Part shown: positions 1 to 64,000 of the stretch, piece after piece
How positions within the stretch are numbered: position 1 is the first letter of the stretch
How the letters are laid out: each line of letters starts with the position of its first letter
NCBI RefSeq assembly: GCF_015831355.1
Contig: NZ_JADWYR010000001.1
Coordinates: 2,480,001-2,544,000 of the forward strand
Direction of reading: 5' to 3'
Source of the DNA: Panacibacter microcysteis
Lineage (GTDB): Bacteria; Bacteroidota; Bacteroidia; Chitinophagales; Chitinophagaceae
DNA length: 64,000 nucleotides
Position numbers and translations under genes: made by a program
Notes under the pieces: model-generated
The model's input: only the letters and a program-made list of their open reading frames with translations
What the model was told of the DNA's origin: nothing
Database searches by the model: none

Positions 1-2
1 AA

Positions 3-1484
3 AAGGACGGAGCACTTGATCGTCGTTTCCAAAAGGTATTGGTAGAGCCACCTACGGTTGACGAAACCATTCAGATACTGAATAACATCAAATCTAAATA
101 CGAAGACTACCACAACGTTATTTATAACGATGAAGCAATTGATGCCTGCGTAAAATTGAGCGACCGTTATATGACAGACCGTTTATTGCCCGATAAAGCA
201 ATAGATGTACTCGATGAGGTAGGTGCACGTGTGCATTTAAAAAACATCAACGTGCCGCAGAATATCATCGAACTGGAAAAACAGATAGAAGATATAAAGC
301 AGGAGAAAAATAAAGTTGTTAAAAGCCAGCGTTTCGAAGAGGCCGCAGCATTAAGAGATACAGAAAAGCGTTTGGGCGAAGAACTGGAAAAAGCGAAAAA
401 TAACTGGGAAGAAGAAAGTAAACACAAGCGTTATCCTATAGATGAAGAAGCTATTGCTGAAGTAGTGAGTATGATGACAGGTATCCCTGTTAAGCGTATG
501 GTACAGGCAGAAACGGAGAAGCTTCGTAAGATGAGTGAAGATATGAAAGGTATGGTGGTTGGCCAGGATGAAGCCATCAGTAAAGTGGTGAAAGCAATAC
601 AACGTAACCGCGTTGGTTTGAAAGATCCCAAAAAGCCAATTGGAACATTTATTTTCCTTGGGCCTACAGGTGTTGGTAAAACGGAACTTGCAAGGGCATT
701 GGCCCGTTATATGTTCGATAGTGAAGATGCGCTTATAAGGATGGATATGAGTGAGTACATGGAAAAATTCACCGTAAGCCGTTTAATTGGAGCACCTCCG
801 GGTTATGTGGGGTATGAAGAAGGTGGCCAGCTTACTGAGAAAGTGCGCCGTAAGCCGTATAGCGTAATCCTCCTGGACGAAATAGAAAAAGCGCACCCTG
901 ATATCTACAACATCCTGTTGCAGGTACTTGACGATGGGCAGTTAACCGATGGTCTAGGCCGCAAGGTTAATTTCAAGAATACACTTATCATCATGACCTC
1001 TAACATAGGCGTACGCCAGTTGAAAGAGTTTGGAGATGGTGTTGGTTTTGCAACCGCTGCACGTATTCAAAACCAGGATGAGAACAATAAAGCCGTAATT
1101 GAAAAAGCGTTAAAACGTACTTTCTCGCCTGAATTTTTAAACCGTGTGGATGATGTGGTAATTTTCAATTCACTTACACAGGATCATATTTTCGAGATCA
1201 TCGATATTTTGATGAAAGGTGTATTGAAACGCCTTAGCACGCTAGGTTTTGGTCTCGAGTTAACACCTGATGCAAAATCATTCATTGCAGAAAAGGGTTA
1301 CGATTCACAGTTTGGTGCAAGACCACTTCACAGGGCCATTCAGAAATACCTGGAAGATCCTTTGGCGGAAGAAATTCTTAATATGAATATCAAAAGCGGC
1401 GATGTGTTAATTGCTGATCTTGATAAAGAAAACGGCAAGCTAAAGTTCGACTTTAAGAGTACCGAAGAAAAGGCAAACGTATAA
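3..1484 (+). CDS. clpC: ATP-dependent Clp protease ATPase subunit ClpC (5' end missing)
   Basis: C-terminal part of a Hsp100/Clp unfoldase; the reading frame is open to the window edge, so the start lies upstream. The fragment begins inside the end of the first AAA domain (DGALDRRFQKVLVEPP). A short middle region follows with a UVR-type motif (QRFEEAAALRDTEKRL), which points to ClpC rather than ClpB, whose middle domain is much longer. The second AAA domain has Walker A GPTGVGKT (bases 660-683) and Walker B VILLDEIEKAHP, then the ClpB D2-small domain ending in FGARPLHRAIQKYLEDPLAEEIL. By family knowledge it feeds unfolded proteins to ClpP in the cytoplasm. A rho-independent terminator follows directly. 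Confidence 0.93.
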   Translation, partial: KDGALDRRFQKVLVEPPTVDETIQILNNIKSKYEDYHNVIYNDEAIDACVKLSDRYMTDRLLPDKAIDVLDEVGARVHLKNINVPQNIIELEKQIEDIKQEKNKVVKSQRFEEAAALRDTEKRLGEELEKAKNNWEEESKHKRYPIDEEAIAEVVSMMTGIPVKRMVQAETEKLRKMSEDMKGMVVGQDEAISKVVKAIQRNRVGLKDPKKPIGTFIFLGPTGVGKTELARALARYMFDSEDALIRMDMSEYMEKFTVSRLIGAPPGYVGYEEGGQLTEKVRRKPYSVILLDEIEKAHPDIYNILLQVLDDGQLTDGLGRKVNFKNTLIIMTSNIGVRQLKEFGDGVGFATAARIQNQDENNKAVIEKALKRTFSPEFLNRVDDVVIFNSLTQDHIFEIIDILMKGVLKRLSTLGFGLELTPDAKSFIAEKGYDSQFGARPLHRAIQKYLEDPLAEEILNMNIKSGDVLIADLDKENGKLKFDFKSTEEKANV

Positions 1485-1504
1485 TTGAAGAATAAGATTC
1501 TTGT

Positions 1505-1537
1505 AAAGGTTATTGCGATGAGCAGTAACCTTTTTTT
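1505..1537 (+). terminator. Rho-independent terminator after clpC
   Basis: Stem AAGGTTATTGC / GCAGTAACCTT with one G-T pair and a five-base loop, followed by seven T residues. It lies 20 bases after the clpC stop codon. Confidence 0.8.
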
Positions 1538-1566
1538 ATGTTTATGAGGCGTCAGATGTTGAAAGA

Positions 1567-1625
1567 ATAATGCTGAACTTAACTGCATTGCTACTATCAA
1601 CACCTGTTGTGTCACTCACTTGTAC
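1567..1625 (-). repeat. Interspersed intergenic repeat, type A, reverse
   Basis: Core at 1604-1625 reads GTTGTGTCACTCACTTGTAC on the plus strand. The tail to its left, toward clpC, shares ATAGTAGCAATGCAG (minus strand) with the copies at 19782 and 50875. Confidence 0.85.
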
Positions 1626-1734
1626 TGCAGCAAATATGTGGGCACAGGGCAAACTGCCGGTGTTTTTTTCCTGGCTTCTGCCGGTGCGGAGAAACTACTA
1701 CCGCACGGCGTTTTCTGCCGCACACAGACCAACA

Positions 1735-1794
1735 GTACAAGAGTGCGACGCAACAGTTGGTGCCATGTAAAACGATAGCCCGGCCCATAAAAAT
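1735..1794 (+). repeat. Interspersed intergenic repeat, type B, forward
   Basis: Core at 1735-1756 is an exact GTACAAGAGTGCGACGCAAC plus AG. The tail ends in GCCCGGCCCATAAAAAT, about 50 bases before the thiolase start. Confidence 0.88.
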
Positions 1795-1845
1795 ATCTGT
1801 TACATACAACCGGTATCTGTTAACTTGCGCAGCTAAAATCAGCGC

Positions 1846-3039
1846 ATGAAACCTGTATATATAATTGATGCTGTAAGAACGCCCATCGGGCGTTATGGCG
1901 GTAAACTGAGTACAATAAGACCGGATGATTTGCTTGCGCACGCCATCAAAGCTTTGGTAAACAGGAACGATACCATAGACCTGAACGCCATTGAAGACGT
2001 TATAGCAGGAGATGCCAACCAGGCAGGTGAAGATAACCGCAACGTAGCCCGTATGGCTGCTTTGCTTGCAGGCTTGCCTGTAAGTGTTGCAGGTAATACC
2101 GTAAACCGTTTGTGTGCAAGTGGCCTGCAGGCAGTAATGGATGCAGCCCGTGGTATAATGTGCAATGAAGGCATGTTATACATTGCGGCAGGTGTGGAAA
2201 GTATGACCAGGGCACCTTTTGTAATGGCCAAAAGCGATGGCGCATGGAGTCGCAAAAATGAAATATATGACACTACTATAGGCTGGCGTTTTACCAATAA
2301 ATTTTTAGCTGACATGTATCACCCTTACTCCATGGGTGAAACGGCAGAAAATGTTGCCAAAAAATGGAACATCAGCCGCGAGGCGCAGGATGTTTTTGCA
2401 CTGGAGAGCCAGCAGAAATATTTTGCAGCGCTTAATGAGAGAAAATGGGAAGATGAAATTGTACCTGTAGAAATGGTGAACGACCGATTGATTACATGGT
2501 TTGCACAGGATGAACACCCACGGGAAACCTCCCTGGAAAAGCTTGCAGGCTTAAAGCCCGCTTTTGCAAAAGATGGAACAGTAACCGCGGGTAACTCAAG
2601 CGGTATTAACGATGGCGCAGCAGCCATGTTGCTGGCAAGTGAGGAAGCGGTAAAATTGTTTCAGCTGGAACCTATTGCACGGGTGGTAAGCATGGGTGTA
2701 GCCGGTGTAGATCCGGCCATTATGGGAATTGGCCCGGTACCTGCAACACGCAAGGCATTGAAGAGAGCCGGCATTGGTGTAGAAGACCTCGATCTGGTAG
2801 AGTTGAATGAAGCCTTCGCATCTCAGTCAATTGCCTGTATGCAGGAGCTTAAGCTGGCGCAGGAAAAAGTAAATGTAAATGGTGGTGCTATTGCACTCGG
2901 GCATCCGCTAGGTTGCAGTGGCGTAAGAATATCTGCCACACTTATTCATGAAATGTACAGAAGAAAAAGTAAATATGGTCTTGCAACCATGTGCGTAGGT
3001 GTGGGGCAGGGTGCCGCGGTAATTTACGAAGGACTGTAG
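1846..3039 (+). CDS. pcaF: Thiolase, 3-oxoadipyl-CoA thiolase / acetyl-CoA acetyltransferase family
   Basis: 397-residue thiolase that cleaves or forms 3-ketoacyl-CoA with CoA. Seen: nucleophilic Cys90 in NRLCASG, the GGAIALGHPLG histidine motif (His about 353), and the second catalytic cysteine (Cys383) in CVGVGQG near the C-terminus. The DTTIGWRF motif around residue 145 is typical of the PcaF/PaaJ group, which acts late in aromatic or phenylacetate catabolism; that assignment is inference. No other catabolic genes lie nearby, so a general acetyl-CoA acetyltransferase role is also possible. It stands alone between two terminators and converges on hisS. Confidence 0.85.
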   Translation: MKPVYIIDAVRTPIGRYGGKLSTIRPDDLLAHAIKALVNRNDTIDLNAIEDVIAGDANQAGEDNRNVARMAALLAGLPVSVAGNTVNRLCASGLQAVMDAARGIMCNEGMLYIAAGVESMTRAPFVMAKSDGAWSRKNEIYDTTIGWRFTNKFLADMYHPYSMGETAENVAKKWNISREAQDVFALESQQKYFAALNERKWEDEIVPVEMVNDRLITWFAQDEHPRETSLEKLAGLKPAFAKDGTVTAGNSSGINDGAAAMLLASEEAVKLFQLEPIARVVSMGVAGVDPAIMGIGPVPATRKALKRAGIGVEDLDLVELNEAFASQSIACMQELKLAQEKVNVNGGAIALGHPLGCSGVRISATLIHEMYRRKSKYGLATMCVGVGQGAAVIYEGL

Positions 3040-3045
3040 ATAAGC

Positions 3046-3074
3046 AAAAGCCCCGCGGAAAAGCGGGGTTTTTT
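3046..3074. terminator. Bidirectional terminator between thiolase gene and hisS
   Basis: CCCCGC-GGAAAA-GCGGGG stem with AAAAG on the left and TTTTTT on the right. It can end both the plus-strand thiolase transcript and the minus-strand hisS transcript. Confidence 0.88.
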
Positions 3075-3076
3075 GT

Positions 3077-4435
3077 TTAGAATTCAAACAGGTGCAGCAT
3101 ATCCTGCTTTATAATTTGTTGTTCGCCTTTCAGCAGTTCTTTTACCACGCAGGTATTTTCGGCCAATTCTTTACTGCCGATAATTACGGCGTACTGTATG
3201 TTCTTTTTTTCAGCGTATTTAAACTGTTTGTCAAATTTTGCCTGCTCATGGTAAATCTCGCATTTTACGCCATTGTTTCTTAGCTGCTGCATCAGCTCAA
3301 AAGCTTTGCTGCATTCGGCTTTGCCAAGATTAAAGAATAATACCTGTGTTCCGGTCTGCACGGTTTCAGGAAATAGCTGCAGCTCTTCCATTACGTCGTA
3401 AATCCTGTCAACGCCAAAACTTATTCCCACACCCGGCAGGTTTGGAACGCCGAATAACCCGGTGAGGTCATCGTACCGGCCGCCACCGCCAATGCTGCCC
3501 ATGGAAACCTTTTTAGCCTTTATTTCGAAAATTGTACCCGTGTAATAATTAAGGCCTCTTGCCAGTGTAAAGTCAAAAACAAGTTTATTATTCGTGGGTT
3601 TAAAGTTGTAAATAAATTCCAGTTCTGCCAGCCCTTGGGCACCTGTGGCATTTGTGCCCAGTAAGTTTTTGAGTGTTGCAAGTTTATGTTCGTTGCTGCC
3701 TTCTATCAATAAGTATTGTTCAATGATTGCTACCTGTTGTGTATGCAGACCTTTATGCAGTAATTCTTCTTTTACTTTATCCAAACCAATCTTATCCAGT
3801 TTGTCAATCGCAATCGTTATGGCTGTAAGTTTATCAGCACCACCACACAACTCGGCAAGCGCGGCGAGTATTTTACGATTGTTGATTCTTATTTCTACTG
3901 CTATGCCCAATTTATCAAATACGGTGGCGTATATATTTGCCAGCTCAACTTCATTTATCAATGCACTGCTGCCCACCACGTCTGCATCGCATTGGTAAAA
4001 TTCGCGGTAGCGGCCACGTTGCGGCCGGTCTGCACGCCATACGGGCTGCATCTGGTAGCGTTTAAAAGGAAATGTCAACTGGCCGTGATTCATGGCCACG
4101 TAGCGGGCAAAAGGAATGGTAAGATCATATTTCAACGCCCGTTCAGTAATACCCGTAACATTCCTGCCTTCCAGTATTTTTTCGAAATCAGCTTTTGCTT
4201 TATCATGCTTTTCCTGTTTGTCAAGCCCGTTATTCAAAATCCTGAAAATCAATTTATCGCCTTCCTCGCCATATTTACCCATTAATGTTTCGAGGTTTTC
4301 CATGGCCGGGGTTTCAAGCGGTTGAAAACCATAAAGCTCAAATACTACTTTTATAGTATTAAAAATGAAGTTGCGTTTGCGCACTGTTTCGGCGCTAAAA
4401 TCTCTTGTGCCTTGTGGTAATGTTGGTTTTGCCAT
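3077..4435 (-). CDS. hisS: Histidyl-tRNA synthetase
   Basis: 452 residues, close to the usual length of class II HisRS. It charges tRNA-His with histidine in the cytoplasm. Seen: N-terminal PQGTRDF, the class II motif 2 region around RPQRGRYREFYQCDADV, the histidine-binding LARGLNYYTGTIFE, and motif 3 GVGISFGVDRIYDVM. A C-terminal anticodon-binding domain begins near residue 365. It lies 13 bases downstream of a low-molecular-weight phosphatase gene on the same strand and is probably cotranscribed with it. It ends at a shared bidirectional terminator. Confidence 0.97.
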   Translation of the reverse strand: MAKPTLPQGTRDFSAETVRKRNFIFNTIKVVFELYGFQPLETPAMENLETLMGKYGEEGDKLIFRILNNGLDKQEKHDKAKADFEKILEGRNVTGITERALKYDLTIPFARYVAMNHGQLTFPFKRYQMQPVWRADRPQRGRYREFYQCDADVVGSSALINEVELANIYATVFDKLGIAVEIRINNRKILAALAELCGGADKLTAITIAIDKLDKIGLDKVKEELLHKGLHTQQVAIIEQYLLIEGSNEHKLATLKNLLGTNATGAQGLAELEFIYNFKPTNNKLVFDFTLARGLNYYTGTIFEIKAKKVSMGSIGGGGRYDDLTGLFGVPNLPGVGISFGVDRIYDVMEELQLFPETVQTGTQVLFFNLGKAECSKAFELMQQLRNNGVKCEIYHEQAKFDKQFKYAEKKNIQYAVIIGSKELAENTCVVKELLKGEQQIIKQDMLHLFEF

Positions 4436-4448
4436 CTGTTAAATACAA

Positions 4449-4916
4449 TTACATGTTTATTGAGCCATACCTGGCAATAATTACATCGCATGCTTCACTG
4501 ATCATTTTATACACGGTATGATAGCCATCTTCCGCTCCATACCATGGGTCAGGAACGGCCATGTTCCGGCCAGGGTAGCATTCGTTCATCAGCAGGTCTG
4601 TTTTTGATTCGTTCCAAAGATCACCGCTGATGCGTTTTACATCAAGGTAATTACTGCTGTCCATTACATATATCTTATCGTAATGCAGCATATCTTCTTT
4701 TTTAAATTGCCTGCATTGCTGGCTGCTGATATCAATGCCATTTATTTTCGACACTTTTTGCGAAAGTTCATGTGGTGGTTTTCCTATATGATAACCCGCA
4801 GTTCCTGCACTGTCAACTTTCCATAAAAGGCCGGCAGCAGAAGCTTTGTATTGTAATATACCTTCAGCCAGCGGGCTTCTGCAAATATTGCCCAAACACA
4901 CCATTAAAACATTCAT
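4449..4916 (-). CDS. Low-molecular-weight protein-tyrosine phosphatase
   Basis: 155 residues. The P-loop CLGNICRS sits at residues 7-14 (nucleophile Cys7, Arg13), and the general-acid motif VPDPWYG is near residue 121 (Asp123). The family removes phosphate from phosphotyrosine; bacterial members often control capsule or exopolysaccharide tyrosine kinases. No kinase or polysaccharide genes are close here, so the substrate is unknown. It is the first gene of a probable operon with hisS, with a TATCTTTG box just upstream. Confidence 0.93.
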   Translation of the reverse strand: MNVLMVCLGNICRSPLAEGILQYKASAAGLLWKVDSAGTAGYHIGKPPHELSQKVSKINGIDISSQQCRQFKKEDMLHYDKIYVMDSSNYLDVKRISGDLWNESKTDLLMNECYPGRNMAVPDPWYGAEDGYHTVYKMISEACDVIIARYGSINM

Positions 4917-4933
4917 GCATTCAATTTCGGCGG

Positions 4934-4967
4934 CAAAGATATATTAGCCACAGGCTTTGCATTGCAA
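4934..4967 (-). promoter_or_regulatory. Bacteroidota-type promoter for phosphatase-hisS
   Basis: On the minus strand a TTG (4967-4965) is followed after 23 bases by TATCTTTG (4941-4934), which matches the TAnnTTTG -7 consensus of Bacteroidota sigma factor. Transcription would start about 10 bases before the ATG at 4916. The spacing is slightly longer than usual. Confidence 0.5.
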
Positions 4968-4972
4968 GTAAT

Positions 4973-5029
4973 TTTCAGGAGCCCGGCTGTAAAACAATTT
5001 TCAGCTTTCGTTGCGTCGCACTCTTGTAC
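4973..5029 (-). repeat. Interspersed intergenic repeat, type B, reverse
   Basis: Core at 5008-5029 contains an intact GTTGCGTCGCACTCTTGTAC. The tail to the left carries GAGCCCGGCTGT, toward the phosphatase start. Confidence 0.87.
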
Positions 5030-5270
5030 TGTATATCGTTGCGCAGCATCCAGGCCTGGTTTTCGTAAAGCAGCAGAGGCATTATTGCATTGCTTTTAAA
5101 AATCGCAACAAACTGTTAAGCCGTTGCCTCCGGATATTTTTATTTATGGATTTTTTGCTGGTTCAGCATCTCTTTCTTAATGTTGGTTGGATTGCTTAAT
5201 AAACACGCTTGTCTTTCCCCGGAAATAAGTCTGCACACGTGCGCTGGTAAAAGCTGAATTATTTGTTGCC

Positions 5271-5327
5271 GTACAAGAGTGCGACGCAACAACAGTTAAA
5301 AAGCATTCCTGTTGCCGGGTAAACAAA
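5271..5327 (+). repeat. Interspersed intergenic repeat, type B, forward
   Basis: Core GTACAAGAGTGCGACGCAAC at 5271-5290 is exact. The tail has GTTGCCGGGTAAACAAA, pointing to the gene at 5410. Confidence 0.86.
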
Positions 5328-5409
5328 CTACTATTCATAAGTTTAAAGGTTGTTAAAATCAGTCAGCATAGTCATTTATCACTTTCATTCATTTTGTAAT
5401 AAAAGACCG

Positions 5410-5697
5410 ATGAACACAAATAAAAATTATTATATTGCCAACCCTGATCCAAACAAAGAATTAATGGAGAACGATTTCAGAGACAGGCAGCAGAAGAATT
5501 ACAATACCATGCGCCAGGTGTATAATATTACAATGGGTATATTAATTCTTGGCATTGGGTTGCTGATGTTTTTTAGTGATAAGGTAGGATTAAGCTTGTT
5601 TGAACAATTTGACCAGGTACTAATCTATGCATTTGGCGGGTTGTGTTTGTTGTATGGCGGATTTAGATTGTACAGGGGAATCAAGAAAGATGATTAA
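5410..5697 (+). CDS. Small two-helix membrane protein, unknown function
   Basis: 95 residues. I chose the ATG at 5410 (MNTNKNYYIANPDPNK), preceded by AAAAGA; the frame extends 20 codons further but without likely signals. A charged N-terminal part (about 40 residues) is followed by two hydrophobic segments (ITMGILILGIGLLMFF and VLIYAFGGLCLLYGGF) and a short basic tail, so it is probably an inner-membrane protein. Its stop overlaps the ATG of the PstS-like lipoprotein gene, so the two are translationally linked. I recognise no family. Confidence 0.7.
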   Translation: MNTNKNYYIANPDPNKELMENDFRDRQQKNYNTMRQVYNITMGILILGIGLLMFFSDKVGLSLFEQFDQVLIYAFGGLCLLYGGFRLYRGIKKDD

Positions 5698-6625
5698 CAT
5701 GCAAATCAGTAAAAACAGGGTAGTTTTATTTCCGTATCTCATTCTTCTTGCAGTATTGTTTTTTGCATGTAACAATGAGGGTGAAAAGAAAGTGTACGAC
5801 TCTCCCAAAGAAGGCACCATTTATATCAGTGTAGATGAAAGTTTTGAGCCGGTTATCAGCGAACAGATAAAAGTGTACCAGTCTTCTTACCCTGATGCAA
5901 AGATCATAGCAAGTTATAAATCTGAAGCGGATTGTTTTCGTGACCTTCAAAAAGACAGTACAAGAATGATCATAGTGGCAAAGGGTTTAACAGAGGAAGA
6001 AAGAAAAATCTATGCAGATAAACTTTCCTTTCCGCCACAGTATGATATTCTTGCTTATGATGCAGTAAGTGCAATTATAAATAAGAACGCGAAAGACAGT
6101 GTATTCACATTATCTCAGTTGCATGATTTGCTGAGTGGAAAAGATAGTTCTAAAACTTTGGTTGTTGATGGAAACAATGCCACAAGTACCGTAAGGTACC
6201 TCCTCGATTCTGTGTTGAAGGGTAAAAATTTTGGCGCAAATGTAATGGCAGCCAACGGCAGCAAAGCAGTAGTGGATTATGTAGCCAAAAATGAAAACGC
6301 ATTGGGTTTTGTAGGTTCCAGTTGGGTTACAAACGACCAGGACCCTGAACAATTGGCCTACAGAGAAAAAATACGGTTTGCCTTACTGGAATGTAACAGG
6401 AATTGTGATTCCGGAAGTTTTGCAAAGCCAAGTCAGGCCACCATCAGCTACGGGCAGTATCCTTTGGTACGTCCTTTGTATTATATCCTCAAAGAAAAAT
6501 CAACAGGTCTTGGTACGGGGTTTACCAACTATCTCAATCTTGAAAGAGGTCAGTTGGTTTTCAGAAGAAGTTATCTTGTACCGGCGAAAATGTATTTTAG
6601 AATCAGAGCAAGTAATATCGAGTAA
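5690..6625 (+). CDS. PstS-like substrate-binding lipoprotein
   Basis: 311 residues from the ATG at 5690, which overlaps the preceding stop; an alternative ATG is at 5699. The hydrophobic N-terminus ends in the lipobox LFFAC, so the mature protein is probably a lipoprotein. The body (GTIYISVDESFEPVISEQIKVYQSSYP, later TVRYLLDSVL and ALGFVGSSW) fits the PstS family of periplasmic phosphate-binding proteins. No pstCAB transporter genes are present. The neighbours are a small membrane protein and a TPR protein, so it may serve another envelope function rather than phosphate uptake; this is inference. Confidence 0.78.
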   Translation: MINMQISKNRVVLFPYLILLAVLFFACNNEGEKKVYDSPKEGTIYISVDESFEPVISEQIKVYQSSYPDAKIIASYKSEADCFRDLQKDSTRMIIVAKGLTEEERKIYADKLSFPPQYDILAYDAVSAIINKNAKDSVFTLSQLHDLLSGKDSSKTLVVDGNNATSTVRYLLDSVLKGKNFGANVMAANGSKAVVDYVAKNENALGFVGSSWVTNDQDPEQLAYREKIRFALLECNRNCDSGSFAKPSQATISYGQYPLVRPLYYILKEKSTGLGTGFTNYLNLERGQLVFRRSYLVPAKMYFRIRASNIE

Positions 6626-6654
6626 ACATATAACACCTGAATAAAACGTAGAAA

Positions 6655-8367
6655 ATGAAGAAAACAACTTTAACGCTATTCTCGGTTGTACTGGCAACAG
6701 CAATAACGGTTGCTCAAAGTTTGGACGAGGGAATCAAGTTTTTGTATTACCAGCGAAACAAAAGCGCGGTTGAAACATTAGAGAAAGTCGTGGCTTCAAA
6801 TTCGAAAGATGCCAAAAGTATATATTGGCTGGGCCAGGCTTATATAAACAGTGGAGACCTTGCAAAGGCGAAAGCACTGTATCAAAAGGCATTGACTGAT
6901 GGTGTGAATGACCCCTATATTTGGGTTGGTTCAGGTCATATTGAGTTATTGGAAAACGGCGATAAAAATGCTGCGCGTCAAAAATTTGACCAGGCCATAA
7001 CTACTGCCACGCCAACCAAAGGCAAAAACAAAGGCAATCCTGATGCTGACATATTGAACGCTGTTGGCCGTGCAAACGCTGATGGCAGCAGTGCGCAGGG
7101 AGATCCATTGTATGCCATTGAAAAATTAAAGCAGGCGCAGACCCTTAACACAACTGATCCAAGTATTGATATTAATTTAGGTATCAGCTATCTTAAATTA
7201 GGATCAGATAAGGGGGGCGAAGCGGTGGAAGCATTCATGGATGCCACACGCCGAAACCCGCAGTATGCTGCAGCTTTCTATAGAATAGGCAGAATATACC
7301 AGAGTCAAAATAACACAGAGTATATGAACGAGTGGTACGGAAAAGCGATTGCTGCTGATCCAGCATATGCACCAGTGTATCTTACTTATTTTGATTACTA
7401 TAAAGAAAGAGATGTTAATGCTGCGAAGGAATACCTCGATAAATTTGTAGCCAATGCTGATAAAGATTGCGAAACAGATTATTTCGTAGCAGATTACCTG
7501 TATCGTGCAGGTAAAAACCAGGAGTCTATAGCAAAAGCCAAAGAAATGGAAAGCGGCGCATGTAAAGACTATCCAAGAATCAACATCATCTACGCATATA
7601 ACTATAATAAATTAGGAGACCAGGCATCTGCACAGGCAGCAATTCAAAAATATTTCTCTATTGCAGATACAAATAAAATAGCGCCTACTGATTACGTGAT
7701 CGCGTCAACTATTTTATCAAAAGACAGTACACAACGTGAAGCTGCAGTCAACTATCTTATTAAAGCATACAATACTGATACAGTTCAGAAAAACAAAATC
7801 GGGTATATAGACAGCATCTCCGCAGTTTATAAAAGGGCGAAAGATCATGCGAAAAGATTGGAGTGGGTTTCAAAAAGCTATGCTTTGAATGCTAATCCAA
7901 CAAACAGGGATATCTACGATTACGGAGAAGCGGCATACATGGCAAAAAATTATCAGCTCGCCGATTCTATGTTCAGGATTTATAAAGACAAATTCCCTGA
8001 CCAGGTTTATGGCACCATGTGGATTTATAAAACAGCGCAGGCTGCAGATACAACTTTTGAAACGGCTGTACAACCTGCTCTTGATTATATCAGTTTCCTG
8101 AAAGCAGATACTGTGAAATACAAAAGCACTTTAGTGCAGGTAAATGGTGCTTTGGCAGGATATTATGCAAACACAAAGAAAGACGCAGATTCTGCTATCT
8201 ACTATTTGCAGCAGATTCTTGTGTATGATCCAACAAATGCTGACGCTACCAAATATATAGACATCCTGCAAAAAGCGAAAAGCAAATCATCAGGCAGCAC
8301 CGGTTCCAAATCTGATAAAGAAACTGCCGATAAACCAAAGACCGGTAACGGCGCAGGAAAAAAATAA
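6655..8367 (+). CDS. Secreted TPR-repeat protein
   Basis: 570 residues with an N-terminal signal peptide (hydrophobic to about residue 20, ending VAQS). Successive helix-turn-helix TPR-like units fill most of the chain, for example AKSIYWLGQAYINSGDLAKA and YAAAFYRIGRIYQSQNNTEY. The last 30 residues are a low-complexity Lys/Ser/Gly tail. It lies 29 bases after the PstS-like gene on the same strand, so the two probably act together at the periplasmic side. The likely role is protein-protein scaffolding; no enzymatic motif is seen. A strong terminator follows. Confidence 0.85.
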   Translation: MKKTTLTLFSVVLATAITVAQSLDEGIKFLYYQRNKSAVETLEKVVASNSKDAKSIYWLGQAYINSGDLAKAKALYQKALTDGVNDPYIWVGSGHIELLENGDKNAARQKFDQAITTATPTKGKNKGNPDADILNAVGRANADGSSAQGDPLYAIEKLKQAQTLNTTDPSIDINLGISYLKLGSDKGGEAVEAFMDATRRNPQYAAAFYRIGRIYQSQNNTEYMNEWYGKAIAADPAYAPVYLTYFDYYKERDVNAAKEYLDKFVANADKDCETDYFVADYLYRAGKNQESIAKAKEMESGACKDYPRINIIYAYNYNKLGDQASAQAAIQKYFSIADTNKIAPTDYVIASTILSKDSTQREAAVNYLIKAYNTDTVQKNKIGYIDSISAVYKRAKDHAKRLEWVSKSYALNANPTNRDIYDYGEAAYMAKNYQLADSMFRIYKDKFPDQVYGTMWIYKTAQAADTTFETAVQPALDYISFLKADTVKYKSTLVQVNGALAGYYANTKKDADSAIYYLQQILVYDPTNADATKYIDILQKAKSKSSGSTGSKSDKETADKPKTGNGAGKK

Positions 8368-8385
8368 CAATCAAAATGATTAATA

Positions 8386-8417
8386 AAAACTCCACTTTTA
8401 AAGTGGAGTTTTTTTTT
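8386..8417 (+). terminator. Rho-independent terminator after the TPR gene
   Basis: A perfect inverted repeat AAAAACTCCACTTTA / TAAAGTGGAGTTTTT with a T-run extending to base 8417. It separates the PstS-like/TPR operon from the nuo operon. Confidence 0.9.
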
Positions 8418-8432
8418 GACAGCACATGCCCT

Positions 8433-8440
8433 TATTTTTG
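8433..8440 (+). promoter_or_regulatory. nuoA: Putative -7 box of the nuo operon promoter
   Basis: TATTTTTG followed by CGG matches the Bacteroidota TAnnTTTG box and sits 18 bases before the nuoA ATG. The nearest upstream TTG (8416-8418) is only 14 bases away, closer than usual, so only the -7 half is well supported. Confidence 0.5.
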
Positions 8441-8457
8441 CGGAGCAATTCAATATT

Positions 8458-8859
8458 ATGAGTATTCCCTACTTTCTTTTAGATACACAAGCCACCGGAA
8501 CCACTTCAGATTATCTGCCGATTGCCATACAATTGATCTTTGCCGTAGGTTTTGTTGCTACCATGATGGTGTTAACACACATGTTTGGTCCTAAAAGAAA
8601 GACAAAAGATAAACTCGAAACCTTTGCCAGTGGTATTGAAACGCATGGAGATGCGCGCCAGCCCATGGCTATTAAATATTTCCTTGTAGCAATTCTTTTT
8701 GTGTTGTTTGATGTGGAAGTAATTTTCTTCTATCCATATGCTGTTAACTTTAAAAGCCTCGGCTGGACAGGTTTTGTAGAAATACTCCTCTTTGTGGGAT
8801 TCTTTCTTGTAGGCTTTATTTACATTATTAAGCGCGGTGCACTTAAGTGGGAAGACTAA
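8458..8859 (+). CDS. nuoA: NADH-quinone oxidoreductase subunit A
   Basis: 133 residues from the ATG at 8458; a longer frame begins at 8416 inside the promoter and is rejected. Three transmembrane helices are visible, with the conserved loop YFLVAILFVLFDVEVIFFYPYA typical of NuoA/ND3. It is a membrane subunit of complex I near the quinone site. It is the first gene of the nuoA-N operon. Confidence 0.95.
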   Translation: MSIPYFLLDTQATGTTSDYLPIAIQLIFAVGFVATMMVLTHMFGPKRKTKDKLETFASGIETHGDARQPMAIKYFLVAILFVLFDVEVIFFYPYAVNFKSLGWTGFVEILLFVGFFLVGFIYIIKRGALKWED

Positions 8860-8937
8860 AGCGAATGTAAAAAACTGGTGCAGTTGAACATTGAGGCATG
8901 GATTATGTTTTTACAATAACAAATAACTATCAGAATT

Positions 8938-9528
8938 ATGGCACGTCCCGTAAGATTTAATATACATCCAAAAGAAGTAAACCTGCACGATACCGTAGCA
9001 ATCTCAGATATGCCGGAAGGTATGCAGGGCGATGGCTTCTTTGCAACAAAGCTGGAAAGCGTGGTTGGCCTGGCGAGAAAGAACTCCATATGGCCGCTGC
9101 CCTTCGCCACTTCCTGTTGCGGCATTGAATTTATGGCAACAATGGGTTCTCATTACGATTTGTCGCGTTTTGGTTCTGAGCGTCTTGGTTTTACCCCGCG
9201 CCAGTGCGATCTGCTGATGGTAATGGGCACAATTGCCAAAAAAATGGCACCTGTTCTAAGACAGGTTTACCTGCAAATGGCAGAGCCACGCTGGGTGTTG
9301 GCGGTAGGCGCCTGCGCATCGTCCGGCGGTATATTCGATTCTTATAGTGTGTTGCAGGGTATAGACCAGGTAATACCGGTTGATGTTTATGTGCCGGGTT
9401 GCCCGCCACGCCCCGAAGCTATCCTGGATGGCTTCATGCGTATACAGGATCTTGTGCACAACGAGAGCCTGCGCCGCCGAAACAGTGAGCATTATAAAGC
9501 ATTGCTCAACAGTTACGGAATAGAGTAA
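8938..9528 (+). CDS. nuoB: NADH-quinone oxidoreductase subunit B
   Basis: 196 residues. The four cysteines that bind cluster N2, the last Fe-S centre before quinone, are visible: the Cys60-Cys61 pair in ATSCCGIEF, Cys126 in VGACASSGG and Cys155 in VPGCPPRPE. It belongs to the peripheral arm of complex I. A type A repeat begins directly after its stop codon and separates it from nuoC by 192 bases, an unusually long gap for this operon. Confidence 0.97.
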   Translation: MARPVRFNIHPKEVNLHDTVAISDMPEGMQGDGFFATKLESVVGLARKNSIWPLPFATSCCGIEFMATMGSHYDLSRFGSERLGFTPRQCDLLMVMGTIAKKMAPVLRQVYLQMAEPRWVLAVGACASSGGIFDSYSVLQGIDQVIPVDVYVPGCPPRPEAILDGFMRIQDLVHNESLRRRNSEHYKALLNSYGIE

Positions 9529-9584
9529 ATTTTGTTACCGGCTGCGGCGCAAATGGCATCGCCTGTTGTGTCACTCACTTGTGC
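9529..9584 (-). repeat. Interspersed intergenic repeat, type A, reverse
   Basis: Core at 9563-9584 with one change (GTGC in place of GTAC). The tail starts immediately after the nuoB stop and includes TTACCGGCTG and ATGGCATCGC. Confidence 0.85.
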
Positions 9585-9720
9585 GTTCCTTTTTATGGCG
9601 GCTGCAGCGATCTTTTTCTGTAACAATGTAAGAGATCGGGTGTTGTAACAACAGAGTGCGTGAAGCTGGTCTTTATGAAAGAAAACATAACCTTTTGCTT
9701 TTAGAGCAGGGATTTAGCAT

Positions 9721-10323
9721 ATGAGTTTAACAAACGATATTATCAGGGAAAAACTAACTGCCCGCTTCGGAGAACAGTTAACCAACGTGGAGGAACCTTA
9801 CGGCATGCTCACATTCGAGGCTCCCAAAGCTTTGAACGTGGAGTTGCTGCGTTTTCTTTTTGATGATGAAACGCTTCGCTTTCAGTTCCTCACAGATCTT
9901 ACAGCAGTTCATTATCCTGATCTCAAAGGCAGGGAACTGGCCGTTGTTTATCACCTGCATAATCTTTACGATAATATCCGCATTCGGTTTAAAGTATTTA
10001 CTGATATCAATACACCGGATGTTTTATCTGCAACGGCAGTATACGAATCAGCCAACTGGATGGAGAGAGAAACATACGACTTTTACGGAATCAATTTTGT
10101 TGGCCACCCCAACTTAAAAAGAATTCTGAATGTAGATGAGATGGATTACTTTCCTATGCGCAAAGAATATCCATTGGAAGACCAGACAAGGATAGACAAA
10201 GACGATGAAATGTTTGGGCGGGGCGGTTCGTTTGGTTTTGGTACCGCAACCGCAGCGCAGGCAGCAGCAGCCACGATTGCAGAAGAAGAGAAGACAAGAC
10301 CGACAGGCAGCGATATTTTGTAA
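9721..10323 (+). CDS. nuoC: NADH-quinone oxidoreductase subunit C
   Basis: 200 residues. It matches the 30-kDa subunit: LRFQFLTDLTAVHYPD, ESANWMERETYDFYGINFVGHPNLKRIL, then YPLEDQTRIDKDDEMFGRG. The last 30 residues are an Ala-rich tail (ATAAQAAAATIAEEE) not needed by the family. It connects with NuoD in the peripheral arm at the quinone site. The gene lies alone between two type A repeats in inverted orientation, whose cores face it. Confidence 0.95.
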   Translation: MSLTNDIIREKLTARFGEQLTNVEEPYGMLTFEAPKALNVELLRFLFDDETLRFQFLTDLTAVHYPDLKGRELAVVYHLHNLYDNIRIRFKVFTDINTPDVLSATAVYESANWMERETYDFYGINFVGHPNLKRILNVDEMDYFPMRKEYPLEDQTRIDKDDEMFGRGGSFGFGTATAAQAAAATIAEEEKTRPTGSDIL

Positions 10324-10358
10324 GGTTGGTTGTGCACTTGCCCAATAGAGAACAGAAA

Positions 10359-10421
10359 GTACAAGTGAGTGACACAACAAAAGCTTAATAGAAATTCAAT
10401 TGCTCAATACATAAAAATATA
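10359..10421 (+). repeat. Interspersed intergenic repeat, type A, forward
   Basis: Core GTACAAGTGAGTGACACAAC is exact at 10359-10378. The tail ends in ATACATAAAAAT, 8 bases before the nuoD start codon. Confidence 0.85.
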
Positions 10422-10429
10422 AGACAGTA

Positions 10430-11665
10430 ATGTCTGATCAACTTACAACAAGTCACGTAAAACTTCCCGAAGGTTCCATAGAAAAGCAAACGACCACGCT
10501 TAATCTTGGGCCTACGCATCCTGCTACACACGGGGTTTTTCAAAATATTATTGAGGTAGATGGTGAGCGTATTGTTTCTGCTGAACAAACGGTTGGCTAC
10601 ATACACCGTGCGTTTGAGAAAATTGCAGAGCGCAGGCCATTATACCAGGTTACACCGCTTACAGACAGGTTAAACTATTGCAGCGCACCTATTAACAATA
10701 TGGGCTGGCACCTTACCTGCGAGAAATTGCTGGGTGTAAAAACGCCAAAAAGGGTAGATTACCTGCGTGTGATCATTATGGAACTGGCGCGTATTGCAGA
10801 TCACCTGATCTGTAATTCCATTGTAGGGGTAGATTCCGGTGCGCTGTCAGTATTTCTGTACGTAATGCAGTACCGCGAGTTGATTTACGAGATATACGAA
10901 GAAGTTTGCGGTTCGCGGCTTACCACGAATATTGGCCGCATCGGTGGTTTTGAACGCAACTTTAGCAACGCAGCATTTACAAAGCTGGAAAAGTTTTTAG
11001 ATGAGTACCCTAAAGTGCTGAAAGAATTTGAAAGCCTGCTTACGCGTAACCGCATCTTCATGGAGCGTACAATTGGTGCAGGCCCTATAAGTGCTGAAAG
11101 AGCATTGAATTATGGATTCACAGGCCCTAACCTTAGAGCCGCCGGTGTAGACTATGATGTTCGTGTGCACAACCCGTACAGCAGTTACGAAGATTTTCAG
11201 TTTGATATTCCTGTTGGTAAAACAGGCGACACCTATGACAGGTTTCTTGTCAGAAACCTGGAAATGTGGGAGAGCATGAGCATTATTACACAGGCTTACC
11301 AGAAAATACAGGAATTTAAGGGTGCAGAGGCTGAGGTTTTCCATGCCGAGTTACCGGAGTATTACCTGCCTGATAAAAAAGATGTTTACACCAAGATGGA
11401 AGCACTTATTTATCACTTCAAGATCATTATGGGAGAAACAGAGATTCCAAAGGGCGAAGTATATAACAGCGTAGAAGGTGCAAACGGGGAACTTGGTTTT
11501 TACCTGATCAGTGATGGTGGCAGGGCTGCATACAGGCTGCATTTCAGAAGACCATGTTTTATTTATTACCAGGCATTCTCTGAAATGACTAAAAACAGTA
11601 TGCTGAGTGATGCAATATTAACCATGAGCAGTTTGAACCTGATTGCAGGTGAAATGGACGCATAA
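10430..11665 (+). CDS. nuoD: NADH-quinone oxidoreductase subunit D
   Basis: 411 residues, the usual size of a stand-alone NuoD (49-kDa subunit). Seen: NLGPTHPATHGVFQNIIEVDGE at the N-terminus, GYIHRAFEKIAE, DRLNYCSAPINN, and a C-terminus ending in SLNLIAGEMDA. Family knowledge places the quinone head-group pocket between NuoD and NuoB. The usual C-terminal DPV-D-R motif is replaced by this AGEMDA ending, which is common for short forms. A repeat tail stops 8 bases before its ATG. Confidence 0.97.
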   Translation: MSDQLTTSHVKLPEGSIEKQTTTLNLGPTHPATHGVFQNIIEVDGERIVSAEQTVGYIHRAFEKIAERRPLYQVTPLTDRLNYCSAPINNMGWHLTCEKLLGVKTPKRVDYLRVIIMELARIADHLICNSIVGVDSGALSVFLYVMQYRELIYEIYEEVCGSRLTTNIGRIGGFERNFSNAAFTKLEKFLDEYPKVLKEFESLLTRNRIFMERTIGAGPISAERALNYGFTGPNLRAAGVDYDVRVHNPYSSYEDFQFDIPVGKTGDTYDRFLVRNLEMWESMSIITQAYQKIQEFKGAEAEVFHAELPEYYLPDKKDVYTKMEALIYHFKIIMGETEIPKGEVYNSVEGANGELGFYLISDGGRAAYRLHFRRPCFIYYQAFSEMTKNSMLSDAILTMSSLNLIAGEMDA

Positions 11666-11730
11666 AAATTCTAAACAACAGTAAAAAGCCAAAACGTTAT
11701 TTGATTTTTTACTTTCGACTTCTTACTTAT

Positions 11731-12231
11731 ATGGCACAGTTTTCAGAAACGCAGATGGCAGAATTTAACAGGCTGGTGGCCCGTTACCCGGAAGGAAAGC
11801 AAAAAAGTGCTTTACTGCCTGTATTGCATTTGGCCCAGGAAAGTTTTGGTGGCTGGCTCAGTTCAGAGGTAATGGATTATGTAGCTTCCCTGCTAAATAT
11901 TAAGCCAATCGAAGTGTATGAAGTAGCAACATTTTACAGCATGTACAACTTGAAGCCTGTGGGCAAATACATGTTCGAGGTTTGCCAGACAGGCCCATGT
12001 ATGTTGCGGGGGAGTGACGACATCATTGCATATATAGGAGAAAAACTGGGTATAAAGCCCGGTGAAACAACGACAGATGGCTTGTTTACGCTTAAGACCG
12101 TTGAATGCCTGGGTGCATGCGGCTACGCGCCAATGATGCAGATGGGTAAATATTATCGTGAACACCTGACCAAAGAAAAAGTTGATGCCATCATTAATGA
12201 ATGCAGACAGCACGCTGCAGTGAATAATTAG
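11731..12231 (+). CDS. nuoE: NADH-quinone oxidoreductase subunit E
   Basis: 166 residues from the ATG at 11731 (MAQFSETQ); an upstream TTG in the same frame is unlikely. The four cysteines of the [2Fe-2S] cluster N1a are at Cys85, Cys90, Cys126 and Cys130 (CQTGPC and CLGAC), the thioredoxin-like 24-kDa pattern. It pairs with NuoF in the NADH-oxidising module. Confidence 0.96.
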   Translation: MAQFSETQMAEFNRLVARYPEGKQKSALLPVLHLAQESFGGWLSSEVMDYVASLLNIKPIEVYEVATFYSMYNLKPVGKYMFEVCQTGPCMLRGSDDIIAYIGEKLGIKPGETTTDGLFTLKTVECLGACGYAPMMQMGKYYREHLTKEKVDAIINECRQHAAVNN

Positions 12232-12337
12232 TGCAGGAAAGCGGTCTTTGCAGATGGGCCCGAAAATTAATACTGCGCAGCCAGCAGATAAAATTAAAGC
12301 TGAAAGCACAAAGCTGAATGCCGAAAGCTAATACAAT

Positions 12338-13690
12338 ATGTCAGTAAAATTATTATTAGAGAAAGCACATGTAGACGGGATACGCTCTTACGATGTTTAC
12401 CGTAGAGAAGGGGGCTATCGCAGTGTGGAGAAGGCTTTGAAAACAATGAGCCCTGAAGCCATTGTGGAAGAAGTGAAGAAAAGCGGCTTGCGTGGCCGCG
12501 GTGGTGCAGGTTTTCCTACAGGTATGAAATGGAGCTTTATTGCTAAACCGGAAGGCGTTCCCCGCCACCTGGTTTGTAACGCAGATGAGAGTGAGCCGGG
12601 AACTTTCAAAGACAGGTATTTGATGGAATTCCTGCCGCACCTTTTAATAGAAGGATTAATTGTTTCCTCTTTTGCATTGGGTAGTAATGCTACTTACATC
12701 TACATACGCGGCGAGTACGCATGGATTGTTGATATACTTGAGCAAGCAATTACAGAAGCCAACCACAACGGATGGCTGGGTAAAAATATATTGGGCACAG
12801 GCTTCGACTGCCAGATCTACGTACAGCGCGGTGCAGGTGCATACATATGCGGAGAAGAGACCGCACTCATTGAATCGCTGGAAGGTAAACGCGGCAATCC
12901 AAGAATTAAGCCTCCTTTTCCTGCTGTGAAGGGTGTATGGGACAGGCCGACTGTAGTAAACAATGTAGAAACACTTGCTGCTGTAGTGCCGATCATTAAC
13001 ATGGGTGGTGAAGAGTATGCAAAAATAGGGGTGGGCAGATCAACAGGTACAAAACTGATCTCAGCGTGTGGTAACCTGAATAAACCGGGCGTGTACGAGA
13101 TAGATATGACGATCTCGGTAGAAGAGTTTATTTATTCTGATACCTATTGTGGGGGTATAGCTAACGGTAAGAAGCTAAAGGCCTGTATTCCCGGCGGCTC
13201 ATCAGTACCTATATTACCGGCCAGTCTTTTATTGAAAACAGCGAAAGGAGAAACGCGTTACATGAACTACGAAAGCTTAAGTGATGGTGGTTTTGCAACC
13301 GGCAGCATGATGGGTTCCGGTGGTTTCATAGTGTTGGATGAGGACCAGTGTGTAGTGCGCCATACCTTAACGCTGGCAAGGTTTTACCGTCATGAAAGTT
13401 GTGGTCAATGTTCTCCCTGCCGGGAAGGCACCGGTTGGATGGAAAAGATATTGCACAACATTGAATACGGCAAAGGTAAAATGACCGATATCGACTTACT
13501 CTGGGATATACAAAGTAAGATTGAAGGTAATACGATCTGTCCTTTGGGAGATGCTGCTGCATGGCCTGTAGCTGCTGCCATCAGGCATTTCCGTGATGAA
13601 TTTGAATGGCATGTGTTGAACCCGGAAGAAAGCATGCGCCGCAACTACGGGCTTGCTCACTATGCTGATGAAAGAGCTGTAGTTGCATAG
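12338..13690 (+). CDS. nuoF: NADH-quinone oxidoreductase subunit F
   Basis: 450 residues. Seen: the FMN/NADH region GLRGRGGAGFPTGMKW, CNADESEPGTFKDR, the RGAGAYICGEETALIESLEG segment, and the N3 [4Fe-4S] motif SCGQCSPCREGTGWM with the fourth cysteine in CPLGDAAAWP. It is the NADH-binding flavin subunit of complex I in the cytoplasmic arm. Confidence 0.97.
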   Translation: MSVKLLLEKAHVDGIRSYDVYRREGGYRSVEKALKTMSPEAIVEEVKKSGLRGRGGAGFPTGMKWSFIAKPEGVPRHLVCNADESEPGTFKDRYLMEFLPHLLIEGLIVSSFALGSNATYIYIRGEYAWIVDILEQAITEANHNGWLGKNILGTGFDCQIYVQRGAGAYICGEETALIESLEGKRGNPRIKPPFPAVKGVWDRPTVVNNVETLAAVVPIINMGGEEYAKIGVGRSTGTKLISACGNLNKPGVYEIDMTISVEEFIYSDTYCGGIANGKKLKACIPGGSSVPILPASLLLKTAKGETRYMNYESLSDGGFATGSMMGSGGFIVLDEDQCVVRHTLTLARFYRHESCGQCSPCREGTGWMEKILHNIEYGKGKMTDIDLLWDIQSKIEGNTICPLGDAAAWPVAAAIRHFRDEFEWHVLNPEESMRRNYGLAHYADERAVVA

Positions 13691-13730
13691 TATTTCCGAC
13701 TTTTTAATTTCGAATTTTTGACTTCTATAT

Positions 13731-14840
13731 ATGTCAGACCAACTATTTAAAGTAACAATTGATAATATTACCGTAGAGGTAGCGCCAGGCACTTCCATTC
13801 TGCAGGCTGCACGCCAGATTGGTGGCGAGGTAGCGCCTCCGGCCATGTGCTTTTACTCCAAACTAAAAGGTAGTGGCGGCAAGTGTCGCACCTGCCTTGT
13901 TGAGGTGTCTAAGGGCAGTGAGAAAGATCCGCGTCCCATGCCAAAACTGGTAGCCAGTTGCCGCACTACGGTGATGGATGGTATGGAGGTTAAAAATATT
14001 ACCTCTCAAAGGGTTATTGAAGCAAGAGCCGGTGTAGTAGAGTTCCTGTTGTTGAATCATCCGCTTGATTGCCCTATCTGCGACCAGGCGGGCGAATGTC
14101 ATCTCCAGGATCTCGGGTATGAACATGGTAAAGCCGGTACACGTTACGAATTTCAGCGAAGAACTTTTCATAAAGTAGACCTGGGCGACAAGATACAACT
14201 GCATATGACCCGTTGCATATTATGCTACCGGTGTGTATTTACGGCAGACCAGTTAACAGACTCCAGGGAGCATGGTGTGCTTGACAGGGGAGATCATGCG
14301 CAGATCGCGACTTTTATTGAGAAGAATCTCGATAATGAATTTATAGGTAATGTAATAGATGTTTGTCCCGTGGGTGCATTAACCGATAAAACATTCCGTT
14401 TTAAAAACCGCGTGTGGTTTACCAAACCGGTAGATGCACACAGAGATTGCCCAACCTGTTGCGGCGAAGTGCAGTTATGGATGCGTGGCGACGAAGTTTT
14501 CCGTGTAACCGCACGTAAAGATGAATGGGGCGAAATAACAGAAAGCAGTAAAGGCTCTACGGGGTGGATCTGCAATACCTGCCGCTTTGATAAAAAACAT
14601 ATCAGCGACTGGACGATTGAAGGCCCAACCAAAATAAGCCGGCATTCGGTTATTTCGCAGGGGCATTATGTAAATACTGTAAAACCTGCAGAAACAATAG
14701 AAAGGGTAATGGATGGCAGAAAGCCGCGCTTGTTTATGGATATTCATAAAGTAAGTGAAGTAAATAAGCCTGCGATTGAGTTAAGCCTGATCAACGGGCC
14801 GGCTACCAGTGATACCTTTAACGCAAACAAAAACGATTAA
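13731..14840 (+). CDS. nuoG: NADH-quinone oxidoreductase subunit G, short form
   Basis: 369 residues, far shorter than the roughly 700-900 residues of classical NuoG. The Fe-S part is intact: [2Fe-2S] cysteines in CFYSKLKGSGGKCRTC and SCRT, the His/Cys motif HPLDCPICDQAGECHLQDLG, and [4Fe-4S] motifs MTRCILCYRCV and CPVGALTDK. A further DCPTCCG...CNTC segment resembles the start of the Mo-bis-MGD fold. The molybdopterin-oxidoreductase-like domain that follows in classical NuoG is absent, and the chain ends in an unmatched 80-residue tail. No frameshift is visible: nuoH begins 6 bases later in good order. Confidence 0.93.
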   Translation: MSDQLFKVTIDNITVEVAPGTSILQAARQIGGEVAPPAMCFYSKLKGSGGKCRTCLVEVSKGSEKDPRPMPKLVASCRTTVMDGMEVKNITSQRVIEARAGVVEFLLLNHPLDCPICDQAGECHLQDLGYEHGKAGTRYEFQRRTFHKVDLGDKIQLHMTRCILCYRCVFTADQLTDSREHGVLDRGDHAQIATFIEKNLDNEFIGNVIDVCPVGALTDKTFRFKNRVWFTKPVDAHRDCPTCCGEVQLWMRGDEVFRVTARKDEWGEITESSKGSTGWICNTCRFDKKHISDWTIEGPTKISRHSVISQGHYVNTVKPAETIERVMDGRKPRLFMDIHKVSEVNKPAIELSLINGPATSDTFNANKND

Positions 14841-14846
14841 CTGATC

Positions 14847-15890
14847 ATGACACTGCTTACTATAGACTGGGGCCTGGTAATTGAAAAGCTGGTATTGATA
14901 GCCATCATCATCACCGCATCACTTGTTATAGCCATGTATGCAACCTACGGAGAGCGTAAAGTAGCAGCCTGGATGCAGGATCGCCGTGGCCCAAACCGCG
15001 CCGGTCCTTTTGGTCTTTTGCAACCACTGGCAGACGGTTTAAAATTGTTCTTCAAAGAAGAGATCATTCCGAATACTTCGAACAAACTGTTATTCATTCT
15101 CGGCCCGTCCCTTGCCATGCTTACAGCAATGATGACCTGTGCAGTTGTGCCGTGGGGCGATCATATTGAATTGTTCGACAGGAAAATCAACCTGCAGATA
15201 GCCGATATTAATGTAGCCATTCTTTACATTTTTGCTGTGGTAAGCCTTGGAGTATATGGAATAATGATTGGTGGCTGGGCTTCTAACAATAAGTTTTCAT
15301 TAATGGCTGCCATGCGTGGCGCAAGCCAGGTGATCAGCTATGAATTACCCATGGGTCTTTCGCTGATTGCGTTGCTCATGATCACAGGCTCACTCAGCCT
15401 TAGGGAAATGGTAGACACACAAATTGCAGGCCACTGGAACATATTGTACCAGCCTATAGGTTTCCTGATATTCTTTGTTTGCGCACTGGCAGAGTGTAAC
15501 CGTGCACCGTTCGATTTACCCGAAGCAGAGAATGAATTGAACATGGGTTATCACCAGGAGTATTCATCTATGAAACTGGGGTTCTATCTTTTTGCGGAAT
15601 ACATCAATATGTTCATCAGCAGCGCAATTATGGCTACGTTATTTTTTGGCGGGTACGATGTGCCTTTCCTTGATGAAAGCACCTTATCACCAAATATTGC
15701 AGCCGTTATTGGCATAGCAGCGTTTCTGCTCAAGATTTTCATTTTCATTTTCGTATTTATGTGGATCAGGTGGACGTTGCCGCGCTTTCGTTACGACCAG
15801 TTGATGAACCTTGGGTGGAAGGGATTGATACCACTGGCTTTGGCAAACCTTATTATTACCGGCGCAGTAGTGCTGTACCTGCAACAATAA
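14847..15890 (+). CDS. nuoH: NADH-quinone oxidoreductase subunit H
   Basis: 347 residues with about eight membrane helices. Conserved loops are visible: ERKVAAWMQDRRGPNRAGPFGLLQPLADGLKLFFKE, the EYSSMKLGFYLFAEY acidic loop, and RWTLPRFRYDQLMNLGWK. It joins the peripheral and membrane arms at the quinone channel. It starts 6 bases after nuoG. A type B repeat begins right after its stop codon. Confidence 0.97.
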   Translation: MTLLTIDWGLVIEKLVLIAIIITASLVIAMYATYGERKVAAWMQDRRGPNRAGPFGLLQPLADGLKLFFKEEIIPNTSNKLLFILGPSLAMLTAMMTCAVVPWGDHIELFDRKINLQIADINVAILYIFAVVSLGVYGIMIGGWASNNKFSLMAAMRGASQVISYELPMGLSLIALLMITGSLSLREMVDTQIAGHWNILYQPIGFLIFFVCALAECNRAPFDLPEAENELNMGYHQEYSSMKLGFYLFAEYINMFISSAIMATLFFGGYDVPFLDESTLSPNIAAVIGIAAFLLKIFIFIFVFMWIRWTLPRFRYDQLMNLGWKGLIPLALANLIITGAVVLYLQQ

Positions 15891-15946
15891 TGGTGAGCCG
15901 GGCTGCAGTATAAGTATTAAGCTGCCGTTGCGTCGCACTCTTCAAC
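15888..15946 (-). repeat. Interspersed intergenic repeat, type B (TTGAAG variant), reverse
   Basis: Core at 15925-15946. On the minus strand it reads GTTGAAGAGTGCGACGCAAC, so GTACAAG is replaced by GTTGAAG. The tail GTGAGCCGGGCTGCAG directly follows the nuoH stop. Confidence 0.83.
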
Positions 15947-16243
15947 AGTTGGAATATAATTGGGCTGGTGCGAAGATGGAAGCAGCAAATGTGCCGGTTA
16001 CGAAACATGCTTTATTGATGAAATGTATGAACTCGGAAGAAGCCAGGTAAAACGGATCGCTGCAGTCGCCATAAAAGCAGAAAGCACAAGTGAGTGACAC
16101 AACAGGCGATGCCACAGCGTACAAATGACGGCTACCAAATAAAACAGTACGTGTGTAACAGATAAAATTGGCAGCTATAGTTTATAAAAATATTTTTGCA
16201 AACCTTTAGCCGGCGCTTACAGCAATGGCACCACATAAAACAT
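15891..16243. other. Intergenic region between nuoH and nuoI
   Basis: 353 bases inside the nuo operon. It holds a type B repeat in reverse orientation and a type A repeat in forward orientation, with cores 137 bases apart. No gene or other signal is recognised between them. Confidence 0.65.
16084..16145 (+). repeat. Interspersed intergenic repeat, type A, forward
   Basis: Core at 16084-16105 (GCAC in place of GTAC). The tail has GGCGATGCCA, then GGCTACCAAATAAAAC, about 100 bases before nuoI. Confidence 0.82.
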
Positions 16244-16780
16244 ATGCAACCATTAACCAATAGAGTAAAGGAAGTAGACAGGAAGCCGATGACGCTGGGA
16301 GAGAAGATTTACCTGCCGGCAGTGCTGAAAGGTATGTCCATTACTTTTAAGCACATGTTTAAGAAAAGGCCTACCATAAATTATCCTGAAGAAACAAGAC
16401 CATTTAGTCCTGTATTTCGCGGATTACACGTGCTGAACAGGGACGAAGAAGGAAGAGAACGTTGTACAGCGTGCGGTTTGTGTGCTGTAGCATGCCCTGC
16501 AGAAGCAATTACAATGGAAGGTGCGGAACGCAAGGCCGGGGAAGAAAACCTGTACAGGGAAGAGAAGTATGCAGCCAAGTACGAGATCAACATGCTGCGT
16601 TGCATATTTTGCGGATTGTGTGAGGAGGCCTGCCCGAAAGATGCTATTTACCTGAGTGAAACTTTTGCACCTGCCAGCTATGCCCGTAAAGGGTTTATTT
16701 ACGGAAAAGACGATTTGCTTATTCCCGATCCTAAAACACAGCCGGAAGAATTTGCAAAAGCAAGGGGTGAGAGACTATAA
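16244..16780 (+). CDS. nuoI: NADH-quinone oxidoreductase subunit I
   Basis: 178 residues from the ATG at 16244; a longer frame from a TTG at 16196 is less likely. Two classic [4Fe-4S] ferredoxin motifs are present: Cys74-Cys77-Cys80-Cys84 (CTACGLCAVACP) and Cys120-Cys123-Cys126-Cys130 (CIFCGLCEEACP). These carry clusters N6a and N6b in the peripheral arm of complex I. Confidence 0.96.
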   Translation: MQPLTNRVKEVDRKPMTLGEKIYLPAVLKGMSITFKHMFKKRPTINYPEETRPFSPVFRGLHVLNRDEEGRERCTACGLCAVACPAEAITMEGAERKAGEENLYREEKYAAKYEINMLRCIFCGLCEEACPKDAIYLSETFAPASYARKGFIYGKDDLLIPDPKTQPEEFAKARGERL

Positions 16781-16868
16781 CCTGGATTAGCAATAATCTG
16801 AACGTTTGATATAACCTGCAGATTTTAGGATTGTCAGATATTCAGATGGTCAAATTGATGAATTATAC

Positions 16869-17372
16869 ATGAGTACTACTGAAATATTATTTTGGGTCTT
16901 AAGTGTTCTGGCATTGTTTAGTGCAATAATGGTGCTTGTAAGTAAAAACCCCATCCATAGTGTTTTATGGCTGATTGTTGTATTCTTTGCCATATCCGGT
17001 CATTACCTTCTTTTAAATGCACAGTTCCTGGCTATTGTAAACATGATCGTTTATGCCGGTGCAATCATGGTATTGTTCCTGTTTGTGATCATGTTGATGA
17101 ACCTGAATAAAGAAACGGAACCCCAGCGTAATATCTGGATGAAGTTCTTTGGCGTAGTATCAGGCGGATTATTGTTCACAGTGCTGGTATCTGCCTTGCG
17201 TTCATCGCAGGATATGATCGGCAAAACGGTAGAAACAAATTCCGGCGATGCCGGTCTTATCGAAAATCTTGGAAAAGTATTGTTTACAGAATATGCATTG
17301 CCATTTGAAATAAGCAGTGTTTTGTTTTTAAGTGCAATGGTTGGTGCAGTGGTTATTGGTAAGAAAGATTAA
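16869..17372 (+). CDS. nuoJ: NADH-quinone oxidoreductase subunit J
   Basis: 167 residues with five predicted membrane helices. The helix-3 signature [27 protein letters not shown] is clear. It is a membrane-arm subunit next to NuoK and NuoA. Confidence 0.95.
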
Positions 17373-17472
17373 GCAATTGCACCAGGGGTGTACCATGCAT
17401 AATCTTTTCAGTAGCAGGAATTCTCAACTTTTTATCATAAACTTTCCCCTGGTGGGGAGACGGAGGCAGCAA

Positions 17473-17808
17473 ATGTCAATTCAGTATTACGTAGCATTAG
17501 CGGCATGTTTATTTTGTATAGGTGTAGCGGGGGTACTAACGCGCCGCAATGCCATTATCATTTTTATGTGCATAGAATTAATGCTGAATGCTGTTAACCT
17601 GATGTTGGTAGCATTTTCTAAAATGAGTCCTGCGGTTGCTGCCGTAAACAGTTCTATGGGTGCAGCAGGTACAGATGCTCAGTTGTTTGTGTTCTTCATA
17701 ATGGTGGTTGCGGCTGCAGAAGTAAGTGTTGGATTGGCCATTATTGTAATGATGTACAGGAATATTCATTCTGTTGATATTAATTTTTTAAACAGGTTAA
17801 AGAATTAG
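17473..17808 (+). CDS. nuoK: NADH-quinone oxidoreductase subunit K
   Basis: 111 residues from the ATG at 17473, which has a good ribosome site (GGAGACGGAGG) just upstream; the open frame extends back into nuoJ but that part has no NuoK similarity. Three helices are visible, with the buried acidic residue in [20 protein letters not shown] and another in [13 protein letters not shown], both expected in the proton path. Confidence 0.95.
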
Positions 17809-17880
17809 GCCTGCATTGCCGGAAGGCGGATTTTATTTTAAAACACTTATAAATATTACCCGTAAAAGGGTTTGGGGCTT

Positions 17881-19785
17881 ATGGATAATTTAGTTTACCT
17901 GGTACCATTATTTCCTTTGCTAGGTTTTTTGATCAACGGTCTTTTCAGGAAATCGTTGTCGAAAGGCGCAATCGGTATAATCGGCAGTGGTTCTATTCTT
18001 CTTTCCTTTATCGTAAGTGTAGTATTATTTTCCGAGGTAAGATCAGGCGGCGGTTTCGTTAGCAACCTTTTCGATTTTATCAATGTGGCAGACTTCCAGA
18101 TCCCGTTTGCATTCCAGGTAGATGCCTTGTCTGCGTTATTCCTGCTTATTATTACAGGCATCGGTTTTTTAATACACCTGTACTCCACCTCGTATATGCA
18201 TGATGAACCTGCAGAGCATTTTGGCAGGTACTTCGCATACCTCAACCTCTTTGTATTCTCCATGCTGCTGCTGGTACTTGGTGCCAACTATGTTATCATG
18301 TTTATAGGTTGGGAAGGCGTGGGGCTTTGTTCTTACCTGCTGATTGGTTTCTGGTTTAAGAATAACAACTATAACTACGCTGCCAAAAAAGCCTTTGTAA
18401 TGAACCGTATTGGTGATCTTGGTTTTTTACTGGCTATTTTCTGGCTGCTGAATAAACTGGGTACTGCTACATACAGTGAAGTGTTTGATCTTGCAGATAC
18501 CCTTAGCCCGGGTGATGTAACCGCCATAACGCTGCTGTTCTTTGTAGGCGCTATGGGTAAAAGTGCTCAAATTCCTCTATACACATGGTTACCCGATGCA
18601 ATGGCTGGTCCTACCCCTGTTTCCGCCCTCATCCACGCCGCAACAATGGTTACAGCTGGTATATACATGATTGCAAGAAGTAATGTCTTATACTCTCTTA
18701 GCGAACTTACACAAACCGTAGTTGCGGTTGTGGGTCTTGCAACGGCTATATTATCTGCAACGATTGCGCTATACCAGAACGATATTAAAAAAGTACTCGC
18801 CTATTCCACGGTAAGCCAGCTTGGTTTTATGTTTCTTGCGCTGGGCGTAGGTGCTTACACAACAGGCGTCTTTCATGTCATGACGCATGCCTTCTTCAAG
18901 GCTTTGATGTTTCTTGGAGCAGGTTCTGTAATACACGCAATGGGCGGGGAGCAGGATATTACCAAAATGGGCGGTCTAAGCAAAAAATTGCCTGTTACCA
19001 CCTGGACTTTCGTAATCGGAGTTCTTGCTATTGCAGGTTTTCCTTTCACGTCAGGCTTTGCTTCAAAAGATGAAATACTGATAGCAACGTACGCACACAG
19101 CCCGGTTTTGTTTTACCTGGCCTGTTTTGCTGCATTGCTCACTATGATATATATGTTCCGCCTGATGATGCTTGTTTTCTTCGGCGGCTTCAGGGGCACG
19201 CATGAGCAGGAGCATCATCTGCACGAATCACCCAGACCAATGACTATTCCGCTGGTTATATTGGCCATACTGTCTTTGGTTGGTGGCGCTATTCAATTCC
19301 CCGAAATGTTTGGCGGTCACCCTTTTTTCAATGAATATCTTTCACCGGTGGTACCTGCAGAGGCACACGAGATTGAAAATATCCATACAGTTGAATGGGC
19401 GCTTTTTGGCGGTACTGTGGTAGCGTTGATTGTTGTGTATGCAGCCGCACGTAAGTTCTTTGCGGTAAAGGCATTCGATGGCACTTATACCGGCATCAAA
19501 AAAGTGCTGGCAGACAAGTGGTATATCGATGAGTTGTATGATGCAATTATCGTAAAACCTTTGAACGCACTGGCCGGCTTTCTAAAATCTGGCATAGAGA
19601 AATTTATCGATGGCATTGTAAACGGTACAGGCAGGTTTGTAAATTATTCATCAAGACAACTGAGGCTGTTGCAAAGTGGCCAGGTGGGCAGTTATGTATT
19701 ATTCATGGTATTGTCTATTGTAGTATTGTTTATTGTCTTCTGGCATCAGCAGGAGATCGTTGGTTTTTTACAGAAGATTTTTTAG
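17881..19785 (+). CDS. nuoL: NADH-quinone oxidoreductase subunit L
   Basis: 634 residues from the ATG at 17881; a TTG three codons earlier is ignored. It is an antiporter-like subunit at the distal end of the membrane arm. Seen: FIGWEGVGLCSYLLIGFW, KSAQIPLYTWLPDAMAGPTPVSALIHAATMVTAG, and a discontinuous helix with KKVLAYSTVSQLGFM. A long C-terminal stretch contains the lateral helix. A type A repeat overlaps its last bases. Confidence 0.97.
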   Translation: MDNLVYLVPLFPLLGFLINGLFRKSLSKGAIGIIGSGSILLSFIVSVVLFSEVRSGGGFVSNLFDFINVADFQIPFAFQVDALSALFLLIITGIGFLIHLYSTSYMHDEPAEHFGRYFAYLNLFVFSMLLLVLGANYVIMFIGWEGVGLCSYLLIGFWFKNNNYNYAAKKAFVMNRIGDLGFLLAIFWLLNKLGTATYSEVFDLADTLSPGDVTAITLLFFVGAMGKSAQIPLYTWLPDAMAGPTPVSALIHAATMVTAGIYMIARSNVLYSLSELTQTVVAVVGLATAILSATIALYQNDIKKVLAYSTVSQLGFMFLALGVGAYTTGVFHVMTHAFFKALMFLGAGSVIHAMGGEQDITKMGGLSKKLPVTTWTFVIGVLAIAGFPFTSGFASKDEILIATYAHSPVLFYLACFAALLTMIYMFRLMMLVFFGGFRGTHEQEHHLHESPRPMTIPLVILAILSLVGGAIQFPEMFGGHPFFNEYLSPVVPAEAHEIENIHTVEWALFGGTVVALIVVYAAARKFFAVKAFDGTYTGIKKVLADKWYIDELYDAIIVKPLNALAGFLKSGIEKFIDGIVNGTGRFVNYSSRQLRLLQSGQVGSYVLFMVLSIVVLFIVFWHQQEIVGFLQKIF

Positions 19786-19836
19786 TAACCAGCTGCATTG
19801 CTACTATGTAGCTTCGGTTGTGTCACTCACTTGTAC
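19782..19836 (-). repeat. Interspersed intergenic repeat, type A, reverse
   Basis: Core at 19815-19836. The tail TAACCAGCTGCATTGCTACTAT starts at the nuoL stop and closely resembles the tail of the copy at 1567. It has no forward partner before nuoM. Confidence 0.84.
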
Positions 19837-19938
19837 GGTTGGTTCAATACCCGGCAAGTGCCACGTTCGCCAAGGCATTCACAACTGTTTGCGGTGGCTG
19901 GCAGCAGGCAATAAAACTACAAGCGTAAAGCAAAAGAT

Positions 19939-21378
19939 ATGATCGCATTATTACTGATATTAATTCCTTTGGCTGGCGGTTTATTGACTTTCTTCACCAA
20001 AAGTGAAAGAGACGCAAAAAGCCTGTCGCTTTTTACAGCCATCATCACACTGGCTGTTGCTTTTGCAGGTGTGTACGACTTGTTAGGCGTTGAAAAAAAT
20101 ACTTTCAATACTTCCTGGTTGTCTTTTATAGGGGCAAGGTTTAGTATTGGTCTCGATGGTATGGGGAAAATGCTTTGCCTGCTTACAGCAATTGCCTTTC
20201 CGCTGGTATTTGGGGCCGTGTATGACAATACCTATAAAAAGGCAGGTACTTTTTACGGGCTTATGCTTTTGATGCAAACAGGCCTGATGGGCGTGTTTCT
20301 CGCTACAGACATGTTGCTCTTCTACTTTTTTTGGGAGATTGTTTTAATACCCGCTTATTTCCTTTGCTCAGGCTGGGGCGGAGAAAAGCGTATAGCCGTT
20401 ACATTCAAATTTTTCGTGTATACTTTCCTCGGTTCTCTGCTGATGCTGGTAGGTATATTATACCTGTATTATAAGAACCCGGAACATTCATTTGCGCTGC
20501 AATCCTTTTATAAGATCAGGCTGTCTGCCGGCGAAGAAAACTTTGCATTTTGGTTATTCTTTATTGCTTTTGCCATCAAAATGCCCATATTTCCATTCCA
20601 TACATGGCAACCAGATACATATGAGCAGGCGCCTACGGCAGTCACTATGATACTGAGCGGCGTAATGGTCAAGATGGGTATATTCGCTGTTATCCGCTGG
20701 CTGGTACCTGTATTCCCAAATGCTACCGTTCACTTTAGCAGTCTTATTATCATTCTGAGCGTAACAGGCATGTTGTACGCGTCATTGATCGCTATCCGCC
20801 AGGATGATCTCAAGCGGTTGATCGCCTATTCTTCTATTGCGCACATTGGTTTAATGTGTGCTGCTATCTTTTCAAACCAGCAGGTGGGTATGCAGGGCGT
20901 AATAATACAAATGTTTAACCACGGCGTTAATGTCATTGGTTTGTGGATAGTGGCAGACGCCATCGAAACACAGTTGGGTACGCGTAAATTCAGCGAATTG
21001 GGAGGTCTTGCACAGAAAGCACCCGCACTGGCTGTTTTACTGGTAGTAATGGCATTGGCCAATATTGCGTTACCACTTACCAATGCTTTTGTGGGCGAGT
21101 TTATGATGTTTAACGGGTTATTCAGGTACAATATATGGATGGCCGCAATAAGCGGTGTCAGCATTATCCTTGCAGCCGTTTATACACTCAATATGATTCA
21201 GAAGACATTTTATGGAAACACTTCAATCGTTACTGACGGGGCGGTGGAAGTCTCCAATGGCGTAAAGATTATGCTGGTAATACTGGTTATTGTCGTGATT
21301 GTGCTCGGTGTATATCCGCAGCCAATGCTGCAATTAACAAATGATGCTGTGCAGGCAGCTTTAGCGGGTTTAAAGTAA
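19939..21378 (+). CDS. nuoM: NADH-quinone oxidoreductase subunit M
   Basis: 479 residues, about fourteen helices, antiporter-like. Seen: LLFYFFWEIVLIPAYFL with the conserved glutamate, KMPIFPFHTWQPDTYEQAPTAVTMILSGVMVKMG, and DDLKRLIAYSSIAHIGLM with the conserved lysine. It pumps protons in the membrane arm. It is separated from nuoL by a 153-base gap containing a type A repeat. Confidence 0.97.
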   Translation: MIALLLILIPLAGGLLTFFTKSERDAKSLSLFTAIITLAVAFAGVYDLLGVEKNTFNTSWLSFIGARFSIGLDGMGKMLCLLTAIAFPLVFGAVYDNTYKKAGTFYGLMLLMQTGLMGVFLATDMLLFYFFWEIVLIPAYFLCSGWGGEKRIAVTFKFFVYTFLGSLLMLVGILYLYYKNPEHSFALQSFYKIRLSAGEENFAFWLFFIAFAIKMPIFPFHTWQPDTYEQAPTAVTMILSGVMVKMGIFAVIRWLVPVFPNATVHFSSLIIILSVTGMLYASLIAIRQDDLKRLIAYSSIAHIGLMCAAIFSNQQVGMQGVIIQMFNHGVNVIGLWIVADAIETQLGTRKFSELGGLAQKAPALAVLLVVMALANIALPLTNAFVGEFMMFNGLFRYNIWMAAISGVSIILAAVYTLNMIQKTFYGNTSIVTDGAVEVSNGVKIMLVILVIVVIVLGVYPQPMLQLTNDAVQAALAGLK

Positions 21379-21404
21379 TAGTTTAAGAAGTATAGATCTC
21401 AAAT

Positions 21405-22796
21405 ATGAATGCATTAATACTTTCGGCGGTTTTTGGAATGATCATGATGTTCTGCAGCTTCTTGTTGAAAAACAAAGAAAGCTTAAGACACATAGCATCT
21501 GTTGGTTTGTTGTTATTGCTCATTGCAAACATCGCCGATAGTTATGGTAAGCACTTGTTTGCTATTGATACGCACGGCTTACTGGCCTTCTCGAAGTTCG
21601 GTTATCTTTTTAACTCCATTATGCTCGCTTCTACCCTTGTGTACGTGCTTGTCACAGGTAAGGAGATCGAAAAGTATGGCAAATACACGGCTGAATATTT
21701 TACACTTATTTTCTTTGTGCTGTGCGGTATAACCATGCTTACCTGTTACAATAATCTTTTAACATTGTTCCTGGGTGTAGAGATCATGTCAATTCCGTTG
21801 TACATTCTCACCGGCAGCGACAAAAGAAATATGAAAAGTAATGAAGCGGCCCTGAAATATTTTTTGATGGGCTCTTTCTCTACAGGGCTCATGCTTATGG
21901 GTATAGCACTTACTTATGGTGGTACAGGTACATTCAGCCTTACTACCATGAGGTTATCGCAGGGGCTTTACCTTAACGTCGCTTCTTTTCTCGAAATTAT
22001 AGGTTTATTATTCCTGCTTGTTTCCATGGCGTTCAAAGTGTCTGCCGCGCCATTTCATTTCTGGACGCCAGACGTTTACGACGGTGCTCCCAGTGTGTTT
22101 ACGTCGTTTATGGCTACCATTGTTAAAGCAGCAGGTTTTGTGGCGCTTATCCGCCTGTTTGATGTAAGAATGGAGGCCACCGCCAAAGCAATAGACTGGC
22201 AGTTACTTGTGTCTATCATGATCGTTGCTACACTGCTGGTAGGAAATATTACCGCCGTTTTTCAGCAAAGCGTAAAAAGAATGCTTGCTTACTCCAGCAT
22301 TGCACAGGCCGGTTTCATGCTCTATGCGCTTATGAGCGTAAATGATACCGCCCATGAAGGATTGTTATTATATGCGGCCGCATACAGCCTTGCTACCATA
22401 GGCATTTTTGCAGTACTCGTAAAAATGAAAGACCACACCTTCGAAGGTTACAACGGCCTGGGCAAAACTCAACCCGTACTTGCGGCAACGAACACAATAT
22501 TCTTACTTTCACTTGCCGGTATCCCGCTTACAGCAGGCTTTTTTGCCAAATACCTTATGCTGGCATCGCTGGTAAAAACAGGAACATACCTGTGGCTGGT
22601 TATTGTGGGTGTTATATTTGCAGCAGTTAGTGCTTATTACTATTTCCGCGTTATACAGGCTATGTACTTTAAAGAGGGAAATCCTGAAACCGAACCTGTA
22701 ACCTCCTCTTTCAAATTTGGCCTGGTAGCGGTGGCAGCAATTATTGTATTGCTTGGTATATTGCCTACTGCCATCCTCAACTGGTTGTATTTCTAA
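21405..22796 (+). CDS. nuoN: NADH-quinone oxidoreductase subunit N
   Basis: 463 residues, the third antiporter-like subunit. Seen: LLTLFLGVEIMSIPLYILTG, AAPFHFWTPDVYDGAPSVFTSFMATIVKAAGF and VKRMLAYSSIAQAGFM. It is the last gene of the fourteen-gene nuo operon. No clear terminator follows; the next 500 bases carry a pair of repeats. Confidence 0.97.
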   Translation: MNALILSAVFGMIMMFCSFLLKNKESLRHIASVGLLLLLIANIADSYGKHLFAIDTHGLLAFSKFGYLFNSIMLASTLVYVLVTGKEIEKYGKYTAEYFTLIFFVLCGITMLTCYNNLLTLFLGVEIMSIPLYILTGSDKRNMKSNEAALKYFLMGSFSTGLMLMGIALTYGGTGTFSLTTMRLSQGLYLNVASFLEIIGLLFLLVSMAFKVSAAPFHFWTPDVYDGAPSVFTSFMATIVKAAGFVALIRLFDVRMEATAKAIDWQLLVSIMIVATLLVGNITAVFQQSVKRMLAYSSIAQAGFMLYALMSVNDTAHEGLLLYAAAYSLATIGIFAVLVKMKDHTFEGYNGLGKTQPVLAATNTIFLLSLAGIPLTAGFFAKYLMLASLVKTGTYLWLVIVGVIFAAVSAYYYFRVIQAMYFKEGNPETEPVTSSFKFGLVAVAAIIVLLGILPTAILNWLYF

Positions 22797-22998
22797 CCAC
22801 TCAAACCAATTGTTTTCCATCCGTGTTATTTTTAAATGCAAACCGCTGAATGGCTTTACCTTTATAAGCATTGTACAGGCTGTTGCATTGTAGAAAGCGA
22901 TATTATATCAACTATTATACAGGCAGCACTTTCGTTGCAGACGTGGTTTTTTGAGCAGCAATATATTGAGTGGTAGCATCTGTTCGTGCAAAGCAGGT

Positions 22999-23057
22999 TT
23001 AATTATTGTCCCGGCAGTAGTTTTCATGGCATCGCCGGTTGTGTCACTCACTTGTAC
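22999..23057 (-). repeat. Interspersed intergenic repeat, type A, reverse
   Basis: Core at 23036-23057, exact GTTGTGTCACTCACTTGTAC. The tail has GTCCCGGCAGTAG and ATGGCATCGC and points to nuoN, about 200 bases away. Confidence 0.85.
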
Positions 23058-23230
23058 GTTCGGAACTATTTTCAGCTGAAGCGCACTGCATATGCATGTA
23101 CCGCAGGTTGGTGAGACGGTGTATTTTGATTACAGCATAGTTCTGCGCGGGCATACCTGCTTACAAGCTATATAATTTGCTCTTAAAATCTTCGCTTTGG
23201 TCTTCGCGTTTGCTCATTTATCATTCACCG

Positions 23231-23288
23231 GTTGAAGTGTGCGACGCAAGGGACGATGATGCCAGTACAAAAGCCGGGTACATAAAAA
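23231..23288 (+). repeat. Interspersed intergenic repeat, type B (TTGAAG variant), forward
   Basis: Core at 23231-23252 reads GTTGAAGTGTGCGACGCAAG. The tail ends AAGCCGGGTACATAAAAAT, 13 bases before the permease start. Confidence 0.8.
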
Positions 23289-23301
23289 TCTATATTGCAC
23301 T

Positions 23302-24570
23302 ATGACGTTGAAAGATTCCTTCTCACTAGCATACCGCACTGTGCGTAGTAACAGGTTAAGAACAGGTATTACTGTTGCAATAATTGCATTTGGTATTATG
23401 GCACTTATTGGCATTATTACGGCCATAGACGCCATGAACGGAAGTTTGAGAGAGAGCTTTTCCACTATGGGTGCCAACGGGTTTACCATTTCTTACAAGG
23501 AGCGTTTCCGGTTTGGAAACGATAACCAGACAGAGAAAGTGGAAAAGGGCAAAAAGCAAAAAAAATCTAATCTCGACAAACCTATACAGCTTACAGAAGC
23601 TGAACTGTTTAAATCTGCATTCAATTTTCCGGCGGTTGTAAGTGTGGCTCTTAGCGGTCCGGGCTCAACAGAATTACGGTATAAAAGCAAGAAAACAAAT
23701 CCTAATGTAAGGGTAAGCGGCGGAGATGAAAATTACCTGCCGGTAAACGGCTTTGCGGTGGAGTATGGCAGAAACCTCAACAGGCTCGATGTGCAGACCG
23801 GCCGGAATGTTTGTTTGCTGGGCAGCGATGTAGCTAAAAAATTGTTTGGCGAAACCGGTAAAGAAAAAGGCGTAGACAAAATAGTAAGCGTGGCAGGTGT
23901 GCCATATCGTGTAATCGGGATATTAAAAAGCAAAGGTTCCAGCGCATTGATGCGTGCAGACAATGTGGTCATTACCAGTTATAACAACGTTAGAAGAATG
24001 GGTAATTCTTCTCCTTCCTTTACTATTGGTGTTATGGCAAATGACGTTGGTTTACTGGATGGCGCTGTGGCAGAAGCCACGTCTATCTTTCGTGGTATCA
24101 GGCGGTTAACACCAGGCGAGGACGAGAATTTTGTGGCGGAAAAGAGTGATAAACTAGCTGAAACTTTTATCGGTTTGCTGGGTAGTATCCAGGGGGCTGC
24201 AGGTGCCATAGGCTTAATAACCCTTATAGGTGCCGCCATAGGTTTAATGAATATCATGCTTGTTGCGGTAAATGAACGCACACGTGAAGTAGGGCTGATA
24301 AAAGCACTTGGTGGTAAAAGAAGGAATATTCGTCAGCAGTTCCTGTTTGAGTCGACCATTATAAGTTTACTGGGTGCCTTTTTTGGAATATTGTTTGGTG
24401 TTTTACTGGGCAATGTGGCATCGCTGATTTTTGGAACGGGCTTCGTTGTGCCATGGGCCTGGGTAATTGCAGGAGTATTGATTTGTAGCGTGGTAGGCTT
24501 GCTGGCAGGTTTGTGGCCGGCTATAAAAGCGTCAAAGCTAAGCCCTATAATAGCTTTACGTTACGAGTAG
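23302..24570 (+). CDS. FtsX/MacB-type ABC transporter permease
   Basis: 422 residues. The first membrane helix (TGITVAIIAFGIMALIGIITAI) is followed by a periplasmic MacB-like core domain (about residues 45-275). The FtsX domain has three helices (GAIGLITLIGAAIGLMNIMLVAVNERTREVGLIKALG and onward). This is the architecture of MacB/LolC-type permeases that work with a separate ATPase on lipoproteins, peptides or cell-wall hydrolases. No ATPase gene is adjacent, so the partner is elsewhere. It converges on rlpA with only 19 bases between. Confidence 0.88.
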   Translation: MTLKDSFSLAYRTVRSNRLRTGITVAIIAFGIMALIGIITAIDAMNGSLRESFSTMGANGFTISYKERFRFGNDNQTEKVEKGKKQKKSNLDKPIQLTEAELFKSAFNFPAVVSVALSGPGSTELRYKSKKTNPNVRVSGGDENYLPVNGFAVEYGRNLNRLDVQTGRNVCLLGSDVAKKLFGETGKEKGVDKIVSVAGVPYRVIGILKSKGSSALMRADNVVITSYNNVRRMGNSSPSFTIGVMANDVGLLDGAVAEATSIFRGIRRLTPGEDENFVAEKSDKLAETFIGLLGSIQGAAGAIGLITLIGAAIGLMNIMLVAVNERTREVGLIKALGGKRRNIRQQFLFESTIISLLGAFFGILFGVLLGNVASLIFGTGFVVPWAWVIAGVLICSVVGLLAGLWPAIKASKLSPIIALRYE

Positions 24571-24589
24571 TAATAAAGGGAAAATTCAA

Positions 24590-25123
24590 TTATTTTGATA
24601 AAGTAGCGATGATGGGAGCATTCGTTTCATCAACATCGCTTTTATCCATTACTTCAAGCGATACTTTCGTGAGGCCTATTTTAGTAGTGAGGCCTATCTT
24701 TTTAGCAGCAGCAATCGTTAAGTCTATTACCCGTCCTTTTTTTGCCATCTTTGGGTGCATGCGGTCATTGATGCGTACTACAACAGTTTTACCATTGCGA
24801 AGGTTGGTAACTTTCACCCATGCATTAAGTGGTAAATTGTTGCTTGCTGCTGTATAGTTGGCGTGGCTAAAAACTTCGCCTGTGGCGGTCTCGCTGCCTT
24901 CCAGGCTTTTACTGTAGAAGCTTGCTGTGCCCTTTAAAAGAGGAGCAACTTTTTTGGTAACCTTTTTTTCTTCTGCAACAGCTAAAACTGAATCTGGTAA
25001 TAAGGTAATATTTGTATCAGTCGTATCCTGGATAAAGTGAGGGCGGAAAACATACGTTTCAGGCCGGGCATTGCCATGCATGATAAAAATTAAGACCAAA
25101 AGAATTGAATAAAAAGTCTTCAT
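24590..25123 (-). CDS. rlpA: RlpA-like septal ring/lytic transglycosylase family protein
   Basis: 177 residues with an N-terminal signal peptide. After a variable linker (residues 25-60), a double-psi beta-barrel domain is clear: GTASFYSKSLEGSETATGEVFSHANYTAASNNLPLNAWVKVTNLRNGKTVVVRINDRMHP. RlpA proteins bind, and in some species cleave, denuded peptidoglycan at the septum. There is no SPOR domain, so recruitment to the septum by that route is not expected. The 291-base region upstream has no gene. Confidence 0.88.
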   Translation of the reverse strand: MKTFYSILLVLIFIMHGNARPETYVFRPHFIQDTTDTNITLLPDSVLAVAEEKKVTKKVAPLLKGTASFYSKSLEGSETATGEVFSHANYTAASNNLPLNAWVKVTNLRNGKTVVVRINDRMHPKMAKKGRVIDLTIAAAKKIGLTTKIGLTKVSLEVMDKSDVDETNAPIIATLSK

Positions 25124-25414
25124 TGCAATAGCTTTTTTAGATCATTGCTGATCGTGATTAGAAAATTGCTTTTCTGCTTTTCTTCTGATTCGTCGGGAGT
25201 TTATATCCGTTTCCGCGAGCCCAAAGAGTTGGCAATAATTATGCCCGATAACTAGTTGATTTTCTAAACCGCTGAAATTCAACTACAGAATTATTATTAA
25301 AATTTAGAAATGTCCAGGTAATATTAATAATAGCTATTCGCCATCTGATATTAAAAAAATATATCAGGCGTGCCGGGCAAAAGTAAAGGAAAAAGACCGG
25401 CCGGGGTAATAAAA

Positions 25415-26128
25415 TTAACGAACGTTTGCTTTCATGGCTTTGATTTCGGCAATATCAGGAATTATGTTTTCAAGCACTTCTTCCATAGACGATGGGTAGT
25501 AATGCATTTGGGAGGCGATCGTTTTTCGGGCGGAGGAATGTAATTCGGTGGCGCCTGTAAAAGCGGCGAGCGCTGCGATATTGCCGGCTCTTACACCACT
25601 GCCCGGCATAATAATGATTCGTTCTGCAGCATCTGCCACCAATTGTTTAATCAGCAATTTTCCGTCGAAAGCATTGGGAACCTGGCCGCTGGTAAGTATG
25701 CGCTGGCAGCCGCAATCGATAACATCTTCCAAAGCCCTGGAAGGCCGGGCTGCACGGTCGAAAGCGCGGTGAAAAGTAACTTCCAGCGGGTAGGCGAGCT
25801 GAACGAGCATTTTTGTACGCGGCACATCTATACTACCATCAGGATTTAACAGGCCCAACACTACACCTTCGAACCCCAGTTCTTTGCAGAGCTGTACATC
25901 GCGGATCATAACTTCAAATTCTTCCTGTGTATACAGAAAATCGCCACCACGTGGACGAATGATAGGAAATACAGGTACAGATACTTTGTCCCTTACTGTT
26001 TTCAAGGTGCCGTAAGATGGAGTAGTACCGCCGTCTGCAGGATTTTCGCAAAGCTCAATTCTGTCTGCGCCTGCATTTGCCGCAATGATTGCCGATTGAA
26101 TATTGAAGACTGCTATTTCTAATGTCAT
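25415..26128 (-). CDS. cutC: CutC family protein
   Basis: 237 residues from the ATG at 26128 (MTLEIAVFNIQSA). An 18-codon upstream extension in the same frame is rejected because its first residues (MRRTLVR) are encoded by a repeat core. The TIM-barrel CutC pattern is visible: GADRIELCENPADGGTTPSYGTL, VFPIIRPRGGDFLY, EVTFHRAFD, GCQRILTSGQ and GSGVRAGNI. The family was linked to copper homeostasis, but its biochemical role is not settled. Confidence 0.92.
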   Translation of the reverse strand: MTLEIAVFNIQSAIIAANAGADRIELCENPADGGTTPSYGTLKTVRDKVSVPVFPIIRPRGGDFLYTQEEFEVMIRDVQLCKELGFEGVVLGLLNPDGSIDVPRTKMLVQLAYPLEVTFHRAFDRAARPSRALEDVIDCGCQRILTSGQVPNAFDGKLLIKQLVADAAERIIIMPGSGVRAGNIAALAAFTGATELHSSARKTIASQMHYYPSSMEEVLENIIPDIAEIKAMKANVR

Positions 26129-26163
26129 ACCGTACTTTGGAACTGCTGAATAGTATTGTTGTC

Positions 26164-26220
26164 GTACAAGCGTGCGACGCAACAGGTGCCGGGTAGCGAT
26201 GCTGCTGCCGGGTTCAAAAA
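26164..26220 (+). repeat. Interspersed intergenic repeat, type B, forward
   Basis: Core at 26164-26185 with one change (C at position 8). The tail GCTGCCGGGTTCAAAAA ends 3 bases from the asparaginase stop codon on the minus strand. Confidence 0.85.
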
Positions 26221-26223
26221 AAA

Positions 26224-27243
26224 TTATAACAGGTATTTGCCATCAACCAGTTCGCTGCCGTTATTGGAATAACAAACTGCGTAGTTGAAGCCTTTTTGTA
26301 TACAATAACCGCCGTACTGCCCTTTCTTATTGATGGCTATAAAGCCAACCTGGAAATCTTTTGCCCTGGCGGGATTCTTTTTTACTATTCGCTCAACGGC
26401 TAGTTTACAGGCATTTTCAGGTGAATTGCCCTGGCGCATAAACTCTACTACGAGGTGTGTGCCGCAAACCTTTATAACTTCCTCGCCAAGACCGGTAGAT
26501 ACGGCCGCACCTATTTCATTGTCTACAAATAAGCCTGCACCAATAATAGGCGAATCGCCTACACGGCCACGCATTTTAAAACCCATACCGCTTGTTGTAC
26601 AACTGCCGCTGAGGTTACCTTTTGCATCTATGGCTAGCATTCCGATAGTATCATGGTTCCATGCGCCGTTTGGCAATTTGATGGGGGCAAATGACTGGTC
26701 GTTCTTTGTATTCTCTACATTGATCTGTGGTTTGTATTCCGACTTTTTCAGCCATTCTTCGTAAGCTTTCTGAGCATCGGGAGATAACCTGTCGGGCTCC
26801 AGTTGAAAGCCCTCGCTTATAGCAAACTGTTGCGCACCGCTGCCTACCAGCATTACATGCGGTGTTTTTTCCATTACTTTCCTGGCAACAGAGATAGGAT
26901 GTTTTATGCGTTCAAGAAATGCTACACAACCACAGTTGCCTTTTTCATCCATAATACTGGCATCGAGCGTAACGTGGCCATCTCTGTCGGGATTGGCACC
27001 AAGACCTACGCAGCAACTGATCTCATCTTCTGTAACCATCACACCTTTTTCAACGGCATCAAGAGCGGTGCCACCATTTTTCAATACTTCCCATGCACCT
27101 TTGTTTGCATTAATGCCGGCATCCCATGTAGAAATAACCAAAGGCACCTTACCGGTGCCGGCAGTGCCTGCAAAAAGTTTTGCTGAAAAGAGTGATCCTG
27201 CCCCCAAAGACCCCATTTGTAAAAAGCGTCGGCGTTGTAACAT
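26224..27243 (-). CDS. N4-(beta-N-acetylglucosaminyl)-L-asparaginase (glycosylasparaginase)
   Basis: 339 residues, Ntn-hydrolase fold. The N-terminus QRRRFLQMGSLGAGSLF is a twin-arginine (Tat) signal, so the protein is exported folded. The autocleavage site is at Asp198-Thr199 in NHDTIGMLA; Thr199 becomes the N-terminal nucleophile. Further conserved segments are MRGRVGDSPIIGAGLFVDNEIGAAVSTGLGEE. The family splits the GlcNAc-Asn bond of N-linked glycan remnants, suggesting use of glycoprotein debris. It lies upstream of cutC on the same strand, separated by a repeat. Confidence 0.93.
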   Translation of the reverse strand: MLQRRRFLQMGSLGAGSLFSAKLFAGTAGTGKVPLVISTWDAGINANKGAWEVLKNGGTALDAVEKGVMVTEDEISCCVGLGANPDRDGHVTLDASIMDEKGNCGCVAFLERIKHPISVARKVMEKTPHVMLVGSGAQQFAISEGFQLEPDRLSPDAQKAYEEWLKKSEYKPQINVENTKNDQSFAPIKLPNGAWNHDTIGMLAIDAKGNLSGSCTTSGMGFKMRGRVGDSPIIGAGLFVDNEIGAAVSTGLGEEVIKVCGTHLVVEFMRQGNSPENACKLAVERIVKKNPARAKDFQVGFIAINKKGQYGGYCIQKGFNYAVCYSNNGSELVDGKYLL

Positions 27244-27337
27244 GCTGCAATATGTTTTGTAAATTGCTTTGAAGGTAACACGCAGTTACTATTCTGGTGC
27301 ATACAATAAGAGCCATTATTTCAACAAAGTTTGCACG

Positions 27338-27646
27338 CTATTGCTGGTGGATCTTTAGTTTGTTAAGCATTTCGTCACTTACGGGATCGCTGTATACACC
27401 GTACGCGCTAACCAGCGTTCCTTTCATACTGCCGTCCTTGGCTTCTACTACGTATAAAATTGATGAATCATCAGGGTTGGTCATACCCTCAAAGCGATAG
27501 AAGCTGGTTATCTCAAATTGTGAAGGTGCAAGGCAAACACCGGTCTCATGGCATTTGAGCTGGTCAAAAGCAAGATTAAAATCTGTTGTGTAGCCTTGTT
27601 TTTTAAGATCATTCAAAGCATCAACCAGTGTATCATAAGTCTGCAT
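27338..27646 (-). CDS. Small conserved protein, unknown function
   Basis: 102 residues, acidic and soluble, beginning MQTYDTLVDALNDLKKQGYTTDF. Two cysteines sit in LKCHETGVCLAPSQFEI and the second half looks like a beta sheet (FYRFEGMTNPDDSSILYVVEA). Proteins of this kind are common in Bacteroidota and are sometimes named 'phosphoribosylpyrophosphate synthetase', but no PRPP synthetase motif is present, so I give no function. It stands alone between the asparaginase gene and a terminator. Confidence 0.75.
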   Translation of the reverse strand: MQTYDTLVDALNDLKKQGYTTDFNLAFDQLKCHETGVCLAPSQFEITSFYRFEGMTNPDDSSILYVVEAKDGSMKGTLVSAYGVYSDPVSDEMLNKLKIHQQ

Positions 27647-27695
27647 ATTTTTTATTTAAAGATACTCATTGCAGGCAAAGCACTATGTTTAAATA

Positions 27696-27727
27696 AAACA
27701 AGGCAGACCAAACGGTCTGCCTTGTTT
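27696..27727 (-). terminator. Rho-independent terminator of the propeller-like lipoprotein gene
   Basis: Perfect 14-bp stem AAACAAGGCAGACC / GGTCTGCCTTGTTT with a four-base loop. On the minus strand it is followed by TATTTAAA. It lies 29 bases after the stop of the gene ending at 27756. Confidence 0.85.
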
Positions 27728-27755
27728 GAGGACTATTCGTAAATATATGATCTGT

Positions 27756-28868
27756 TTATTTGGTAAGGTCGCCTGCTTCCGGTGAGTAAGGCGTGGTTAC
27801 TGTTGTTACAGGCATTACATCGCCCATATCTGTTATTCTGAATGCCTGTATTTTCTTGTTCGCTTTTTCAATAGCAAAAATAAATCCTTTACCGTTTAAC
27901 CAGCGGCTCGCAACATCCACAGGATTTCCAAGCCCTGTATTTGCGCCATAGATCACCGCGTCTGCATATACACTGCCGCCAGATGAAAGTTTAGCTGCGC
28001 CATTGTTGATCACATAAATACCACCATCTGCATTGAAAGCCGGTTTGCCAGGTGTAGGCGTAACGGGAGCAGCAGCCTCACCAATTTCAGTAACGATCAA
28101 CACATCTGCTTCTGCATTATAAGTAATACCATGCAGGCGGCTGAAAGTGCCGTTTGGCCTGTCTTTTATGTCGAGCGATCTGCTGGCAGCAGCATTGCCG
28201 GTATGTAACATAGCCGGGTTATCAAATATATCCAGGCGCATAGCGGCCAGGTCTATCACTACAACCAGTTTATCCATCATTTCATCATAAATAATGCCCC
28301 ATGGCTGGCCGCTTATTTTCACTTTTTCGCCTGTTACATTGCCGGATAAATTATTGAAGTTCCTGTAAAGCCTGATGGTACTGTCTGTATTGTTGGCAAT
28401 AAACAGTACATCATTTTTCTTATCGTAAGCAAGCTCTCTTCCGCTACTTAACGAAGTATCAGTAAATGATCTTACCAATGTTGGCGGGTTAGACATATCT
28501 GAACCGTTGGCAAAAACATACAATGTTTTTTTCTGGCGGCTTAGCTGAAAAACCTCATCAGTTTTTTTGTTGTATAATACGCCATTACCATCTTTGGCAC
28601 CCGTTGTAAACTGGCTCATCAATACGGTTTGATAATTAAGTAAGCCATATTTATACAGGTTATCCACGCTTGCTGCAGTATCAGCAGCAGAAACAAATAA
28701 TCCCTGCATAGCAGATTTTGCCGAAAGCTCGTCGCTTTGTTCTGCAGCAACGGCAGGTGGTACTTCTTCTTTAAAATTGTTTTTCTGGCAACTGGTGAGC
28801 ATAAAAGAAGATGATGCTACACAAATGGCAAACGCAAAAGTTTTCTGAATTGATGTAGATGTTTTCAT
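27756..28868 (-). CDS. Lipoprotein with beta-propeller-like repeats
   Basis: 370 residues. The signal sequence ends in the lipobox MLTSC (Cys27), so it is a lipoprotein. The body has repeated short beta-rich units such as GNGVLYNKKTDEVFQLSRQ, GRELAYDKKNDVLFIANNTDSTIRLYRNF and PWGIIYDEMMDKLVVVIDLAAMRLDIFDN, about 45 residues apart, like NHL/YVTN propellers. No catalytic residues are recognised. It may bind a surface ligand or partner; this is inference. It is a single-gene unit with its own terminator. Confidence 0.75.
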   Translation of the reverse strand: MKTSTSIQKTFAFAICVASSSFMLTSCQKNNFKEEVPPAVAAEQSDELSAKSAMQGLFVSAADTAASVDNLYKYGLLNYQTVLMSQFTTGAKDGNGVLYNKKTDEVFQLSRQKKTLYVFANGSDMSNPPTLVRSFTDTSLSSGRELAYDKKNDVLFIANNTDSTIRLYRNFNNLSGNVTGEKVKISGQPWGIIYDEMMDKLVVVIDLAAMRLDIFDNPAMLHTGNAAASRSLDIKDRPNGTFSRLHGITYNAEADVLIVTEIGEAAAPVTPTPGKPAFNADGGIYVINNGAAKLSSGGSVYADAVIYGANTGLGNPVDVASRWLNGKGFIFAIEKANKKIQAFRITDMGDVMPVTTVTTPYSPEAGDLTK

Positions 28869-28926
28869 CGTAATAGTTTTTTCTACTTACGAAATGTTAA
28901 GAAGCAAAGATTTAAAAAAGAAGAAT

Positions 28927-28981
28927 TATTTTAACAGGCTGTAGTGCAGGTGGCATCGCCTGTTGTGTCACTCACTTGTAC
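28927..28981 (-). repeat. Interspersed intergenic repeat, type A, reverse
   Basis: Core at 28960-28981, exact. The tail TTAACAGGCTGTAGTGCAGG with TGGCATCGC points to the lipoprotein gene start at 28868. Confidence 0.86.
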
Positions 28982-29051
28982 TTTCAGCAAGTATAGCGGC
29001 AGGGTGCGCAAAACTCTAATGTTGTTCTAATATAGCAGGCGGTTAGTTTAT

Positions 29052-29059
29052 TACCTTTG
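29052..29059 (+). promoter_or_regulatory. Putative -7 box upstream of mutS2
   Basis: TACCTTTG followed by CA matches TAnnTTTG and lies 23 bases before the mutS2 ATG. No TTG is seen at the expected upstream distance. Confidence 0.42.
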
Positions 29060-29082
29060 CAAACAAAATTTTTCGGGGAAGC

Positions 29083-31185
29083 ATGAAGTTATATCCAGAA
29101 TCGGCAGCAGTGCAGTTAGAGTTTGATAAGATCAAGGCCTTATTGACCGAACATTGCAATAGTGAATACGGAAAGAAAAAAGCAGAACAGTTACGCATTC
29201 ATACCAAAAAAGAATTCATTGAACTAGAGTTGCAACAAACCAATGAATTCAAATTACTGTTACAACATGCCCAGTATTTTCCTAATGATTATGTATTGAA
29301 TATTGCACGTGAAATAAAGCTGCTTGGTATACCGGGCAGTACACTCAGCGGTGATGAATTTATGCTTATAAGAAAACTGGTAAGCAGCCTTGAAAAAATA
29401 TTCCGGTGGTTTGATAATGAAAGGAGAACGGCTTATCCTGCACTAACAAAAGTTATTGAAGATACCTACTATGAAAAAGTCATTGCAGAACTCATAGATG
29501 ATATACTGGATGAATATGGCAATGTAAAAGATACAGCCAGTCCTGAACTGCAGAAGATACGGGCAAGCCTTTACCGTAAGAGAAATGAACTGAGACGCGC
29601 ATTTGAAAAAGTGGTGGCGCGGTTAAATAAAGCGGGCTATGCAGCAGATATAGAAGAAAGCTTTAGCAATGGCCGCAGGGTAGTGGCAGTATTCTCAGAG
29701 CATAAAAGACAGGTAAAAGGTATTCTTCATGGAGAGAGCGACAGCCGCAAAACAGCTTATATTGAACCAGAAGAAACCATTGAAATAAACAATGATGTAT
29801 TTGCGCTGGAGAGTGATGAAAGAAAAGAAGTAATGCGCATATTAAAAGCACTTACCGCACAGCTAAGTTCTTACAGCGCCTTGTTACATGTCTACTATAC
29901 AGTACTAGGTGAATATGATTTTATACGTGGTAAGGCAAAGCTTGCCGTAGACGTAAATGGTAATTACCCGAATGTGATTGATAAAGCACACATTGAAGTG
30001 CGGGATGCGTATCACCCGTTGTTGTATTTGTACAATAAAAATTCGCAGCGTAAAACCATACCCGTTACGCTTGAACTGGATGATAAAAAAAGGATTCTCG
30101 TAATCAGCGGCCCTAACGCGGGTGGCAAAACGGTTACCATGAAAACAATCGGGCTCAACCAGATGATGATGCAGAGTGGGCTGTTGGTTCCAGTGCATCC
30201 TACTTCTGTAATGGGTATATTCAAGCAACTTTTCATACACATAGGCGATACGCAGAGTATAGAATTTGAGTTAAGTACCTACTCGTCTCACTTGTTGCAC
30301 ATGAAATATTTTATAGAGAACGCCAATGGCAAAACCATGTTCTTTATAGACGAACTGGGTAGCGGTAGTGACCCCAACCTGGGTGGATCATTTGCAGAAG
30401 TTATTATGGAAGAACTTGCCCGCAAACATTCATTTGGTATAGTAACAACGCACTACCTAAATCTGAAGGTGATGGCCAACCGAACAGTGGGAATAATTAA
30501 TGGTGCCATGGCATTTGATGAAGTTAATCTTCAACCGATGTATAAACTGATGGTTGGTAAACCAGGCAGTTCTTACACATTTGCTATAGCTGAAAGAATA
30601 GGCTTGCCAAAGCAACTGATTACGCGTGCCAGGCAGCTGGTGGATGAAGATCATTTCAGGCTGGATAAATTGCTAAACCGCACGGAGCAGGACCAACAGC
30701 AACTGGATAAGGACAAGAAAGAACTTGCCAAACTGTTGCAGGAAAATGATAAGCTGCGAAAAGAAATGGAAGGCGTGATGAGCCGTGAGAAACACCGCCA
30801 GCAGGTAGAAGTTTTGAAACACCAAAACAAGATTACAGAAGATCGTATTGAGCAGATGAAGGAAACAGAAAGAAAGCTTAAACAGATCGTAATTGAATGG
30901 CGCAAGGCTGAAGACAAGGAAGATGTAATAAAGAATATTCAAAACCTGTTGTTTAAAAAAAAGGAACACGTAGTGGCAAACAAGCTTGCCAAAAAGATTG
31001 ATGCAAAATATAAGGAAGTAAAGACAGATATTGTTGTTGGCTCAAAAGTGAAAATGAAAAAAAACCACCAGGTAGGCGAAGTAAAAGAAATACGTGGTAA
31101 GCGTGCTATTGTGCAAATAGGCCTGTTACCAATGAATGTTGATATGGCAGATCTTGTGGTGGTGCAGGAAAGGCAGGATGCCTGA
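29083..31185 (+). CDS. mutS2: MutS2 family ATPase without Smr domain
   Basis: 700 residues. Order seen: an N-terminal MutS core-like domain, an ATPase with Walker A SGPNAGGKTVTMKT (about residue 343), DELGSGSDPNLGGSFAEVI, and HYLNLKVMA. A long charged coiled coil follows (about residues 525-630), then a small KOW-like beta domain (VVGSKVKMKKNHQVGEVKEIRGKRAIVQIG). Classical MutS2 (near 780 residues) ends in an Smr nuclease domain; here the chain stops before it, and the bases after the stop are repeat sequence. The family acts on branched DNA or on collided ribosomes. The gene lies alone between two repeats. Confidence 0.9.
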   Translation: MKLYPESAAVQLEFDKIKALLTEHCNSEYGKKKAEQLRIHTKKEFIELELQQTNEFKLLLQHAQYFPNDYVLNIAREIKLLGIPGSTLSGDEFMLIRKLVSSLEKIFRWFDNERRTAYPALTKVIEDTYYEKVIAELIDDILDEYGNVKDTASPELQKIRASLYRKRNELRRAFEKVVARLNKAGYAADIEESFSNGRRVVAVFSEHKRQVKGILHGESDSRKTAYIEPEETIEINNDVFALESDERKEVMRILKALTAQLSSYSALLHVYYTVLGEYDFIRGKAKLAVDVNGNYPNVIDKAHIEVRDAYHPLLYLYNKNSQRKTIPVTLELDDKKRILVISGPNAGGKTVTMKTIGLNQMMMQSGLLVPVHPTSVMGIFKQLFIHIGDTQSIEFELSTYSSHLLHMKYFIENANGKTMFFIDELGSGSDPNLGGSFAEVIMEELARKHSFGIVTTHYLNLKVMANRTVGIINGAMAFDEVNLQPMYKLMVGKPGSSYTFAIAERIGLPKQLITRARQLVDEDHFRLDKLLNRTEQDQQQLDKDKKELAKLLQENDKLRKEMEGVMSREKHRQQVEVLKHQNKITEDRIEQMKETERKLKQIVIEWRKAEDKEDVIKNIQNLLFKKKEHVVANKLAKKIDAKYKEVKTDIVVGSKVKMKKNHQVGEVKEIRGKRAIVQIGLLPMNVDMADLVVVQERQDA

Positions 31186-31213
31186 GCCCGGAGTGCTGAA
31201 TAACCATTCAGAC

Positions 31214-31270
31214 GTACAAGAGTGCGACGCAACAGCAGCTTAATAGCAGTATTGCAGCCGACTTACAAAA
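31214..31270 (+). repeat. Interspersed intergenic repeat, type B, forward
   Basis: Core GTACAAGAGTGCGACGCAAC exact at 31214-31233. The tail AATAGCAGTATTGCAGCC resembles the copy at 36355. It points to the VIT1-like gene end at 31302. Confidence 0.86.
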
Positions 31271-31277
31271 TTTAATT

Positions 31278-31300
31278 ATTGCCCGGCTATGCCGGGCAAT
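31278..31300 (-). terminator. Probable terminator of the VIT1-like gene
   Basis: Palindrome ATTGCCCGGC-TAT-GCCGGGCAAT directly after the stop codon of the minus-strand gene. It is followed on that strand by AATTAAATTTTG. The stem is strong but the T-run is broken. Confidence 0.6.
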
Positions 31301-31301
31301 A

Positions 31302-32006
31302 TTATTTTCCTTCTATAAGTCTTGCGATACCAAAAGCAGTTGCTGCGGCTACGGCGCCAATAAGCATAACTTTAAAGCCTCCGCTCCATGGGTTTACGCC
31401 TGTAATTTTACTTTTAAAAAACCCAAAAATAAACAGGCAGGCGAGGGTAATGACAACTGAAAATTTCAACGCTTCTGTAGCTTCATCTACAAAAAAATAA
31501 GGACTTAATGGTACAAGGCCACCAACAATGTAAGAAACACCAATGTTAAATGCGCTTTTTCGTGCACGCTTAGGGTCTGGCTTATCAAGGTTTAGTTCAT
31601 GCTTCATCATAAACTCCACCCATCGGTCTTTATCTTTTATAAGTTCGGTTGTAGCTTTTTCCTGCACATCTTCACTTAAGCCAAGGCCTGCAAAGAAATC
31701 TTTTACTTCTTCTCTTTCTTTTTGTGGCAGATGGTCAACCTCCCAGTACTCTCTTTTCAATTCGCTGTTGTAATGATCCTGTTCTGTTTTACCTGCAAGA
31801 AAACCACCGAGACCCATTGCTATTGAACCTGCGGCAATTTCTGCAATACCTGCAAGTACAATAACACTGGTATTATCCACCGCACCACTGAGACCTGCAG
31901 CCAATGCAAAAGGTACCGTTAAACCATCGCTCATACCTATTACGATATCTTTCAGTAATGCTGAACTTTCCAAATGATCTTCATGATGCAGGTGTGTATC
32001 GTGCAT
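31302..32006 (-). CDS. VIT1/CCC1 family iron/manganese transporter
   Basis: 234 residues from the ATG at 32006 (MHDTHLHHEDHLESSALLKDIVIGMSDGL); 41 upstream codons in frame are not family-like. The first helices carry DIVIGMSDGLTVPFALAAGLSGA. Helix 2 ends in a cytoplasmic metal-binding helical region with many Glu residues (SELKREYWEVDHLPQKEREEVKDFF). Three more helices follow after residue 150. Plant and yeast relatives move Fe2+ or Mn2+ out of the cytosol. It is a single-gene unit. Confidence 0.88.
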   Translation of the reverse strand: MHDTHLHHEDHLESSALLKDIVIGMSDGLTVPFALAAGLSGAVDNTSVIVLAGIAEIAAGSIAMGLGGFLAGKTEQDHYNSELKREYWEVDHLPQKEREEVKDFFAGLGLSEDVQEKATTELIKDKDRWVEFMMKHELNLDKPDPKRARKSAFNIGVSYIVGGLVPLSPYFFVDEATEALKFSVVITLACLFIFGFFKSKITGVNPWSGGFKVMLIGAVAAATAFGIARLIEGK

Positions 32007-32222
32007 GTTCAAACAATTGTTGTAGCAAGATACTAAAATAGTAATGCGAAAAATGATGTACAAAACCACAGGTTTGGCCGAATTCCCCCTTTCAGGCACT
32101 TTACATTTTGATAATACAGCAGTTGACAAGCGAAGTGCTAATTAAAGTATTTAAGATTCGCTTAAATCAATAATATAGTGATAATATATAATATCGTTTG
32201 TCGTTAATGCAAAAAAGTATCC

Positions 32223-33296
32223 ATGAGAAGATCAGTTTTTTTTGTAGTAACCCTGCTTTTAAACTCTCAACTCTTTGCTCAGACAGACACCGTAAGGCTT
32301 GCAGTAACTGATACTGTAAGGTTAGTGATTCAGCCAAACCAGGAAGCAGAGAAAGCATATAACAATGGCAACAGCTTGTTGCAATCTAAAAAGTACAATG
32401 AAGCAATTGCAGCATTTACCAAAGCACTTACGCTAAAACCCACATTAGAGAAAGCTTATTATAACCGCGGGCTGGCTTATGCTGAAGCAGGCAAAACGGC
32501 TGAGGCACTCGCAGATCTTTCCAAATCGATAGAACTCAATGCCGGGGCAGATTACAGCTATATGCTGCGTGCGCAAACCTACAGGAATACAAATGATACA
32601 GCTAATGCTATGGCTGATCTGCGTAAAACCATCGAAATAAATCCCAAACAGGCAGAAGCCTATTATCTGCAGGGCCTGATTGCTTTCCAGGGCAGGGATT
32701 ATATTGCTGCTATAGACCATTTTTCAAAAGCTATTGAAGTAAAACCTGACTATGCCTATGCGCTGAACGACAGGGGCAGTGCTAAAATGGAAATAGATAG
32801 TCTTAACGATGCCATAGATGATTATAAAAAAGCATTGGCTGCCGATCAGAGCCTTGCATTTACCTACAATAATCTTGGTACTGCTTACAGGAAAAAGAAA
32901 GAGTACAAAAACGCCATATCTAGTTACGATAAAGCAATTGGCCTGAAACCGGATTATTATGTCGCCTACAATAACAGGGGAGCGGCCAAAGTTGAAGACC
33001 AGGATGTTGATGGCGCTATGGCTGATTTTAATAAAGCGATTGAATTAAAAAAGGATTATGCATTTGCGTATAATAACCGCTCATCTGTGCAATATAAAAA
33101 GAGGGATTTCCAGGCTGCAGTTGAAGATTGCAATACCGCCATCAGGTTAAATGCAGAATACGCCGAAGCATATTTAAACCGTGGTATCTCCAAGGAAATG
33201 CTCAGCGATTATAAAGGTGCCTGTGAAGACTACACGAAGGCTGCCGAACTCGGTATTAAGATAGCAAAGCAATATAAATCCGTAGTGTGCGAATAA
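32223..33296 (+). CDS. Secreted TPR-repeat protein
   Basis: 357 residues. It has a signal peptide (MRRSVFFVVTLLLNSQLFAQ) followed by about nine consecutive 34-residue TPR units from residue 40 to the end. Examples are AEKAYNNGNSLLQSKKYNEA and YAYALNDRGSAKMEIDSLNDAIDDY. Such proteins are scaffolds; no catalytic domain is seen. The gene ends 25 bases before the PorE-like gene on the same strand, so the two probably form an operon and may act together in the periplasm. Confidence 0.88.
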   Translation: MRRSVFFVVTLLLNSQLFAQTDTVRLAVTDTVRLVIQPNQEAEKAYNNGNSLLQSKKYNEAIAAFTKALTLKPTLEKAYYNRGLAYAEAGKTAEALADLSKSIELNAGADYSYMLRAQTYRNTNDTANAMADLRKTIEINPKQAEAYYLQGLIAFQGRDYIAAIDHFSKAIEVKPDYAYALNDRGSAKMEIDSLNDAIDDYKKALAADQSLAFTYNNLGTAYRKKKEYKNAISSYDKAIGLKPDYYVAYNNRGAAKVEDQDVDGAMADFNKAIELKKDYAFAYNNRSSVQYKKRDFQAAVEDCNTAIRLNAEYAEAYLNRGISKEMLSDYKGACEDYTKAAELGIKIAKQYKSVVCE

Positions 33297-33321
33297 TCCA
33301 CTTATCCAAGAAACAAGCTTT

Positions 33322-35472
33322 ATGAAAAAAATATTACTATTTGTTTTACTCATAACAGGTATTACATCAGTAGCGCAGGTAAATAAACCATTTGAGAAAG
33401 AAAATTTTCCAGACCAGAAAGATGCCTTCAAAGAAGCAAAGAAAAATTATGAAGAAGGGAAGTCGATATTTTTAAGCGGCTATAAAATATATTTAAGTGA
33501 GCTCGACTTTTTTCTTTCTTCGCATGAGTATATGCCCGTAAGCCGCCATGATTATAACCATGCCGGCGAGGCTGCATTTCGTGCCGCGTTGAAACCGCTT
33601 GAAGCAGCAAATGCATTCAATCCTGACAATGCAGATGTGAACTGGATGATTGCCTTTTGTAAGTTTGCCATCAACAGCCAGAGTGATGCATCATTAAAAT
33701 ATTTTGAAAAAGCTTCTCAGTTAAACCCAAATGTCTTTCCTGAGTTTTCTTACTACGCAGGCTGGGCGTATCATTTACAGGCAAAGTGGGACGACGCTTT
33801 AAAGTATTATAATCTTTATCTAACCTCACTTAAAACGCAGTCGAAAGTACCTGCGTATAAACTGGAAGATATTAACAAGAAGATAGCAGAATGTAACACG
33901 GGTAAGGAACTGATGTCAAAGCCAAAACGCGTACGCATCAATAACCTTGGCGATGGTGTAAATTCATCTTTTCCTGATTACAGTGCGTTTATTACAACAG
34001 ATGAATCGATGGTGGTGTTTACATCAAGAAGAAATAATTCAACCGGTCAAAAGCTCGATCCGCTTTCCGGGGGCTATTACGAAGATCTTTACCTGAGCAA
34101 TAAGGTAGATAAAAAATGGGGGTCGGCACAAAACCTTGGTGCACCCATCAATACACCCGGGCATGATGCTACAGCCGGTTTATCTAACGATGGCACTACC
34201 TTGTATATTTATGAAAATCAGAAAGGAGATGGTGGAGACCTCTATGAAAGTGTACTGAAGGGAACAGCATGGAAGATTCCCGAGCATATGAATAAAAACA
34301 TCAACACCAAAGCGCACGAGTCTACTATTTCCGAATCATTCGATAACAAAGTTGTTTACTTCATCAGCGACAGGGACAAAGGCATTGGCGCACGGGACAT
34401 TTACTACTGCACAAAAGATGCAAAAGATAACTGGGTCAATCCTACAAATATCGGCACTACTATCAATACCAAATATGACGAAGAAGGTGTGTTTATGCAC
34501 CCCGATGGCATAACCATGTATTTTAGCAGCCAGGGCCATGGCTCAATGGGTGGTTACGATATTTTCAAATCCACGTTAACCGATGGCAAATGGTCTGAAC
34601 CTGAGAACCTGGGTTGGCCTATCAATGGTCCTGATGATGATGTATTTTTCGTAGTTGCGGGTAATGGACGCAGGGGTTATTATTCCTCTGCCAGAGAAGG
34701 TGGTTATGGTGATAAAGACATTTATTCCATTACCTTTCTTGGAGATGATAAGCCTTTTTTGCTTAGCAATGAAGATAACCTGATAGCAAGCGTTACAGCC
34801 CCCGTAAAAACTATACAACCGGCACCACCGGTAGAATTGCAGCAGCCATCGCTTACCATTCTTAAAGGAACGATCACAGATGAAATTACAAAGCAACCAT
34901 TGGAGGCAACGATTGAGTTAAACGATCTTGATAAGAATGAACTGATCGCAACATTTAAGTCGAACAGCGCAACAGGTAAATATCTTGTAACATTACCGGA
35001 TGGTCACAACTATGGTATAGCGGTAACGGCGCCCGGTTACCTGTTCCATTCAGAGAACTTTAATATTCCCAAAACAAACGGCTTCCAGGAAATCATTAAA
35101 GATGTGGAGTTGAAAAAAGTAGCAGTGGGTAACAAGATCATCTTAAAGAATATCTTCTTCGACTTTGACAAGTCTACGTTGCGGCCGCAATCCATTAATG
35201 AATTGCAGCGCTTAATGAAATTCATGAATGATAACCCAACAGTTAAGATCGAAATAGGCGGCCACACAGACAGTTATGGTTCAGATGAGTATAATATTCG
35301 CTTATCACAGTCACGTTGCGAAAGCGTGGTAAAATACCTTATCGAACATGGTATTGCAAAAGACAGGTTAAAGGCACACGGTTATGGAGAAAAAGTTCCG
35401 ATTGATACAAACGAAACACCGGAAGGCAGGCAGATGAACAGACGAACAGAATTTGAAATTATAGGAAATTAG
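33322..35472 (+). CDS. PorE-like TPR / beta-propeller / OmpA-family protein
   Basis: 716 residues with a signal peptide. Domains in order: an N-terminal TPR-like helical part (residues about 25-185); a PD40-type propeller (SFPDYSAFITTDESMVVFTSRRN, then ATAGLSNDGTTLYIYEN and EEGVFMHPDGITMYFSSQ); a carboxypeptidase-regulatory-like sheet (TILKGTITDEITKQPLEATIEL); and an OmpA peptidoglycan-binding domain (IFFDFDKSTLRP...GGHTDSYGSDEYN...NRRTEFEI). This is the layout of PorE of the type IX secretion system, which links that machinery to peptidoglycan. A TPR gene precedes it. Assignment as PorE is inference from architecture; related paralogues exist. Confidence 0.85.
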   Translation: MKKILLFVLLITGITSVAQVNKPFEKENFPDQKDAFKEAKKNYEEGKSIFLSGYKIYLSELDFFLSSHEYMPVSRHDYNHAGEAAFRAALKPLEAANAFNPDNADVNWMIAFCKFAINSQSDASLKYFEKASQLNPNVFPEFSYYAGWAYHLQAKWDDALKYYNLYLTSLKTQSKVPAYKLEDINKKIAECNTGKELMSKPKRVRINNLGDGVNSSFPDYSAFITTDESMVVFTSRRNNSTGQKLDPLSGGYYEDLYLSNKVDKKWGSAQNLGAPINTPGHDATAGLSNDGTTLYIYENQKGDGGDLYESVLKGTAWKIPEHMNKNINTKAHESTISESFDNKVVYFISDRDKGIGARDIYYCTKDAKDNWVNPTNIGTTINTKYDEEGVFMHPDGITMYFSSQGHGSMGGYDIFKSTLTDGKWSEPENLGWPINGPDDDVFFVVAGNGRRGYYSSAREGGYGDKDIYSITFLGDDKPFLLSNEDNLIASVTAPVKTIQPAPPVELQQPSLTILKGTITDEITKQPLEATIELNDLDKNELIATFKSNSATGKYLVTLPDGHNYGIAVTAPGYLFHSENFNIPKTNGFQEIIKDVELKKVAVGNKIILKNIFFDFDKSTLRPQSINELQRLMKFMNDNPTVKIEIGGHTDSYGSDEYNIRLSQSRCESVVKYLIEHGIAKDRLKAHGYGEKVPIDTNETPEGRQMNRRTEFEIIGN

Positions 35473-35528
35473 TATGGAGCCCGACAGCAGTTTATAATGG
35501 CATCGTTCCTTGCGTCGCACTCTTGTAC
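35473..35528 (-). repeat. Interspersed intergenic repeat, type B, reverse
   Basis: Core at 35507-35528 has CCTTGCGTCGCAC, one change. The tail TATGGAGCCCGACAGCAG begins at the first base after the PorE-like stop codon. Confidence 0.85.
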
Positions 35529-35546
35529 TGCAATGCATAGGGCAAC

Positions 35547-35577
35547 AAAAATGCGAAGTTCACAGCTTCGCATTTTT
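35547..35577 (+). terminator. Rho-independent terminator after PorE-like gene
   Basis: Stem AAAAATGCGAAG / CTTCGCATTTTTT with a seven-base loop and a run of six T. It lies beyond the repeat, so the repeat is inside the transcript's 3' end. Confidence 0.82.
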
Positions 35578-35638
35578 TATTTTACATATGCTAACGGGTA
35601 AGTATTAGTTGTAATTTCAGAACCATAACAAACCATAT

Positions 35639-36253
35639 ATGGAACAGGTATTATACATCATTGCCATTACTGCAGAAGCAATGACTGCCGCACTTTCTGC
35701 CGGCCGCAGAAAAATGGATTGGGTAGGCGTTTGCATCATTGCCTGTGTAACAGCTTTGGGTGGCGGCACCATCAGGAATATTTTATTGGGTCATTATCCT
35801 ATGTCCTGGATTGCACATCCTGAGTATATCCTTATCACCATAGGCGGCGCATTACTGGCAGGTGTAATTGCATCTGTTATGAAAAAGCTGAAAAGTGTTT
35901 TTCTTTTCCTCGATGCTTTGGGGCTTGTTGTATTTACCATTATTGGTTGCCAGCTTGCCGAACAGTTACACATGCCATCACTCATCGTTGTGCTGAGTGG
36001 TGTAATTACGGGTTGCGGCGGCGGTGTGCTAAGAGATATTTTATGTAACGATATACCGTTATTGTTCAGGAAAGAGATTTACGCAACCGCATCGCTGCTT
36101 ACCGGCGTGTTGTATATAGGAATTGAAAGACTTGGGATGACAACAGAAACCGCAGCCATTGTAGCCGCCATTACAGGCTTAATTGTAAGGTTGTTTGCAA
36201 TACGGTATAAATGGCAAATGCCACAGTTTGTTTACGAGGAGGAGTGGGATTAA
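35639..36253 (+). CDS. TRIC family (trimeric intracellular cation channel-like) membrane protein
   Basis: 204 residues with seven membrane helices arranged as two repeats of three plus one. Each repeat carries the glycine-rich kink of the family: CVTALGGGTIRNILLG and VITGCGGGVLRDILCND. Bacterial TRIC proteins form K+/Na+-permeable trimers. Older names are UPF0126 or YadS. The gene stands alone, with a type B repeat on each side in inverted orientation. Confidence 0.92.
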   Translation: MEQVLYIIAITAEAMTAALSAGRRKMDWVGVCIIACVTALGGGTIRNILLGHYPMSWIAHPEYILITIGGALLAGVIASVMKKLKSVFLFLDALGLVVFTIIGCQLAEQLHMPSLIVVLSGVITGCGGGVLRDILCNDIPLLFRKEIYATASLLTGVLYIGIERLGMTTETAAIVAAITGLIVRLFAIRYKWQMPQFVYEEEWD

Positions 36254-36354
36254 TATTTAAGACAATTTTTTACTGATGGATGTGTTAACAGATTCAATAA
36301 AATAATAAAGTGCCGGATGCTGTAATCTTCCCGTTGTTCAGTATTGTTCAAAAT

Positions 36355-36414
36355 GTACAAGAGTGCGACGCAACAGCAGCTCAATAGCAGCAATACAGCC
36401 TGGCCCATAACATT
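36355..36414 (+). repeat. Interspersed intergenic repeat, type B, forward
   Basis: Core GTACAAGAGTGCGACGCAAC exact at 36355-36374. The tail AATAGCAGCAATACAGCC then TGGCCCATAACAT is one of the best-preserved, about 55 bases before prfB. Confidence 0.88.
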
Positions 36415-36469
36415 GCTTTGAATTTTCAATCTTCGCTTTCTCAGATTTTCAAATTATTTTCGCAGCATT

Positions 36470-37559
36470 ATGACAATCGAACAAATTAAAGTTTTACGGG
36501 ACCGCGTTAGTGTTCTAAGGAGGTTTCTTTGACGTTGATAACCGCTCTCATAAAGTAGAAGAAGACCGCACACTCTCGCTTTCGCCGGGTTTTTGGAACG
36601 ATAATACCCGTGCCACGGCAATCATGAAAGAAATAAAAGTGAATGAGTACTGGCTGAAAATGTTCAAGCAGGTTGAAACTGCTGTGGAAGATTTTGCCGT
36701 GCTGTTTGATTTCTGGAAAAGTGGCGATGCTACGGAAGAGGAGACAAAAGCTGCATACGAAGCAGCTATTGCAGCCATAGAAGATGCAGAGTTTAAAAGC
36801 ACGCTTAACCAGCCTGAAGATGAGCTGCCTGCGGTATTACAAATCAACCCTGGTGCAGGTGGTACCGAAAGCCAGGACTGGGCCGAAATGCTGCTGCGTA
36901 TGTACCGCATGTATGGCGATAAGCAGGGTTGGAAAGTTACAGAGCTTGACTACCAGGAAGGTGATGGCGCCGGCATAAAGACGGCTACGTTACAATTTGA
37001 TGGTGCATTTGCTTACGGATTTTTGAAGGCTGAAAGTGGTGTGCATCGCCTGGTGCGTATTTCACCATTTGACAGTAATGCAAGAAGACATACCAGCTTT
37101 GCGAGTGTGTTTGTATACCCGCTGATTGATGACAGCATTGAAATTGAAGTAAACCCTGCCGACCTTGAATGGGAGTTTTACCGCAGCGGTGGCAAGGGCG
37201 GCCAGAATGTAAACAAAGTGGAAACGGCTGTGCGTTTAAAACATGCGCCCAGTGGTATAATTGTGGAATGCCAGCAGGCCCGTACACAAGGCGAGAACCG
37301 TGAACTGGCATTAAAGATGCTGAAGAGCCGTTTGTATGAAGAGGAACTGCGCAGGAGAGAAGAAGCAAAGAATGCAAGCAACGCAAGCAAGAAAAAAATA
37401 GAATGGGGTAGCCAGATAAGGAGCTATGTTTTTCATCCATACAAAATGATCAAAGACCACCGCACAGACCATGAAGTTGGTAATGTTCAGCCAATAATGG
37501 ATGGTGAACTGGATGGTTTCATTAAAGCATATTTGATGGCGAGTAAGGAGGATGAGTGA
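36470..37559 (+). CDS. prfB: Peptide chain release factor 2, with programmed +1 frameshift
   Basis: Release factor for UGA and UAA stops. The ATG at 36470 opens a 20-codon frame that ends at TGA (36530-36532). A +1 shift at CTT TGA C continues in the next frame from 36531 to 37559, giving 362 residues, the usual length. The slippery site AGGAGGTTTCTTTGAC has a Shine-Dalgarno-like AGGAGG three bases before CTT, as in the classical autoregulatory site: low RF2 slows reading of TGA and favours the shift. Seen in the body: the SPF anticodon-like motif (residues 198-200) and GGQ (243-245). The coding parts are 36470-36529 and 36531-37559. Confidence 0.96.
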
Positions 37560-37636
37560 TTTGAAAGCTGGTGCAGTAAGCGATGTAAAAACAAAACTTT
37601 GGAACATGGAAGATTGCAATGAGGCAGCTTGAGCAG

Positions 37637-38800
37637 TTAGTGTTTTCTTTTCTCCACCAGGTATTCCAGCCAAAGTATTTTATTATAAGCGGGACAATAA
37701 AAGTAATAGCAGATATAACTCCAATGCAGGAACACCTGTTTAAAGGGTGTAGGATAGGAGAAAGCAGCCCGTGCCTGGAAAAAGATATATTGCTGCTGAT
37801 TACTGGTTTCAAACGCATCAATGGAATGCAACTCCAGCGCTGGCGCAGCAAAACCCAAACGCAGCAACGACGTACGCAAGATGATTTGGTCCATCACATT
37901 AAAGCTTTTAGCCAGCAGCGTATTGATGTCGTTTGCCAGTTGTTGACGATAAATATTCAATTCCGGAATATTAAAAGCACCCATCAGCCTGGCTACATGA
38001 TAAATAAGAATCGAAGATTTTACATAATATGGCGAGAGGTAGACCGGTGCCTTCATATACTGCTTCTCTTTTATCATCTGGCTTACTGTCTGCAACGTGG
38101 CGCTATCCTGTTTGTTAAATGCCAGCCCTTTGTCGTACATAAAATACAGGATGTTGCAATGCACCGCAAAATCGAAATCGGGTGTCATGCGTTTGCCTAA
38201 ATAAGTACTATAGGCAGGCAGATCATTATATCTTTTGTAGGTGGAAATAATGTTGCGGTTGTTGCTTTTGTTGGCAACTTCTACGAGGCGTTGTTTCAAT
38301 ATTGTGTTTGCGCTGTCATCATTGTCACCTGTCATCAAGATCATTACGGAATCATCAGCATCTTCGCCCTGGCCAAAAACGCTTTTTAAATATTTAAAAT
38401 AATAAGTGTGCGGCATTATCGGCGCATCGGTAGGCCAGAAATTATAAAATGGATCGCCATACTGGTTTTTGTAATAAGGGTAAACAGCAGTCGCTTTTTT
38501 TATAATATCTTCTGCAGTTATTTTATCATAGCCAGATAAATACGGCAGCATGTTCCTGAATGCAAATGCACTGATAGCGGTAAAAAAAATATTGTTATCA
38601 GGCTGGTAGTTATGTGGCGCCCCGCCGCACTCCCTGAATGAAGGGAACATACCTTTATAAAATTCACCATCTGCTGTAACCTGCATAGCAGCTATATTCT
38701 TTACCAGGCTGTTGATGAGCAAAGAATCAGCCGTTGATTTTTGCGCAAAACCAGTGTATGAAAATATTGAAAGAAGTATTAGCAAAACGAACCGCTGCAT
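37637..38800 (-). CDS. Exported alpha-helical protein with DxDD-like motif, unknown function
   Basis: 387 residues. A signal peptide (MQRFVLLILLSIFSYTGFAQ) predicts export. The chain looks almost entirely helical, with spaced aromatic and Pro-rich helix starts, as in alpha/alpha-toroid proteins. Around residues 147-150 it has DADDSV and at 159-162 DNDD. The first resembles the DxDD acid motif of class II terpene cyclases, but the protein is much shorter than those enzymes and is exported, so this may be chance. It lies 23 bases downstream of a putative class I isoprenoid synthase gene, clearly in one operon. No confident family. Confidence 0.6.
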   Translation of the reverse strand: MQRFVLLILLSIFSYTGFAQKSTADSLLINSLVKNIAAMQVTADGEFYKGMFPSFRECGGAPHNYQPDNNIFFTAISAFAFRNMLPYLSGYDKITAEDIIKKATAVYPYYKNQYGDPFYNFWPTDAPIMPHTYYFKYLKSVFGQGEDADDSVMILMTGDNDDSANTILKQRLVEVANKSNNRNIISTYKRYNDLPAYSTYLGKRMTPDFDFAVHCNILYFMYDKGLAFNKQDSATLQTVSQMIKEKQYMKAPVYLSPYYVKSSILIYHVARLMGAFNIPELNIYRQQLANDINTLLAKSFNVMDQIILRTSLLRLGFAAPALELHSIDAFETSNQQQYIFFQARAAFSYPTPFKQVFLHWSYICYYFYCPAYNKILWLEYLVEKRKH

Positions 38801-38823
38801 TGCATTTCCTTATTATGTGTTTT

Positions 38824-39813
38824 CTAAATCAGTCGTGGTAGTTTCCATATATAATAAAACCATTTTAAAAGATTGATGGGTTTCTCCATATCAACGATCA
38901 TGTCTTTCCGCTTCAATTTCCACCAATCCGGTTTCCCATGCTTTTTTTCAAATGCCACAAACTGGTCCAGGGCCACCATACTCCTGGCATTGATGGTATT
39001 CATGATGATACAGAAAATGTCTTTGTCTTTCTTCGCGTATGGCAGCGCCATTATTTTCCGGTTTTGTAGTGTAACACGCTCAGTAAATTTCTGTTGCAGA
39101 GCGGCATAATCGTCACACTTATTGATCAGCGTGTATATATTATCACGTACGTCTTTATACAAGTCAAATAAATCATTCCCAAGCTGGTAGAGACTGCCGG
39201 TGTAAAACAGGGCATCAAGCATCTGCTCACTTGCGGCGTCATCCAAACACTGGTGATAAATGATAACAGATACAGCACCTTTTGTGTAAGTAATATGTTC
39301 GATTTCGGTTGCTGTAATCGATGCGTTTTTTTGCCTGGCGGTTTCAACCTGTATGTCCAATACGTTTTTTGATGCCTCCAGGTAGGCAGCCTTATGCGGC
39401 ACTTCCTTTAAAAGACTGGTTTGAATTTCTTTTGCTACATGTGCTGAAAAGGTAGTGGCCGTATAATTCTCCGGCTCATAAGTGATGCGTTCTATGTCAG
39501 CATGGTTGAGCTGGTCTATATCGAAAAGATCATCACCAACAGGGGTTAAAATACCAAATAATGTTGCCCTTTTTCGTTCCGCACCAGTAAGTATTTTACC
39601 ATATAATTTTTTGTAGCTGCTGCACAAAAACGAAGTAATAAACAAGCCATAGTAATCTGTTATCTTCCTGCGTTGTTCGGGCTGAAAGCTGCCATGGTAC
39701 CTGTTTTCAAGCTCCTGCAGGTACGGCAACAGGTATGTCTTATTATATTGCTTTTGAATGTTCACTTCTTTATAAACCTGCCGGAAAGCACTTATGTAGC
39801 TTAGTAAATTCAT
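38824..39813 (-). CDS. Putative class I isoprenoid synthase-fold enzyme
   Basis: 329 residues from the ATG at 39813; an upstream TTG at 39846 in the same frame is less likely. It is all helical and soluble. Two acidic motifs sit where class I isoprenoid synthases bind Mg2+-diphosphate: GDDLFDID (Asp94, Asp95, Asp98) and LGNDLFDLYKDVRD (residues 212-224), about 120 residues apart. The second resembles squalene/phytoene synthase or terpene-synthase NSE sites but with Asp in place of Ser/Thr and Glu. The product cannot be told. It forms an operon with the exported helical protein downstream. Confidence 0.6.
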   Translation of the reverse strand: MNLLSYISAFRQVYKEVNIQKQYNKTYLLPYLQELENRYHGSFQPEQRRKITDYYGLFITSFLCSSYKKLYGKILTGAERKRATLFGILTPVGDDLFDIDQLNHADIERITYEPENYTATTFSAHVAKEIQTSLLKEVPHKAAYLEASKNVLDIQVETARQKNASITATEIEHITYTKGAVSVIIYHQCLDDAASEQMLDALFYTGSLYQLGNDLFDLYKDVRDNIYTLINKCDDYAALQQKFTERVTLQNRKIMALPYAKKDKDIFCIIMNTINARSMVALDQFVAFEKKHGKPDWWKLKRKDMIVDMEKPINLLKWFYYIWKLPRLI

Positions 39814-39968
39814 TATGCCGTATAGAATTGGCTCAAACCTACACAATAATATTTTTTAAACCCGTTTGTAATTTGTATTTTTCAATGCGGCCTGTCAAAC
39901 CTGTGAAGAGTGTACAGGAGATTAACCCCCGGCTATTGTCTGCCAATAAATACCAAAACAAAATCCTT

Positions 39969-41342
39969 ATGAAGAAATTTTATCATGGATTAATTGTTTG
40001 CACGGTACTGCTGTTTTGTTCGTGCAACAAAGAAATGAAAGAGCAAAATGTAGCAGAGCCTGTTACATCTGTCAGTATTGATGAAGCACGAATCGGTAAG
40101 CCAAATATTGTACTGATATTGTGCGACGATGTAGGCTATGAAGTGCCACGTTATGCCGGTGGCCTCTCGTACCTTACACCAAACCTTGATAACATGGCCC
40201 GTAATGGTATGCAGTTTACACAATGTTACGCATCGCCAATGTGTTCGCCATCGCGGATTATGTTGTTAACAGGCAAATACAATTTCAGGAATTACAGCGG
40301 CTGGGGCGCATTGCCACTTACTGAAAAAACTTTCGCCAACATGTTGAAGTCTGCGGGGTACAATACCTATGTGGCGGGGAAGTGGCAATTAGATGGTGGC
40401 GACCTTGCTGTACGTACTTTCGGGTTTGATGAATACATTATTTTCAATCCGTATGAAGACCAGGCAAACAATCATGATGAAAGTACGGAAACCCGTGGAC
40501 GTTATAAAAGTCCCGAATTGTATGTTAACGGTAAGTATCTCAATCCTGCAACCGTTATTGGAAAATATTGCGATGATATACTGGTTGATTCCATTACCGC
40601 TTACGCGTCTAAAAGTAAGGCGCAGCAGAAACCTTTCTTTGTGTATTATTCTATGAGCCTGGCACACGATCCTTTTTCACCAACACCCGACGATGCAGCG
40701 TATGCTACATGGGATAACCGTGCTACCAACAGCGATACAGCGTTTTTCCCGTCTATGATCAGTTACATGGATAAAAAAGTAGGGCAGGTATTGGCAAGGT
40801 TCGATAGTATGGGACTTTCCAGGAATACCATTTTCTTTTTTATCGGCGATAATGGCACGCCGCCACAAATTTTTTCATGGTACAACGGGCAACTGGTGCG
40901 GGGTGGCAAAATGCAGACAAATGTATGGGGCACGCATGTACCAATGATTGCATACTGGAAAGGCCGCATTAAAGGCAACGCAGTTAATAATAACGTTATC
41001 GACTTTACTGACTTCCTCAGCACTTTTGCAGATCTTGCGCAAGTGCCAAAACCTACTACTTACGGGCAGTTGGATGGTGTGAGTTTTTTGAATAGCCTGG
41101 TAGATCCGAATACCAAAATAAGGGATTGGGTGTTTTGTCATTACGATAACGACCGCACAGAAGATAAACCACTCTATCGTTATGTGCATAACCAGCAATA
41201 CAAATTGTATGATTCTACCAACAGGTTTTACGACATTGTAAACGACCCCTCTGAACTAAACAACATACAACCAGGCCGCAGAACTGCAGAGCAGGTGCAA
41301 TTAGCAACATATTTTCAGTCGGTGCTCGATTCTCTGCATTAA
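39969..41342 (+). CDS. Sulfatase family lipoprotein
   Basis: 457 residues from the ATG at 39969; the frame extends 78 codons upstream into the divergent gene and is rejected. The N-terminal signal ends at LLFCSC, so it is a lipoprotein. The type I sulfatase signature CSPSR (Cys92, the residue converted to formylglycine) is present. Metal ligands are Asp53-Asp54 (LILCDDVGYE) and a later FFIGDNGTP. The family removes sulfate esters from glycans or small molecules, probably after maturation by a sulfatase-modifying enzyme not in this window. It is transcribed away from the isoprenoid-like operon; a functional link is unproven. Confidence 0.9.
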   Translation: MKKFYHGLIVCTVLLFCSCNKEMKEQNVAEPVTSVSIDEARIGKPNIVLILCDDVGYEVPRYAGGLSYLTPNLDNMARNGMQFTQCYASPMCSPSRIMLLTGKYNFRNYSGWGALPLTEKTFANMLKSAGYNTYVAGKWQLDGGDLAVRTFGFDEYIIFNPYEDQANNHDESTETRGRYKSPELYVNGKYLNPATVIGKYCDDILVDSITAYASKSKAQQKPFFVYYSMSLAHDPFSPTPDDAAYATWDNRATNSDTAFFPSMISYMDKKVGQVLARFDSMGLSRNTIFFFIGDNGTPPQIFSWYNGQLVRGGKMQTNVWGTHVPMIAYWKGRIKGNAVNNNVIDFTDFLSTFADLAQVPKPTTYGQLDGVSFLNSLVDPNTKIRDWVFCHYDNDRTEDKPLYRYVHNQQYKLYDSTNRFYDIVNDPSELNNIQPGRRTAEQVQLATYFQSVLDSLH

Positions 41343-41402
41343 AGATTTTATGAGCCAGGCACCAGTACATATGGCATCGCCTGTTGCGTCGCACTCTTGT
41401 AC
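41343..41402 (-). repeat. Interspersed intergenic repeat, type B, reverse
   Basis: Core at 41381-41402, exact. The tail AGATTTTATGAGCCAGGC begins at the first base after the sulfatase stop. The core ends 9 bases from the stop of the converging TPR gene. Confidence 0.88.
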
Positions 41403-41411
41403 TGCTGTACA

Positions 41412-43496
41412 TTACCGGGCACTTCGGCCACTGGCAGGCTTACTGTTTACTACCGGTGGTTCCGGGTCGTACATTGCAGCTCCGCCTTTGCCAAACATAC
41501 GCAGTGCAATCTCCTTACCAGCGCCTGGGGCCTTCTTAAATATCAGTCGCTGGTTGATGATAACAGGCCTGCCTGTTGCGCTGCGAACGTTGATGATCGC
41601 TTCGTAAGCATTGCCTTTTTTGTTAAAAACGATGGAAGCCGCAGGGCAAAGTTGTTTGCCTGTGTAAATGTTGCAATCTTTTATCTCAGCCGTTACTTCC
41701 CTGGTTACGGCATCATTTACGCCGGATATGGTAAGTTTAACAGGCGTTTTGATATTCATGTATGGTATCAGTTGCGGGTATACCTCAAAAAGTGCATTAT
41801 TGTAGTTGTCGAATTTGTCTTTATCTCCATTATCATCATATCCCCTGATCAGCCCTTCATATAATCTTGCAATAAACAATTTTTCATTTGCGGTATCTAC
41901 AAAAGAAGTTTTATCCAGGTTTTCAAAATTCTGCAATGCCTGTTTTTCATCTCCTTTCACCCATTTAAATTTTGCAGTAAACAGTTTGAAATAACGTTGA
42001 ATGTTTACACGCTTGTCTGTTTGCTGGTAGTTAGCATACTTTTCGATGAAAAATTTAGTGCTGAAATCTTTCATCAGATACCAGGCTTCATCAAAACTGG
42101 TAGTAGCTTCCGCACAAAAAAGGTCGTATAGCAATCTGTTACGCTCAGGGTTATAACTCAACTCATTTACCACAACATATTCCGCGCTTGCTTTTTGCGC
42201 TTTATATGAAGCAATGTTGTATAAGCTGGTAGGAGAATACCACCAACCCCTGTTAAGAAATTTCTCCTGGTCTATTTTTTTATCAAACAACTGCACTTTC
42301 AGCAGGTTAATGGTAAGATCGTACTGACTTTGCGTAAGGGTGGTGCCTATATGCAGCTCTTTAAAATTTGCTGCTTTAGTCAATGCTGCTTCTGCACTGT
42401 CAAGCTGGGCATCGTACATGTAACTTCTTGCAAGCGCAATGTTGTACCACCCAAAGCCGGGGGTAGAGCCACTTGCAGCAATAATGTCGTTGCACATTTT
42501 TATGGCATCTTTGGTTCTGCCTGCGTATACATACAACTCCGGAAGGTAATAGTAAGGTTCTCTTAAAAATCTTTCAAAACTTTTGTCTTTGTCTTCGCTG
42601 AAGTACTGTTGCGCAATGGCAAAATTGCCAATCTCGCTTTGCATGCCGCCAAAATTGTTCCATGACACACGTCCGCCCTCTACAAGACGCTGGTAGTAAT
42701 ACTCACTGCTGTCGTAATTTTTATTGTAGCAATGTAACAACGCAAGATTGTGATACAGTGTCATCTTTCTTTCTTCGCTTTGCGCCTGCCCCCAGATAGC
42801 ATCGTTGTCATTTCGGTACCTGTTGATAAACGCAAGGCCGTTGTAACACCATTGAAAAGCCATGCGTTCATTTTCTTCTACAGAATTTTTAAGAAAGCTG
42901 TGGTCTTTTGAAGTAAAAAAACGGTTGCGGTGAAACAGCCAGGAACGTTGATAGCAGAGTTCAAAACCGATATCGTTTTTAAAACGATAGGCTTCTATAC
43001 GCTGAATGAGTTGCATCGATTTATCCGGCATTTCTATATTGTCGTAGCAAAATTTTAATGCAGAAAAGATTACATACAGATCCTGGTAGCGGTTGAAGTT
43101 GGCAATAAGGGTATTAACATTGTTAAAGATGCTGCGGAATGTTTTGTCATAATCCTTCTCCATAAGGTCGAAGGCTTTTTGAAGCGGTACTGCTGCATTT
43201 TTATAACCCAGATAATCTGCACTCCTGTCGTACTTATACATGCCTTCAAACATCCAGCCTACATAATAAGTGCTGTCCAGGCGAATAAATTCACGGCTGC
43301 GTGGCAGTGCATCTTTTGAAGAGGGATCAACACCTGCACGTTTTGCATCTATTTCGTAGCGTGCTGCGGCTTTGTCTTTTGACGTCATTGAAAGACTTTG
43401 CCCGCAACAATGTGTTACGATAAAAAAACATGGTGCAATGAATAAGAGATGATATATGATTGATCTTGTCATTAAATATTTGTTGAGCGCCTGCAT
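41412..43496 (-). CDS. Secreted TPR-like protein of the MoxR cluster
   Basis: 694 residues. A hydrophobic signal sequence lies near residues 10-33 (ending CCGQS), and an alternative start is at 43472. The body is helical with TPR-like pairs (YHNLALLHCYNKNYDSSEYYYQRL, WYNIALARSYMYDAQLDSAEAALTKA). The last 120 residues turn beta-rich (KLTISGVNDAVTREVTAEIKDC). It follows the MoxR, transglutaminase and DUF58 genes on the same strand, though 163 bases and a repeat intervene, so it may be transcribed with them. Function unknown. Confidence 0.75.
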   Translation of the reverse strand: MQALNKYLMTRSIIYHLLFIAPCFFIVTHCCGQSLSMTSKDKAAARYEIDAKRAGVDPSSKDALPRSREFIRLDSTYYVGWMFEGMYKYDRSADYLGYKNAAVPLQKAFDLMEKDYDKTFRSIFNNVNTLIANFNRYQDLYVIFSALKFCYDNIEMPDKSMQLIQRIEAYRFKNDIGFELCYQRSWLFHRNRFFTSKDHSFLKNSVEENERMAFQWCYNGLAFINRYRNDNDAIWGQAQSEERKMTLYHNLALLHCYNKNYDSSEYYYQRLVEGGRVSWNNFGGMQSEIGNFAIAQQYFSEDKDKSFERFLREPYYYLPELYVYAGRTKDAIKMCNDIIAASGSTPGFGWYNIALARSYMYDAQLDSAEAALTKAANFKELHIGTTLTQSQYDLTINLLKVQLFDKKIDQEKFLNRGWWYSPTSLYNIASYKAQKASAEYVVVNELSYNPERNRLLYDLFCAEATTSFDEAWYLMKDFSTKFFIEKYANYQQTDKRVNIQRYFKLFTAKFKWVKGDEKQALQNFENLDKTSFVDTANEKLFIARLYEGLIRGYDDNGDKDKFDNYNNALFEVYPQLIPYMNIKTPVKLTISGVNDAVTREVTAEIKDCNIYTGKQLCPAASIVFNKKGNAYEAIINVRSATGRPVIINQRLIFKKAPGAGKEIALRMFGKGGAAMYDPEPPVVNSKPASGRSAR

Positions 43497-43601
43497 GCAA
43501 TACCTGATTGCCAGTTAATGTTTGCCGGTAAGTTCTTTGGTAACGAGACTACACTGGTTTTTTTCGCTTCATTCTTCGCTTTGGCTGAGTAGTGTGTTGC
43601 A

Positions 43602-43657
43602 GTACAAGAGTGCGACGCAACGAAGCTTAATATTGTTCCAAATGCCTGGTTCCAAAA
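43602..43657 (+). repeat. Interspersed intergenic repeat, type B, forward
   Basis: Core GTACAAGAGTGCGACGCAAC exact at 43602-43621. The tail ATGCCTGGTTCCAAAA ends 2 bases from the MoxR stop. A second motif, CGCTTCATTCTTCGC, lies 23 bases before the core. Confidence 0.86.
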
Positions 43658-43659
43658 AA

Positions 43660-44640
43660 TTAATTACGAATATTTAACCTGCTCAATCTTGCCAGTTCAC
43701 TGTCAAGTATAGTTGCAAGTGCCTTTTGTTTTGCTTCTTTGTTCCTGTATATAAGCCGGTGGTCCAATACGGGAATTGTAAGTGTTTTTATGTCGTCTTC
43801 TGTAACAAAGCTTCTGCCGTTTACCAGTGCAAATGCTTTTAAACATTTTAAAAAGGTAATGCCGCTACGTGTAGAAGCCCCAAGGATAATATCGTTGTGT
43901 TTACGTGTGCCCCATACGATATTGCGTACTGCTGTAATGATCTCTTCGTGTATGTATACTTTTTCTGTTTCATGCTGCAGGAACAATATTTCTTCCATGC
44001 TCAGCACCTGTTCTATATGTTGCAGGTTGTTTTGTATACCCAGGTAATCTTTGTATATATCCAGTTCGGTTGCTTCATCAACATAGCCAAAGATGATCTT
44101 AATAAAAAAGCGATCAAGCTGTGCTGCGGGCAATGGATAAGTACCTTCCATTTCAACAGGATTTTGTGTTGCAATAGTAAAGAACAGGTTTTCCAGCTTA
44201 TAAGTAATATCTCCCATTGTGATCTGGTTTTCGGCCATACATTCCAGCAGGGCAGACTGAACTTTTGGTGAAGCGCGGTTTATTTCGTCTGCCAGCAACA
44301 CATTGCAGAACAGTGGTCCTTTTTTAAAGATGAATTCTTTCTGCACATCATCAAAAATATGAGATCCGATAAGATCCATTGGTAAGAGATCGGGTGTAAA
44401 CTGTATACGTTTAAAGTTTGCTCCATGCTGATCTGCCGAGGCAATGCTTTGTGCCAGTGTTTTGGCCATAACGGTCTTTCCTGTACCAGGGTTATCTTCC
44501 ATTAAAATATGGCCTTTTGCAAGAAGGGCTGTCAATATAAACTGTATCTGTGCTTTTTTGCCACGTATAACTCTTTCGATATTGTCTATCAGTCGCTGAA
44601 TATTGTTTAATGCCTGTTCCAGTTGAATTTCCTGCTCCAT
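43660..44640 (-). CDS. MoxR family AAA+ ATPase
   Basis: 326 residues. Walker A NPGTGKTVMAKTLA (about residue 55), Walker B NVLLADEINRASPKVQSALLECMAENQIT and sensor 1 FFTIATQNPVEMEGTYPLPAAQLDRF are all present, followed by the AAA lid. MoxR proteins act as chaperone-like ATPases with vWA/DUF58 and transglutaminase partners, both encoded just upstream. The gene begins two bases after the transglutaminase gene ends, so translation is coupled. Confidence 0.94.
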   Translation of the reverse strand: MEQEIQLEQALNNIQRLIDNIERVIRGKKAQIQFILTALLAKGHILMEDNPGTGKTVMAKTLAQSIASADQHGANFKRIQFTPDLLPMDLIGSHIFDDVQKEFIFKKGPLFCNVLLADEINRASPKVQSALLECMAENQITMGDITYKLENLFFTIATQNPVEMEGTYPLPAAQLDRFFIKIIFGYVDEATELDIYKDYLGIQNNLQHIEQVLSMEEILFLQHETEKVYIHEEIITAVRNIVWGTRKHNDIILGASTRSGITFLKCLKAFALVNGRSFVTEDDIKTLTIPVLDHRLIYRNKEAKQKALATILDSELARLSRLNIRN

Positions 44641-44642
44641 AG

Positions 44643-47267
44643 TTATTTGTTTTTACTTGGGGTAAAGTATGCGATTGTATTATAAATATTGATGAACCTG
44701 GATGCCCTTGTTTTAAATGGCACCTGGCGGCGTATGCTTTGTATAAACGGCGCGTAAAAATCCTGCACATTTTTTTCTTCCGCTTTAGTGAGCGGCAGAG
44801 AACTGTATTTCAATTTCTGGTACACATTACTAAACGATGCAAAATTTGTTTTGAATTGTTGATCTATTGTTGATGCGAACCCTTGCGGGCCGGTATTGTT
44901 TCTGCTGTAGCCAAGCTGGTTTAAGTAAAACATTACTGCCCTATGGCTGTTAAATGCTTTCTGTTTGCCATCTTTTGCACCACGTGCTGCTGCATGATAA
45001 TATTGCCAGATAAACCATGGCGTAAGTAAAACAAGTATTGCGAAACCGCCGATAACCGCCAAAGAGAGCCACAATACTTTGATCCAGTCGGTGGGCTGAT
45101 CTGCCGTTGCCTGTTGAGCATCTTTTTGTTTCTGCTTGTTTTCTTCTTCAATAATTTTTACCTGGTCAATCGGAGCGGGGTTGGGCACTTTTGCCAGCAC
45201 AGATAACAGGCTGTCATCATCAGCAGGCCTGATATCTTTCAATGCTTCTGCATACGAAGCTGCTGTAATATGCATGCCTTTTTTGACAGTACCGAGAGGT
45301 ACAGTGCCGGTATCCTTGGAGATGGATGCAATGGACACATCGAGTTCTATATTTTTTGCTGTATTGGTTTCAAAATCTTTATCGTGAAACAACACGCGGT
45401 TTACATCAAGCTTAATTCTTTTGGCTACTGTATCAACAGCGGTAACGAATCCATCTGCCACAAAGTAAGCATCCTGCATATTTAGTGGCGGGGTCTCATC
45501 TGGCTGAGGGGCCTGTTGTGTATTAACATCGGGGATTGTGGTATCAAAATCTATCCACCCATAACCGGGGAAGTATACCTGCACCCAGGCATGTGCCTGG
45601 TCTTCGTAAAACCAGTACCAGCCCGGGTTTTTGCTGCTTCTGTCGATCGTAAGGAAACCTGCTGCAATTCTTGATGGAACACCAATGGCCCGCAGCATAA
45701 ACAATGTGGCGCCGGCAAAATATGCACAGTATCCTTTCCTGTTTTCAAACAGAAAATAGTTGAGCTTGCTTGCGCTCGGTATGCCTGGTATGCCGGGATT
45801 GTCTGAATACTTATACAAGGGTTGATCAAATTCATCCTTGCTCAAAAAGTAATCGCGGATAGCAATCATTTTATCGACAGGTGTTTTTGCGTTTGCTGTA
45901 ATACGCAGCGCCAATGCTTTCAGGCTATCATATTCTTTATTCGATGGCATGAAGGTGTAGTAGTCCTTCATCTTTTTATCAAGTGCTGAAAAATCTTTCA
46001 CGTTACGCAACGTTTGGAAGCGTGCTTCCTGGAATTGTTCCAGTACCGGGTTACCGGCGGGATTATAGATGAAGTACGCGCTGTTTAAATCGCTTACCCA
46101 CATTTTTGCACGATAAGCACTTTTGTATTGTTCTTTGTACTCTTCACCAACAGGAATGGGCTGGCAAAAGAATGCAGTGGAGGGCGCTATGTATTCATCC
46201 GGTGCCAGCAATACTTTATATACCTCTGCCGTAACTACTTTCCTGCTAAGTGTAGCATTGGTATTCTTTATTACGGCAGAATCAGTTTTGGCAAAGTAGA
46301 TTGGTATTTTTGAAGGGTCGGGCCTGAACAGGTCGTTGGCCGGCATTGCCGGGTCTGTTTCGAATGTTTGTGTAAGCGTATCGAATTTTGTGTAATAGTA
46401 AGCTGTGAAGTAAAGCGGGTTCGGGGTGCGCTTGTCGCTAAAAAAGTTATCCAGTTTGGCCACAAACACCAGCCTTTTGCCTTTGCTTAAAGAGCTGGTC
46501 AAGCGGGTCTGGTCTTTATTGCTTACACTGCCATCCTTGTTCTTTTTAGTCATGCTTTCGCTGCCACTGTTCTTATCGTCGTAATTGGCTTTTGCATTGC
46601 CCCATTCTTTTTCAATCGCTTTAAAGTCTGCGTTGAATGTCATGAGTATGCCAAGAAGAATAGCCATCAATACTACTGCAAACCCAACCAGTCTTTTAAT
46701 GATGAACCAGCCGAAGCGTTTTTCATCTTCATTCATGTTGCGTATGAGCTCTGCAGTAAAAATGATATAAAAAGCATACGCAAGTATTGGTGCAAAATTG
46801 CCGATAATGGTTGCGGCTTTAAAATCTGATGTTTTACTTACAATGATGGCCTGCGAGGCAAGCAGAAAAACACTCCAGAAAATAGTGTAAAATCTTGTTC
46901 GCGAAAGCCCGAAGCCGGTAAGCCAGCCAATGGTGAACAAGATAGCAAAGAGCAAAAATTTTATGGACGCAAAGAATGCATCAAATTCTCCAACAGCGTA
47001 ATTGCCGATTGCCTGGTAACCTATCCAGTAGATGATAAGTAATACAAGTGTTGTGGTAATAAACCTGAACCTGTAACTGTAAAATATGATGGCTGCAATA
47101 ATGCCCGCAGCAAAATAACTGCCTTGCATGAGCCAGTCGTTTTGCAGGATATTGTAGAAACTGTTGGCCTTCCAGACAATATAATACATCAGCGCAGCAG
47201 AAGGTATTGCCAGCAATATGATCTGTGCGACTACTTTTTTCCAGCTATGTACCTTTCCAATTGGCAT
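44643..47267 (-). CDS. Transglutaminase-like membrane protein (TgpA type)
   Basis: 874 residues. The N-terminal part has about six membrane helices (residues 12-210), then a large extracytoplasmic segment. The transglutaminase-like core is clear: KGYCAYFAGATLFMLRAIGVPSRIAAGFLT with the catalytic Cys, DQAHAWVQVYFPGYGWIDFDTT with His and Asp. One more helix follows near residue 735, then a cytoplasmic DUF4129-like tail. TgpA-type proteins work at the cell surface; their substrates are mostly unknown. It lies between DUF58 and MoxR genes, the standard partnership. Confidence 0.88.
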   Translation of the reverse strand: MPIGKVHSWKKVVAQIILLAIPSAALMYYIVWKANSFYNILQNDWLMQGSYFAAGIIAAIIFYSYRFRFITTTLVLLIIYWIGYQAIGNYAVGEFDAFFASIKFLLFAILFTIGWLTGFGLSRTRFYTIFWSVFLLASQAIIVSKTSDFKAATIIGNFAPILAYAFYIIFTAELIRNMNEDEKRFGWFIIKRLVGFAVVLMAILLGILMTFNADFKAIEKEWGNAKANYDDKNSGSESMTKKNKDGSVSNKDQTRLTSSLSKGKRLVFVAKLDNFFSDKRTPNPLYFTAYYYTKFDTLTQTFETDPAMPANDLFRPDPSKIPIYFAKTDSAVIKNTNATLSRKVVTAEVYKVLLAPDEYIAPSTAFFCQPIPVGEEYKEQYKSAYRAKMWVSDLNSAYFIYNPAGNPVLEQFQEARFQTLRNVKDFSALDKKMKDYYTFMPSNKEYDSLKALALRITANAKTPVDKMIAIRDYFLSKDEFDQPLYKYSDNPGIPGIPSASKLNYFLFENRKGYCAYFAGATLFMLRAIGVPSRIAAGFLTIDRSSKNPGWYWFYEDQAHAWVQVYFPGYGWIDFDTTIPDVNTQQAPQPDETPPLNMQDAYFVADGFVTAVDTVAKRIKLDVNRVLFHDKDFETNTAKNIELDVSIASISKDTGTVPLGTVKKGMHITAASYAEALKDIRPADDDSLLSVLAKVPNPAPIDQVKIIEEENKQKQKDAQQATADQPTDWIKVLWLSLAVIGGFAILVLLTPWFIWQYYHAAARGAKDGKQKAFNSHRAVMFYLNQLGYSRNNTGPQGFASTIDQQFKTNFASFSNVYQKLKYSSLPLTKAEEKNVQDFYAPFIQSIRRQVPFKTRASRFINIYNTIAYFTPSKNK

Positions 47268-47427
47268 TTGTTATTGTTTAATGTGCCGTATACCTTACTC
47301 TTAAGTGTTGACGAGGTATGTTGCCTGTGTTATCTGATCTCCAATTTCTTCTTGCAGGTGAAATGCTGTACAAATTTTTTTAGACGTTGCTGTAACCTGA
47401 TCGCTATCGCTCCATAGCGGACAAGGC

Positions 47428-47480
47428 GTACAAGTGAGTGACACAACGAAGCCTGGCACTTGTTCCATTGCCTGCCTGAT
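47428..47480 (+). repeat. Interspersed intergenic repeat, type A, forward
   Basis: Core GTACAAGTGAGTGACACAAC exact at 47428-47447. The tail points to the DUF58 stop at 47483. It sits inside the MoxR gene cluster. Confidence 0.84.
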
Positions 47481-47482
47481 AA

Positions 47483-48853
47483 TTATATAACCATTGTTTT
47501 ACTGTACTTTTCCAGCATGGCCTCTATTCTTCTTTCGTTCTGCATAACCTTCGGTCTTAGTAAAGACAATTGCCACTTTGATTTGTACACGTCGAGCTCA
47601 TTTTTTTCGGCCTGTACAAAAAGCCATTTGAGTATGCCTGTAAAATAACTATAGTGCAGGCTTCTGCTAAGCTTTACAAATACAATGACGGTATTGCCGC
47701 CAACTGAGTCCAGCATGTTTTGCAACTCATCTGCTATACTAAAAGACGATACAATAACCAGTGATGCATCTTTGTTGTTTACAAACTCTTTTAATGCTTT
47801 ATCGTTTTGCCATTTACTGGTGGTAATGGCATATTGAACCATTTGCGCATGGTCATTGAAATGTTTAACGGGGGTTTGCTGGTCCTGTATAAATTTCAAT
47901 TCAAAACCCTGCTTTTGCAGTTGCTGATAAATGCCCCACAAAACCGTTTTGTAATAGTTGAGAAAATATATTTCTGCTGTGGGGCTACCGGCAATATCAA
48001 AACCTGTATAAAACGAAGGGTAGATATATGCATGTGATGCATAGGGATCGAGCACTTCAGGAATACGCACAACAAGCTCTTTGTTTTTAGCATATACTTT
48101 CCACACTATGCGGCGCACATCATCATTGTCTTCAAAATTTTTATAGTTGATGTATTCACCTTCTACCCGCTTCAGTTCTTCGATTCTTGTAGCAGTATCT
48201 TCTGTCTTGCGCGGTGTAAGCTGTACATTCTTTACCGGCGGTGCGAAGGGATGTGTATGAAACCGATCCTGTACAGGCAATGAGACTGTAAAGGAGAAGA
48301 ACTGGAAAAAGTCTTCGAAATAAACGATCAGTTTTTGTACATGGTATTCTTTTATTTCGGGCAGCTTCCATTCGTAGTCGCCGGAAAAACTGGTGGAAAA
48401 AAGCTGTTGTTGTTTTGCCTCAGCCAATAAAAATTTATCTGAATAAAGGTTATGATCGTATTGCAAACGAAGTTTGATAAAACCAAGCAATGGCTTTACA
48501 ACAGGGTTTACTGATATATGAATCTTTTGTGCAGGATGGTTGTTGTGGAGCGCCGGTAATGTTTTGATGGATACGTTGATGTGATTGCTTCTTTTTTTCG
48601 CCAGGAAAATAAGGAATGAAATAACCACCGAAAGCAGAGCCACCCATAGTATAATGATAAGAAACCATGTGCCGGTTTTAACGAGCAGTTGTAAAATAGC
48701 CGTAAAGGAACTTTCAGGTGCAAGTAACCTGTTATGCAGCCAGTAATTTGCAAATACCAGCCCCACCGTAAACAAGATAAAGTAAAAGGTAAATGGTATG
48801 AAGAAAACGGCCGGTTGTGCAAGGCCGCGGATATTTTTGAATAGTCTGCCCAT
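47483..48853 (-). CDS. DUF58 domain protein
   Basis: 456 residues. Two membrane helices at the N-terminus (FYFILFTVGLVFANYWL and TGTWFLIIILWVALLSVVISFLIFL) are followed by a beta-rich region. The DUF58 core has GEYINYKNFEDNDDVRRIVWKVYAKNKELVVRIPEV, where the family's D-R-IxW pattern is seen, and a vWA-like C-terminal part. It is the first gene of the DUF58-transglutaminase-MoxR set on this strand. A 215-base gap with a repeat separates it from the next gene. The family is linked to MoxR-assisted assembly of envelope complexes. Confidence 0.87.
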   Translation of the reverse strand: MGRLFKNIRGLAQPAVFFIPFTFYFILFTVGLVFANYWLHNRLLAPESSFTAILQLLVKTGTWFLIIILWVALLSVVISFLIFLAKKRSNHINVSIKTLPALHNNHPAQKIHISVNPVVKPLLGFIKLRLQYDHNLYSDKFLLAEAKQQQLFSTSFSGDYEWKLPEIKEYHVQKLIVYFEDFFQFFSFTVSLPVQDRFHTHPFAPPVKNVQLTPRKTEDTATRIEELKRVEGEYINYKNFEDNDDVRRIVWKVYAKNKELVVRIPEVLDPYASHAYIYPSFYTGFDIAGSPTAEIYFLNYYKTVLWGIYQQLQKQGFELKFIQDQQTPVKHFNDHAQMVQYAITTSKWQNDKALKEFVNNKDASLVIVSSFSIADELQNMLDSVGGNTVIVFVKLSRSLHYSYFTGILKWLFVQAEKNELDVYKSKWQLSLLRPKVMQNERRIEAMLEKYSKTMVI

Positions 48854-48953
48854 TATTTATGAAAGTTAAAGTAAAGAAACATGTGTGGGATAAAAAAACT
48901 AGTACCTGTGGCACGGTATTTTTTAACTGAAACTTTACTTTCTTTGTTGCAAC

Positions 48954-49871
48954 ATGAGCAAAACCATAACATATAGCCAGTGCCCGGTTTGCAGGAGTAA
49001 TCACATTTCATATGCATTAGAGGCCAAAGACCATACCGTAAGCGGGGAAGTGTTCCCGGTATGGCATTGCTATAATTGCTCATGCAGGTTTACGCAGGAT
49101 GTTCCCGAAGCATCAGCCATTGGCAAATATTACCAGTCTGCTGCCTACGTTTCACATTCCGACACAAAGCAGGGTCTTGTAAACAGGTTATACCATACGG
49201 TAAGAAATTACACACTGAAAGCAAAGCGGCGCATGGTGGAAAAAGAAAGCGGTAAAAGAAAAGCGTCTTTGCTCGATGTAGGTGCCGGTACCGGCGCCTT
49301 TGCACATGAGATGCATGATGCAGGCTGGAAGGTGGTGGCGCTGGAACCCGATAAAACGGCTAAGGAAAACGCGCTGAAAAATTACAGCCTGCAACTGGGC
49401 GATATGAGTGCCATCTTTTCTTACAAGCCTGAAACATTTGATGCTATTACAATGTGGCATGTATTAGAGCATGTACACCAGTTGCATGAATACATAGAAG
49501 CGTTCAGCCGTATACTGAAAAAAGACGGTACGCTGTTTATCGCTGTACCCAACTATACCAGTTACGATGCAAAAAAGTACGATGATATGTGGGCGGCTTA
49601 CGATGTGCCAAGGCATCTCTATCACTTTTCTCCCAAAAGCCTTAATGCACTGGTAAAGCAGCACGGTTTTAAAATTGTTGAATACAAGCCTATGTGGTTC
49701 GACAGTTTTTATGTAAGTATGCTTAGCGAGCAATATAAAACAGGAAAGAACAACCTGGTTGCGGCTTTCTGGTCTGGCCTGCGCTCCAATATGCGCACGC
49801 TGAACAATGTAAAGCGCTGCAGTTCGGTCATCTACATTATCAAAAAGAACCTGCCACAACAAAACAAATAA
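48954..49871 (+). CDS. SAM-dependent methyltransferase with N-terminal zinc ribbon
   Basis: 305 residues. The N-terminus has two CxxC pairs (CPVCRSNH and CYNCSCRF) that look like a zinc ribbon. The class I methyltransferase domain follows: motif I LLDVGAGTGAFAHEMH (about residue 105), the acidic residue in VVALEPD, and FDAITMWHVLEHVHQL. The layout is common in methyltransferases of surface glycan or small-molecule pathways; the substrate is unknown. The next gene starts 10 bases later on the same strand. It is transcribed divergently from the DUF58 cluster. Confidence 0.87.
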   Translation: MSKTITYSQCPVCRSNHISYALEAKDHTVSGEVFPVWHCYNCSCRFTQDVPEASAIGKYYQSAAYVSHSDTKQGLVNRLYHTVRNYTLKAKRRMVEKESGKRKASLLDVGAGTGAFAHEMHDAGWKVVALEPDKTAKENALKNYSLQLGDMSAIFSYKPETFDAITMWHVLEHVHQLHEYIEAFSRILKKDGTLFIAVPNYTSYDAKKYDDMWAAYDVPRHLYHFSPKSLNALVKQHGFKIVEYKPMWFDSFYVSMLSEQYKTGKNNLVAAFWSGLRSNMRTLNNVKRCSSVIYIIKKNLPQQNK

Positions 49872-49881
49872 AAAGTAAACA

Positions 49882-50268
49882 ATGAAAAAGATCGTTACCT
49901 GTGTATTGCTCGTATTGCTTGCAACACCCGCATTATTTGCACAAAAAAGTATGGAAAAAGAAAAAGTATTGAGACACGTAGTATTATTCAAATTTAAAGA
50001 TGATGCAAAAGCTGCAGACGTGCAGAAAGTGGAAGATGCCTTCCGGGCACTGAAGGGCAAAATTAAACTCATCAAAGATTTTGAGTTTGGCAAAAACAAC
50101 AGCCCCGAAAACATTAACCAGGGCTTTACACACTGTTTCTTTGTAACGTTTGCAAGCGAAAAAGACCGCGATGAATATCTTGTTCACGCAGACCACAAGG
50201 CATTTGTAGAAGTGCTAAAGCCTTATCTTGATAAAGCACTTGTAGTAGATTACTGGGCAAGAGATTAA
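49882..50268 (+). CDS. Exported Dabb-domain protein
   Basis: 128 residues with a signal peptide (MKKIVTCVLLVLLATPALFAQ). The mature part fits the stress-responsive A/B barrel (Dabb) fold: LRHVVLFKFKDDAKAADVQKVEDAFRALKG, FGKNNSPENINQGFTHCFFVTFASEKDRDEYLVHADHKAFV. Dabb proteins form dimeric alpha/beta barrels; some bind or transform small molecules, but no catalytic residue can be assigned. It is cotranscribed with the methyltransferase. Its stop overlaps the converging VOC gene by four bases. Confidence 0.88.
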   Translation: MKKIVTCVLLVLLATPALFAQKSMEKEKVLRHVVLFKFKDDAKAADVQKVEDAFRALKGKIKLIKDFEFGKNNSPENINQGFTHCFFVTFASEKDRDEYLVHADHKAFVEVLKPYLDKALVVDYWARD

Positions 50269-50651
50269 TCCAACGGAATATTCTTGTTGATCACTTCACC
50301 AAACTGCAGCAGGTAACCGTTGTTATCAAATACTCCAAATTCACGCATGCCGTATTCAAAATTTTCTATGGGGTAGCAAATGCTGCAGTTATATTTTAAT
50401 TCATCCCACACGCTGTCTATATCGTCTACAGTTATGTATAGCGAGCCGCTCATGATAGGTTCAGGAATATTTCTTTCTTCATTGGGTTTACTAAACATGA
50501 TCGCTATCTCATCTTTCGAAAAGTGCGCCCAGCCCCATTCTTCACTGTACGTATCGCAATTAAAGCCCAGTATGGCTGTATAAAAATCTTTTGTTGCCGG
50601 CAGATCTTTTGTCTCCAGCATAGGAGAGAGGTTAAGTGCTTTTGCTTTCAT
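50265..50651 (-). CDS. VOC (glyoxalase/bleomycin-resistance) superfamily protein
   Basis: 128 residues with two beta-alpha-beta-beta-beta halves: LSPMLETKDLPATKDFYTAILGFNCD and LYITVDDIDSVWDELKYNCSICYPIENFEYGMREFGVFDNNGYLLQFGE. The usual metal ligands are only partly preserved (a Glu in QFGE near the end), so the activity is uncertain. VOC proteins range from glyoxalases to antibiotic-binding proteins. It is a single gene on this strand. Confidence 0.85.
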   Translation of the reverse strand: MKAKALNLSPMLETKDLPATKDFYTAILGFNCDTYSEEWGWAHFSKDEIAIMFSKPNEERNIPEPIMSGSLYITVDDIDSVWDELKYNCSICYPIENFEYGMREFGVFDNNGYLLQFGEVINKNIPLD

Positions 50652-50672
50652 TATTACCCGTTATGGCGTGAA

Positions 50673-50736
50673 GGTAATTTTTTTGTAGCCAACTCTGGTA
50701 TTTCATGGCATCGGCGGTTGTGTCACTCACTTCAGG
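50673..50736 (-). repeat. Interspersed intergenic repeat, type A, reverse
   Basis: Core at 50715-50736; the outer end is changed (CTTCAGG in place of CTTGTAC). The tail has ATGGCATCGGC and TTTTTGTAGCCAACTCTGG, toward the VOC gene start. Confidence 0.78.
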
Positions 50737-50874
50737 GTTCGGTTGTTATGGCGGCTGCAGCGTTCCGGCAGTGCGGCATGTTTGTATAGCAAGCCTGGAT
50801 CTTTTGCTATATCATTGCCAAAGCAGGTTGGGCATATACACTGCAAGATAGCCTGTGCTGCAATACTTGTTGCA

Positions 50875-50931
50875 GTACAAGTGAGTGACACAACAGGTGC
50901 CGATAGTAGCAGTGCAGCCAGGGCCACAAAC
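50875..50931 (+). repeat. Interspersed intergenic repeat, type A, forward
   Basis: Core GTACAAGTGAGTGACACAAC exact at 50875-50894. The tail GATAGTAGCAGTGCAGCCAGG is nearly the reverse complement of the tail at 1567. Confidence 0.87.
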
Positions 50932-51051
50932 CAATAATCGGCTTATGCAGTTCGGGTAAATGTTATATTTATATTATGTATGATTATTTTTTATTATATA
51001 ACTTCAGCGGCGTTAGAATTTTGATAACTTACACACATTAAAAACTAATTT

Positions 51052-51411
51052 ATGACAACACAAGAAATTGCCAGCCGATTGGTGGAATTATGCCGTAAAG
51101 GCGATTTTGAAACTGCGCAGGAAGAACTTTATGCAGCAGATGCCATAAGCGTTGAACCTTATGCTACACCTGAATTCAAAAAAGAAACAACGGGCAAAGA
51201 AGCTATTAAAGAGAAGGGTAAAATATGGGCTTCTATGGTACAGGAGATGAAAGGTATTGAAGTATCTGAGCCTCTGGTAGCAGGTAATGTGTTTGCATGT
51301 ACCATACGCATGCATGTAGTTATGAAACAGGGCGGGGAGATGGACATGACGGAGCTTTGTATGTACAAGGTAAAAGATGGCAAAGTGATATCAGAAGAAT
51401 TTTTTGTGTAG
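51052..51411 (+). CDS. SnoaL-like (NTF2-fold) protein
   Basis: 119 residues without a signal peptide. The pattern TTQEIASRLVELCRKGDFETAQEELYAADAISVEP, then a buried sheet ending MDMTELCMYKVKDGKVISEEFFV, fits the SnoaL-like NTF2 fold, a small cone that can bind hydrophobic ligands. Members include cyclases, isomerases and proteins of unknown role; no catalytic pair is evident. It is a single-gene unit with a terminator. Confidence 0.85.
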   Translation: MTTQEIASRLVELCRKGDFETAQEELYAADAISVEPYATPEFKKETTGKEAIKEKGKIWASMVQEMKGIEVSEPLVAGNVFACTIRMHVVMKQGGEMDMTELCMYKVKDGKVISEEFFV

Positions 51412-51420
51412 CATCAATAA

Positions 51421-51449
51421 TAAATGCGCCGGCAAAGCCGGCGCATTTA
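51421..51449. terminator. Bidirectional terminator between SnoaL-like and O-methyltransferase genes
   Basis: Perfect stem TAAATGCGCCGGC / GCCGGCGCATTTA with an AAA loop, placed between two converging genes (stops at 51411 and 51458). Confidence 0.82.
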
Positions 51450-51457
51450 TTATGTTT

Positions 51458-52147
<690 letters not shown>

Positions 52148-52221
52148 TTATAGCAGCTAAAGTTATGGATTTATGCATTGTACAACTATGTACAGCTATC
52201 ATACAAAGCTGCGGCGGAAGG

Positions 52222-53199
52222 TTAGTCTTTTTTCTTTTCTTCTTTTTCTTTCTTTTTAAAATAGCCTCTCAGTAAAAAGTTGTGCTGTAATGCTTCCAGG
52301 TCTTCATCCAGCTTTTTACTGCCTGAACGCAGGTTGAGAATGGTTGCCTTTAGTGCTTCCGCTGTTTGCTGGTCGTTTAGTAAAACGCCTGCCGGTGAGG
52401 TTGCATCATTCAGTTTTTCAGAAGCAGCTTCCAGTTCATTTACAAAATTAGACGCGGTATAGGTTGCTTCCCGCAATTGTACAATACTGCTTCGTAGCAG
52501 ATCGGTCATAATAGTATCTGTTACCAGTTGATGTACTGCATGGTTGGGGTTATTCAATGCTGCTGTAAAAGATTGTATATCGTTAATAGCTTTTTGCGAA
52601 CCAAGGGATGCTTTTCTGAAATTTTCTAATGTATTGTTGAGCTTAACAGATAACGTTTTATCGTTGATCAGCGCGCCAACAGAGCCATCACCGTCGTTGA
52701 TTCGTTTGCTGATCTCTTTAAAGTTGCCCGTAATGGCAAGCAGGTTCTGGCTGTTAGCCTGCAGTGTTGTAAAAAGATCTTCTGTGCTGGGCATGGTAAC
52801 CGTTTGTAGAACGTCATTCTCTGCAACAGGCTGGGTGTTTGGCGTGCCTTCGAATATTACCAGCAATTTATTGCCAATAAAGCCATCAGAACTAATTTTT
52901 ACTCTTGCATCTTTTTTAATAAAGGGTTTAGCCTTTTCATCTACGTTCATTGTTACTTCCACTTTTGCATTGCCCTGCAGGTCTATCTTTTTTACTGTAC
53001 CAATCTTTACCCCGGAAAACCAAATGTTATCTCCTTCCTGCAAACCATTAATGTCTGTAAAAATTGCTTTCACAGGAAATTTTTTACTGAAAGATTTTTT
53101 CTCTCCGCCAATGGTAAAGATGGTTGTGATAAATATGGCAATGCCAACACAGATAAATATGCCAACAATGATTGCTCTTTTATTTTTTGCGTTTTTCAT
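52222..53199 (-). CDS. mlaD: MCE domain protein, MlaD-like
   Basis: 325 residues. One N-terminal membrane helix (AIIVGIFICVGIAIFITTIFTI) is followed by a single MCE domain (FPVKAIFTDINGLQEGDNIWFSGVKIGTVKKIDLQG). A long helical region with a Lys/Glu-rich tail completes it. MlaD-like hexamers form the periplasmic substrate channel of phospholipid transporters. The ATG overlaps the upstream ATPase gene by four bases, so all three genes form one operon. Confidence 0.9.
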   Translation of the reverse strand: MKNAKNKRAIIVGIFICVGIAIFITTIFTIGGEKKSFSKKFPVKAIFTDINGLQEGDNIWFSGVKIGTVKKIDLQGNAKVEVTMNVDEKAKPFIKKDARVKISSDGFIGNKLLVIFEGTPNTQPVAENDVLQTVTMPSTEDLFTTLQANSQNLLAITGNFKEISKRINDGDGSVGALINDKTLSVKLNNTLENFRKASLGSQKAINDIQSFTAALNNPNHAVHQLVTDTIMTDLLRSSIVQLREATYTASNFVNELEAASEKLNDATSPAGVLLNDQQTAEALKATILNLRSGSKKLDEDLEALQHNFLLRGYFKKKEKEEKKKD

Positions 53200-53975
53200 T
53201 TGCCGTTAATAAAGTTATAGTCATAAAAACTTTGTATCCTTTCGTCTGCCTGGGCAAACACTTCTTCAAAAGTGCCCTGTGCGGTAAAAGTGCCGTCCAG
53301 CAGTACCGCAATACGGTCACCGGTTGTTTTTGCGCAGGTAAGGTCGTGTGTAATGATGATCGAACTTGTATGAAAATTCTCCTGTACTTCATTGATCAGG
53401 TTATTGATCTCCATACTCGTGATAGGATCGAGACCTGCAGTAGGTTCATCGTACAACATAATGTCTGGTTTAAGGATAAGTGTTCTGGCAATACCTATTC
53501 TTTTTCGCTGGCCGCCAGACAGCTCGGAAGGACGCTGGTCTTTGGTTTGCAATAGTCCCACTGCTTCCAGTACATCATAAATGGCCTTGTCAATATCACT
53601 TCTGGAAAGATTGCGCATATTTCTTACCAGCGGAAATTGCAGGTTTTCATAAATGGTCATACTATCATACAATGCACTGTTCTGAAATGAAAAGCCTATA
53701 TGCAACCTCAGCGCCCTTAATTCCTGCAAACTGATGTGTTCAATTTCCTGTTGCAACACTTCAACATGCCCGGCATCAGGCATCAGTAAGCCGGCAATGA
53801 TTTTTATCAGTACAGATTTTCCGGTTCCAGATCTTCCAAGCACCACAACATTCTCTCCCTTGTATACATCCAGGTCTATACCGCGCAAAACATGGTTATT
53901 GCCAAAAGACTTTTGCAGGTTCTTTATATGAATGACCGTTTCATTCTTATCAATATGTGGTGTATGTTTTTTCAT
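53196..53975 (-). CDS. mlaF: ABC transporter ATPase, MlaF-like
   Basis: 259 residues. Walker A LGRSGTGKSVL (about residue 51), signature LSGGQRKRIGIARTL, Walker B DIMLYDEPTAGLDP, and the switch histidine in IIITHDL are present. It is the energising subunit of the Mla-type lipid ABC transporter with the MlaE-like permease and MlaD-like protein. It overlaps both neighbours by four bases. MlaA, MlaB and MlaC genes are not in the window, as in many Bacteroidota. Confidence 0.93.
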   Translation of the reverse strand: MKKHTPHIDKNETVIHIKNLQKSFGNNHVLRGIDLDVYKGENVVVLGRSGTGKSVLIKIIAGLLMPDAGHVEVLQQEIEHISLQELRALRLHIGFSFQNSALYDSMTIYENLQFPLVRNMRNLSRSDIDKAIYDVLEAVGLLQTKDQRPSELSGGQRKRIGIARTLILKPDIMLYDEPTAGLDPITSMEINNLINEVQENFHTSSIIITHDLTCAKTTGDRIAVLLDGTFTAQGTFEEVFAQADERIQSFYDYNFINGK

Positions 53976-54769
53976 CCGCCGGTTCTGAAGAAGTTTACGA
54001 TTTGCACAATGATCATCTCTTCCATAAATATGAGAAACATGGAAATTACCACAGCCGAGTTGGCTGATTTACCAACACCCTGCGTACCTTGTGTTGTGTA
54101 ATAACCTTTATAACAACCCACAATACCCACTGTAAAACCAAATACCACTGCTTTGATAACAGAGGTTGTTATATCAAGAAAATTAATGCTGTTGAAAGCC
54201 GATTGCAGGAACGCTTTTACGCTGATGTGTTCATTTGCTGCAATATTGAGATAGGCGCCTGCCATGCCTACAAAGCCTGAATAGATTGCCAGTATAGGTA
54301 CTACGATTGTTGTAGCAATTACCCGTGTAACAACCAGAAACTTAAATGGATTAGTGGCAGAAACTTCCATTGCATCTATTTGCTCTGTTACACGCATAGA
54401 GCCCAGTTCGGCGCCAATATTAGACCCTACTTTACCGGCAGCTATCAATGCCGTAACAAGCGGTGCAAGTGCCCTTATAATTGCAATAGCAATAAGCGAT
54501 GGTAACCATGAAGTAGCACCAAACTCTGCCAGTGACGGTCTTGATTGCTTTGTAAATACAAGTCCTGTAATAAAGCCTGTAAGGGTAATAAGTCCTAAGG
54601 AGCGGTAACCGATATCATAACATTGACGCAATATTTCTTTGCCTTCATAAGGCGGCAGAAAAAGTTCTTTAAAAAAAAGCTTTATGAACTGATATGCGCC
54701 ATAAATGTCAAGAAAAAAGGAATCTGTCTTTGCAGAAATGTAAAAGTCCTTTTCTCTCTTTTTTGCCAT
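53972..54769 (-). CDS. mlaE: ABC transporter permease, MlaE-like
   Basis: 265 residues. It has the MlaE/YrbE pattern with about five to six helices: YRSLGLITLTGFITGLVFTKQSRP, then ELGSMRVTEQIDAMEVSATNPFKFLVVTRVIA, the cytoplasmic coupling helix of the family, and AVVFGFTVGIVGCYKGYYTTQGTQGVGKSANSAVV. It is the first gene of the mlaEFD-like operon, which probably moves phospholipid between the inner and outer membranes. Confidence 0.92.
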   Translation of the reverse strand: MAKKREKDFYISAKTDSFFLDIYGAYQFIKLFFKELFLPPYEGKEILRQCYDIGYRSLGLITLTGFITGLVFTKQSRPSLAEFGATSWLPSLIAIAIIRALAPLVTALIAAGKVGSNIGAELGSMRVTEQIDAMEVSATNPFKFLVVTRVIATTIVVPILAIYSGFVGMAGAYLNIAANEHISVKAFLQSAFNSINFLDITTSVIKAVVFGFTVGIVGCYKGYYTTQGTQGVGKSANSAVVISMFLIFMEEMIIVQIVNFFRTGG

Positions 54770-54977
54770 ATATGTTATTTATGCATCATTTGGCAAAAAG
54801 AACGCCAGCAGGTATTATACAGCACAAATGAAAAGCGTGTGTACTTTTTTCATCACTTTGGGTAAGCGTAATTTTAAAAGTTTGTTATATACGCTCAACG
54901 CCCGGTCAGTTACTGAGCCTGTAACAAAGCGTTGTTGCTCGCTTCATTCTTCGCGTTGGCCTAATAAAGTTCCCACC

Positions 54978-55036
54978 GCTGAAGAGTGCGACGCAACAGG
55001 TGTTGCCATGCATTCCAATGCCGGGCCCATAACATT
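54978..55036 (+). repeat. Interspersed intergenic repeat, type B (TTGAAG-like variant), forward
   Basis: Core at 54978-54999, reading CTGAAGAGTGCGACGCAACAG after the first base. The tail AATGCCGGGCCCATAACATT ends at the barrel gene stop. A CGCTTCATTCTTCGC motif precedes it. Confidence 0.82.
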
Positions 55037-55955
55037 AAAAACTAAAAGACACATGCACCATAAACCTGTCTTTTGCTTTTACCCTGTTGCCGGCCAGCGT
55101 TTGCGCCAGCGGAGATTGATAATTGCCACCGAAAGCAATGTTTTTGATATTGCATTCTACGCCTAAAATACCCATCATGCTGTAACCCCCGCTCTCGTCT
55201 ACAAAGTGTTTACGTGCATTCAGGTCTTTTTGTGCAGTCTCGTACATAATACCCGCGTTTGGTGCGATGGTTAGTTTGTTTTTGATGTTGAACTTATAGT
55301 AAGCAAGTACATTGCCTGTCAATTTATTGCCATAGCGGTAATCATATTTGTTTGCAGTATTTATTTTATAGCTGACGTTGGTGTTGATGCCTGCGTCCTG
55401 CAGACGCACATCATACATAGCATTGACCGTAAAATCAACACTGCCGGTGCCAAGCTGAAACGTATTTTGTGTGTTTTGAGCAATGTTGGCATCTGTAGGG
55501 TCGTAAGTTCCAACAGGCAGTTTGATGCCGCCACCTACCCAAAGCGACTGAGCAAAACGTTTGTCGCCAATTGTTTTTTGGCGGTCAAGTAATTTAAAAT
55601 AGCCAAGCACAGCAATATCTCCCATACCACTTTTCGATGTTGTTTTACCCTGGTTTAGCCGCTCGTTAAAGTTTACGGGAACAAAACCCATTATGCGAAA
55701 ACGCTTACCAATATTAAATGCACCCCACACTTCTGCAGTCTGGTATATTTCCTGGCTGGTAAGGTAACTTACACTTCCGTCTGCACTAATGTGTGTTGTT
55801 AATCCTTTGTGCTGGTACCGTAAGCCGATAAAGCGTTTTTTAAAATCGGGCAAAATACCCAGGTAGTAGCTGCCCACTCCGCAGCCGCAAATATCGCAGG
55901 CAAGAAGATTGCCGGCTACCAGTAACAATACTGTAAGCGTGATAATTTTTTTCAT
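55035..55955 (-). CDS. Outer-membrane beta-barrel protein with N-terminal CxxCxC motif
   Basis: 306 residues. Signal peptide MKKIITLTVLLLVAGNLLA is followed directly by Cys20 and the motif CDICGCG (Cys20, Cys23, Cys25). The rest shows alternating amphipathic strands (RFIGLRYQHKGLTTHIS, AEVWGAFNIGKRFRIMGFVPVNF, GDIAVLGYFKLL) ending in a terminal Phe (MVHVSFSF), the usual barrel signal. The Cys motif could bind metal, in keeping with its upstream neighbours MbnP, MbnH and YHS protein; this is inference. It is the last gene of that minus-strand series. Confidence 0.78.
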   Translation of the reverse strand: MKKIITLTVLLLVAGNLLACDICGCGVGSYYLGILPDFKKRFIGLRYQHKGLTTHISADGSVSYLTSQEIYQTAEVWGAFNIGKRFRIMGFVPVNFNERLNQGKTTSKSGMGDIAVLGYFKLLDRQKTIGDKRFAQSLWVGGGIKLPVGTYDPTDANIAQNTQNTFQLGTGSVDFTVNAMYDVRLQDAGINTNVSYKINTANKYDYRYGNKLTGNVLAYYKFNIKNKLTIAPNAGIMYETAQKDLNARKHFVDESGGYSMMGILGVECNIKNIAFGGNYQSPLAQTLAGNRVKAKDRFMVHVSFSF

Positions 55956-55959
55956 ATTT

Positions 55960-56021
55960 AATTAGTTGGTTACCGGCAACAGTAACACAGATTGAGCTCC
56001 TGTTGCGTCGCATTACGTTCA
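55960..56021 (-). repeat. Interspersed intergenic repeat, type B, reverse, decayed
   Basis: Core at 56000-56021: CTGTTGCGTCGCA is intact, the outer part is changed. The tail TTGGTTACCGGCAACAGTAAC starts 5 bases from the barrel gene start. Confidence 0.7.
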
Positions 56022-56030
56022 TCGTTCCGT

Positions 56031-56321
56031 TCAATGGTGAGCTTTGGCGCTCAGTGTTTTTACAAACTCATCTTTGCATTCCTTCGAGCAAAATCCATAC
56101 ACCTTACCCTCCACAATTGCAGTGTCTGCAATGCCCGCGCTCAGCGGCATACGGCAGGTAGTATCTCGCCGGGAAGCAAAAGTAACACGGCTGAAATCGG
56201 GATGTGCCGCAGTATCATGCGCCATATGCATACTGCTGTCTGCAGAAGCTGTGTTCTCCTGTACGGTATTACCGCAGGAGCACAATACCGTTGCAATCAA
56301 ATAAAGCATTGTCTTTTTCAT
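56031..56321 (-). CDS. YHS-domain lipoprotein
   Basis: 96 residues. The signal ends with a lipobox near ATVLCSC. A Met/His-rich stretch (SSMHMAHDTAAH) precedes a YHS/TRASH-like domain with Cys56, Met58 and a closing FCSKEC pair (Cys78, Cys82). YHS domains occur in copper- and other heavy-metal-handling proteins. The ATG overlaps the stop of the diheme cytochrome gene by four bases, so it is translationally coupled to it. Confidence 0.82.
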   Translation of the reverse strand: MKKTMLYLIATVLCSCGNTVQENTASADSSMHMAHDTAAHPDFSRVTFASRRDTTCRMPLSAGIADTAIVEGKVYGFCSKECKDEFVKTLSAKAHH

Positions 56322-57370
56322 TGTTCACTGAGTTTTTTGTCTCTTAAAAATTGTTCATCTGAAAGTGTATGCAGGAAAGCGATCAGTTGTGTTTTTTCAG
56401 CCGGTAGCAATGGTATTCCAGGTGTACCGTTTTGCTTAAGTAAAGGGTCAAGCGTTGGGCTGTCTGCCATACCGCTGCTATAATGGTCCAATACCGCTTC
56501 AAGTGTAAAAAGCCTCCCATCGTGCATGTAGGGTGGCGTATTGGCCACATTGCGCAGGCTGGGTGTTTTAAATTTGTACATGTCTGCCGGGTTCAGCGTT
56601 ATTTTAAACCTGCCGCTGTCATTCACTATTGTTGGCACCAGCCCGTTGTTGTGAAAATCATTATCTGTAAAAAGATCGGTGCTATGGCAACTGCTGCATT
56701 TTTGCTGAAATATTTGCATACCCGCCTTCTCATCTTCCGTAAAGGTTTCGCCTTCGTTGCGCACATATTTGTCGTACCTCGAGTTCGCGCTGATGCACTG
56801 CAACATGAACTGAGATAATGCTTTCAGCATATTGCCGCTGGTAATTTCACTGCTGCCAAATGCCTTACTGAATAGTTGCCTGTAAGCTGCACTGGCATTT
56901 AATTTGGCAAGCACATTGGGCATGGTTTCACCCATCTCTACAGGATTTTCAATTGGTGCTATCGGCTGCAGGTCCAGGTTGAATACTCCGCCATCCCAGA
57001 AAAAGCTGGTATACCAGCCAAGGTTCATAATGGGTGGTGAGTTACGTACACCCACTTTATCATTGATGCCATGGCTAACCTTATGACCATGTTGTGTAAA
57101 TGCGCTGCCCTGTATGTGGCAAAACCCACAACTGATGGTATTGTCGGCAGATAATATAGGATCGTAAAACAGCTTTCTGCCCAGCATAAAACCTTCTTCC
57201 GTTATGGGGTTAGCCGAAAGATCGTAAACAAGCGGTGGAAAGTTAGCAGGCATCACCAAAGGCATTGCCTTTGGTGATGTGCTGTCGTTTTTGTTACAGG
57301 CAGTGATTAATATGGCACAGCCTGCTATCAGCGCCGCATTTTTCAGCAATGGCTTTATTATTCTAGTCAT
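56318..57370 (-). CDS. MauG/MbnH-like diheme cytochrome c peroxidase family lipoprotein
   Basis: 350 residues from the ATG at 57370; a further ATG at 57379 is possible. The lipobox LITAC gives Cys25. Two heme c sites are present: CGFCH (81-85) and CSSCH (225-229), with MauG/CCP-family segments FYDPILSADNTISCGFCH and FKTPSLRNVANTPPYMHDGRLFTLEAVLDHY. In methanotrophs MbnH oxidises a Trp of its partner MbnP to form a copper site; the gene directly upstream encodes an MbnP-like protein, so that role is likely. The name of the symbol is withheld because there is no methanobactin locus here. It overlaps both neighbours. Confidence 0.88.
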   Translation of the reverse strand: MTRIIKPLLKNAALIAGCAILITACNKNDSTSPKAMPLVMPANFPPLVYDLSANPITEEGFMLGRKLFYDPILSADNTISCGFCHIQGSAFTQHGHKVSHGINDKVGVRNSPPIMNLGWYTSFFWDGGVFNLDLQPIAPIENPVEMGETMPNVLAKLNASAAYRQLFSKAFGSSEITSGNMLKALSQFMLQCISANSRYDKYVRNEGETFTEDEKAGMQIFQQKCSSCHSTDLFTDNDFHNNGLVPTIVNDSGRFKITLNPADMYKFKTPSLRNVANTPPYMHDGRLFTLEAVLDHYSSGMADSPTLDPLLKQNGTPGIPLLPAEKTQLIAFLHTLSDEQFLRDKKLSEQ

Positions 57371-58160
57371 TGTGTACATGGTCTATTCTGAACATGTTTG
57401 CGTAATTGTTGGCAATGTTTACCGAGTAGTCGTTAAACATTACCATGCTGTTTGCTGCAATGCTTACATTGGTAGTGCCATCAAGCACTTTTTTTGCATC
57501 AATAAGTAAATGCATGTCGGGTGTAATGTCTTTTCTTACGGTAGCTTTTCCGCCTGCGGGTACCGTAAGCGAAATGGTTTTGATATTGTTGATGGTAGCC
57601 GAACTGTAACCACCAAAGCCACCGATGTGGTACATATAATCACCCATTGCAGATGCTGAAGATGTACCTTCCATTTTCAAAAAGATATAGCCGCTGTTCC
57701 AGCTCCAGTACATATCTGCGCCACCGGCTGCGGGGTCCAGCACACCGGTACGTTCCTCAACAGGCGCTGTACATTTCAAACTGTCAATACCAACAATAAA
57801 CCTTATGCCGGTATAATTGCCTGCGGGCACATTTTCAAGTTCAACCACATGCGTTGCCTCGTTATCTTCTTCCACAAGGAAGTAACTCTCATCTTTCGGA
57901 ACAGTATATTCAGACCCGTTTTCATTGAGCAGAACAATGTTGCTTATATAGTAGTTGAATTTTGTTATGTTATAGGTTTCACCCACAGCATTCGTATATG
58001 CTGCCGTGTTAAGTACCAGGTCTGCATCGCCTGCTACATTATCAAATTCAATCCCGATGCCGCCCTTGTCTGTAGCAGAAAAATCCGGCGTGTTACTTTC
58101 TTTTTTACAGGAAAACATAAGTATGGTTAGCGCCACAGCAATAACAGGTAATTTTTTCAT
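57363..58160 (-). CDS. MbnP-like copper-binding lipoprotein
   Basis: 265 residues from the ATG at 58160 (MKKLPVIAVAL); 57 upstream codons in frame cross a repeat and are rejected. The lipobox is MFSC (Cys18). The beta-rich body carries the family pattern: GIGIEFDNVAGDADLVL, NYYISNIVLLNENG, DMYWSWNSGYIFLKMEG with two conserved Trp, MYHIGGFGG, and VPAGGKATVRKDITPDMHLLIDAKKVLDG, ending in HVHND. In studied members one Trp becomes kynurenine by the action of MbnH and allows Cu binding. It overlaps the MbnH-like gene by 8 bases (ATGACTAG). Confidence 0.87.
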   Translation of the reverse strand: MKKLPVIAVALTILMFSCKKESNTPDFSATDKGGIGIEFDNVAGDADLVLNTAAYTNAVGETYNITKFNYYISNIVLLNENGSEYTVPKDESYFLVEEDNEATHVVELENVPAGNYTGIRFIVGIDSLKCTAPVEERTGVLDPAAGGADMYWSWNSGYIFLKMEGTSSASAMGDYMYHIGGFGGYSSATINNIKTISLTVPAGGKATVRKDITPDMHLLIDAKKVLDGTTNVSIAANSMVMFNDYSVNIANNYANMFRIDHVHND

Positions 58161-58277
58161 TGCAAAATTTTTATGGTGTGTTTTGTTGTTCTTAAATAGT
58201 TGTATGCAGTAATCATTCATGCCCGGTACAGATAAAGCATGTACAAAGGCTCCGCTTTGTTCAGAAAAGTTCCTGCC

Positions 58278-58336
58278 GTTGAAGAGTGCGACGCAACAGA
58301 AGTTTAACCAGGGTACAAGAGCCGGGTTCATAAATA
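58278..58336 (+). repeat. Interspersed intergenic repeat, type B (TTGAAG variant), forward
   Basis: Core at 58278-58299, preceded by AAAGTTCCTGCCGTTGAAG. The tail GAGCCGGGTTCATAAATATT overlaps that of the next copy. Confidence 0.82.
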
Positions 58337-58392
58337 TTTATTTACCGGCTGTTGATACTTTCATCAGCTCCTGTTGTGTCACTCACTTGTAC
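58334..58392 (-). repeat. Interspersed intergenic repeat, type A, reverse
   Basis: Core at 58371-58392, exact. The tail TTTATTTACCGGCTGTTG meets the tail of the preceding forward copy: the only tail-to-tail pair without a gene in between. Confidence 0.85.
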
Positions 58393-58458
58393 GCTTTCGC
58401 CCTGGTCAGCAGCGATGCTGCATGTAGTCATCGTTGCGGGCATAGTCTCTGTGATCAG

Positions 58459-58602
58459 TTATTTTAACAGTTGTATGAACCTGGTGATGTTATCATATTG
58501 CAACCATATCATGGTGCCGATAACAATTACAAGCAGCACATTTACACGTATGCGTACTTTGCGCAGCGCATCAGGATCACGCCAATGATACTGACGTGTC
58601 AT
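58459..58602 (-). CDS. Small single-helix membrane protein
   Basis: 47 residues from the ATG at 58602 (MTRQYHWRDPDALRKVRIRV). A basic N-terminal half is followed by one hydrophobic segment (VLLVIVIGTMIWLQY) and a short tail ending FIQLLK. The frame is open 38 codons further upstream. It lies between the Cys-rich secreted protein and the MbnP gene on the same strand. I recognise no family and rate it as probable, not certain. Confidence 0.5.
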   Translation of the reverse strand: MTRQYHWRDPDALRKVRIRVNVLLVIVIGTMIWLQYDNITRFIQLLK

Positions 58603-58645
58603 AGAAGATTTTTTTTGTTGATAGAAATTGGTTGAACGAATGGTG

Positions 58646-59017
58646 TTAACCAATACAGGGAGGATGAAAGATTGCTGATGAGCGGTGTATGGGTTTGCCC
58701 TCATTGTAAACAGCAAATTGCTGCAATGATTCCTGTGAAACGATGGTTACTGAAGGGTAAAAATTTTTGGAAGAAATTACTTCGAGTTTGTTTTCTGCTT
58801 TTCTATCCGGGTTAGACTGATCTTTTTTGCCCTCGCTGTCTATTTTTTTTACCATCTGGCAATGACCGTTACAATGAAGCTGCGGTTTGTCTTTGTTTTC
58901 GCAGTTTGCAGCAAACACAGTGGTATTAAGGTAATAGTCTGCAACAATAACAGCATTGCTGAATGTCTGCATCATAAAAATGACCAACATGAAGCTTGCT
59001 ACTACCTGTTTCAACAT
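58646..59017 (-). CDS. Small secreted Cys-motif protein (CNGHC family)
   Basis: 123 residues from the ATG at 59017 (MLKQVVASFMLVIFMMQTFSNAVI, a signal or membrane anchor). The motif around Cys39, Cys49 and Cys53 (NCENKDKPQLHCNGHCQMVKKI) recurs in small Bacteroidota proteins, as I remember the family, and could bind metal. The rest is charged, then beta-like. It heads the minus-strand series that continues to MbnP and MbnH, which supports a metal-related role; this is inference. Confidence 0.65.
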   Translation of the reverse strand: MLKQVVASFMLVIFMMQTFSNAVIVADYYLNTTVFAANCENKDKPQLHCNGHCQMVKKIDSEGKKDQSNPDRKAENKLEVISSKNFYPSVTIVSQESLQQFAVYNEGKPIHRSSAIFHPPCIG

Positions 59018-59021
59018 GCCG

Positions 59022-59029
59022 CAAAGATA
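59022..59029 (-). promoter_or_regulatory. TAnnTTTG box next to the CNGHC protein start
   Basis: Minus-strand TATCTTTG followed by CGGC and then the ATG at 59017. If it is a true -7 box, transcription starts at or very near the ATG, giving a leaderless or very short-leader mRNA. No upstream TTG is found at the usual spacing. Confidence 0.35.
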
Positions 59030-59102
59030 ATAGCAGCAAATTATTAAAAAATGATTTTCGGCAGGTTGAGGCAAAAAATTGTCTTTCGGTATAATTATGT
59101 CA

Positions 59103-60596
59103 TCAAAATAATACACCAATCAGCAGGTAAATAATCGACATGAAAAATAGTATTACCAAAAGAGGCAATATAAAACGCAGCCATGTTTTATAACTGACAT
59201 TTACCATGGTAAGCGCAGGCAGCACAAGGCCTGTAGGCGTAATAATGTTCATAATGCCCATGCCAAAGAGGTATGCGTTTACGATGTGGAGGTTGTCCAT
59301 GCCTATCATAACGCCAAGTGGTGCAATGATGGGCATGGTCAACACAGCCATGCCAGATGATGAAGCAATGAATATGCTTAAAAAAAGGTATAAGACAAAT
59401 ATGCTTATGATGAACAGTGCCGGAGGCATGCCCTGTATAATGCCTGCGGCATAATACAGTATAGAATCACTTATATGGCCATCGTTGAGAATGATGGTAA
59501 CGCCGCGGGCAAAGCCAACTATGAATGCAACAGACAAGAGGTCTTCTGCACCACGGATAAATTTAGCAACAAATGTTTTTTCGGGCGTACGTATGATGAG
59601 CGCCAATAACAGTGAAGATGCAAAAAACAATGCACTCATTTCCAGCAGCCACCAGCCTAATGCCACCACACCATATACCAGCATGCCAAAGGTTAAAGCA
59701 AAAAGTAACAGAACAAATTTATCGCGAAGGCTTAGTTCATTGTTGTCGTTATTTTCCGTAACGGTGAATTTTGGCTTCACGTCTCCATCAAACCTGCGCA
59801 CAAAAGAGCAGGAAGGATCACGCTTTACCTTTTTGCCGTAATAAAGGATATAGGATATCGTGACTGCCGTGCAAAGTACAAACATGATAATGCGGCCACC
59901 TGTGCCCGCAACCCAGTTGATGCCTGCCGCGTTTGATGCAATGATAACAGAGAAGGGACAGGTGACCGCCGCCATGGTGCCGATAGTGGAGCCTAAGAAT
60001 ATAACAGCCACGGGCACCAGCAGATCGAAGCCGGCTGCGAGAAATATGGGTACCAGCAGGGGATAGAATGCTATTGTTTCTTCAGCCATACCATAACTGC
60101 TGCCGCCTAATGCAAACAGGAAAGTGAAAATGATGATAAGGCTGTTTTCTTTGCCTGTCATTTTTCTCCCAAGAGCCTGAATGCCTTTTTCCAGCGCACC
60201 TGATTCGTAAAATATTGCGATAAAACCTCCGGTAGCAAGTATAAATAAAATAATGTCTATGGTGTCGTACATGCCCTTGAATGGCGCCTGGAGAACACTG
60301 ATAATGCCTTGCCTTTCTGCTGGTTCATGGTTATAAGTACCCGGCACCGCAACGGGTTTGCGAATATCGCCACCGGAAAATTTTTCCAAGGCTATTTTTA
60401 TGCCAAGACTGTCAAGCGTTTCTTGCGTGGCAGGCAACGTAACTGCAGCTTCTTTCGAAGTAAGTACAAAATGGTTTTCCCCGTATGATAGCCTGTTGTA
60501 AGAACCTGCAGGCACAAACCATGTAGCAATTGCAGCAAGCACAATTACGATCATAATAATGGTTAACGGTGCAGGGAAACCACGCTTTTTTGCCAT
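59103..60596 (-). CDS. YfcC family membrane transporter
   Basis: 497 residues from the ATG at 60596 (MAKKRGFPAPLTIIMIVIVLAAI); 14 upstream codons in frame are unlikely. About twelve helices are visible. Characteristic segments are WFVPAGSYNR near the N-terminus, IDIILFILATGGFIAIFYESGALEKGI, FLFALGGSSYGMAEETIAFYPLLVPI and ASSSGMAVLTMPIIAPLGVMIGM. The family belongs to the DcuC/ArcD-like C4-dicarboxylate or amino-acid exchanger group; the substrate cannot be told. It is a single gene. Confidence 0.88.
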   Translation of the reverse strand: MAKKRGFPAPLTIIMIVIVLAAIATWFVPAGSYNRLSYGENHFVLTSKEAAVTLPATQETLDSLGIKIALEKFSGGDIRKPVAVPGTYNHEPAERQGIISVLQAPFKGMYDTIDIILFILATGGFIAIFYESGALEKGIQALGRKMTGKENSLIIIFTFLFALGGSSYGMAEETIAFYPLLVPIFLAAGFDLLVPVAVIFLGSTIGTMAAVTCPFSVIIASNAAGINWVAGTGGRIIMFVLCTAVTISYILYYGKKVKRDPSCSFVRRFDGDVKPKFTVTENNDNNELSLRDKFVLLLFALTFGMLVYGVVALGWWLLEMSALFFASSLLLALIIRTPEKTFVAKFIRGAEDLLSVAFIVGFARGVTIILNDGHISDSILYYAAGIIQGMPPALFIISIFVLYLFLSIFIASSSGMAVLTMPIIAPLGVMIGMDNLHIVNAYLFGMGIMNIITPTGLVLPALTMVNVSYKTWLRFILPLLVILFFMSIIYLLIGVLF

Positions 60597-60746
60597 AAAA
60601 AAAATTATCTGACAAATTAAAGTAAATAGTTGTAACAATATGATCGTGAGTTATTGACGGCGAAGCTGCGGATACACATAACTCATCTTACAATCTTATG
60701 CAAAGGATGGCTGGCATGCAGTATCGTTGTTGCCAGTGGTTTTGCA

Positions 60747-60803
60747 GTACAAGAGTGCGACGCAACGAAAGCACAATGCTTATTCTATAGCCAGGTGCCG
60801 GCA
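60747..60803 (+). repeat. Interspersed intergenic repeat, type B, forward
   Basis: Core GTACAAGAGTGCGACGCAAC exact at 60747-60766. The tail ATAGCCAGGTGCCGGCAATAAC points to the alpha-2-macroglobulin start at 60895. Confidence 0.85.
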
Positions 60804-60894
60804 ATAACTTTATCGCATCTTTAGCGGTTTATGTAATTCTTTCGCAGTTGCATCTGTAGTAATATCAGTTAATTTGTACTACTAACATGGTTTT

Positions 60895-63800
60895 ATGAAA
60901 AGAATCTGCTTACTCATCATATTTTCAATTGCAGCGATCATGACAAATGCACAAAGCAAAGACGATTATACCAGGAAATGGAACGCGATCGATTCATTGA
61001 TAACGGTGAAAGGGCTGCCAAAAACTGCCCTGGAGAAAGTACGGATGCTTTACAAAGATGCAAAGGATAAGAATAACAGCGCTCATTTGATAAAATCGTT
61101 GGTGTATATGACTGAACTGCAAAAACAGTTAAGCGATCAGCAGGTATTTGATGCAGTAACGCTGCGAAAAGAAATTACTGACGCAAAAGATCCAGTACAG
61201 AGAAGTGTGTTACAATTGTTGCTGGCACATCAATACACAGCATATTACGAAGAGCATGTATGGCAGTTGCGCAGCAGGAGTAAAACAGCCGGTTATAAAA
61301 AAGATGATATTGAAACCTGGAATGCAGATGATTTTCGTACAACCATTACAACATTGTATGAAGCAGCCCTGGAGCCTGTAAAAGCCCTGCAGCAAACATC
61401 AGTAAGTGTATATGATCCTGTAATCATTAAAGGCAATGTTCGTGGCTTGAGACCCACATTATACGATCTTGTTGCACACCAGGCGATCGACTATTTCAAG
61501 AACGATAACAATTACATTACCAGGCCTGCATTCGCTTTTGAAATTGATGATGCAGGAGCACTCTTGCCTGCTGATGCATTTATGCAGCACACATTCAGCA
61601 GCGATGACTCAACAGCGAATATGCTAAGAGCATTGCAACTGTTTCAGCAGTTGATGAAGTTTCACCGTGGAGACAAAGACCCATCGGCTTTTATTGATGT
61701 AAACATTGAGCGCATTACCTGGGTAAACGATAAAGCGATCGTGGAAGGTAAAGAGACACTGTATAAAAAAGCATTGGAAGATATTACAACAGCGCATCCC
61801 GGTAACCATGCAGCAGCGCAGGCCTGGTACTTAATTGCACGATTGTATGCTGATAGCGCCGCTACGTATAAGCCATTTGAAGATACAGTGCACAGGTTTG
61901 ACTACGAGACCGCCAAAAAGATTATTGATGCAAGACTGTCTGCTGATACCACTGAAAGTGAAGGCCGAAGTAATATGCAGGAATTGCTGCACGAAATTAC
62001 CGGTGTAGAATTATCATCCAAGGTTGAAAAAATCAACGTGCCGGAACAGCCTTTCAGAATGTTGGTGCGCTACCGGAATGCGGACAAAATATTTATAAGG
62101 ATACTTAATGCTGATGCAATTGCAAAGCTGGAAAGATGGGACGAAAAATTCTGGCAAAAGGCAGGCAGGTTATCTTTTATCAAAACCTATGTACAGCCGC
62201 TGCCTCAGCCAAATGATTACCAGCAGCACACGGTAGAAATAAAAATAGATGCATTAAAGCCTGGTAGTTATGCAATACTGGCTTCGGAAGGCAGTGGTTT
62301 TGATGCATCAACAGACAAAATGATACTGCAGCATTTCGATGTATCCAACATAAGCTATGTGCAAAATGGGAATGACTATTTCGTACTGCACAGGGAAACC
62401 GGTGCGGCACTTGCAAAGACAGAAGTAAGGTTAAGCTATGAGTTGTATGACAATAAAAAGGGTAAATATGTTCCATCAGTGCCAGTGAGATTAGCGGTAG
62501 ATAAAAACGGTATGTTCACACTGCCGGTAGTAAAACAAAACGCCAGCCGGCAAATTCTATATTTTACATATGGCGATGACCAGTTGCAAACAAGGACTGA
62601 ACCTTATTATGAACCATTGTACAGCACGAATGATCTGAACGTGGTAAACGGAGAGGATGACAACGCAACGGTCTATTTTTTTACTGACAGAAGTATTTAC
62701 AGGCCCTTACAAAAAGTATATTTTAAGGGTATCAGTATTACCAGGGATAAAACAAAGCGTGAGCCAGGTATTGCAAAGGCCGGGAAGCAATTCACTGTGT
62801 TTTTAAATGATGTAAATGGAAAACAGGTAGATTCGGCTAATCTTGCTTCAAATGAGTATGGCTCGTTTTCCGGTTCTTTCATCATACCGCAAAACGTATT
62901 GACGGGAAATTTTTCGATTGCAGCAAAGCATTGCCAGGGAGTGGCTAATATTAGCGTAGAAGAGTATAAACGACCCAGGTTTTATGTTGAATTCGACACG
63001 CTGAATACCGCTTATAAGCTGAATGATACCATTACTATTACAGGCTATGCAAAAGGTTATGCAGGTAACGCTTTGGATAATGCGGTGGTAACATTCAATG
63101 TACAGCGTAACACGCGTTTTCTTTACCCGTGGATGTTTTGGCGTACAAGCTGGCAGCGGGACAATAAACAGCAAATAAAAAATGGCAGTATAAAAACCGA
63201 TGCAGCAGGAAAGTTTGAATTCAGCTTTATAGCTACACCTGACAAGCGGGTTGACAAGTCAACTGCACCTGTTTTTGATTTTTCTGTAGAAGCTGCAGTT
63301 ACTGATCAAAGTGGCGAAACAAGAAATGGTACTACAAGGATAAGTGTTGGGTACACAGCTGTACAACTGATTATTGAAGCGCCCGAAGAAGCAGATCTCA
63401 ATGCATTTAAAACAATCGTGGTTAGTGCAAAAAATCTGGCAGGTAAAAAGGTACCTGCAAAGGTCGAGGTAAACATAGCCCCTTTGGTTGCGCCTGGTAA
63501 GGTGTACCGGGAAAGGTTGTGGGAGCAACCTGATCAGCACGTTATTAGCAGGCAGGAATATGAAGCAACCTTTCCTTTTGACTTGTATGAGCGGGAGAAC
63601 GACCCGCAATCATGGCAAAAAACCGGGACTGTTTTTGAAGCTGTAATCAATACGAGCGATAGTACAGTGTTGAATATAGAAACAGGTAAGTTTAAAGAAG
63701 GATGGTATGTTGTTGAAGCTACAACCGCAGATGATAAAGGTTTTGTTGTTAAAGACCTTAAATATGTGCAGTTGTATAACGGTGCTTCTGCAGGGCTGCC

Positions 63801-64000
63801 TTCTGCACAACCCAACTGGCAGGCAGTACCAGAAAATGTTGTGCAGCCGGAAGGTGTAGCCAGGTTATTGGTGGGATCTTCTTATGATGCTGTCAACCTG
63901 GTGCTATATACGAGCAAGGTATTACCCGGTAACAGAGACACAGGTGTTTATACTTTGCATCCGATCGATAACAAAAAGCAGTTGTTCACTTATACTGCAA
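60895..64000 (+). CDS. Alpha-2-macroglobulin family protein (3' end missing)
   Basis: The frame is open from the ATG at 60895 to the window edge, 1035 codons, with no stop. A signal peptide is seen (MKRICLLIIFSIAAIMTNAQS). The first 500 residues are helical and beta segments without a known motif. From about residue 590 macroglobulin (MG2-like) domains appear: ATVYFFTDRSIYRPLQKVYFKGI and ISVEEYKRPRFYVEFD. Bacterial alpha-2-macroglobulins trap proteases at the envelope. The bait and thioester regions would lie beyond the window and cannot be checked. Confidence 0.85.
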   Translation, partial: MKRICLLIIFSIAAIMTNAQSKDDYTRKWNAIDSLITVKGLPKTALEKVRMLYKDAKDKNNSAHLIKSLVYMTELQKQLSDQQVFDAVTLRKEITDAKDPVQRSVLQLLLAHQYTAYYEEHVWQLRSRSKTAGYKKDDIETWNADDFRTTITTLYEAALEPVKALQQTSVSVYDPVIIKGNVRGLRPTLYDLVAHQAIDYFKNDNNYITRPAFAFEIDDAGALLPADAFMQHTFSSDDSTANMLRALQLFQQLMKFHRGDKDPSAFIDVNIERITWVNDKAIVEGKETLYKKALEDITTAHPGNHAAAQAWYLIARLYADSAATYKPFEDTVHRFDYETAKKIIDARLSADTTESEGRSNMQELLHEITGVELSSKVEKINVPEQPFRMLVRYRNADKIFIRILNADAIAKLERWDEKFWQKAGRLSFIKTYVQPLPQPNDYQQHTVEIKIDALKPGSYAILASEGSGFDASTDKMILQHFDVSNISYVQNGNDYFVLHRETGAALAKTEVRLSYELYDNKKGKYVPSVPVRLAVDKNGMFTLPVVKQNASRQILYFTYGDDQLQTRTEPYYEPLYSTNDLNVVNGEDDNATVYFFTDRSIYRPLQKVYFKGISITRDKTKREPGIAKAGKQFTVFLNDVNGKQVDSANLASNEYGSFSGSFIIPQNVLTGNFSIAAKHCQGVANISVEEYKRPRFYVEFDTLNTAYKLNDTITITGYAKGYAGNALDNAVVTFNVQRNTRFLYPWMFWRTSWQRDNKQQIKNGSIKTDAAGKFEFSFIATPDKRVDKSTAPVFDFSVEAAVTDQSGETRNGTTRISVGYTAVQLIIEAPEEADLNAFKTIVVSAKNLAGKKVPAKVEVNIAPLVAPGKVYRERLWEQPDQHVISRQEYEATFPFDLYERENDPQSWQKTGTVFEAVINTSDSTVLNIETGKFKEGWYVVEATTADDKGFVVKDLKYVQLYNGASAGLPSAQPNWQAVPENVVQPEGVARLLVGSSYDAVNLVLYTSKVLPGNRDTGVYTLHPIDNKKQLFTYTA

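Follow-up and report, generated by a model that had tools for sequence, protein, structure and literature searches.

Element copies in the window and their architecture

The window, a 64-kb stretch of the Panacibacter microcysteis genome, carries many copies of a repeat element (Table 1). Each element spans about 80-90 bp and contains a 20-bp core that hardly varies. The core, GTACAAG-WGWGY-GAC-RCAAC, is non-palindromic and reads in one direction. It starts with GTAC, with GCAC, GTTG and GCTG as common variants, and is preceded by about 25-30 bp and followed by about 37 bp built from a few recurring words. As the whole architecture is copied, the copies must have spread as units. Two types, A and B, are distinguished by four of the 20 core positions and by their flanks, and both were recovered in the window and genome-wide, in agreement with an earlier sequence-only reading. 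At up to 3 mismatches, 13 cores of type B and 10 of type A were found in the window, against none in 100 shuffles; raising the limit to 4 mismatches brings the number of copies to 25, of which 14 are type B and 11 type A. Searching with a profile of the entire element gave 27 matches at E<0.1, comprising these 25 copies, a degenerate copy and a doubtful fragment. The 26 copies counted in the sequence-only reading are reached if the degenerate copy is included; otherwise there are 25 good copies.

Table 1. Positions of the element copies in the 64-kb window.
Feature	Coordinates	Strand	Core	Core mismatches	Remark
Copy, type A	1565..1645	-	1606-1625	exact	profile match; close inverted pair with copy 1710..1798
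Copy, type B	1710..1798	+	1735-1754	exact	profile match
Copy, type B	4967..5053	-	5010-5029	exact	profile match
Copy, type B	5244..5332	+	5271-5290	exact	profile match
Copy, type A	9522..9613	-	9565-9584	1	stop codon region overlapped by tail
Copy, type A	10325..10420	+	10359-10378	exact	profile match
Copy, type B	15885..15978	-	15927-15946	2	profile match
Copy, type A	16052..16148	+	16084-16103	1	profile match
Copy, type A	19774..19869	-	19817-19836	exact	profile match
Copy, type A	22997..23083	-	23038-23057	exact	profile match
Copy, type B	23198..23293	+	23231-23250	3-4 by reference core	degenerate core; profile match
Copy, type B	26129..26228	+	26164-26183	1	profile match
Copy, type A	28924..29011	-	28962-28981	exact	profile match
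Copy, type B	31188..31277	+	31214-31233	exact	profile match
Copy, type B	35470..35561	-	35509-35528	1	stop codon at 35472 reached by tail
Copy, type B	36329..36417	+	36355-36374	exact	profile match
Doubtful tail-like fragment without core, may be chance	38692..38736	-			profile match, E 0.023
Copy, type B	41342..41426	-	41383-41402	exact	profile match
Copy, type B	43575..43665	+	43602-43621	exact	profile match
Copy, type A	47401..47489	+	47428-47447	exact	profile match
Copy, type A	50675..50732	-	50717-50736	4	profile match
Copy, type A	50851..50931	+	50875-50894	exact	profile match
Copy, type B	54950..55039	+	54978-54997	3	stop codon at 55035 reached by tail
Degenerate copy	55958..56012	-		broken core	profile match, E 5.5e-8
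Copy, type B	58249..58341	+	58278-58297	2	tail abuts tail of copy 58330..58419
Copy, type A	58330..58419	-	58373-58392	exact	profile match
Copy, type B	60713..60797	+	60747-60766	exact	profile match

Folding of 40 element sequences revealed no consensus pairs, single copies gave z values of about 0 against shuffles in four folds, and the two flanks were not linked by any of the 60 strongest column couplings. A perfect stem of at least 9 bp is present in 1 of 291 element copies, and no terminal inverted repeats were seen by eye in single copies. Rfam 15 yielded no match above the gathering score in the window, and a permissive Rfam search of positions 1500-5400 yielded two chance-level matches, both outside the elements. 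Neither a GT[AG]G nor a CGTC tag was found at the foot of the element, where the core starts with GTAC.

Abundance, strand-wise spacing and persistence

At up to 1 mismatch the host genome contains 1,386 cores, types A and B together, distributed over the two strands without bias (675 versus 711). Type B cores alone number 833 at up to 2 mismatches, with none in the reversed control, and the element profile gave 320 matches in 864 kb of the host genome, with none in the reversed sequence at equal threshold. Counts in the shuffled and reversed controls thus do not match those in the real sequence. The core was found in 198 of 394 Chitinophagaceae genomes (0 to 2,053 copies each), and copy number swings within a genus from 0 to hundreds or more (0 and 288 in genus g4; 3 to 1,256 in genus g98). 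The repeat family noted in the window is therefore real and larger than was described, its copies there being part of a genome- and family-wide set, and the argument against a CRISPR array stands, with kilobase-scale spacing and copies on both strands. Several copies were also seen on contigs with genes for phage terminase, portal, DNA polymerase or primase-helicase.

In the 864 kb, 297 of 300 cores lie outside predicted genes and three inside, so cores are far from equally common within genes. The statement that the copies are always between genes holds for the window cores, judged by predicted genes, but not for the tails, several of which run a few bases into the neighbouring gene. The tie to gene direction is weak, with 104 antisense and 79 sense copies between tandem genes.

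The new result of this follow-up is the strand-specific spacing, which was analysed in five genomes of three genera with expected counts from 300 simulations. On the same strand, 2 pairs were observed below 1 kb against 159.8 expected (lowest simulation 116), 48 at 1-2.5 kb against 149.5 (lowest simulation 112), and 177 at 2.5-4 kb against 160. The corresponding counts on opposite strands were 138 against 159.5, 147 against 147.0, and 177 against 160.6. Same-strand copies stay about 2.5 kb or more apart, and opposite-strand copies ignore each other. In each of the five genomes, the commonest 500-bp class of same-strand gaps fell within 2.5-4 kb; by coefficient of variation alone, genome G070 (0.65) was not below its lowest simulation (0.64). 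The spacing had been described as irregular, which is correct with the strands pooled, whereas on each strand it is more regular than chance. Close direct pairs showed no enrichment of decayed cores (17/49, versus 134/396 at 2.5-8 kb); the weaker member of such pairs had fewer profile bits (p 0.009), a difference that is confounded by genome. In the analysed stretches, 28 direct pairs closer than 2.1 kb surround ordinary-looking genes, by eye without a Y1 gene, and direct pairs below 500 bp are absent away from Y1 loci.

Comparison with the relative G058, whose genes are about 70-80% identical to those of the host, matched 15 of 25 testable window copies with identical type and direction (core at least 75% identical; mean core identity 0.92). 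Over all 19 programme matches in this relative, the two flanks were 36% and 45% identical in ungapped comparison. Cores persist near-intact at matching sites while the flanks have drifted.

Alternative explanations

An unlikely explanation, with a real chance of being right nonetheless, is a non-autonomous mobile element, single or in inverted pairs, spread by a putative transposase with strand-specific insertion exclusion, so that positions are old and copies linger. The spread of the whole architecture as units, the variable copy number within genera, the recurring spacers of close inverted pairs in G058, the copies in phage genomes and the lack of decay in close direct pairs are all consistent with it. 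However, idle copies should decay, whereas the cores at matching G058 sites are near-intact despite drifted flanks, and no constant mobile-gene neighbour was found in low-copy loci, which were examined at the element positions only. Target immunity is not known to be strand-specific.

The sequence-only reading had likened the repeat to REP/BIME families dispersed by RAYT transposases and had seen none in the window, which is consistent with the Y1/RAYT matches listed for the host genome, all of which lie elsewhere. A REP/REPIN-type repeat could be moved by a resident RAYT or another Y1/HUH enzyme, with same-direction pairs avoided as the enzyme excises the intervening DNA. The RAYT model NF047646 has matches in 320 of 394 genomes, the avoidance includes A/B pairs, as in a left-end/right-end system, and close direct pairs occur at several Y1 loci: L252 (1.1 kb), L254, L257 (1.0 kb), L290 (223 bp, one member being a truncated head) and L291 (277 bp, by eye a local duplication). 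Some Y1 loci in dense genomes have copies, and many have none. Inverted pairs without close direct pairs also resemble REPs, in which, according to the available part of one source, inverted pairs are typical and close direct (head-tail) pairs absent or rare (PMC3733652). Nevertheless, RAYT presence does not track copy number across genomes. Matches occur in zero-copy genomes such as G001, G002, G003 and G352, and the element-bearing G024 (190 copies), G072 (88), G052 (51) and G073 (24) gave none in these first-look searches, which may miss divergent RAYTs. The best relatives of the host RAYT come from element-rich and element-free genomes alike. A perfect hairpin (stem of at least 9 bp) lies within 700 bp at 6 of 10 Y1 loci and is absent at 4, whereas it is nearly absent from the element, which shows no fold and no arm covariation. 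Caution is needed with the missing hairpin, since the repeats of subclass 2.6 RAYTs in Bacteroidetes are unusual, with weak structure and no GT[AG]G, as far as the available part of the source describes them (PMC6006769). Excision is further opposed by the direct pairs that enclose ordinary genes and by cores decayed no more in close direct pairs than elsewhere. The REP/RAYT reading, which we consider quite unlikely, therefore mostly fails for want of a hairpin, a GTAG tag and a tracking RAYT; the direct pairs at Y1 loci and the REP-like pair pattern leave some chance of a remote link.

It is improbable that a translocating nuclease or a defence system reads the element as a polar stop signal or as a self-mark, in the manner of a very long Chi, with phages using copies to pass as self. 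Polarity and coverage of each strand every few kilobases are what a one-way translocase needs, and the phage-gene contigs with several copies would fit. But among 22 loci near relatives of three phage proteins, 15 have no copy, so the phages do not need the element, and the core is absent from half of the family. There is a slim chance that the element helps to structure the chromosome, for instance as a polar barrier or a loop anchor, which would suit the even per-strand spacing and the absence of a tie to transcription or to the replication strand; sites known to act in this way, unlike the element, number tens to hundreds per genome and are not patchy.

A transcription terminator or RNA regulatory element, in which inverted pairs would form hairpins, is very unlikely. 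Tails facing a stop codon lie 29-51 bases away in 82 of 153 copies, placing the tail end at the stop, versus 11 of 128 for heads, and convergent regions are the most occupied (49 copies in 53 regions; 46 in 96 divergent regions). Single copies are without a fold or Rfam match, however, have no firm direction relative to genes, and occupy most boundaries (216 single versus 52 paired). That the spacing merely reflects selection against direct repeats deleting genes by homologous recombination is already disfavoured and scarcely credible: the same-strand avoidance weakens with distance, but A and B differ in core and flanks and yet the avoidance is equally strong for direct pairs of unlike and of like type (12 of 40 direct pairs unlike at <2.5 kb; 166 of 474 unlike at 4-10 kb), so homology-driven deletion does not explain it, and the 28 close direct pairs persist.

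A proposed directional DNA signal and its relation to known systems

A directional DNA signal is suggested by the way in which copies are spaced along each strand and persist, and the earlier label of a non-autonomous or regulatory repeat is too loose. We propose, with a probability of roughly 0.4, that the repeat is a polar sequence recognised in duplex DNA and maintained so that each strand is covered, and that its most likely function would be in DNA exchange. A putative sequence-specific protein would read the core in one direction and act each time on a few kilobases of DNA. Another same-direction site within this range would bring no gain, and DNA with no site close enough would be disadvantaged, resulting in one-directional coverage of each strand. 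By analogy with the DNA uptake sequences of Neisseria and Haemophilus, which come closest in behaviour, an orientation-reading uptake or recombination signal seems the best candidate. Unlike these sequences, the signal is long and would have to spread by copying of DNA blocks through recombination or transposition rather than by point mutation. In Neisseria, the part of the literature at hand reports that uptake-sequence spacing matches the recombined fragment length and that new ones arise by recombination (PMC2397512).

ComEC is present in the host and 37 of 40 other genomes, but it does not discriminate bearers (20/21 element-rich, 18/20 element-free). For the type IV pilus/type II secretion ATPase (PF00437), the 41 genomes gave only short partial matches and no full-length protein, so the route by which known DUS/USS systems take up DNA is missing. 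Uptake in H. influenzae is independent of orientation in the available account (PMC1939737), and strand-wise spacing is thus not a known uptake-sequence property. Further observations oppose the proposed reading: 196 of 394 genomes have no copy; close direct pairs lack the excess core decay that simple redundancy would predict; and some phages bear the element, which uptake selection does not predict.

The findings suggest that the element is a genome-wide signal read by a putative DNA-handling machine. If the directional reading is true, much of one bacterial family maintains such a signal at intervals of a few kilobases along each strand, and the process reading it would be new for Bacteroidota. 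The spacing provides a physical clue to the putative machine, to which it assigns a direction and a reach of about 2.5-4 kb, the 20-bp core could be used as bait to isolate the reader, and the patchy copy number among close genera offers natural controls. Even for a selfish repeat, kilobase-scale strand-specific self-avoidance would still need explaining. More tentatively, the element may represent a polar genome mark of a new class, in which a long signal read by a protein fills each strand independently at quasi-regular few-kilobase spacing and is common to bacteria and some of their phages. It may then be the first such sequence-specific DNA exchange or self-recognition system in Bacteroidota and without a type IV pilus.

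Like MITEs and other non-autonomous repeats, the element is copied as a unit, intergenic and patchy between species, but it is long-persisting, with a conserved core, drifting flanks and no terminal inverted repeats by eye. Chi sites are polar, genome-wide, required every few kilobases in each direction and present in most strains of a species. The element shares the polarity, the genome-wide distribution and the spacing per direction, whereas Chi is far shorter (5-8 bases) and lies mostly inside genes. With REP/BIME/REPIN families, as described in the available part of PMC3733652, it shares high copy number, intergenic position often beside stop codons, inverted pairs and few head-tail pairs; it differs in being non-palindromic, in its GTAC start and in having no tracking RAYT, and its same-strand avoidance reaches 2.5 kb, a range not known for any REP. 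Compared with DUS/USS, the element has a 20-bp core within an 80-90-bp unit, whereas the uptake motif has about 9-12 bp and is common in genes too; about 99% of its copies are intergenic, versus 65% of H. influenzae USS in ORFs (PMC1939737, available part), its spacing is strand-specific, and no type IV pilus ATPase was found (41 genomes). From what the available parts of the sources describe, DUS/USS resemble it in having short, non-palindromic cores of identical sequence at about 1,000-2,000 per genome, at least two dialects, even spacing and some inverted pairs at gene ends (PMC1939737, PMC7811141, PMC2397512).

Structure and gene-relative placement of the repeat

At up to three mismatches, the window contained 13 type B and 10 type A cores, while 100 shuffles gave none. 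Allowing four mismatches raised the number to 25 copies, and a whole-element profile, trained on this genome and less sensitive in other genomes, added a degenerate copy and a fragment of doubtful status. The 26 copies counted in the sequence-only reading are therefore reached with the degenerate copy. That reading also took the repeat to be genome-wide, and the 5.2 Mb genome indeed holds 833 type B cores at up to two mismatches (0 in the reversed control) and, with both types pooled at up to one mismatch, 1,386 cores, split 675 to 711 between the strands. The density of 0.37 per kb in our 40 stretches of this genome exceeds the genome average because they were mostly picked where exact B cores were listed.

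The anatomy was derived from 291 copies across 864 kb of this genome. The core consists of GTACAAG followed by TGAGTGACACAAC in type A and AGTGCGACGCAAC in type B, one type B form carrying T at position 8. A few recurring words are conserved around the core, on its upstream side over about 25-30 bp and on its downstream side over 37 bp, with the end close to GCCGGG..CATAAA. Full covariation links positions 12 and 16 (176 copies have C with G, 115 have T with A), so that a small dyad, GYGACRC, is preserved in both types. Couplings of the flanking columns are local, with none of the 60 strongest column couplings joining the upstream and downstream flanks, and no consensus base pairs emerged when 40 copies, drawn from the window, viral contigs and other genomes, were aligned. 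An RNA element was rejected, as folds were absent and no Rfam family was found; a coding peptide was dropped on internal stops and shifting frames, several frames being read by eye.

With genes called by a simple in-house predictor, 297 of the 300 cores are intergenic, in agreement with the placement proposed earlier. The orientation counts omit 19 of the 300 copies, which have no neighbour gene in their stretch. Copies with the tail facing a stop codon lie 29-51 bases from it in 82 of 153 cases, indicating that the tail ends at the stop; the same distance was found in 11 of 128 copies whose head faces a stop. Convergent regions are the fullest (49 copies in 53 regions) and divergent ones the emptiest (46 copies in 96 regions), and tandem gene pairs hold 104 antisense versus 79 sense copies.

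Strand-wise spacing

Adjacent copies mostly alternate in direction, in 237 of 290 cases in this genome, 43 of 49 in its congener G058, and 68 of 89, 37 of 46 and 31 of 40 in the family members G070, G063 and G148, respectively. This alternation results from a strand-specific avoidance. Over the five genomes and 300 simulations, same-strand pairs closer than 1 kb numbered 2 against 159.8 expected and those at 1-2.5 kb 48 against 149.5, with expectation reached farther apart, whereas opposite-strand pairs numbered 138 against 159.5 and 147 against 147.0 over the same two ranges. Within 500 bp, the five genomes have 101 head-to-head (-+) and 9 tail-to-tail (+-) pairs and not one on the same strand. 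The commonest 500-bp class of same-strand gaps falls within 2.5-4 kb in all five genomes, and all 48 such gaps in G058 lie within 1-5.5 kb. The coefficients of variation of these gaps are 0.41, 0.27, 0.65 (G070), 0.52 and 0.47 versus 0.76-0.82 simulated, below the lowest simulation in all except G070. The null for the distance counts placed copies randomly between genes and allowed two per intergenic region; in that for the coefficient of variation, two copies never share a region by chance and close pairs were retained. Both place copies in the same intergenic regions, so that operon layout is built in, and the avoidance appears under both. Therefore, with avoidance on the same strand, indifference between strands and regular gaps, the copies on each strand behave as a set that avoids itself and is independent of the set on the other strand.

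If direct repeats were lost through homologous deletion, pairs of unlike type should be spared. They are avoided too, making up 12 of 40 close direct pairs and 166 of 474 distant ones, and deletion is thus disfavoured. Lethal excision is unlikely as the cause, since the 28 direct pairs closer than 2.1 kb enclose ordinary-looking genes by eye and decayed cores are in no excess at close pairs (17 of 49 versus 134 of 396 others). Pair-level target immunity was rejected, as it predicts that opposite-strand neighbours are also kept apart, which is not so.

Distribution, persistence and viral copies

The core occurs in 198 of 394 genomes of the family (166 of the 331 better genomes), with copy numbers from 0 to 2,053. 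The maximum is in G058, followed by G207 (2,048), G148 (1,716), G327 (1,256), G070 (1,239) and G063 (1,050). Variation within genera is wide, one (g4) showing 0 and 288 copies and another (g98) 3 to 1,256. The exact B core matched at least 119 stretches of named genomes, and all 80 matches listed are titled Chitinophagaceae or Chitinophagales/Bacteroidetes MAGs; genera among them are Segetibacter, Foetidibacter, Limnovirga, Lacibacter, Flavisolibacter and Pinibacter. Cultured strains with this core include Segetibacter koreensis DSM 18137 and Foetidibacter luteolus. The layout of the element is unchanged in low-copy genomes. By eye, one-mismatch cores there are about as many as exact ones in the listed places and this genome has mostly exact cores, which suggests decay following loss of a reader, the postulated protein recognising the core.

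G058 is considerably diverged (78% DNA identity in a MutS2-like gene, 69-81% in aligned blocks). The programme matched 19 of the 25 testable window copies there; four were set aside with cores below 75% identity, and the remaining 15, whose cores reach 75% identity or more (mean 0.92), all kept type and direction. The flanks over the 19 matches are 36% and 45% identical, ungapped. Spacers on the head side recur within each genome but are not the same in both, and element positions around one gene turn over beyond the genus. An inverted block was also observed (see table); a rearrangement hot spot is not claimed because other synteny breaks have no full copy.

The degenerate core matched exactly in 26 viral-contig stretches. 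Some of the contigs encode phage proteins (terminase and portal, DNA polymerase or primase-helicase) and bear up to four copies in 12-22 kb. The phage contigs L296-L299, L203/L304 and L210/L309 carry several copies between phage genes, and in one phage all four are on the coding strand. Of the 22 loci examined near relatives of three of these phage proteins, 7 had a copy (four of these being one phage) and 15 had none. One copy queried against plasmid and phage record collections gave no match.

Coordinates of individual features, on the window or on examined loci
Feature	Sequence	Positions	Observation
Perfect CCGCAGAGTC...GACTCTGCGG hairpins	L290 (G058)	1415-1444, 2306-2335, 2502-2531	Ring a RAYT-like gene; probably a true REP family of that enzyme
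Split element core	L262 (this genome)	2111-2325	Apparently split by an insert carrying a ACAGAGTT...AACTCTGT hairpin
Tail half of the split element	L262 (this genome)	324	Found again here
GCCCGGC-TAT-GCCGGGC hairpin, then T-rich DNA	Window	about 31280-31310	Directly after the 31214 copy; resembles an ordinary terminator by eye
Block inverted in G058	Window	1789-5031	Both ends at or adjoining element copies
Synteny break	Window	near 37561-37648	No full copy

Comparison with transposase-dispersed repeats and uptake signals

A REP/RAYT origin was tested with PF01797, NF047646 and the RAYT of this genome, and was largely rejected, as RAYT/Y1 presence does not track element copy number. NF047646 matches 320 of 394 genomes, element-free ones included, and does not match G024, G072, G052 and G073, which have 190, 88, 51 and 24 copies; it matches nothing in 74 genomes, and 7 of the 20 listed among them bear copies. 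The resemblance to RAYT-dispersed REP/BIME families suggested before is thus mostly unsupported, with the direct pairs at Y1 loci running counter. In dense genomes, Y1/RAYT-like genes at five loci (L252, L254, L257, L290 and L291) lie beside or between close direct pairs. Such pairs, avoided elsewhere, count against reading the element as a polar signal. Inspection of the sequences revealed split or truncated copies in the direct pairs at L290 and L262, and the L291 pair is a local duplication; no split, truncated or duplicated copy explains those at L252, L254 and L257. By eye, none of the 28 close direct pairs in the analysed stretches encloses a Y1 gene. Perfect hairpins were found near 6 of the 10 Y1 loci examined. 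As for competence genes, 38 of the 41 genomes tested have ComEC and none has a full-length pilus-type ATPase.

The element family is real and abundant, and apparently undescribed. In the openly licensed literature, where absence is weak evidence, the core sequence retrieved only a 13-base match in an unrelated plant paper, and we found no report of a Chitinophagaceae REP or intergenic repeat and nothing joining uptake signal sequence, DNA uptake sequence and Bacteroidetes. REP and DUS families each have a defining feature that was tested in the element and found lacking, so membership of either is not shown. In its behaviour the element works like a polar DNA signal, for which we would place uptake or exchange first among the candidate functions and a mobile element second.

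Follow-up and report, generated by a model that had tools for sequence, protein, structure and literature searches.

An MbnP/MbnH-type gene cluster of Panacibacter microcysteis behind a putative copper-sensing leader of the Bacteroidota

Do the adjoining genes for an MbnP-like and a MauG-like diheme protein in Panacibacter microcysteis belong to a copper pathway that is independent of methanobactin, and what is the role of the small protein with a CNGHC motif encoded ahead of them? The analyzed window is a stretch of 64,000 nucleotides, in which the cluster occupies positions 59017 to 55035 of the minus strand, in the order leader, small TM gene, mbnP, mbnH-like, YHS-like and barrel (Table 1).

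Table 1. Features of the cluster, with positions in the window
Feature	Position	Strand	Characteristics
Leader (CNGHC protein of the initial annotation), 123 aa	58646-59017	-	Without Pfam or NCBIfam model
Small single-TM protein, 47 aa, begins MTRQYHWRDPDALRKVRIRV	58459-58602	-	Between leader and mbnP
MbnP-family lipoprotein, 265 aa	57363-58160	-	PF20243; M150/W152/W154 (MYWSW) and H178 at predicted copper site
MbnH/MauG-like diheme lipoprotein, 353 aa	56318-57379	-	CGFCH 84, CSSCH 228, W128 (FFWDG), E148, Y300
YHS/TRASH-like lipoprotein, 96 aa	56031-56321	-	TCRMPLSAGI...GFCSKECKDEF; Pfam YHS below cut-off; relatives at other leader loci
Outer-membrane barrel, 306 aa, N-terminal (A)CDICGCG	55035-55955	-	Predicted channel, FapF/COG4313 type

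Gene content and conservation of the cluster

The initial annotation had described a tight cluster of MbnP, MbnH, YHS-like and CDICGCG barrel genes with a CNGHC protein upstream on the same strand, and each of these genes was present. The mbnH-like ORF overlaps mbnP by 17 nt and is itself overlapped by the YHS-like ORF by 4 nt. The mbnP ORF was called as 57363-58331; most probably it starts at the ATG of position 58160 instead, which gives the lipoprotein signal MKKLPVIAVALTILMFSC. The gap between the leader and mbnP measures 485 nt and contains the small TM gene and a dispersed repeat, and the ORF next after the leader starts 43 nt downstream. Therefore, the control by the leader would act first on the small gene. 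Relatives of the small TM protein were found in the equivalent position at loci L087, L100 and L119. A DcuC-type transporter gene is located upstream of the cluster on the same strand.

The MbnP protein matched PF20243 with 180.6 bits (cut-off 27, E 4e-53). Its AlphaFold model (pLDDT 89) matched only the chains of 7L6G, the solved MbnP, below E 1e-3, and 7L6G was also retrieved by the MbnP-family profile; a search of the PDB with the single sequence gave nothing useful. The WSWNSGY stretch recognised earlier corresponds to the WxW copper-site motif, of which the first Trp (W152) was invariant in 24/24 aligned MbnP sequences, and the aligned positions 150 and 178 were Met in 19 and His in 18 of the 24, respectively. 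As Manesis et al. reportedly found in 2021, this first Trp is converted to kynurenine, and His and Met serve the Cu(I) site. The cut-off of the TIGR04052 equivalog was not reached (48.1 bits, cut-off 140). The protein holds two Cys, one of them in the lipobox, and the four-Cys motif of the TIGR04052 type is missing. Based on sequence and model, it is a PF20243 member with a predicted MbnP fold and is best named MbnP-family, outside the strict NCBI equivalog. A scan of named genomes with MbnP yielded Chitinophaga, Ferruginibacter and unclassified Bacteroidota. A second MbnP-MbnH pair, 34% and 44% identical to the cluster pair, was detected in the same genome, and neither leader, barrel nor YHS genes adjoined it.

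The MbnH-like protein carries two CXXCH motifs and matched PF03150 (E 7e-54). Its best NCBIfam model was TIGR04039, with a score (226.6 bits) below the cut-off of 362.85, and the nearest solved structure was MbnH 6E1C. W128, E148 and Y300 occupy positions of the MauG/MbnH type; in the MbnH-like alignment W128, located between the hemes, was kept in 19/21 sequences and Y300 in 18/21. The axial position matching Y300 is Tyr in 6E1C, while it is Met in classical CcPs. Judged from these matches, the diheme protein is MbnH/MauG-like in the wider sense, outside the strict TIGR04039 equivalog.

The barrel model (pLDDT 81) was most similar to FapF and a COG4313 channel, and its predicted mature N-terminus is CDICGCG. 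In the fetched loci, mbnH followed mbnP in 28 of the 33 cases, and the barrel gene was located at most two genes further in 16. The order MbnP-MbnH-barrel was also identified in distant families of the phylum (loci L157, L158, L166, L167 and L189), and in most relatives the barrel gene came immediately after the pair or after an intervening DUF2911 lipoprotein gene. The cluster arrangement is no chance and recurs across the phylum. Both the conserved Trp and the conserved neighbourhood, on which the earlier reading had been made to depend, were thus found. Conservation of the YHS and the barrel genes alike had been suggested as a check; it holds for the barrel across the phylum, whereas the YHS step between MbnH and barrel is local. 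The Pfam YHS match of the 96-aa lipoprotein was weak (23.9 bits, cut-off 30.3), and its Cys pattern is common to relatives. YHS genes were located near leader-barrel units in a few other genomes. As no other locus has the gene between MbnH and barrel, and it follows the barrel or MbnH at a few loci elsewhere, it was ruled out as a core part of the cluster. Homology and the neighbours in relatives (SCO, TonB receptor with PepSY_TM, YtkA) support copper as the right metal for this cluster.

The leader family and the genes behind it

The leader of P. microcysteis is composed of a hydrophobic export-type N-terminus, the metal motif CENKDKPQLHCNGHC, 65 residues and the PP of IFHPP-CIG-stop, which lies 3 residues from the C-terminal end. 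The family, for which neither Pfam nor NCBIfam has a model, displayed a common layout: an export-type hydrophobic N-terminus is followed by CxNxxxP...CxGxC and a middle part of variable sequence, and F[H/R]PP usually stands 1-5 residues before the stop. The hydrophobic N-terminal stretch was present in all aligned members, as read from the alignment. Of the genomes screened, 59 of 80 from the same taxonomic family and 118 of 296 from the Bacteroidota sample contained relatives; with a probe of the N-terminal half, so did 136 of 247 genomes of the class.

A PP within the last 8 residues was found in 94 of the 99 leader members from the fetched loci, compared with 8 of 848 control ORFs. The C-terminal motif was FHPP in most members and FRPP, SPPP or others in the remainder, and the residues after PP were unconserved. 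The distance from CxGxC to PP was 66.35 +/- 1.97 residues (range 62-73, n=97). The key residues of CxNK, CxGxC and FHPP reached 3.3-4.3 bits, while the columns between them fell to about 0.5-1.0 bit. As a control for circularity, a profile from the N-terminal half only was run on further genomes. It retrieved 41 new members, all with PP at most 11 residues from the end (41/41) and 37 with PP at most 8 residues from it; none of the 155 controls had PP within the last 8 residues. Since PP persists with the N-terminal-only profile, a profile built with the C-terminus was ruled out as its source.

CutF-like proteins have been defined operationally (PMC9973294) as shorter than 150 aa, with PP in the last 15 residues, a same-strand gene less than 1,000 nt downstream and an N-terminal Sec signal. 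The leader has 123 aa and PP in its last 15 residues, and the next gene on its strand follows at a distance below 1,000 nt. PF11162 (DUF2946) gave no match in 31 leader members at E 1, and DUF2946 was rare in Bacteroidota and present at other loci, so that the leader was ruled out as a DUF2946 member. RAPP was not found near the C-terminus, where FHPP mostly occurred. Without DUF2946 or RAPP, the leader shows the anatomy known from CruR and CutF, which are nascent-chain copper sensors of proteobacteria.

The genes next behind the 99 leader members in the fetched loci, defined as lying on the same strand and encoding at least 85 aa, were mostly linked to copper. They encoded a TonB receptor in 33 cases, MbnP in 20 (21 if the P. 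microcysteis locus with its intervening small TM gene is counted), the barrel in 17, a YtkA-like lipoprotein in eight and SCO in one, and other recurrent partners occurred at a few loci. In relatives, TonB receptor and PepSY_TM genes stand together behind the leader. The median distance to the next gene was 101 nt. For 17 of the 99 leaders, another gene on the same strand ended less than 50 nt ahead; therefore, not all of them are clearly first in their transcript. An RNA switch behind the leader (Rho terminator or anti-start hairpin) found no support, as 83 gaps analyzed by folding z-scores and C/G composition did not stand out from control gaps in RNA structure or C-over-G skew.

Proposed mechanism and alternative explanations

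In our view, the cluster is likely to be an MbnPH operon that acquires copper independently of methanobactin and is under the control of a copper-sensing arrest-peptide leader. A methanobactin-independent copper pathway including the barrel had been proposed before, and this part is supported by the MbnP/MbnH-type pair, the Trp and the neighbourhood, with no methanobactin operon seen here; the CNGHC protein had not been recognised as a regulatory leader. Rather than being a further copper protein of the pathway, it probably acts as a leader whose nascent chain senses copper. Extended to the phylum, we lean slightly towards a copper-sensing arrest-peptide family of Bacteroidota with no detectable relation to DUF2946 and with F[H/R]PP instead of RAPP, which would control copper acquisition including MbnP/MbnH, its cognate CDICGCG channel and TonB receptor-PepSY systems. 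Several observations count against the main reading: FHPP differs from RAPP/RGPP, the motif proven to arrest ribosomes; the gaps behind the leaders show no distinctive RNA switch; the 485-nt gap of P. microcysteis places the small TM gene and a repeat between leader and mbnP; some leaders may not come first in their transcript; and the TIGR04039 and TIGR04052 scores are both under cut-off.

The sequence itself shows the motifs and gene content, the MbnP fold, the conserved order, the anatomy of the leader and its linkage to copper genes. For stalling, copper sensing, the sign of regulation, kynurenine formation and the direction of transport, we infer the following course. Under a shortage of copper outside the cytoplasm, the ribosome on the leader would stall at the C-terminal FHPP. 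The CxGxC about 66 residues back would then already have emerged from both ribosome tunnel and Sec channel, and the stall would keep the downstream genes on. With ample copper, Cu(I) on the CxGxC of the exported nascent leader may lift the stall, and downstream expression would drop, a sign of regulation as in CruR. MbnH would turn the first WxW Trp of MbnP into kynurenine and thereby complete the Cu(I) site on the lipoprotein. The barrel may represent the outer-membrane channel of the copper pathway and the YHS lipoprotein an accessory metal carrier. The genome encodes two heme-copper oxidase subunit I genes, and therefore clients for copper exist.

The plausible Cu(I) motif, the export-type N-terminus and the constant company of copper genes would also suit a small copper chaperone of the ordinary periplasmic kind, anchored in the membrane, which is encoded first in copper operons by chance and in which FHPP is a docking tag or fold part. 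This is unlikely, since the near-invariant PP is located mostly 1-5 residues from the stop and followed by unconserved residues, its distance to CxGxC is nearly fixed over a weakly conserved middle, and the downstream genes (TonB receptor, MbnP, barrel, YtkA) are unrelated. Moreover, the layout is that of known or proposed arrest leaders (PMC9426467, PMC9973294).

If the protein is an arrest leader, its sign could be that of CutF, where copper binding causes stalling and turns the operon on, and the cluster would serve copper tolerance or storage. We regard this as possible but rather doubtful. The CruR sign is preferred because relatives carry acquisition-type genes behind the leader (TonB receptor with PepSY_TM, SCO) and not oxidases or efflux pumps; in methanotrophs, MbnPH are part of copper-starvation operons. 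On the other side, the CutF of R. capsulatus has such a sign and, like the leader, CxxxC and not CXXC (PMC9973294). Quite improbable is another job for the MbnP/MbnH-like pair, such as peroxidase activity together with a partner protein or the oxidation of a different residue, with copper being incidental. The scores below both NCBIfam equivalogs and the absence of the four Cys of the TIGR04052 type from MbnP would be in agreement with it, but the fold as in MbnP 7L6G, the invariant first WxW Trp, the Met and His prevailing at the aligned positions and the copper-linked neighbours in relatives argue for the copper function.

Comparison with known systems

In CruR, copper on a nascent-chain CXXC lifts the arrest at RAPP, which leads to Rho-dependent termination, while in CutF copper on CxxxC slows export and unfolds a hairpin that covers the start of the following gene (as described in PMC9426467 for CruR and in PMC9973294 for both). 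Ribosome arrest by CruR was demonstrated in vitro (PMC12992588), the B. pertussis operon cruR-crtA-crpH has been studied by experiment as a copper-uptake system (PMC12914433, PMC13038864), and MbnPH-like genes behind CruR homologues were reported (PMC9426467). A 2025 survey by another group recovered RAPP/RGPP copper leaders from many phyla but reported none for Bacteroidota (PMC12992588).

Bacteroidota CutF-like proteins have already been collected in bulk, and their kind is thus known in silico: the main text of PMC9973294 gives 5,334 CutF-like proteins, about 19% from Bacteroidota (40% normalised), and this list probably contains members of the leader family. That main text does not describe the Bacteroidota members individually and mentions no FHPP, fixed spacing or link to MbnPH or barrel. 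In the literature searched, which for PMC9973294 was the main text, F[H/R]PP, the fixed spacing and the phylum-wide link to MbnP-MbnH-barrel and receptor-PepSY were not found. Copper sensing and import in Bacteroidota are little known. If the proposal is true, the leader family would fill the Bacteroidota gap of the RAPP/RGPP survey (PMC12992588) with a different stalling motif and serve as a marker for copper-acquisition operons across Bacteroidota, and the shared regulation would tie orphan MbnP/MbnH pairs of this phylum to copper.

The cluster pair shares with MbnP/MbnH of Methylosinus trichosporium OB3b (7L6G, 6E1C) the fold, the WxW, the adjoining diheme partner gene, and Tyr and Trp at MauG-type positions. 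However, it lies outside a methanobactin operon, has no four-Cys motif, scores below the NCBI equivalog cut-offs, and has the leader before it and the CDICGCG barrel after it. FapF and COG4313 channels are the nearest solved folds to this barrel (TM about 0.6-0.7), but they are only 12-15% identical, and the ACxxCGCG N-terminus and copper-operon context are no known features of theirs.

With the CruR uORF of Bordetella pertussis the leader has in common a small size, export (predicted for the leader), a Cys metal motif, a PP shortly ahead of the stop and the position as first gene ahead of a TonB receptor and PepSY_TM. The leader differs from it in the lack of a DUF2946 match, in CxGxC instead of CXXC and FHPP instead of RAPP, in a spacing of about 66 versus 45 residues and in its occurrence in Bacteroidota. 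With CutF of Rhodobacter capsulatus and CutF-like proteins (PMC9973294), the leader shares CxxxC, the C-terminal PP, a hydrophobic N-terminus that is putatively of the Sec type, a length below 150 aa and a copper gene downstream, whereas the CutF examined there regulates a multicopper oxidase, and with the opposite sign.

The interval between the putative leader and mbnP, and related loci

An unannotated single-TM protein of 47-49 aa occupies a conserved position between the leader and mbnP, and a relative was also found near a leader at the fetched locus L088. At L118, two of the three tandem MbnP-family genes carried WFG in place of WxW. The secreted protein at L109 displayed CCTAGSCC close to its N-terminus and differed from the usual barrel.

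Coordinates of the features (L, fetched loci; G000, genome of the window)
Feature	Location	Remark
Single-TM small protein	window 58459-58602; L087:10995-11153; L100:3311-3520; L119:3551-3823	relatives, leader-mbnP interval
Three consecutive MbnP-family genes	L118:5513-8047	behind leader and barrel
Secreted protein, 372 aa	L109:2337-3452	between leader and MbnP
Second MbnP-MbnH pair	L007:7450-9344 = G000:C1:2810449-2812343	same genome as window
Dispersed repeat, examples among 13 copies	window 1741, 5010, 5277, 43608, 54984, 58284, 60753	
DUF2946-like small proteins, His-rich	L205:1399-1794; L209:1492-1851	Bacteroidota

A second pair and a dispersed repeat

The second MbnP-MbnH pair was accompanied by neither leader, YHS nor barrel at its locus. 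A dispersed repeat with the core GAGTGCGACGCAAC was detected 13 times in the 64-kb window, against 0 copies expected; the leader-mbnP gap around copy 58284 had 43 more partial matches in the genome by BLAST.

DUF2946-like proteins in Bacteroidota

The His-rich DUF2946-like proteins terminated in LRGPPSYFLAV (L205) and SRAPPLS (L209). Judging from these sequences, Bacteroidota may possess RGPP/RAPP-type leaders alongside the FHPP family.
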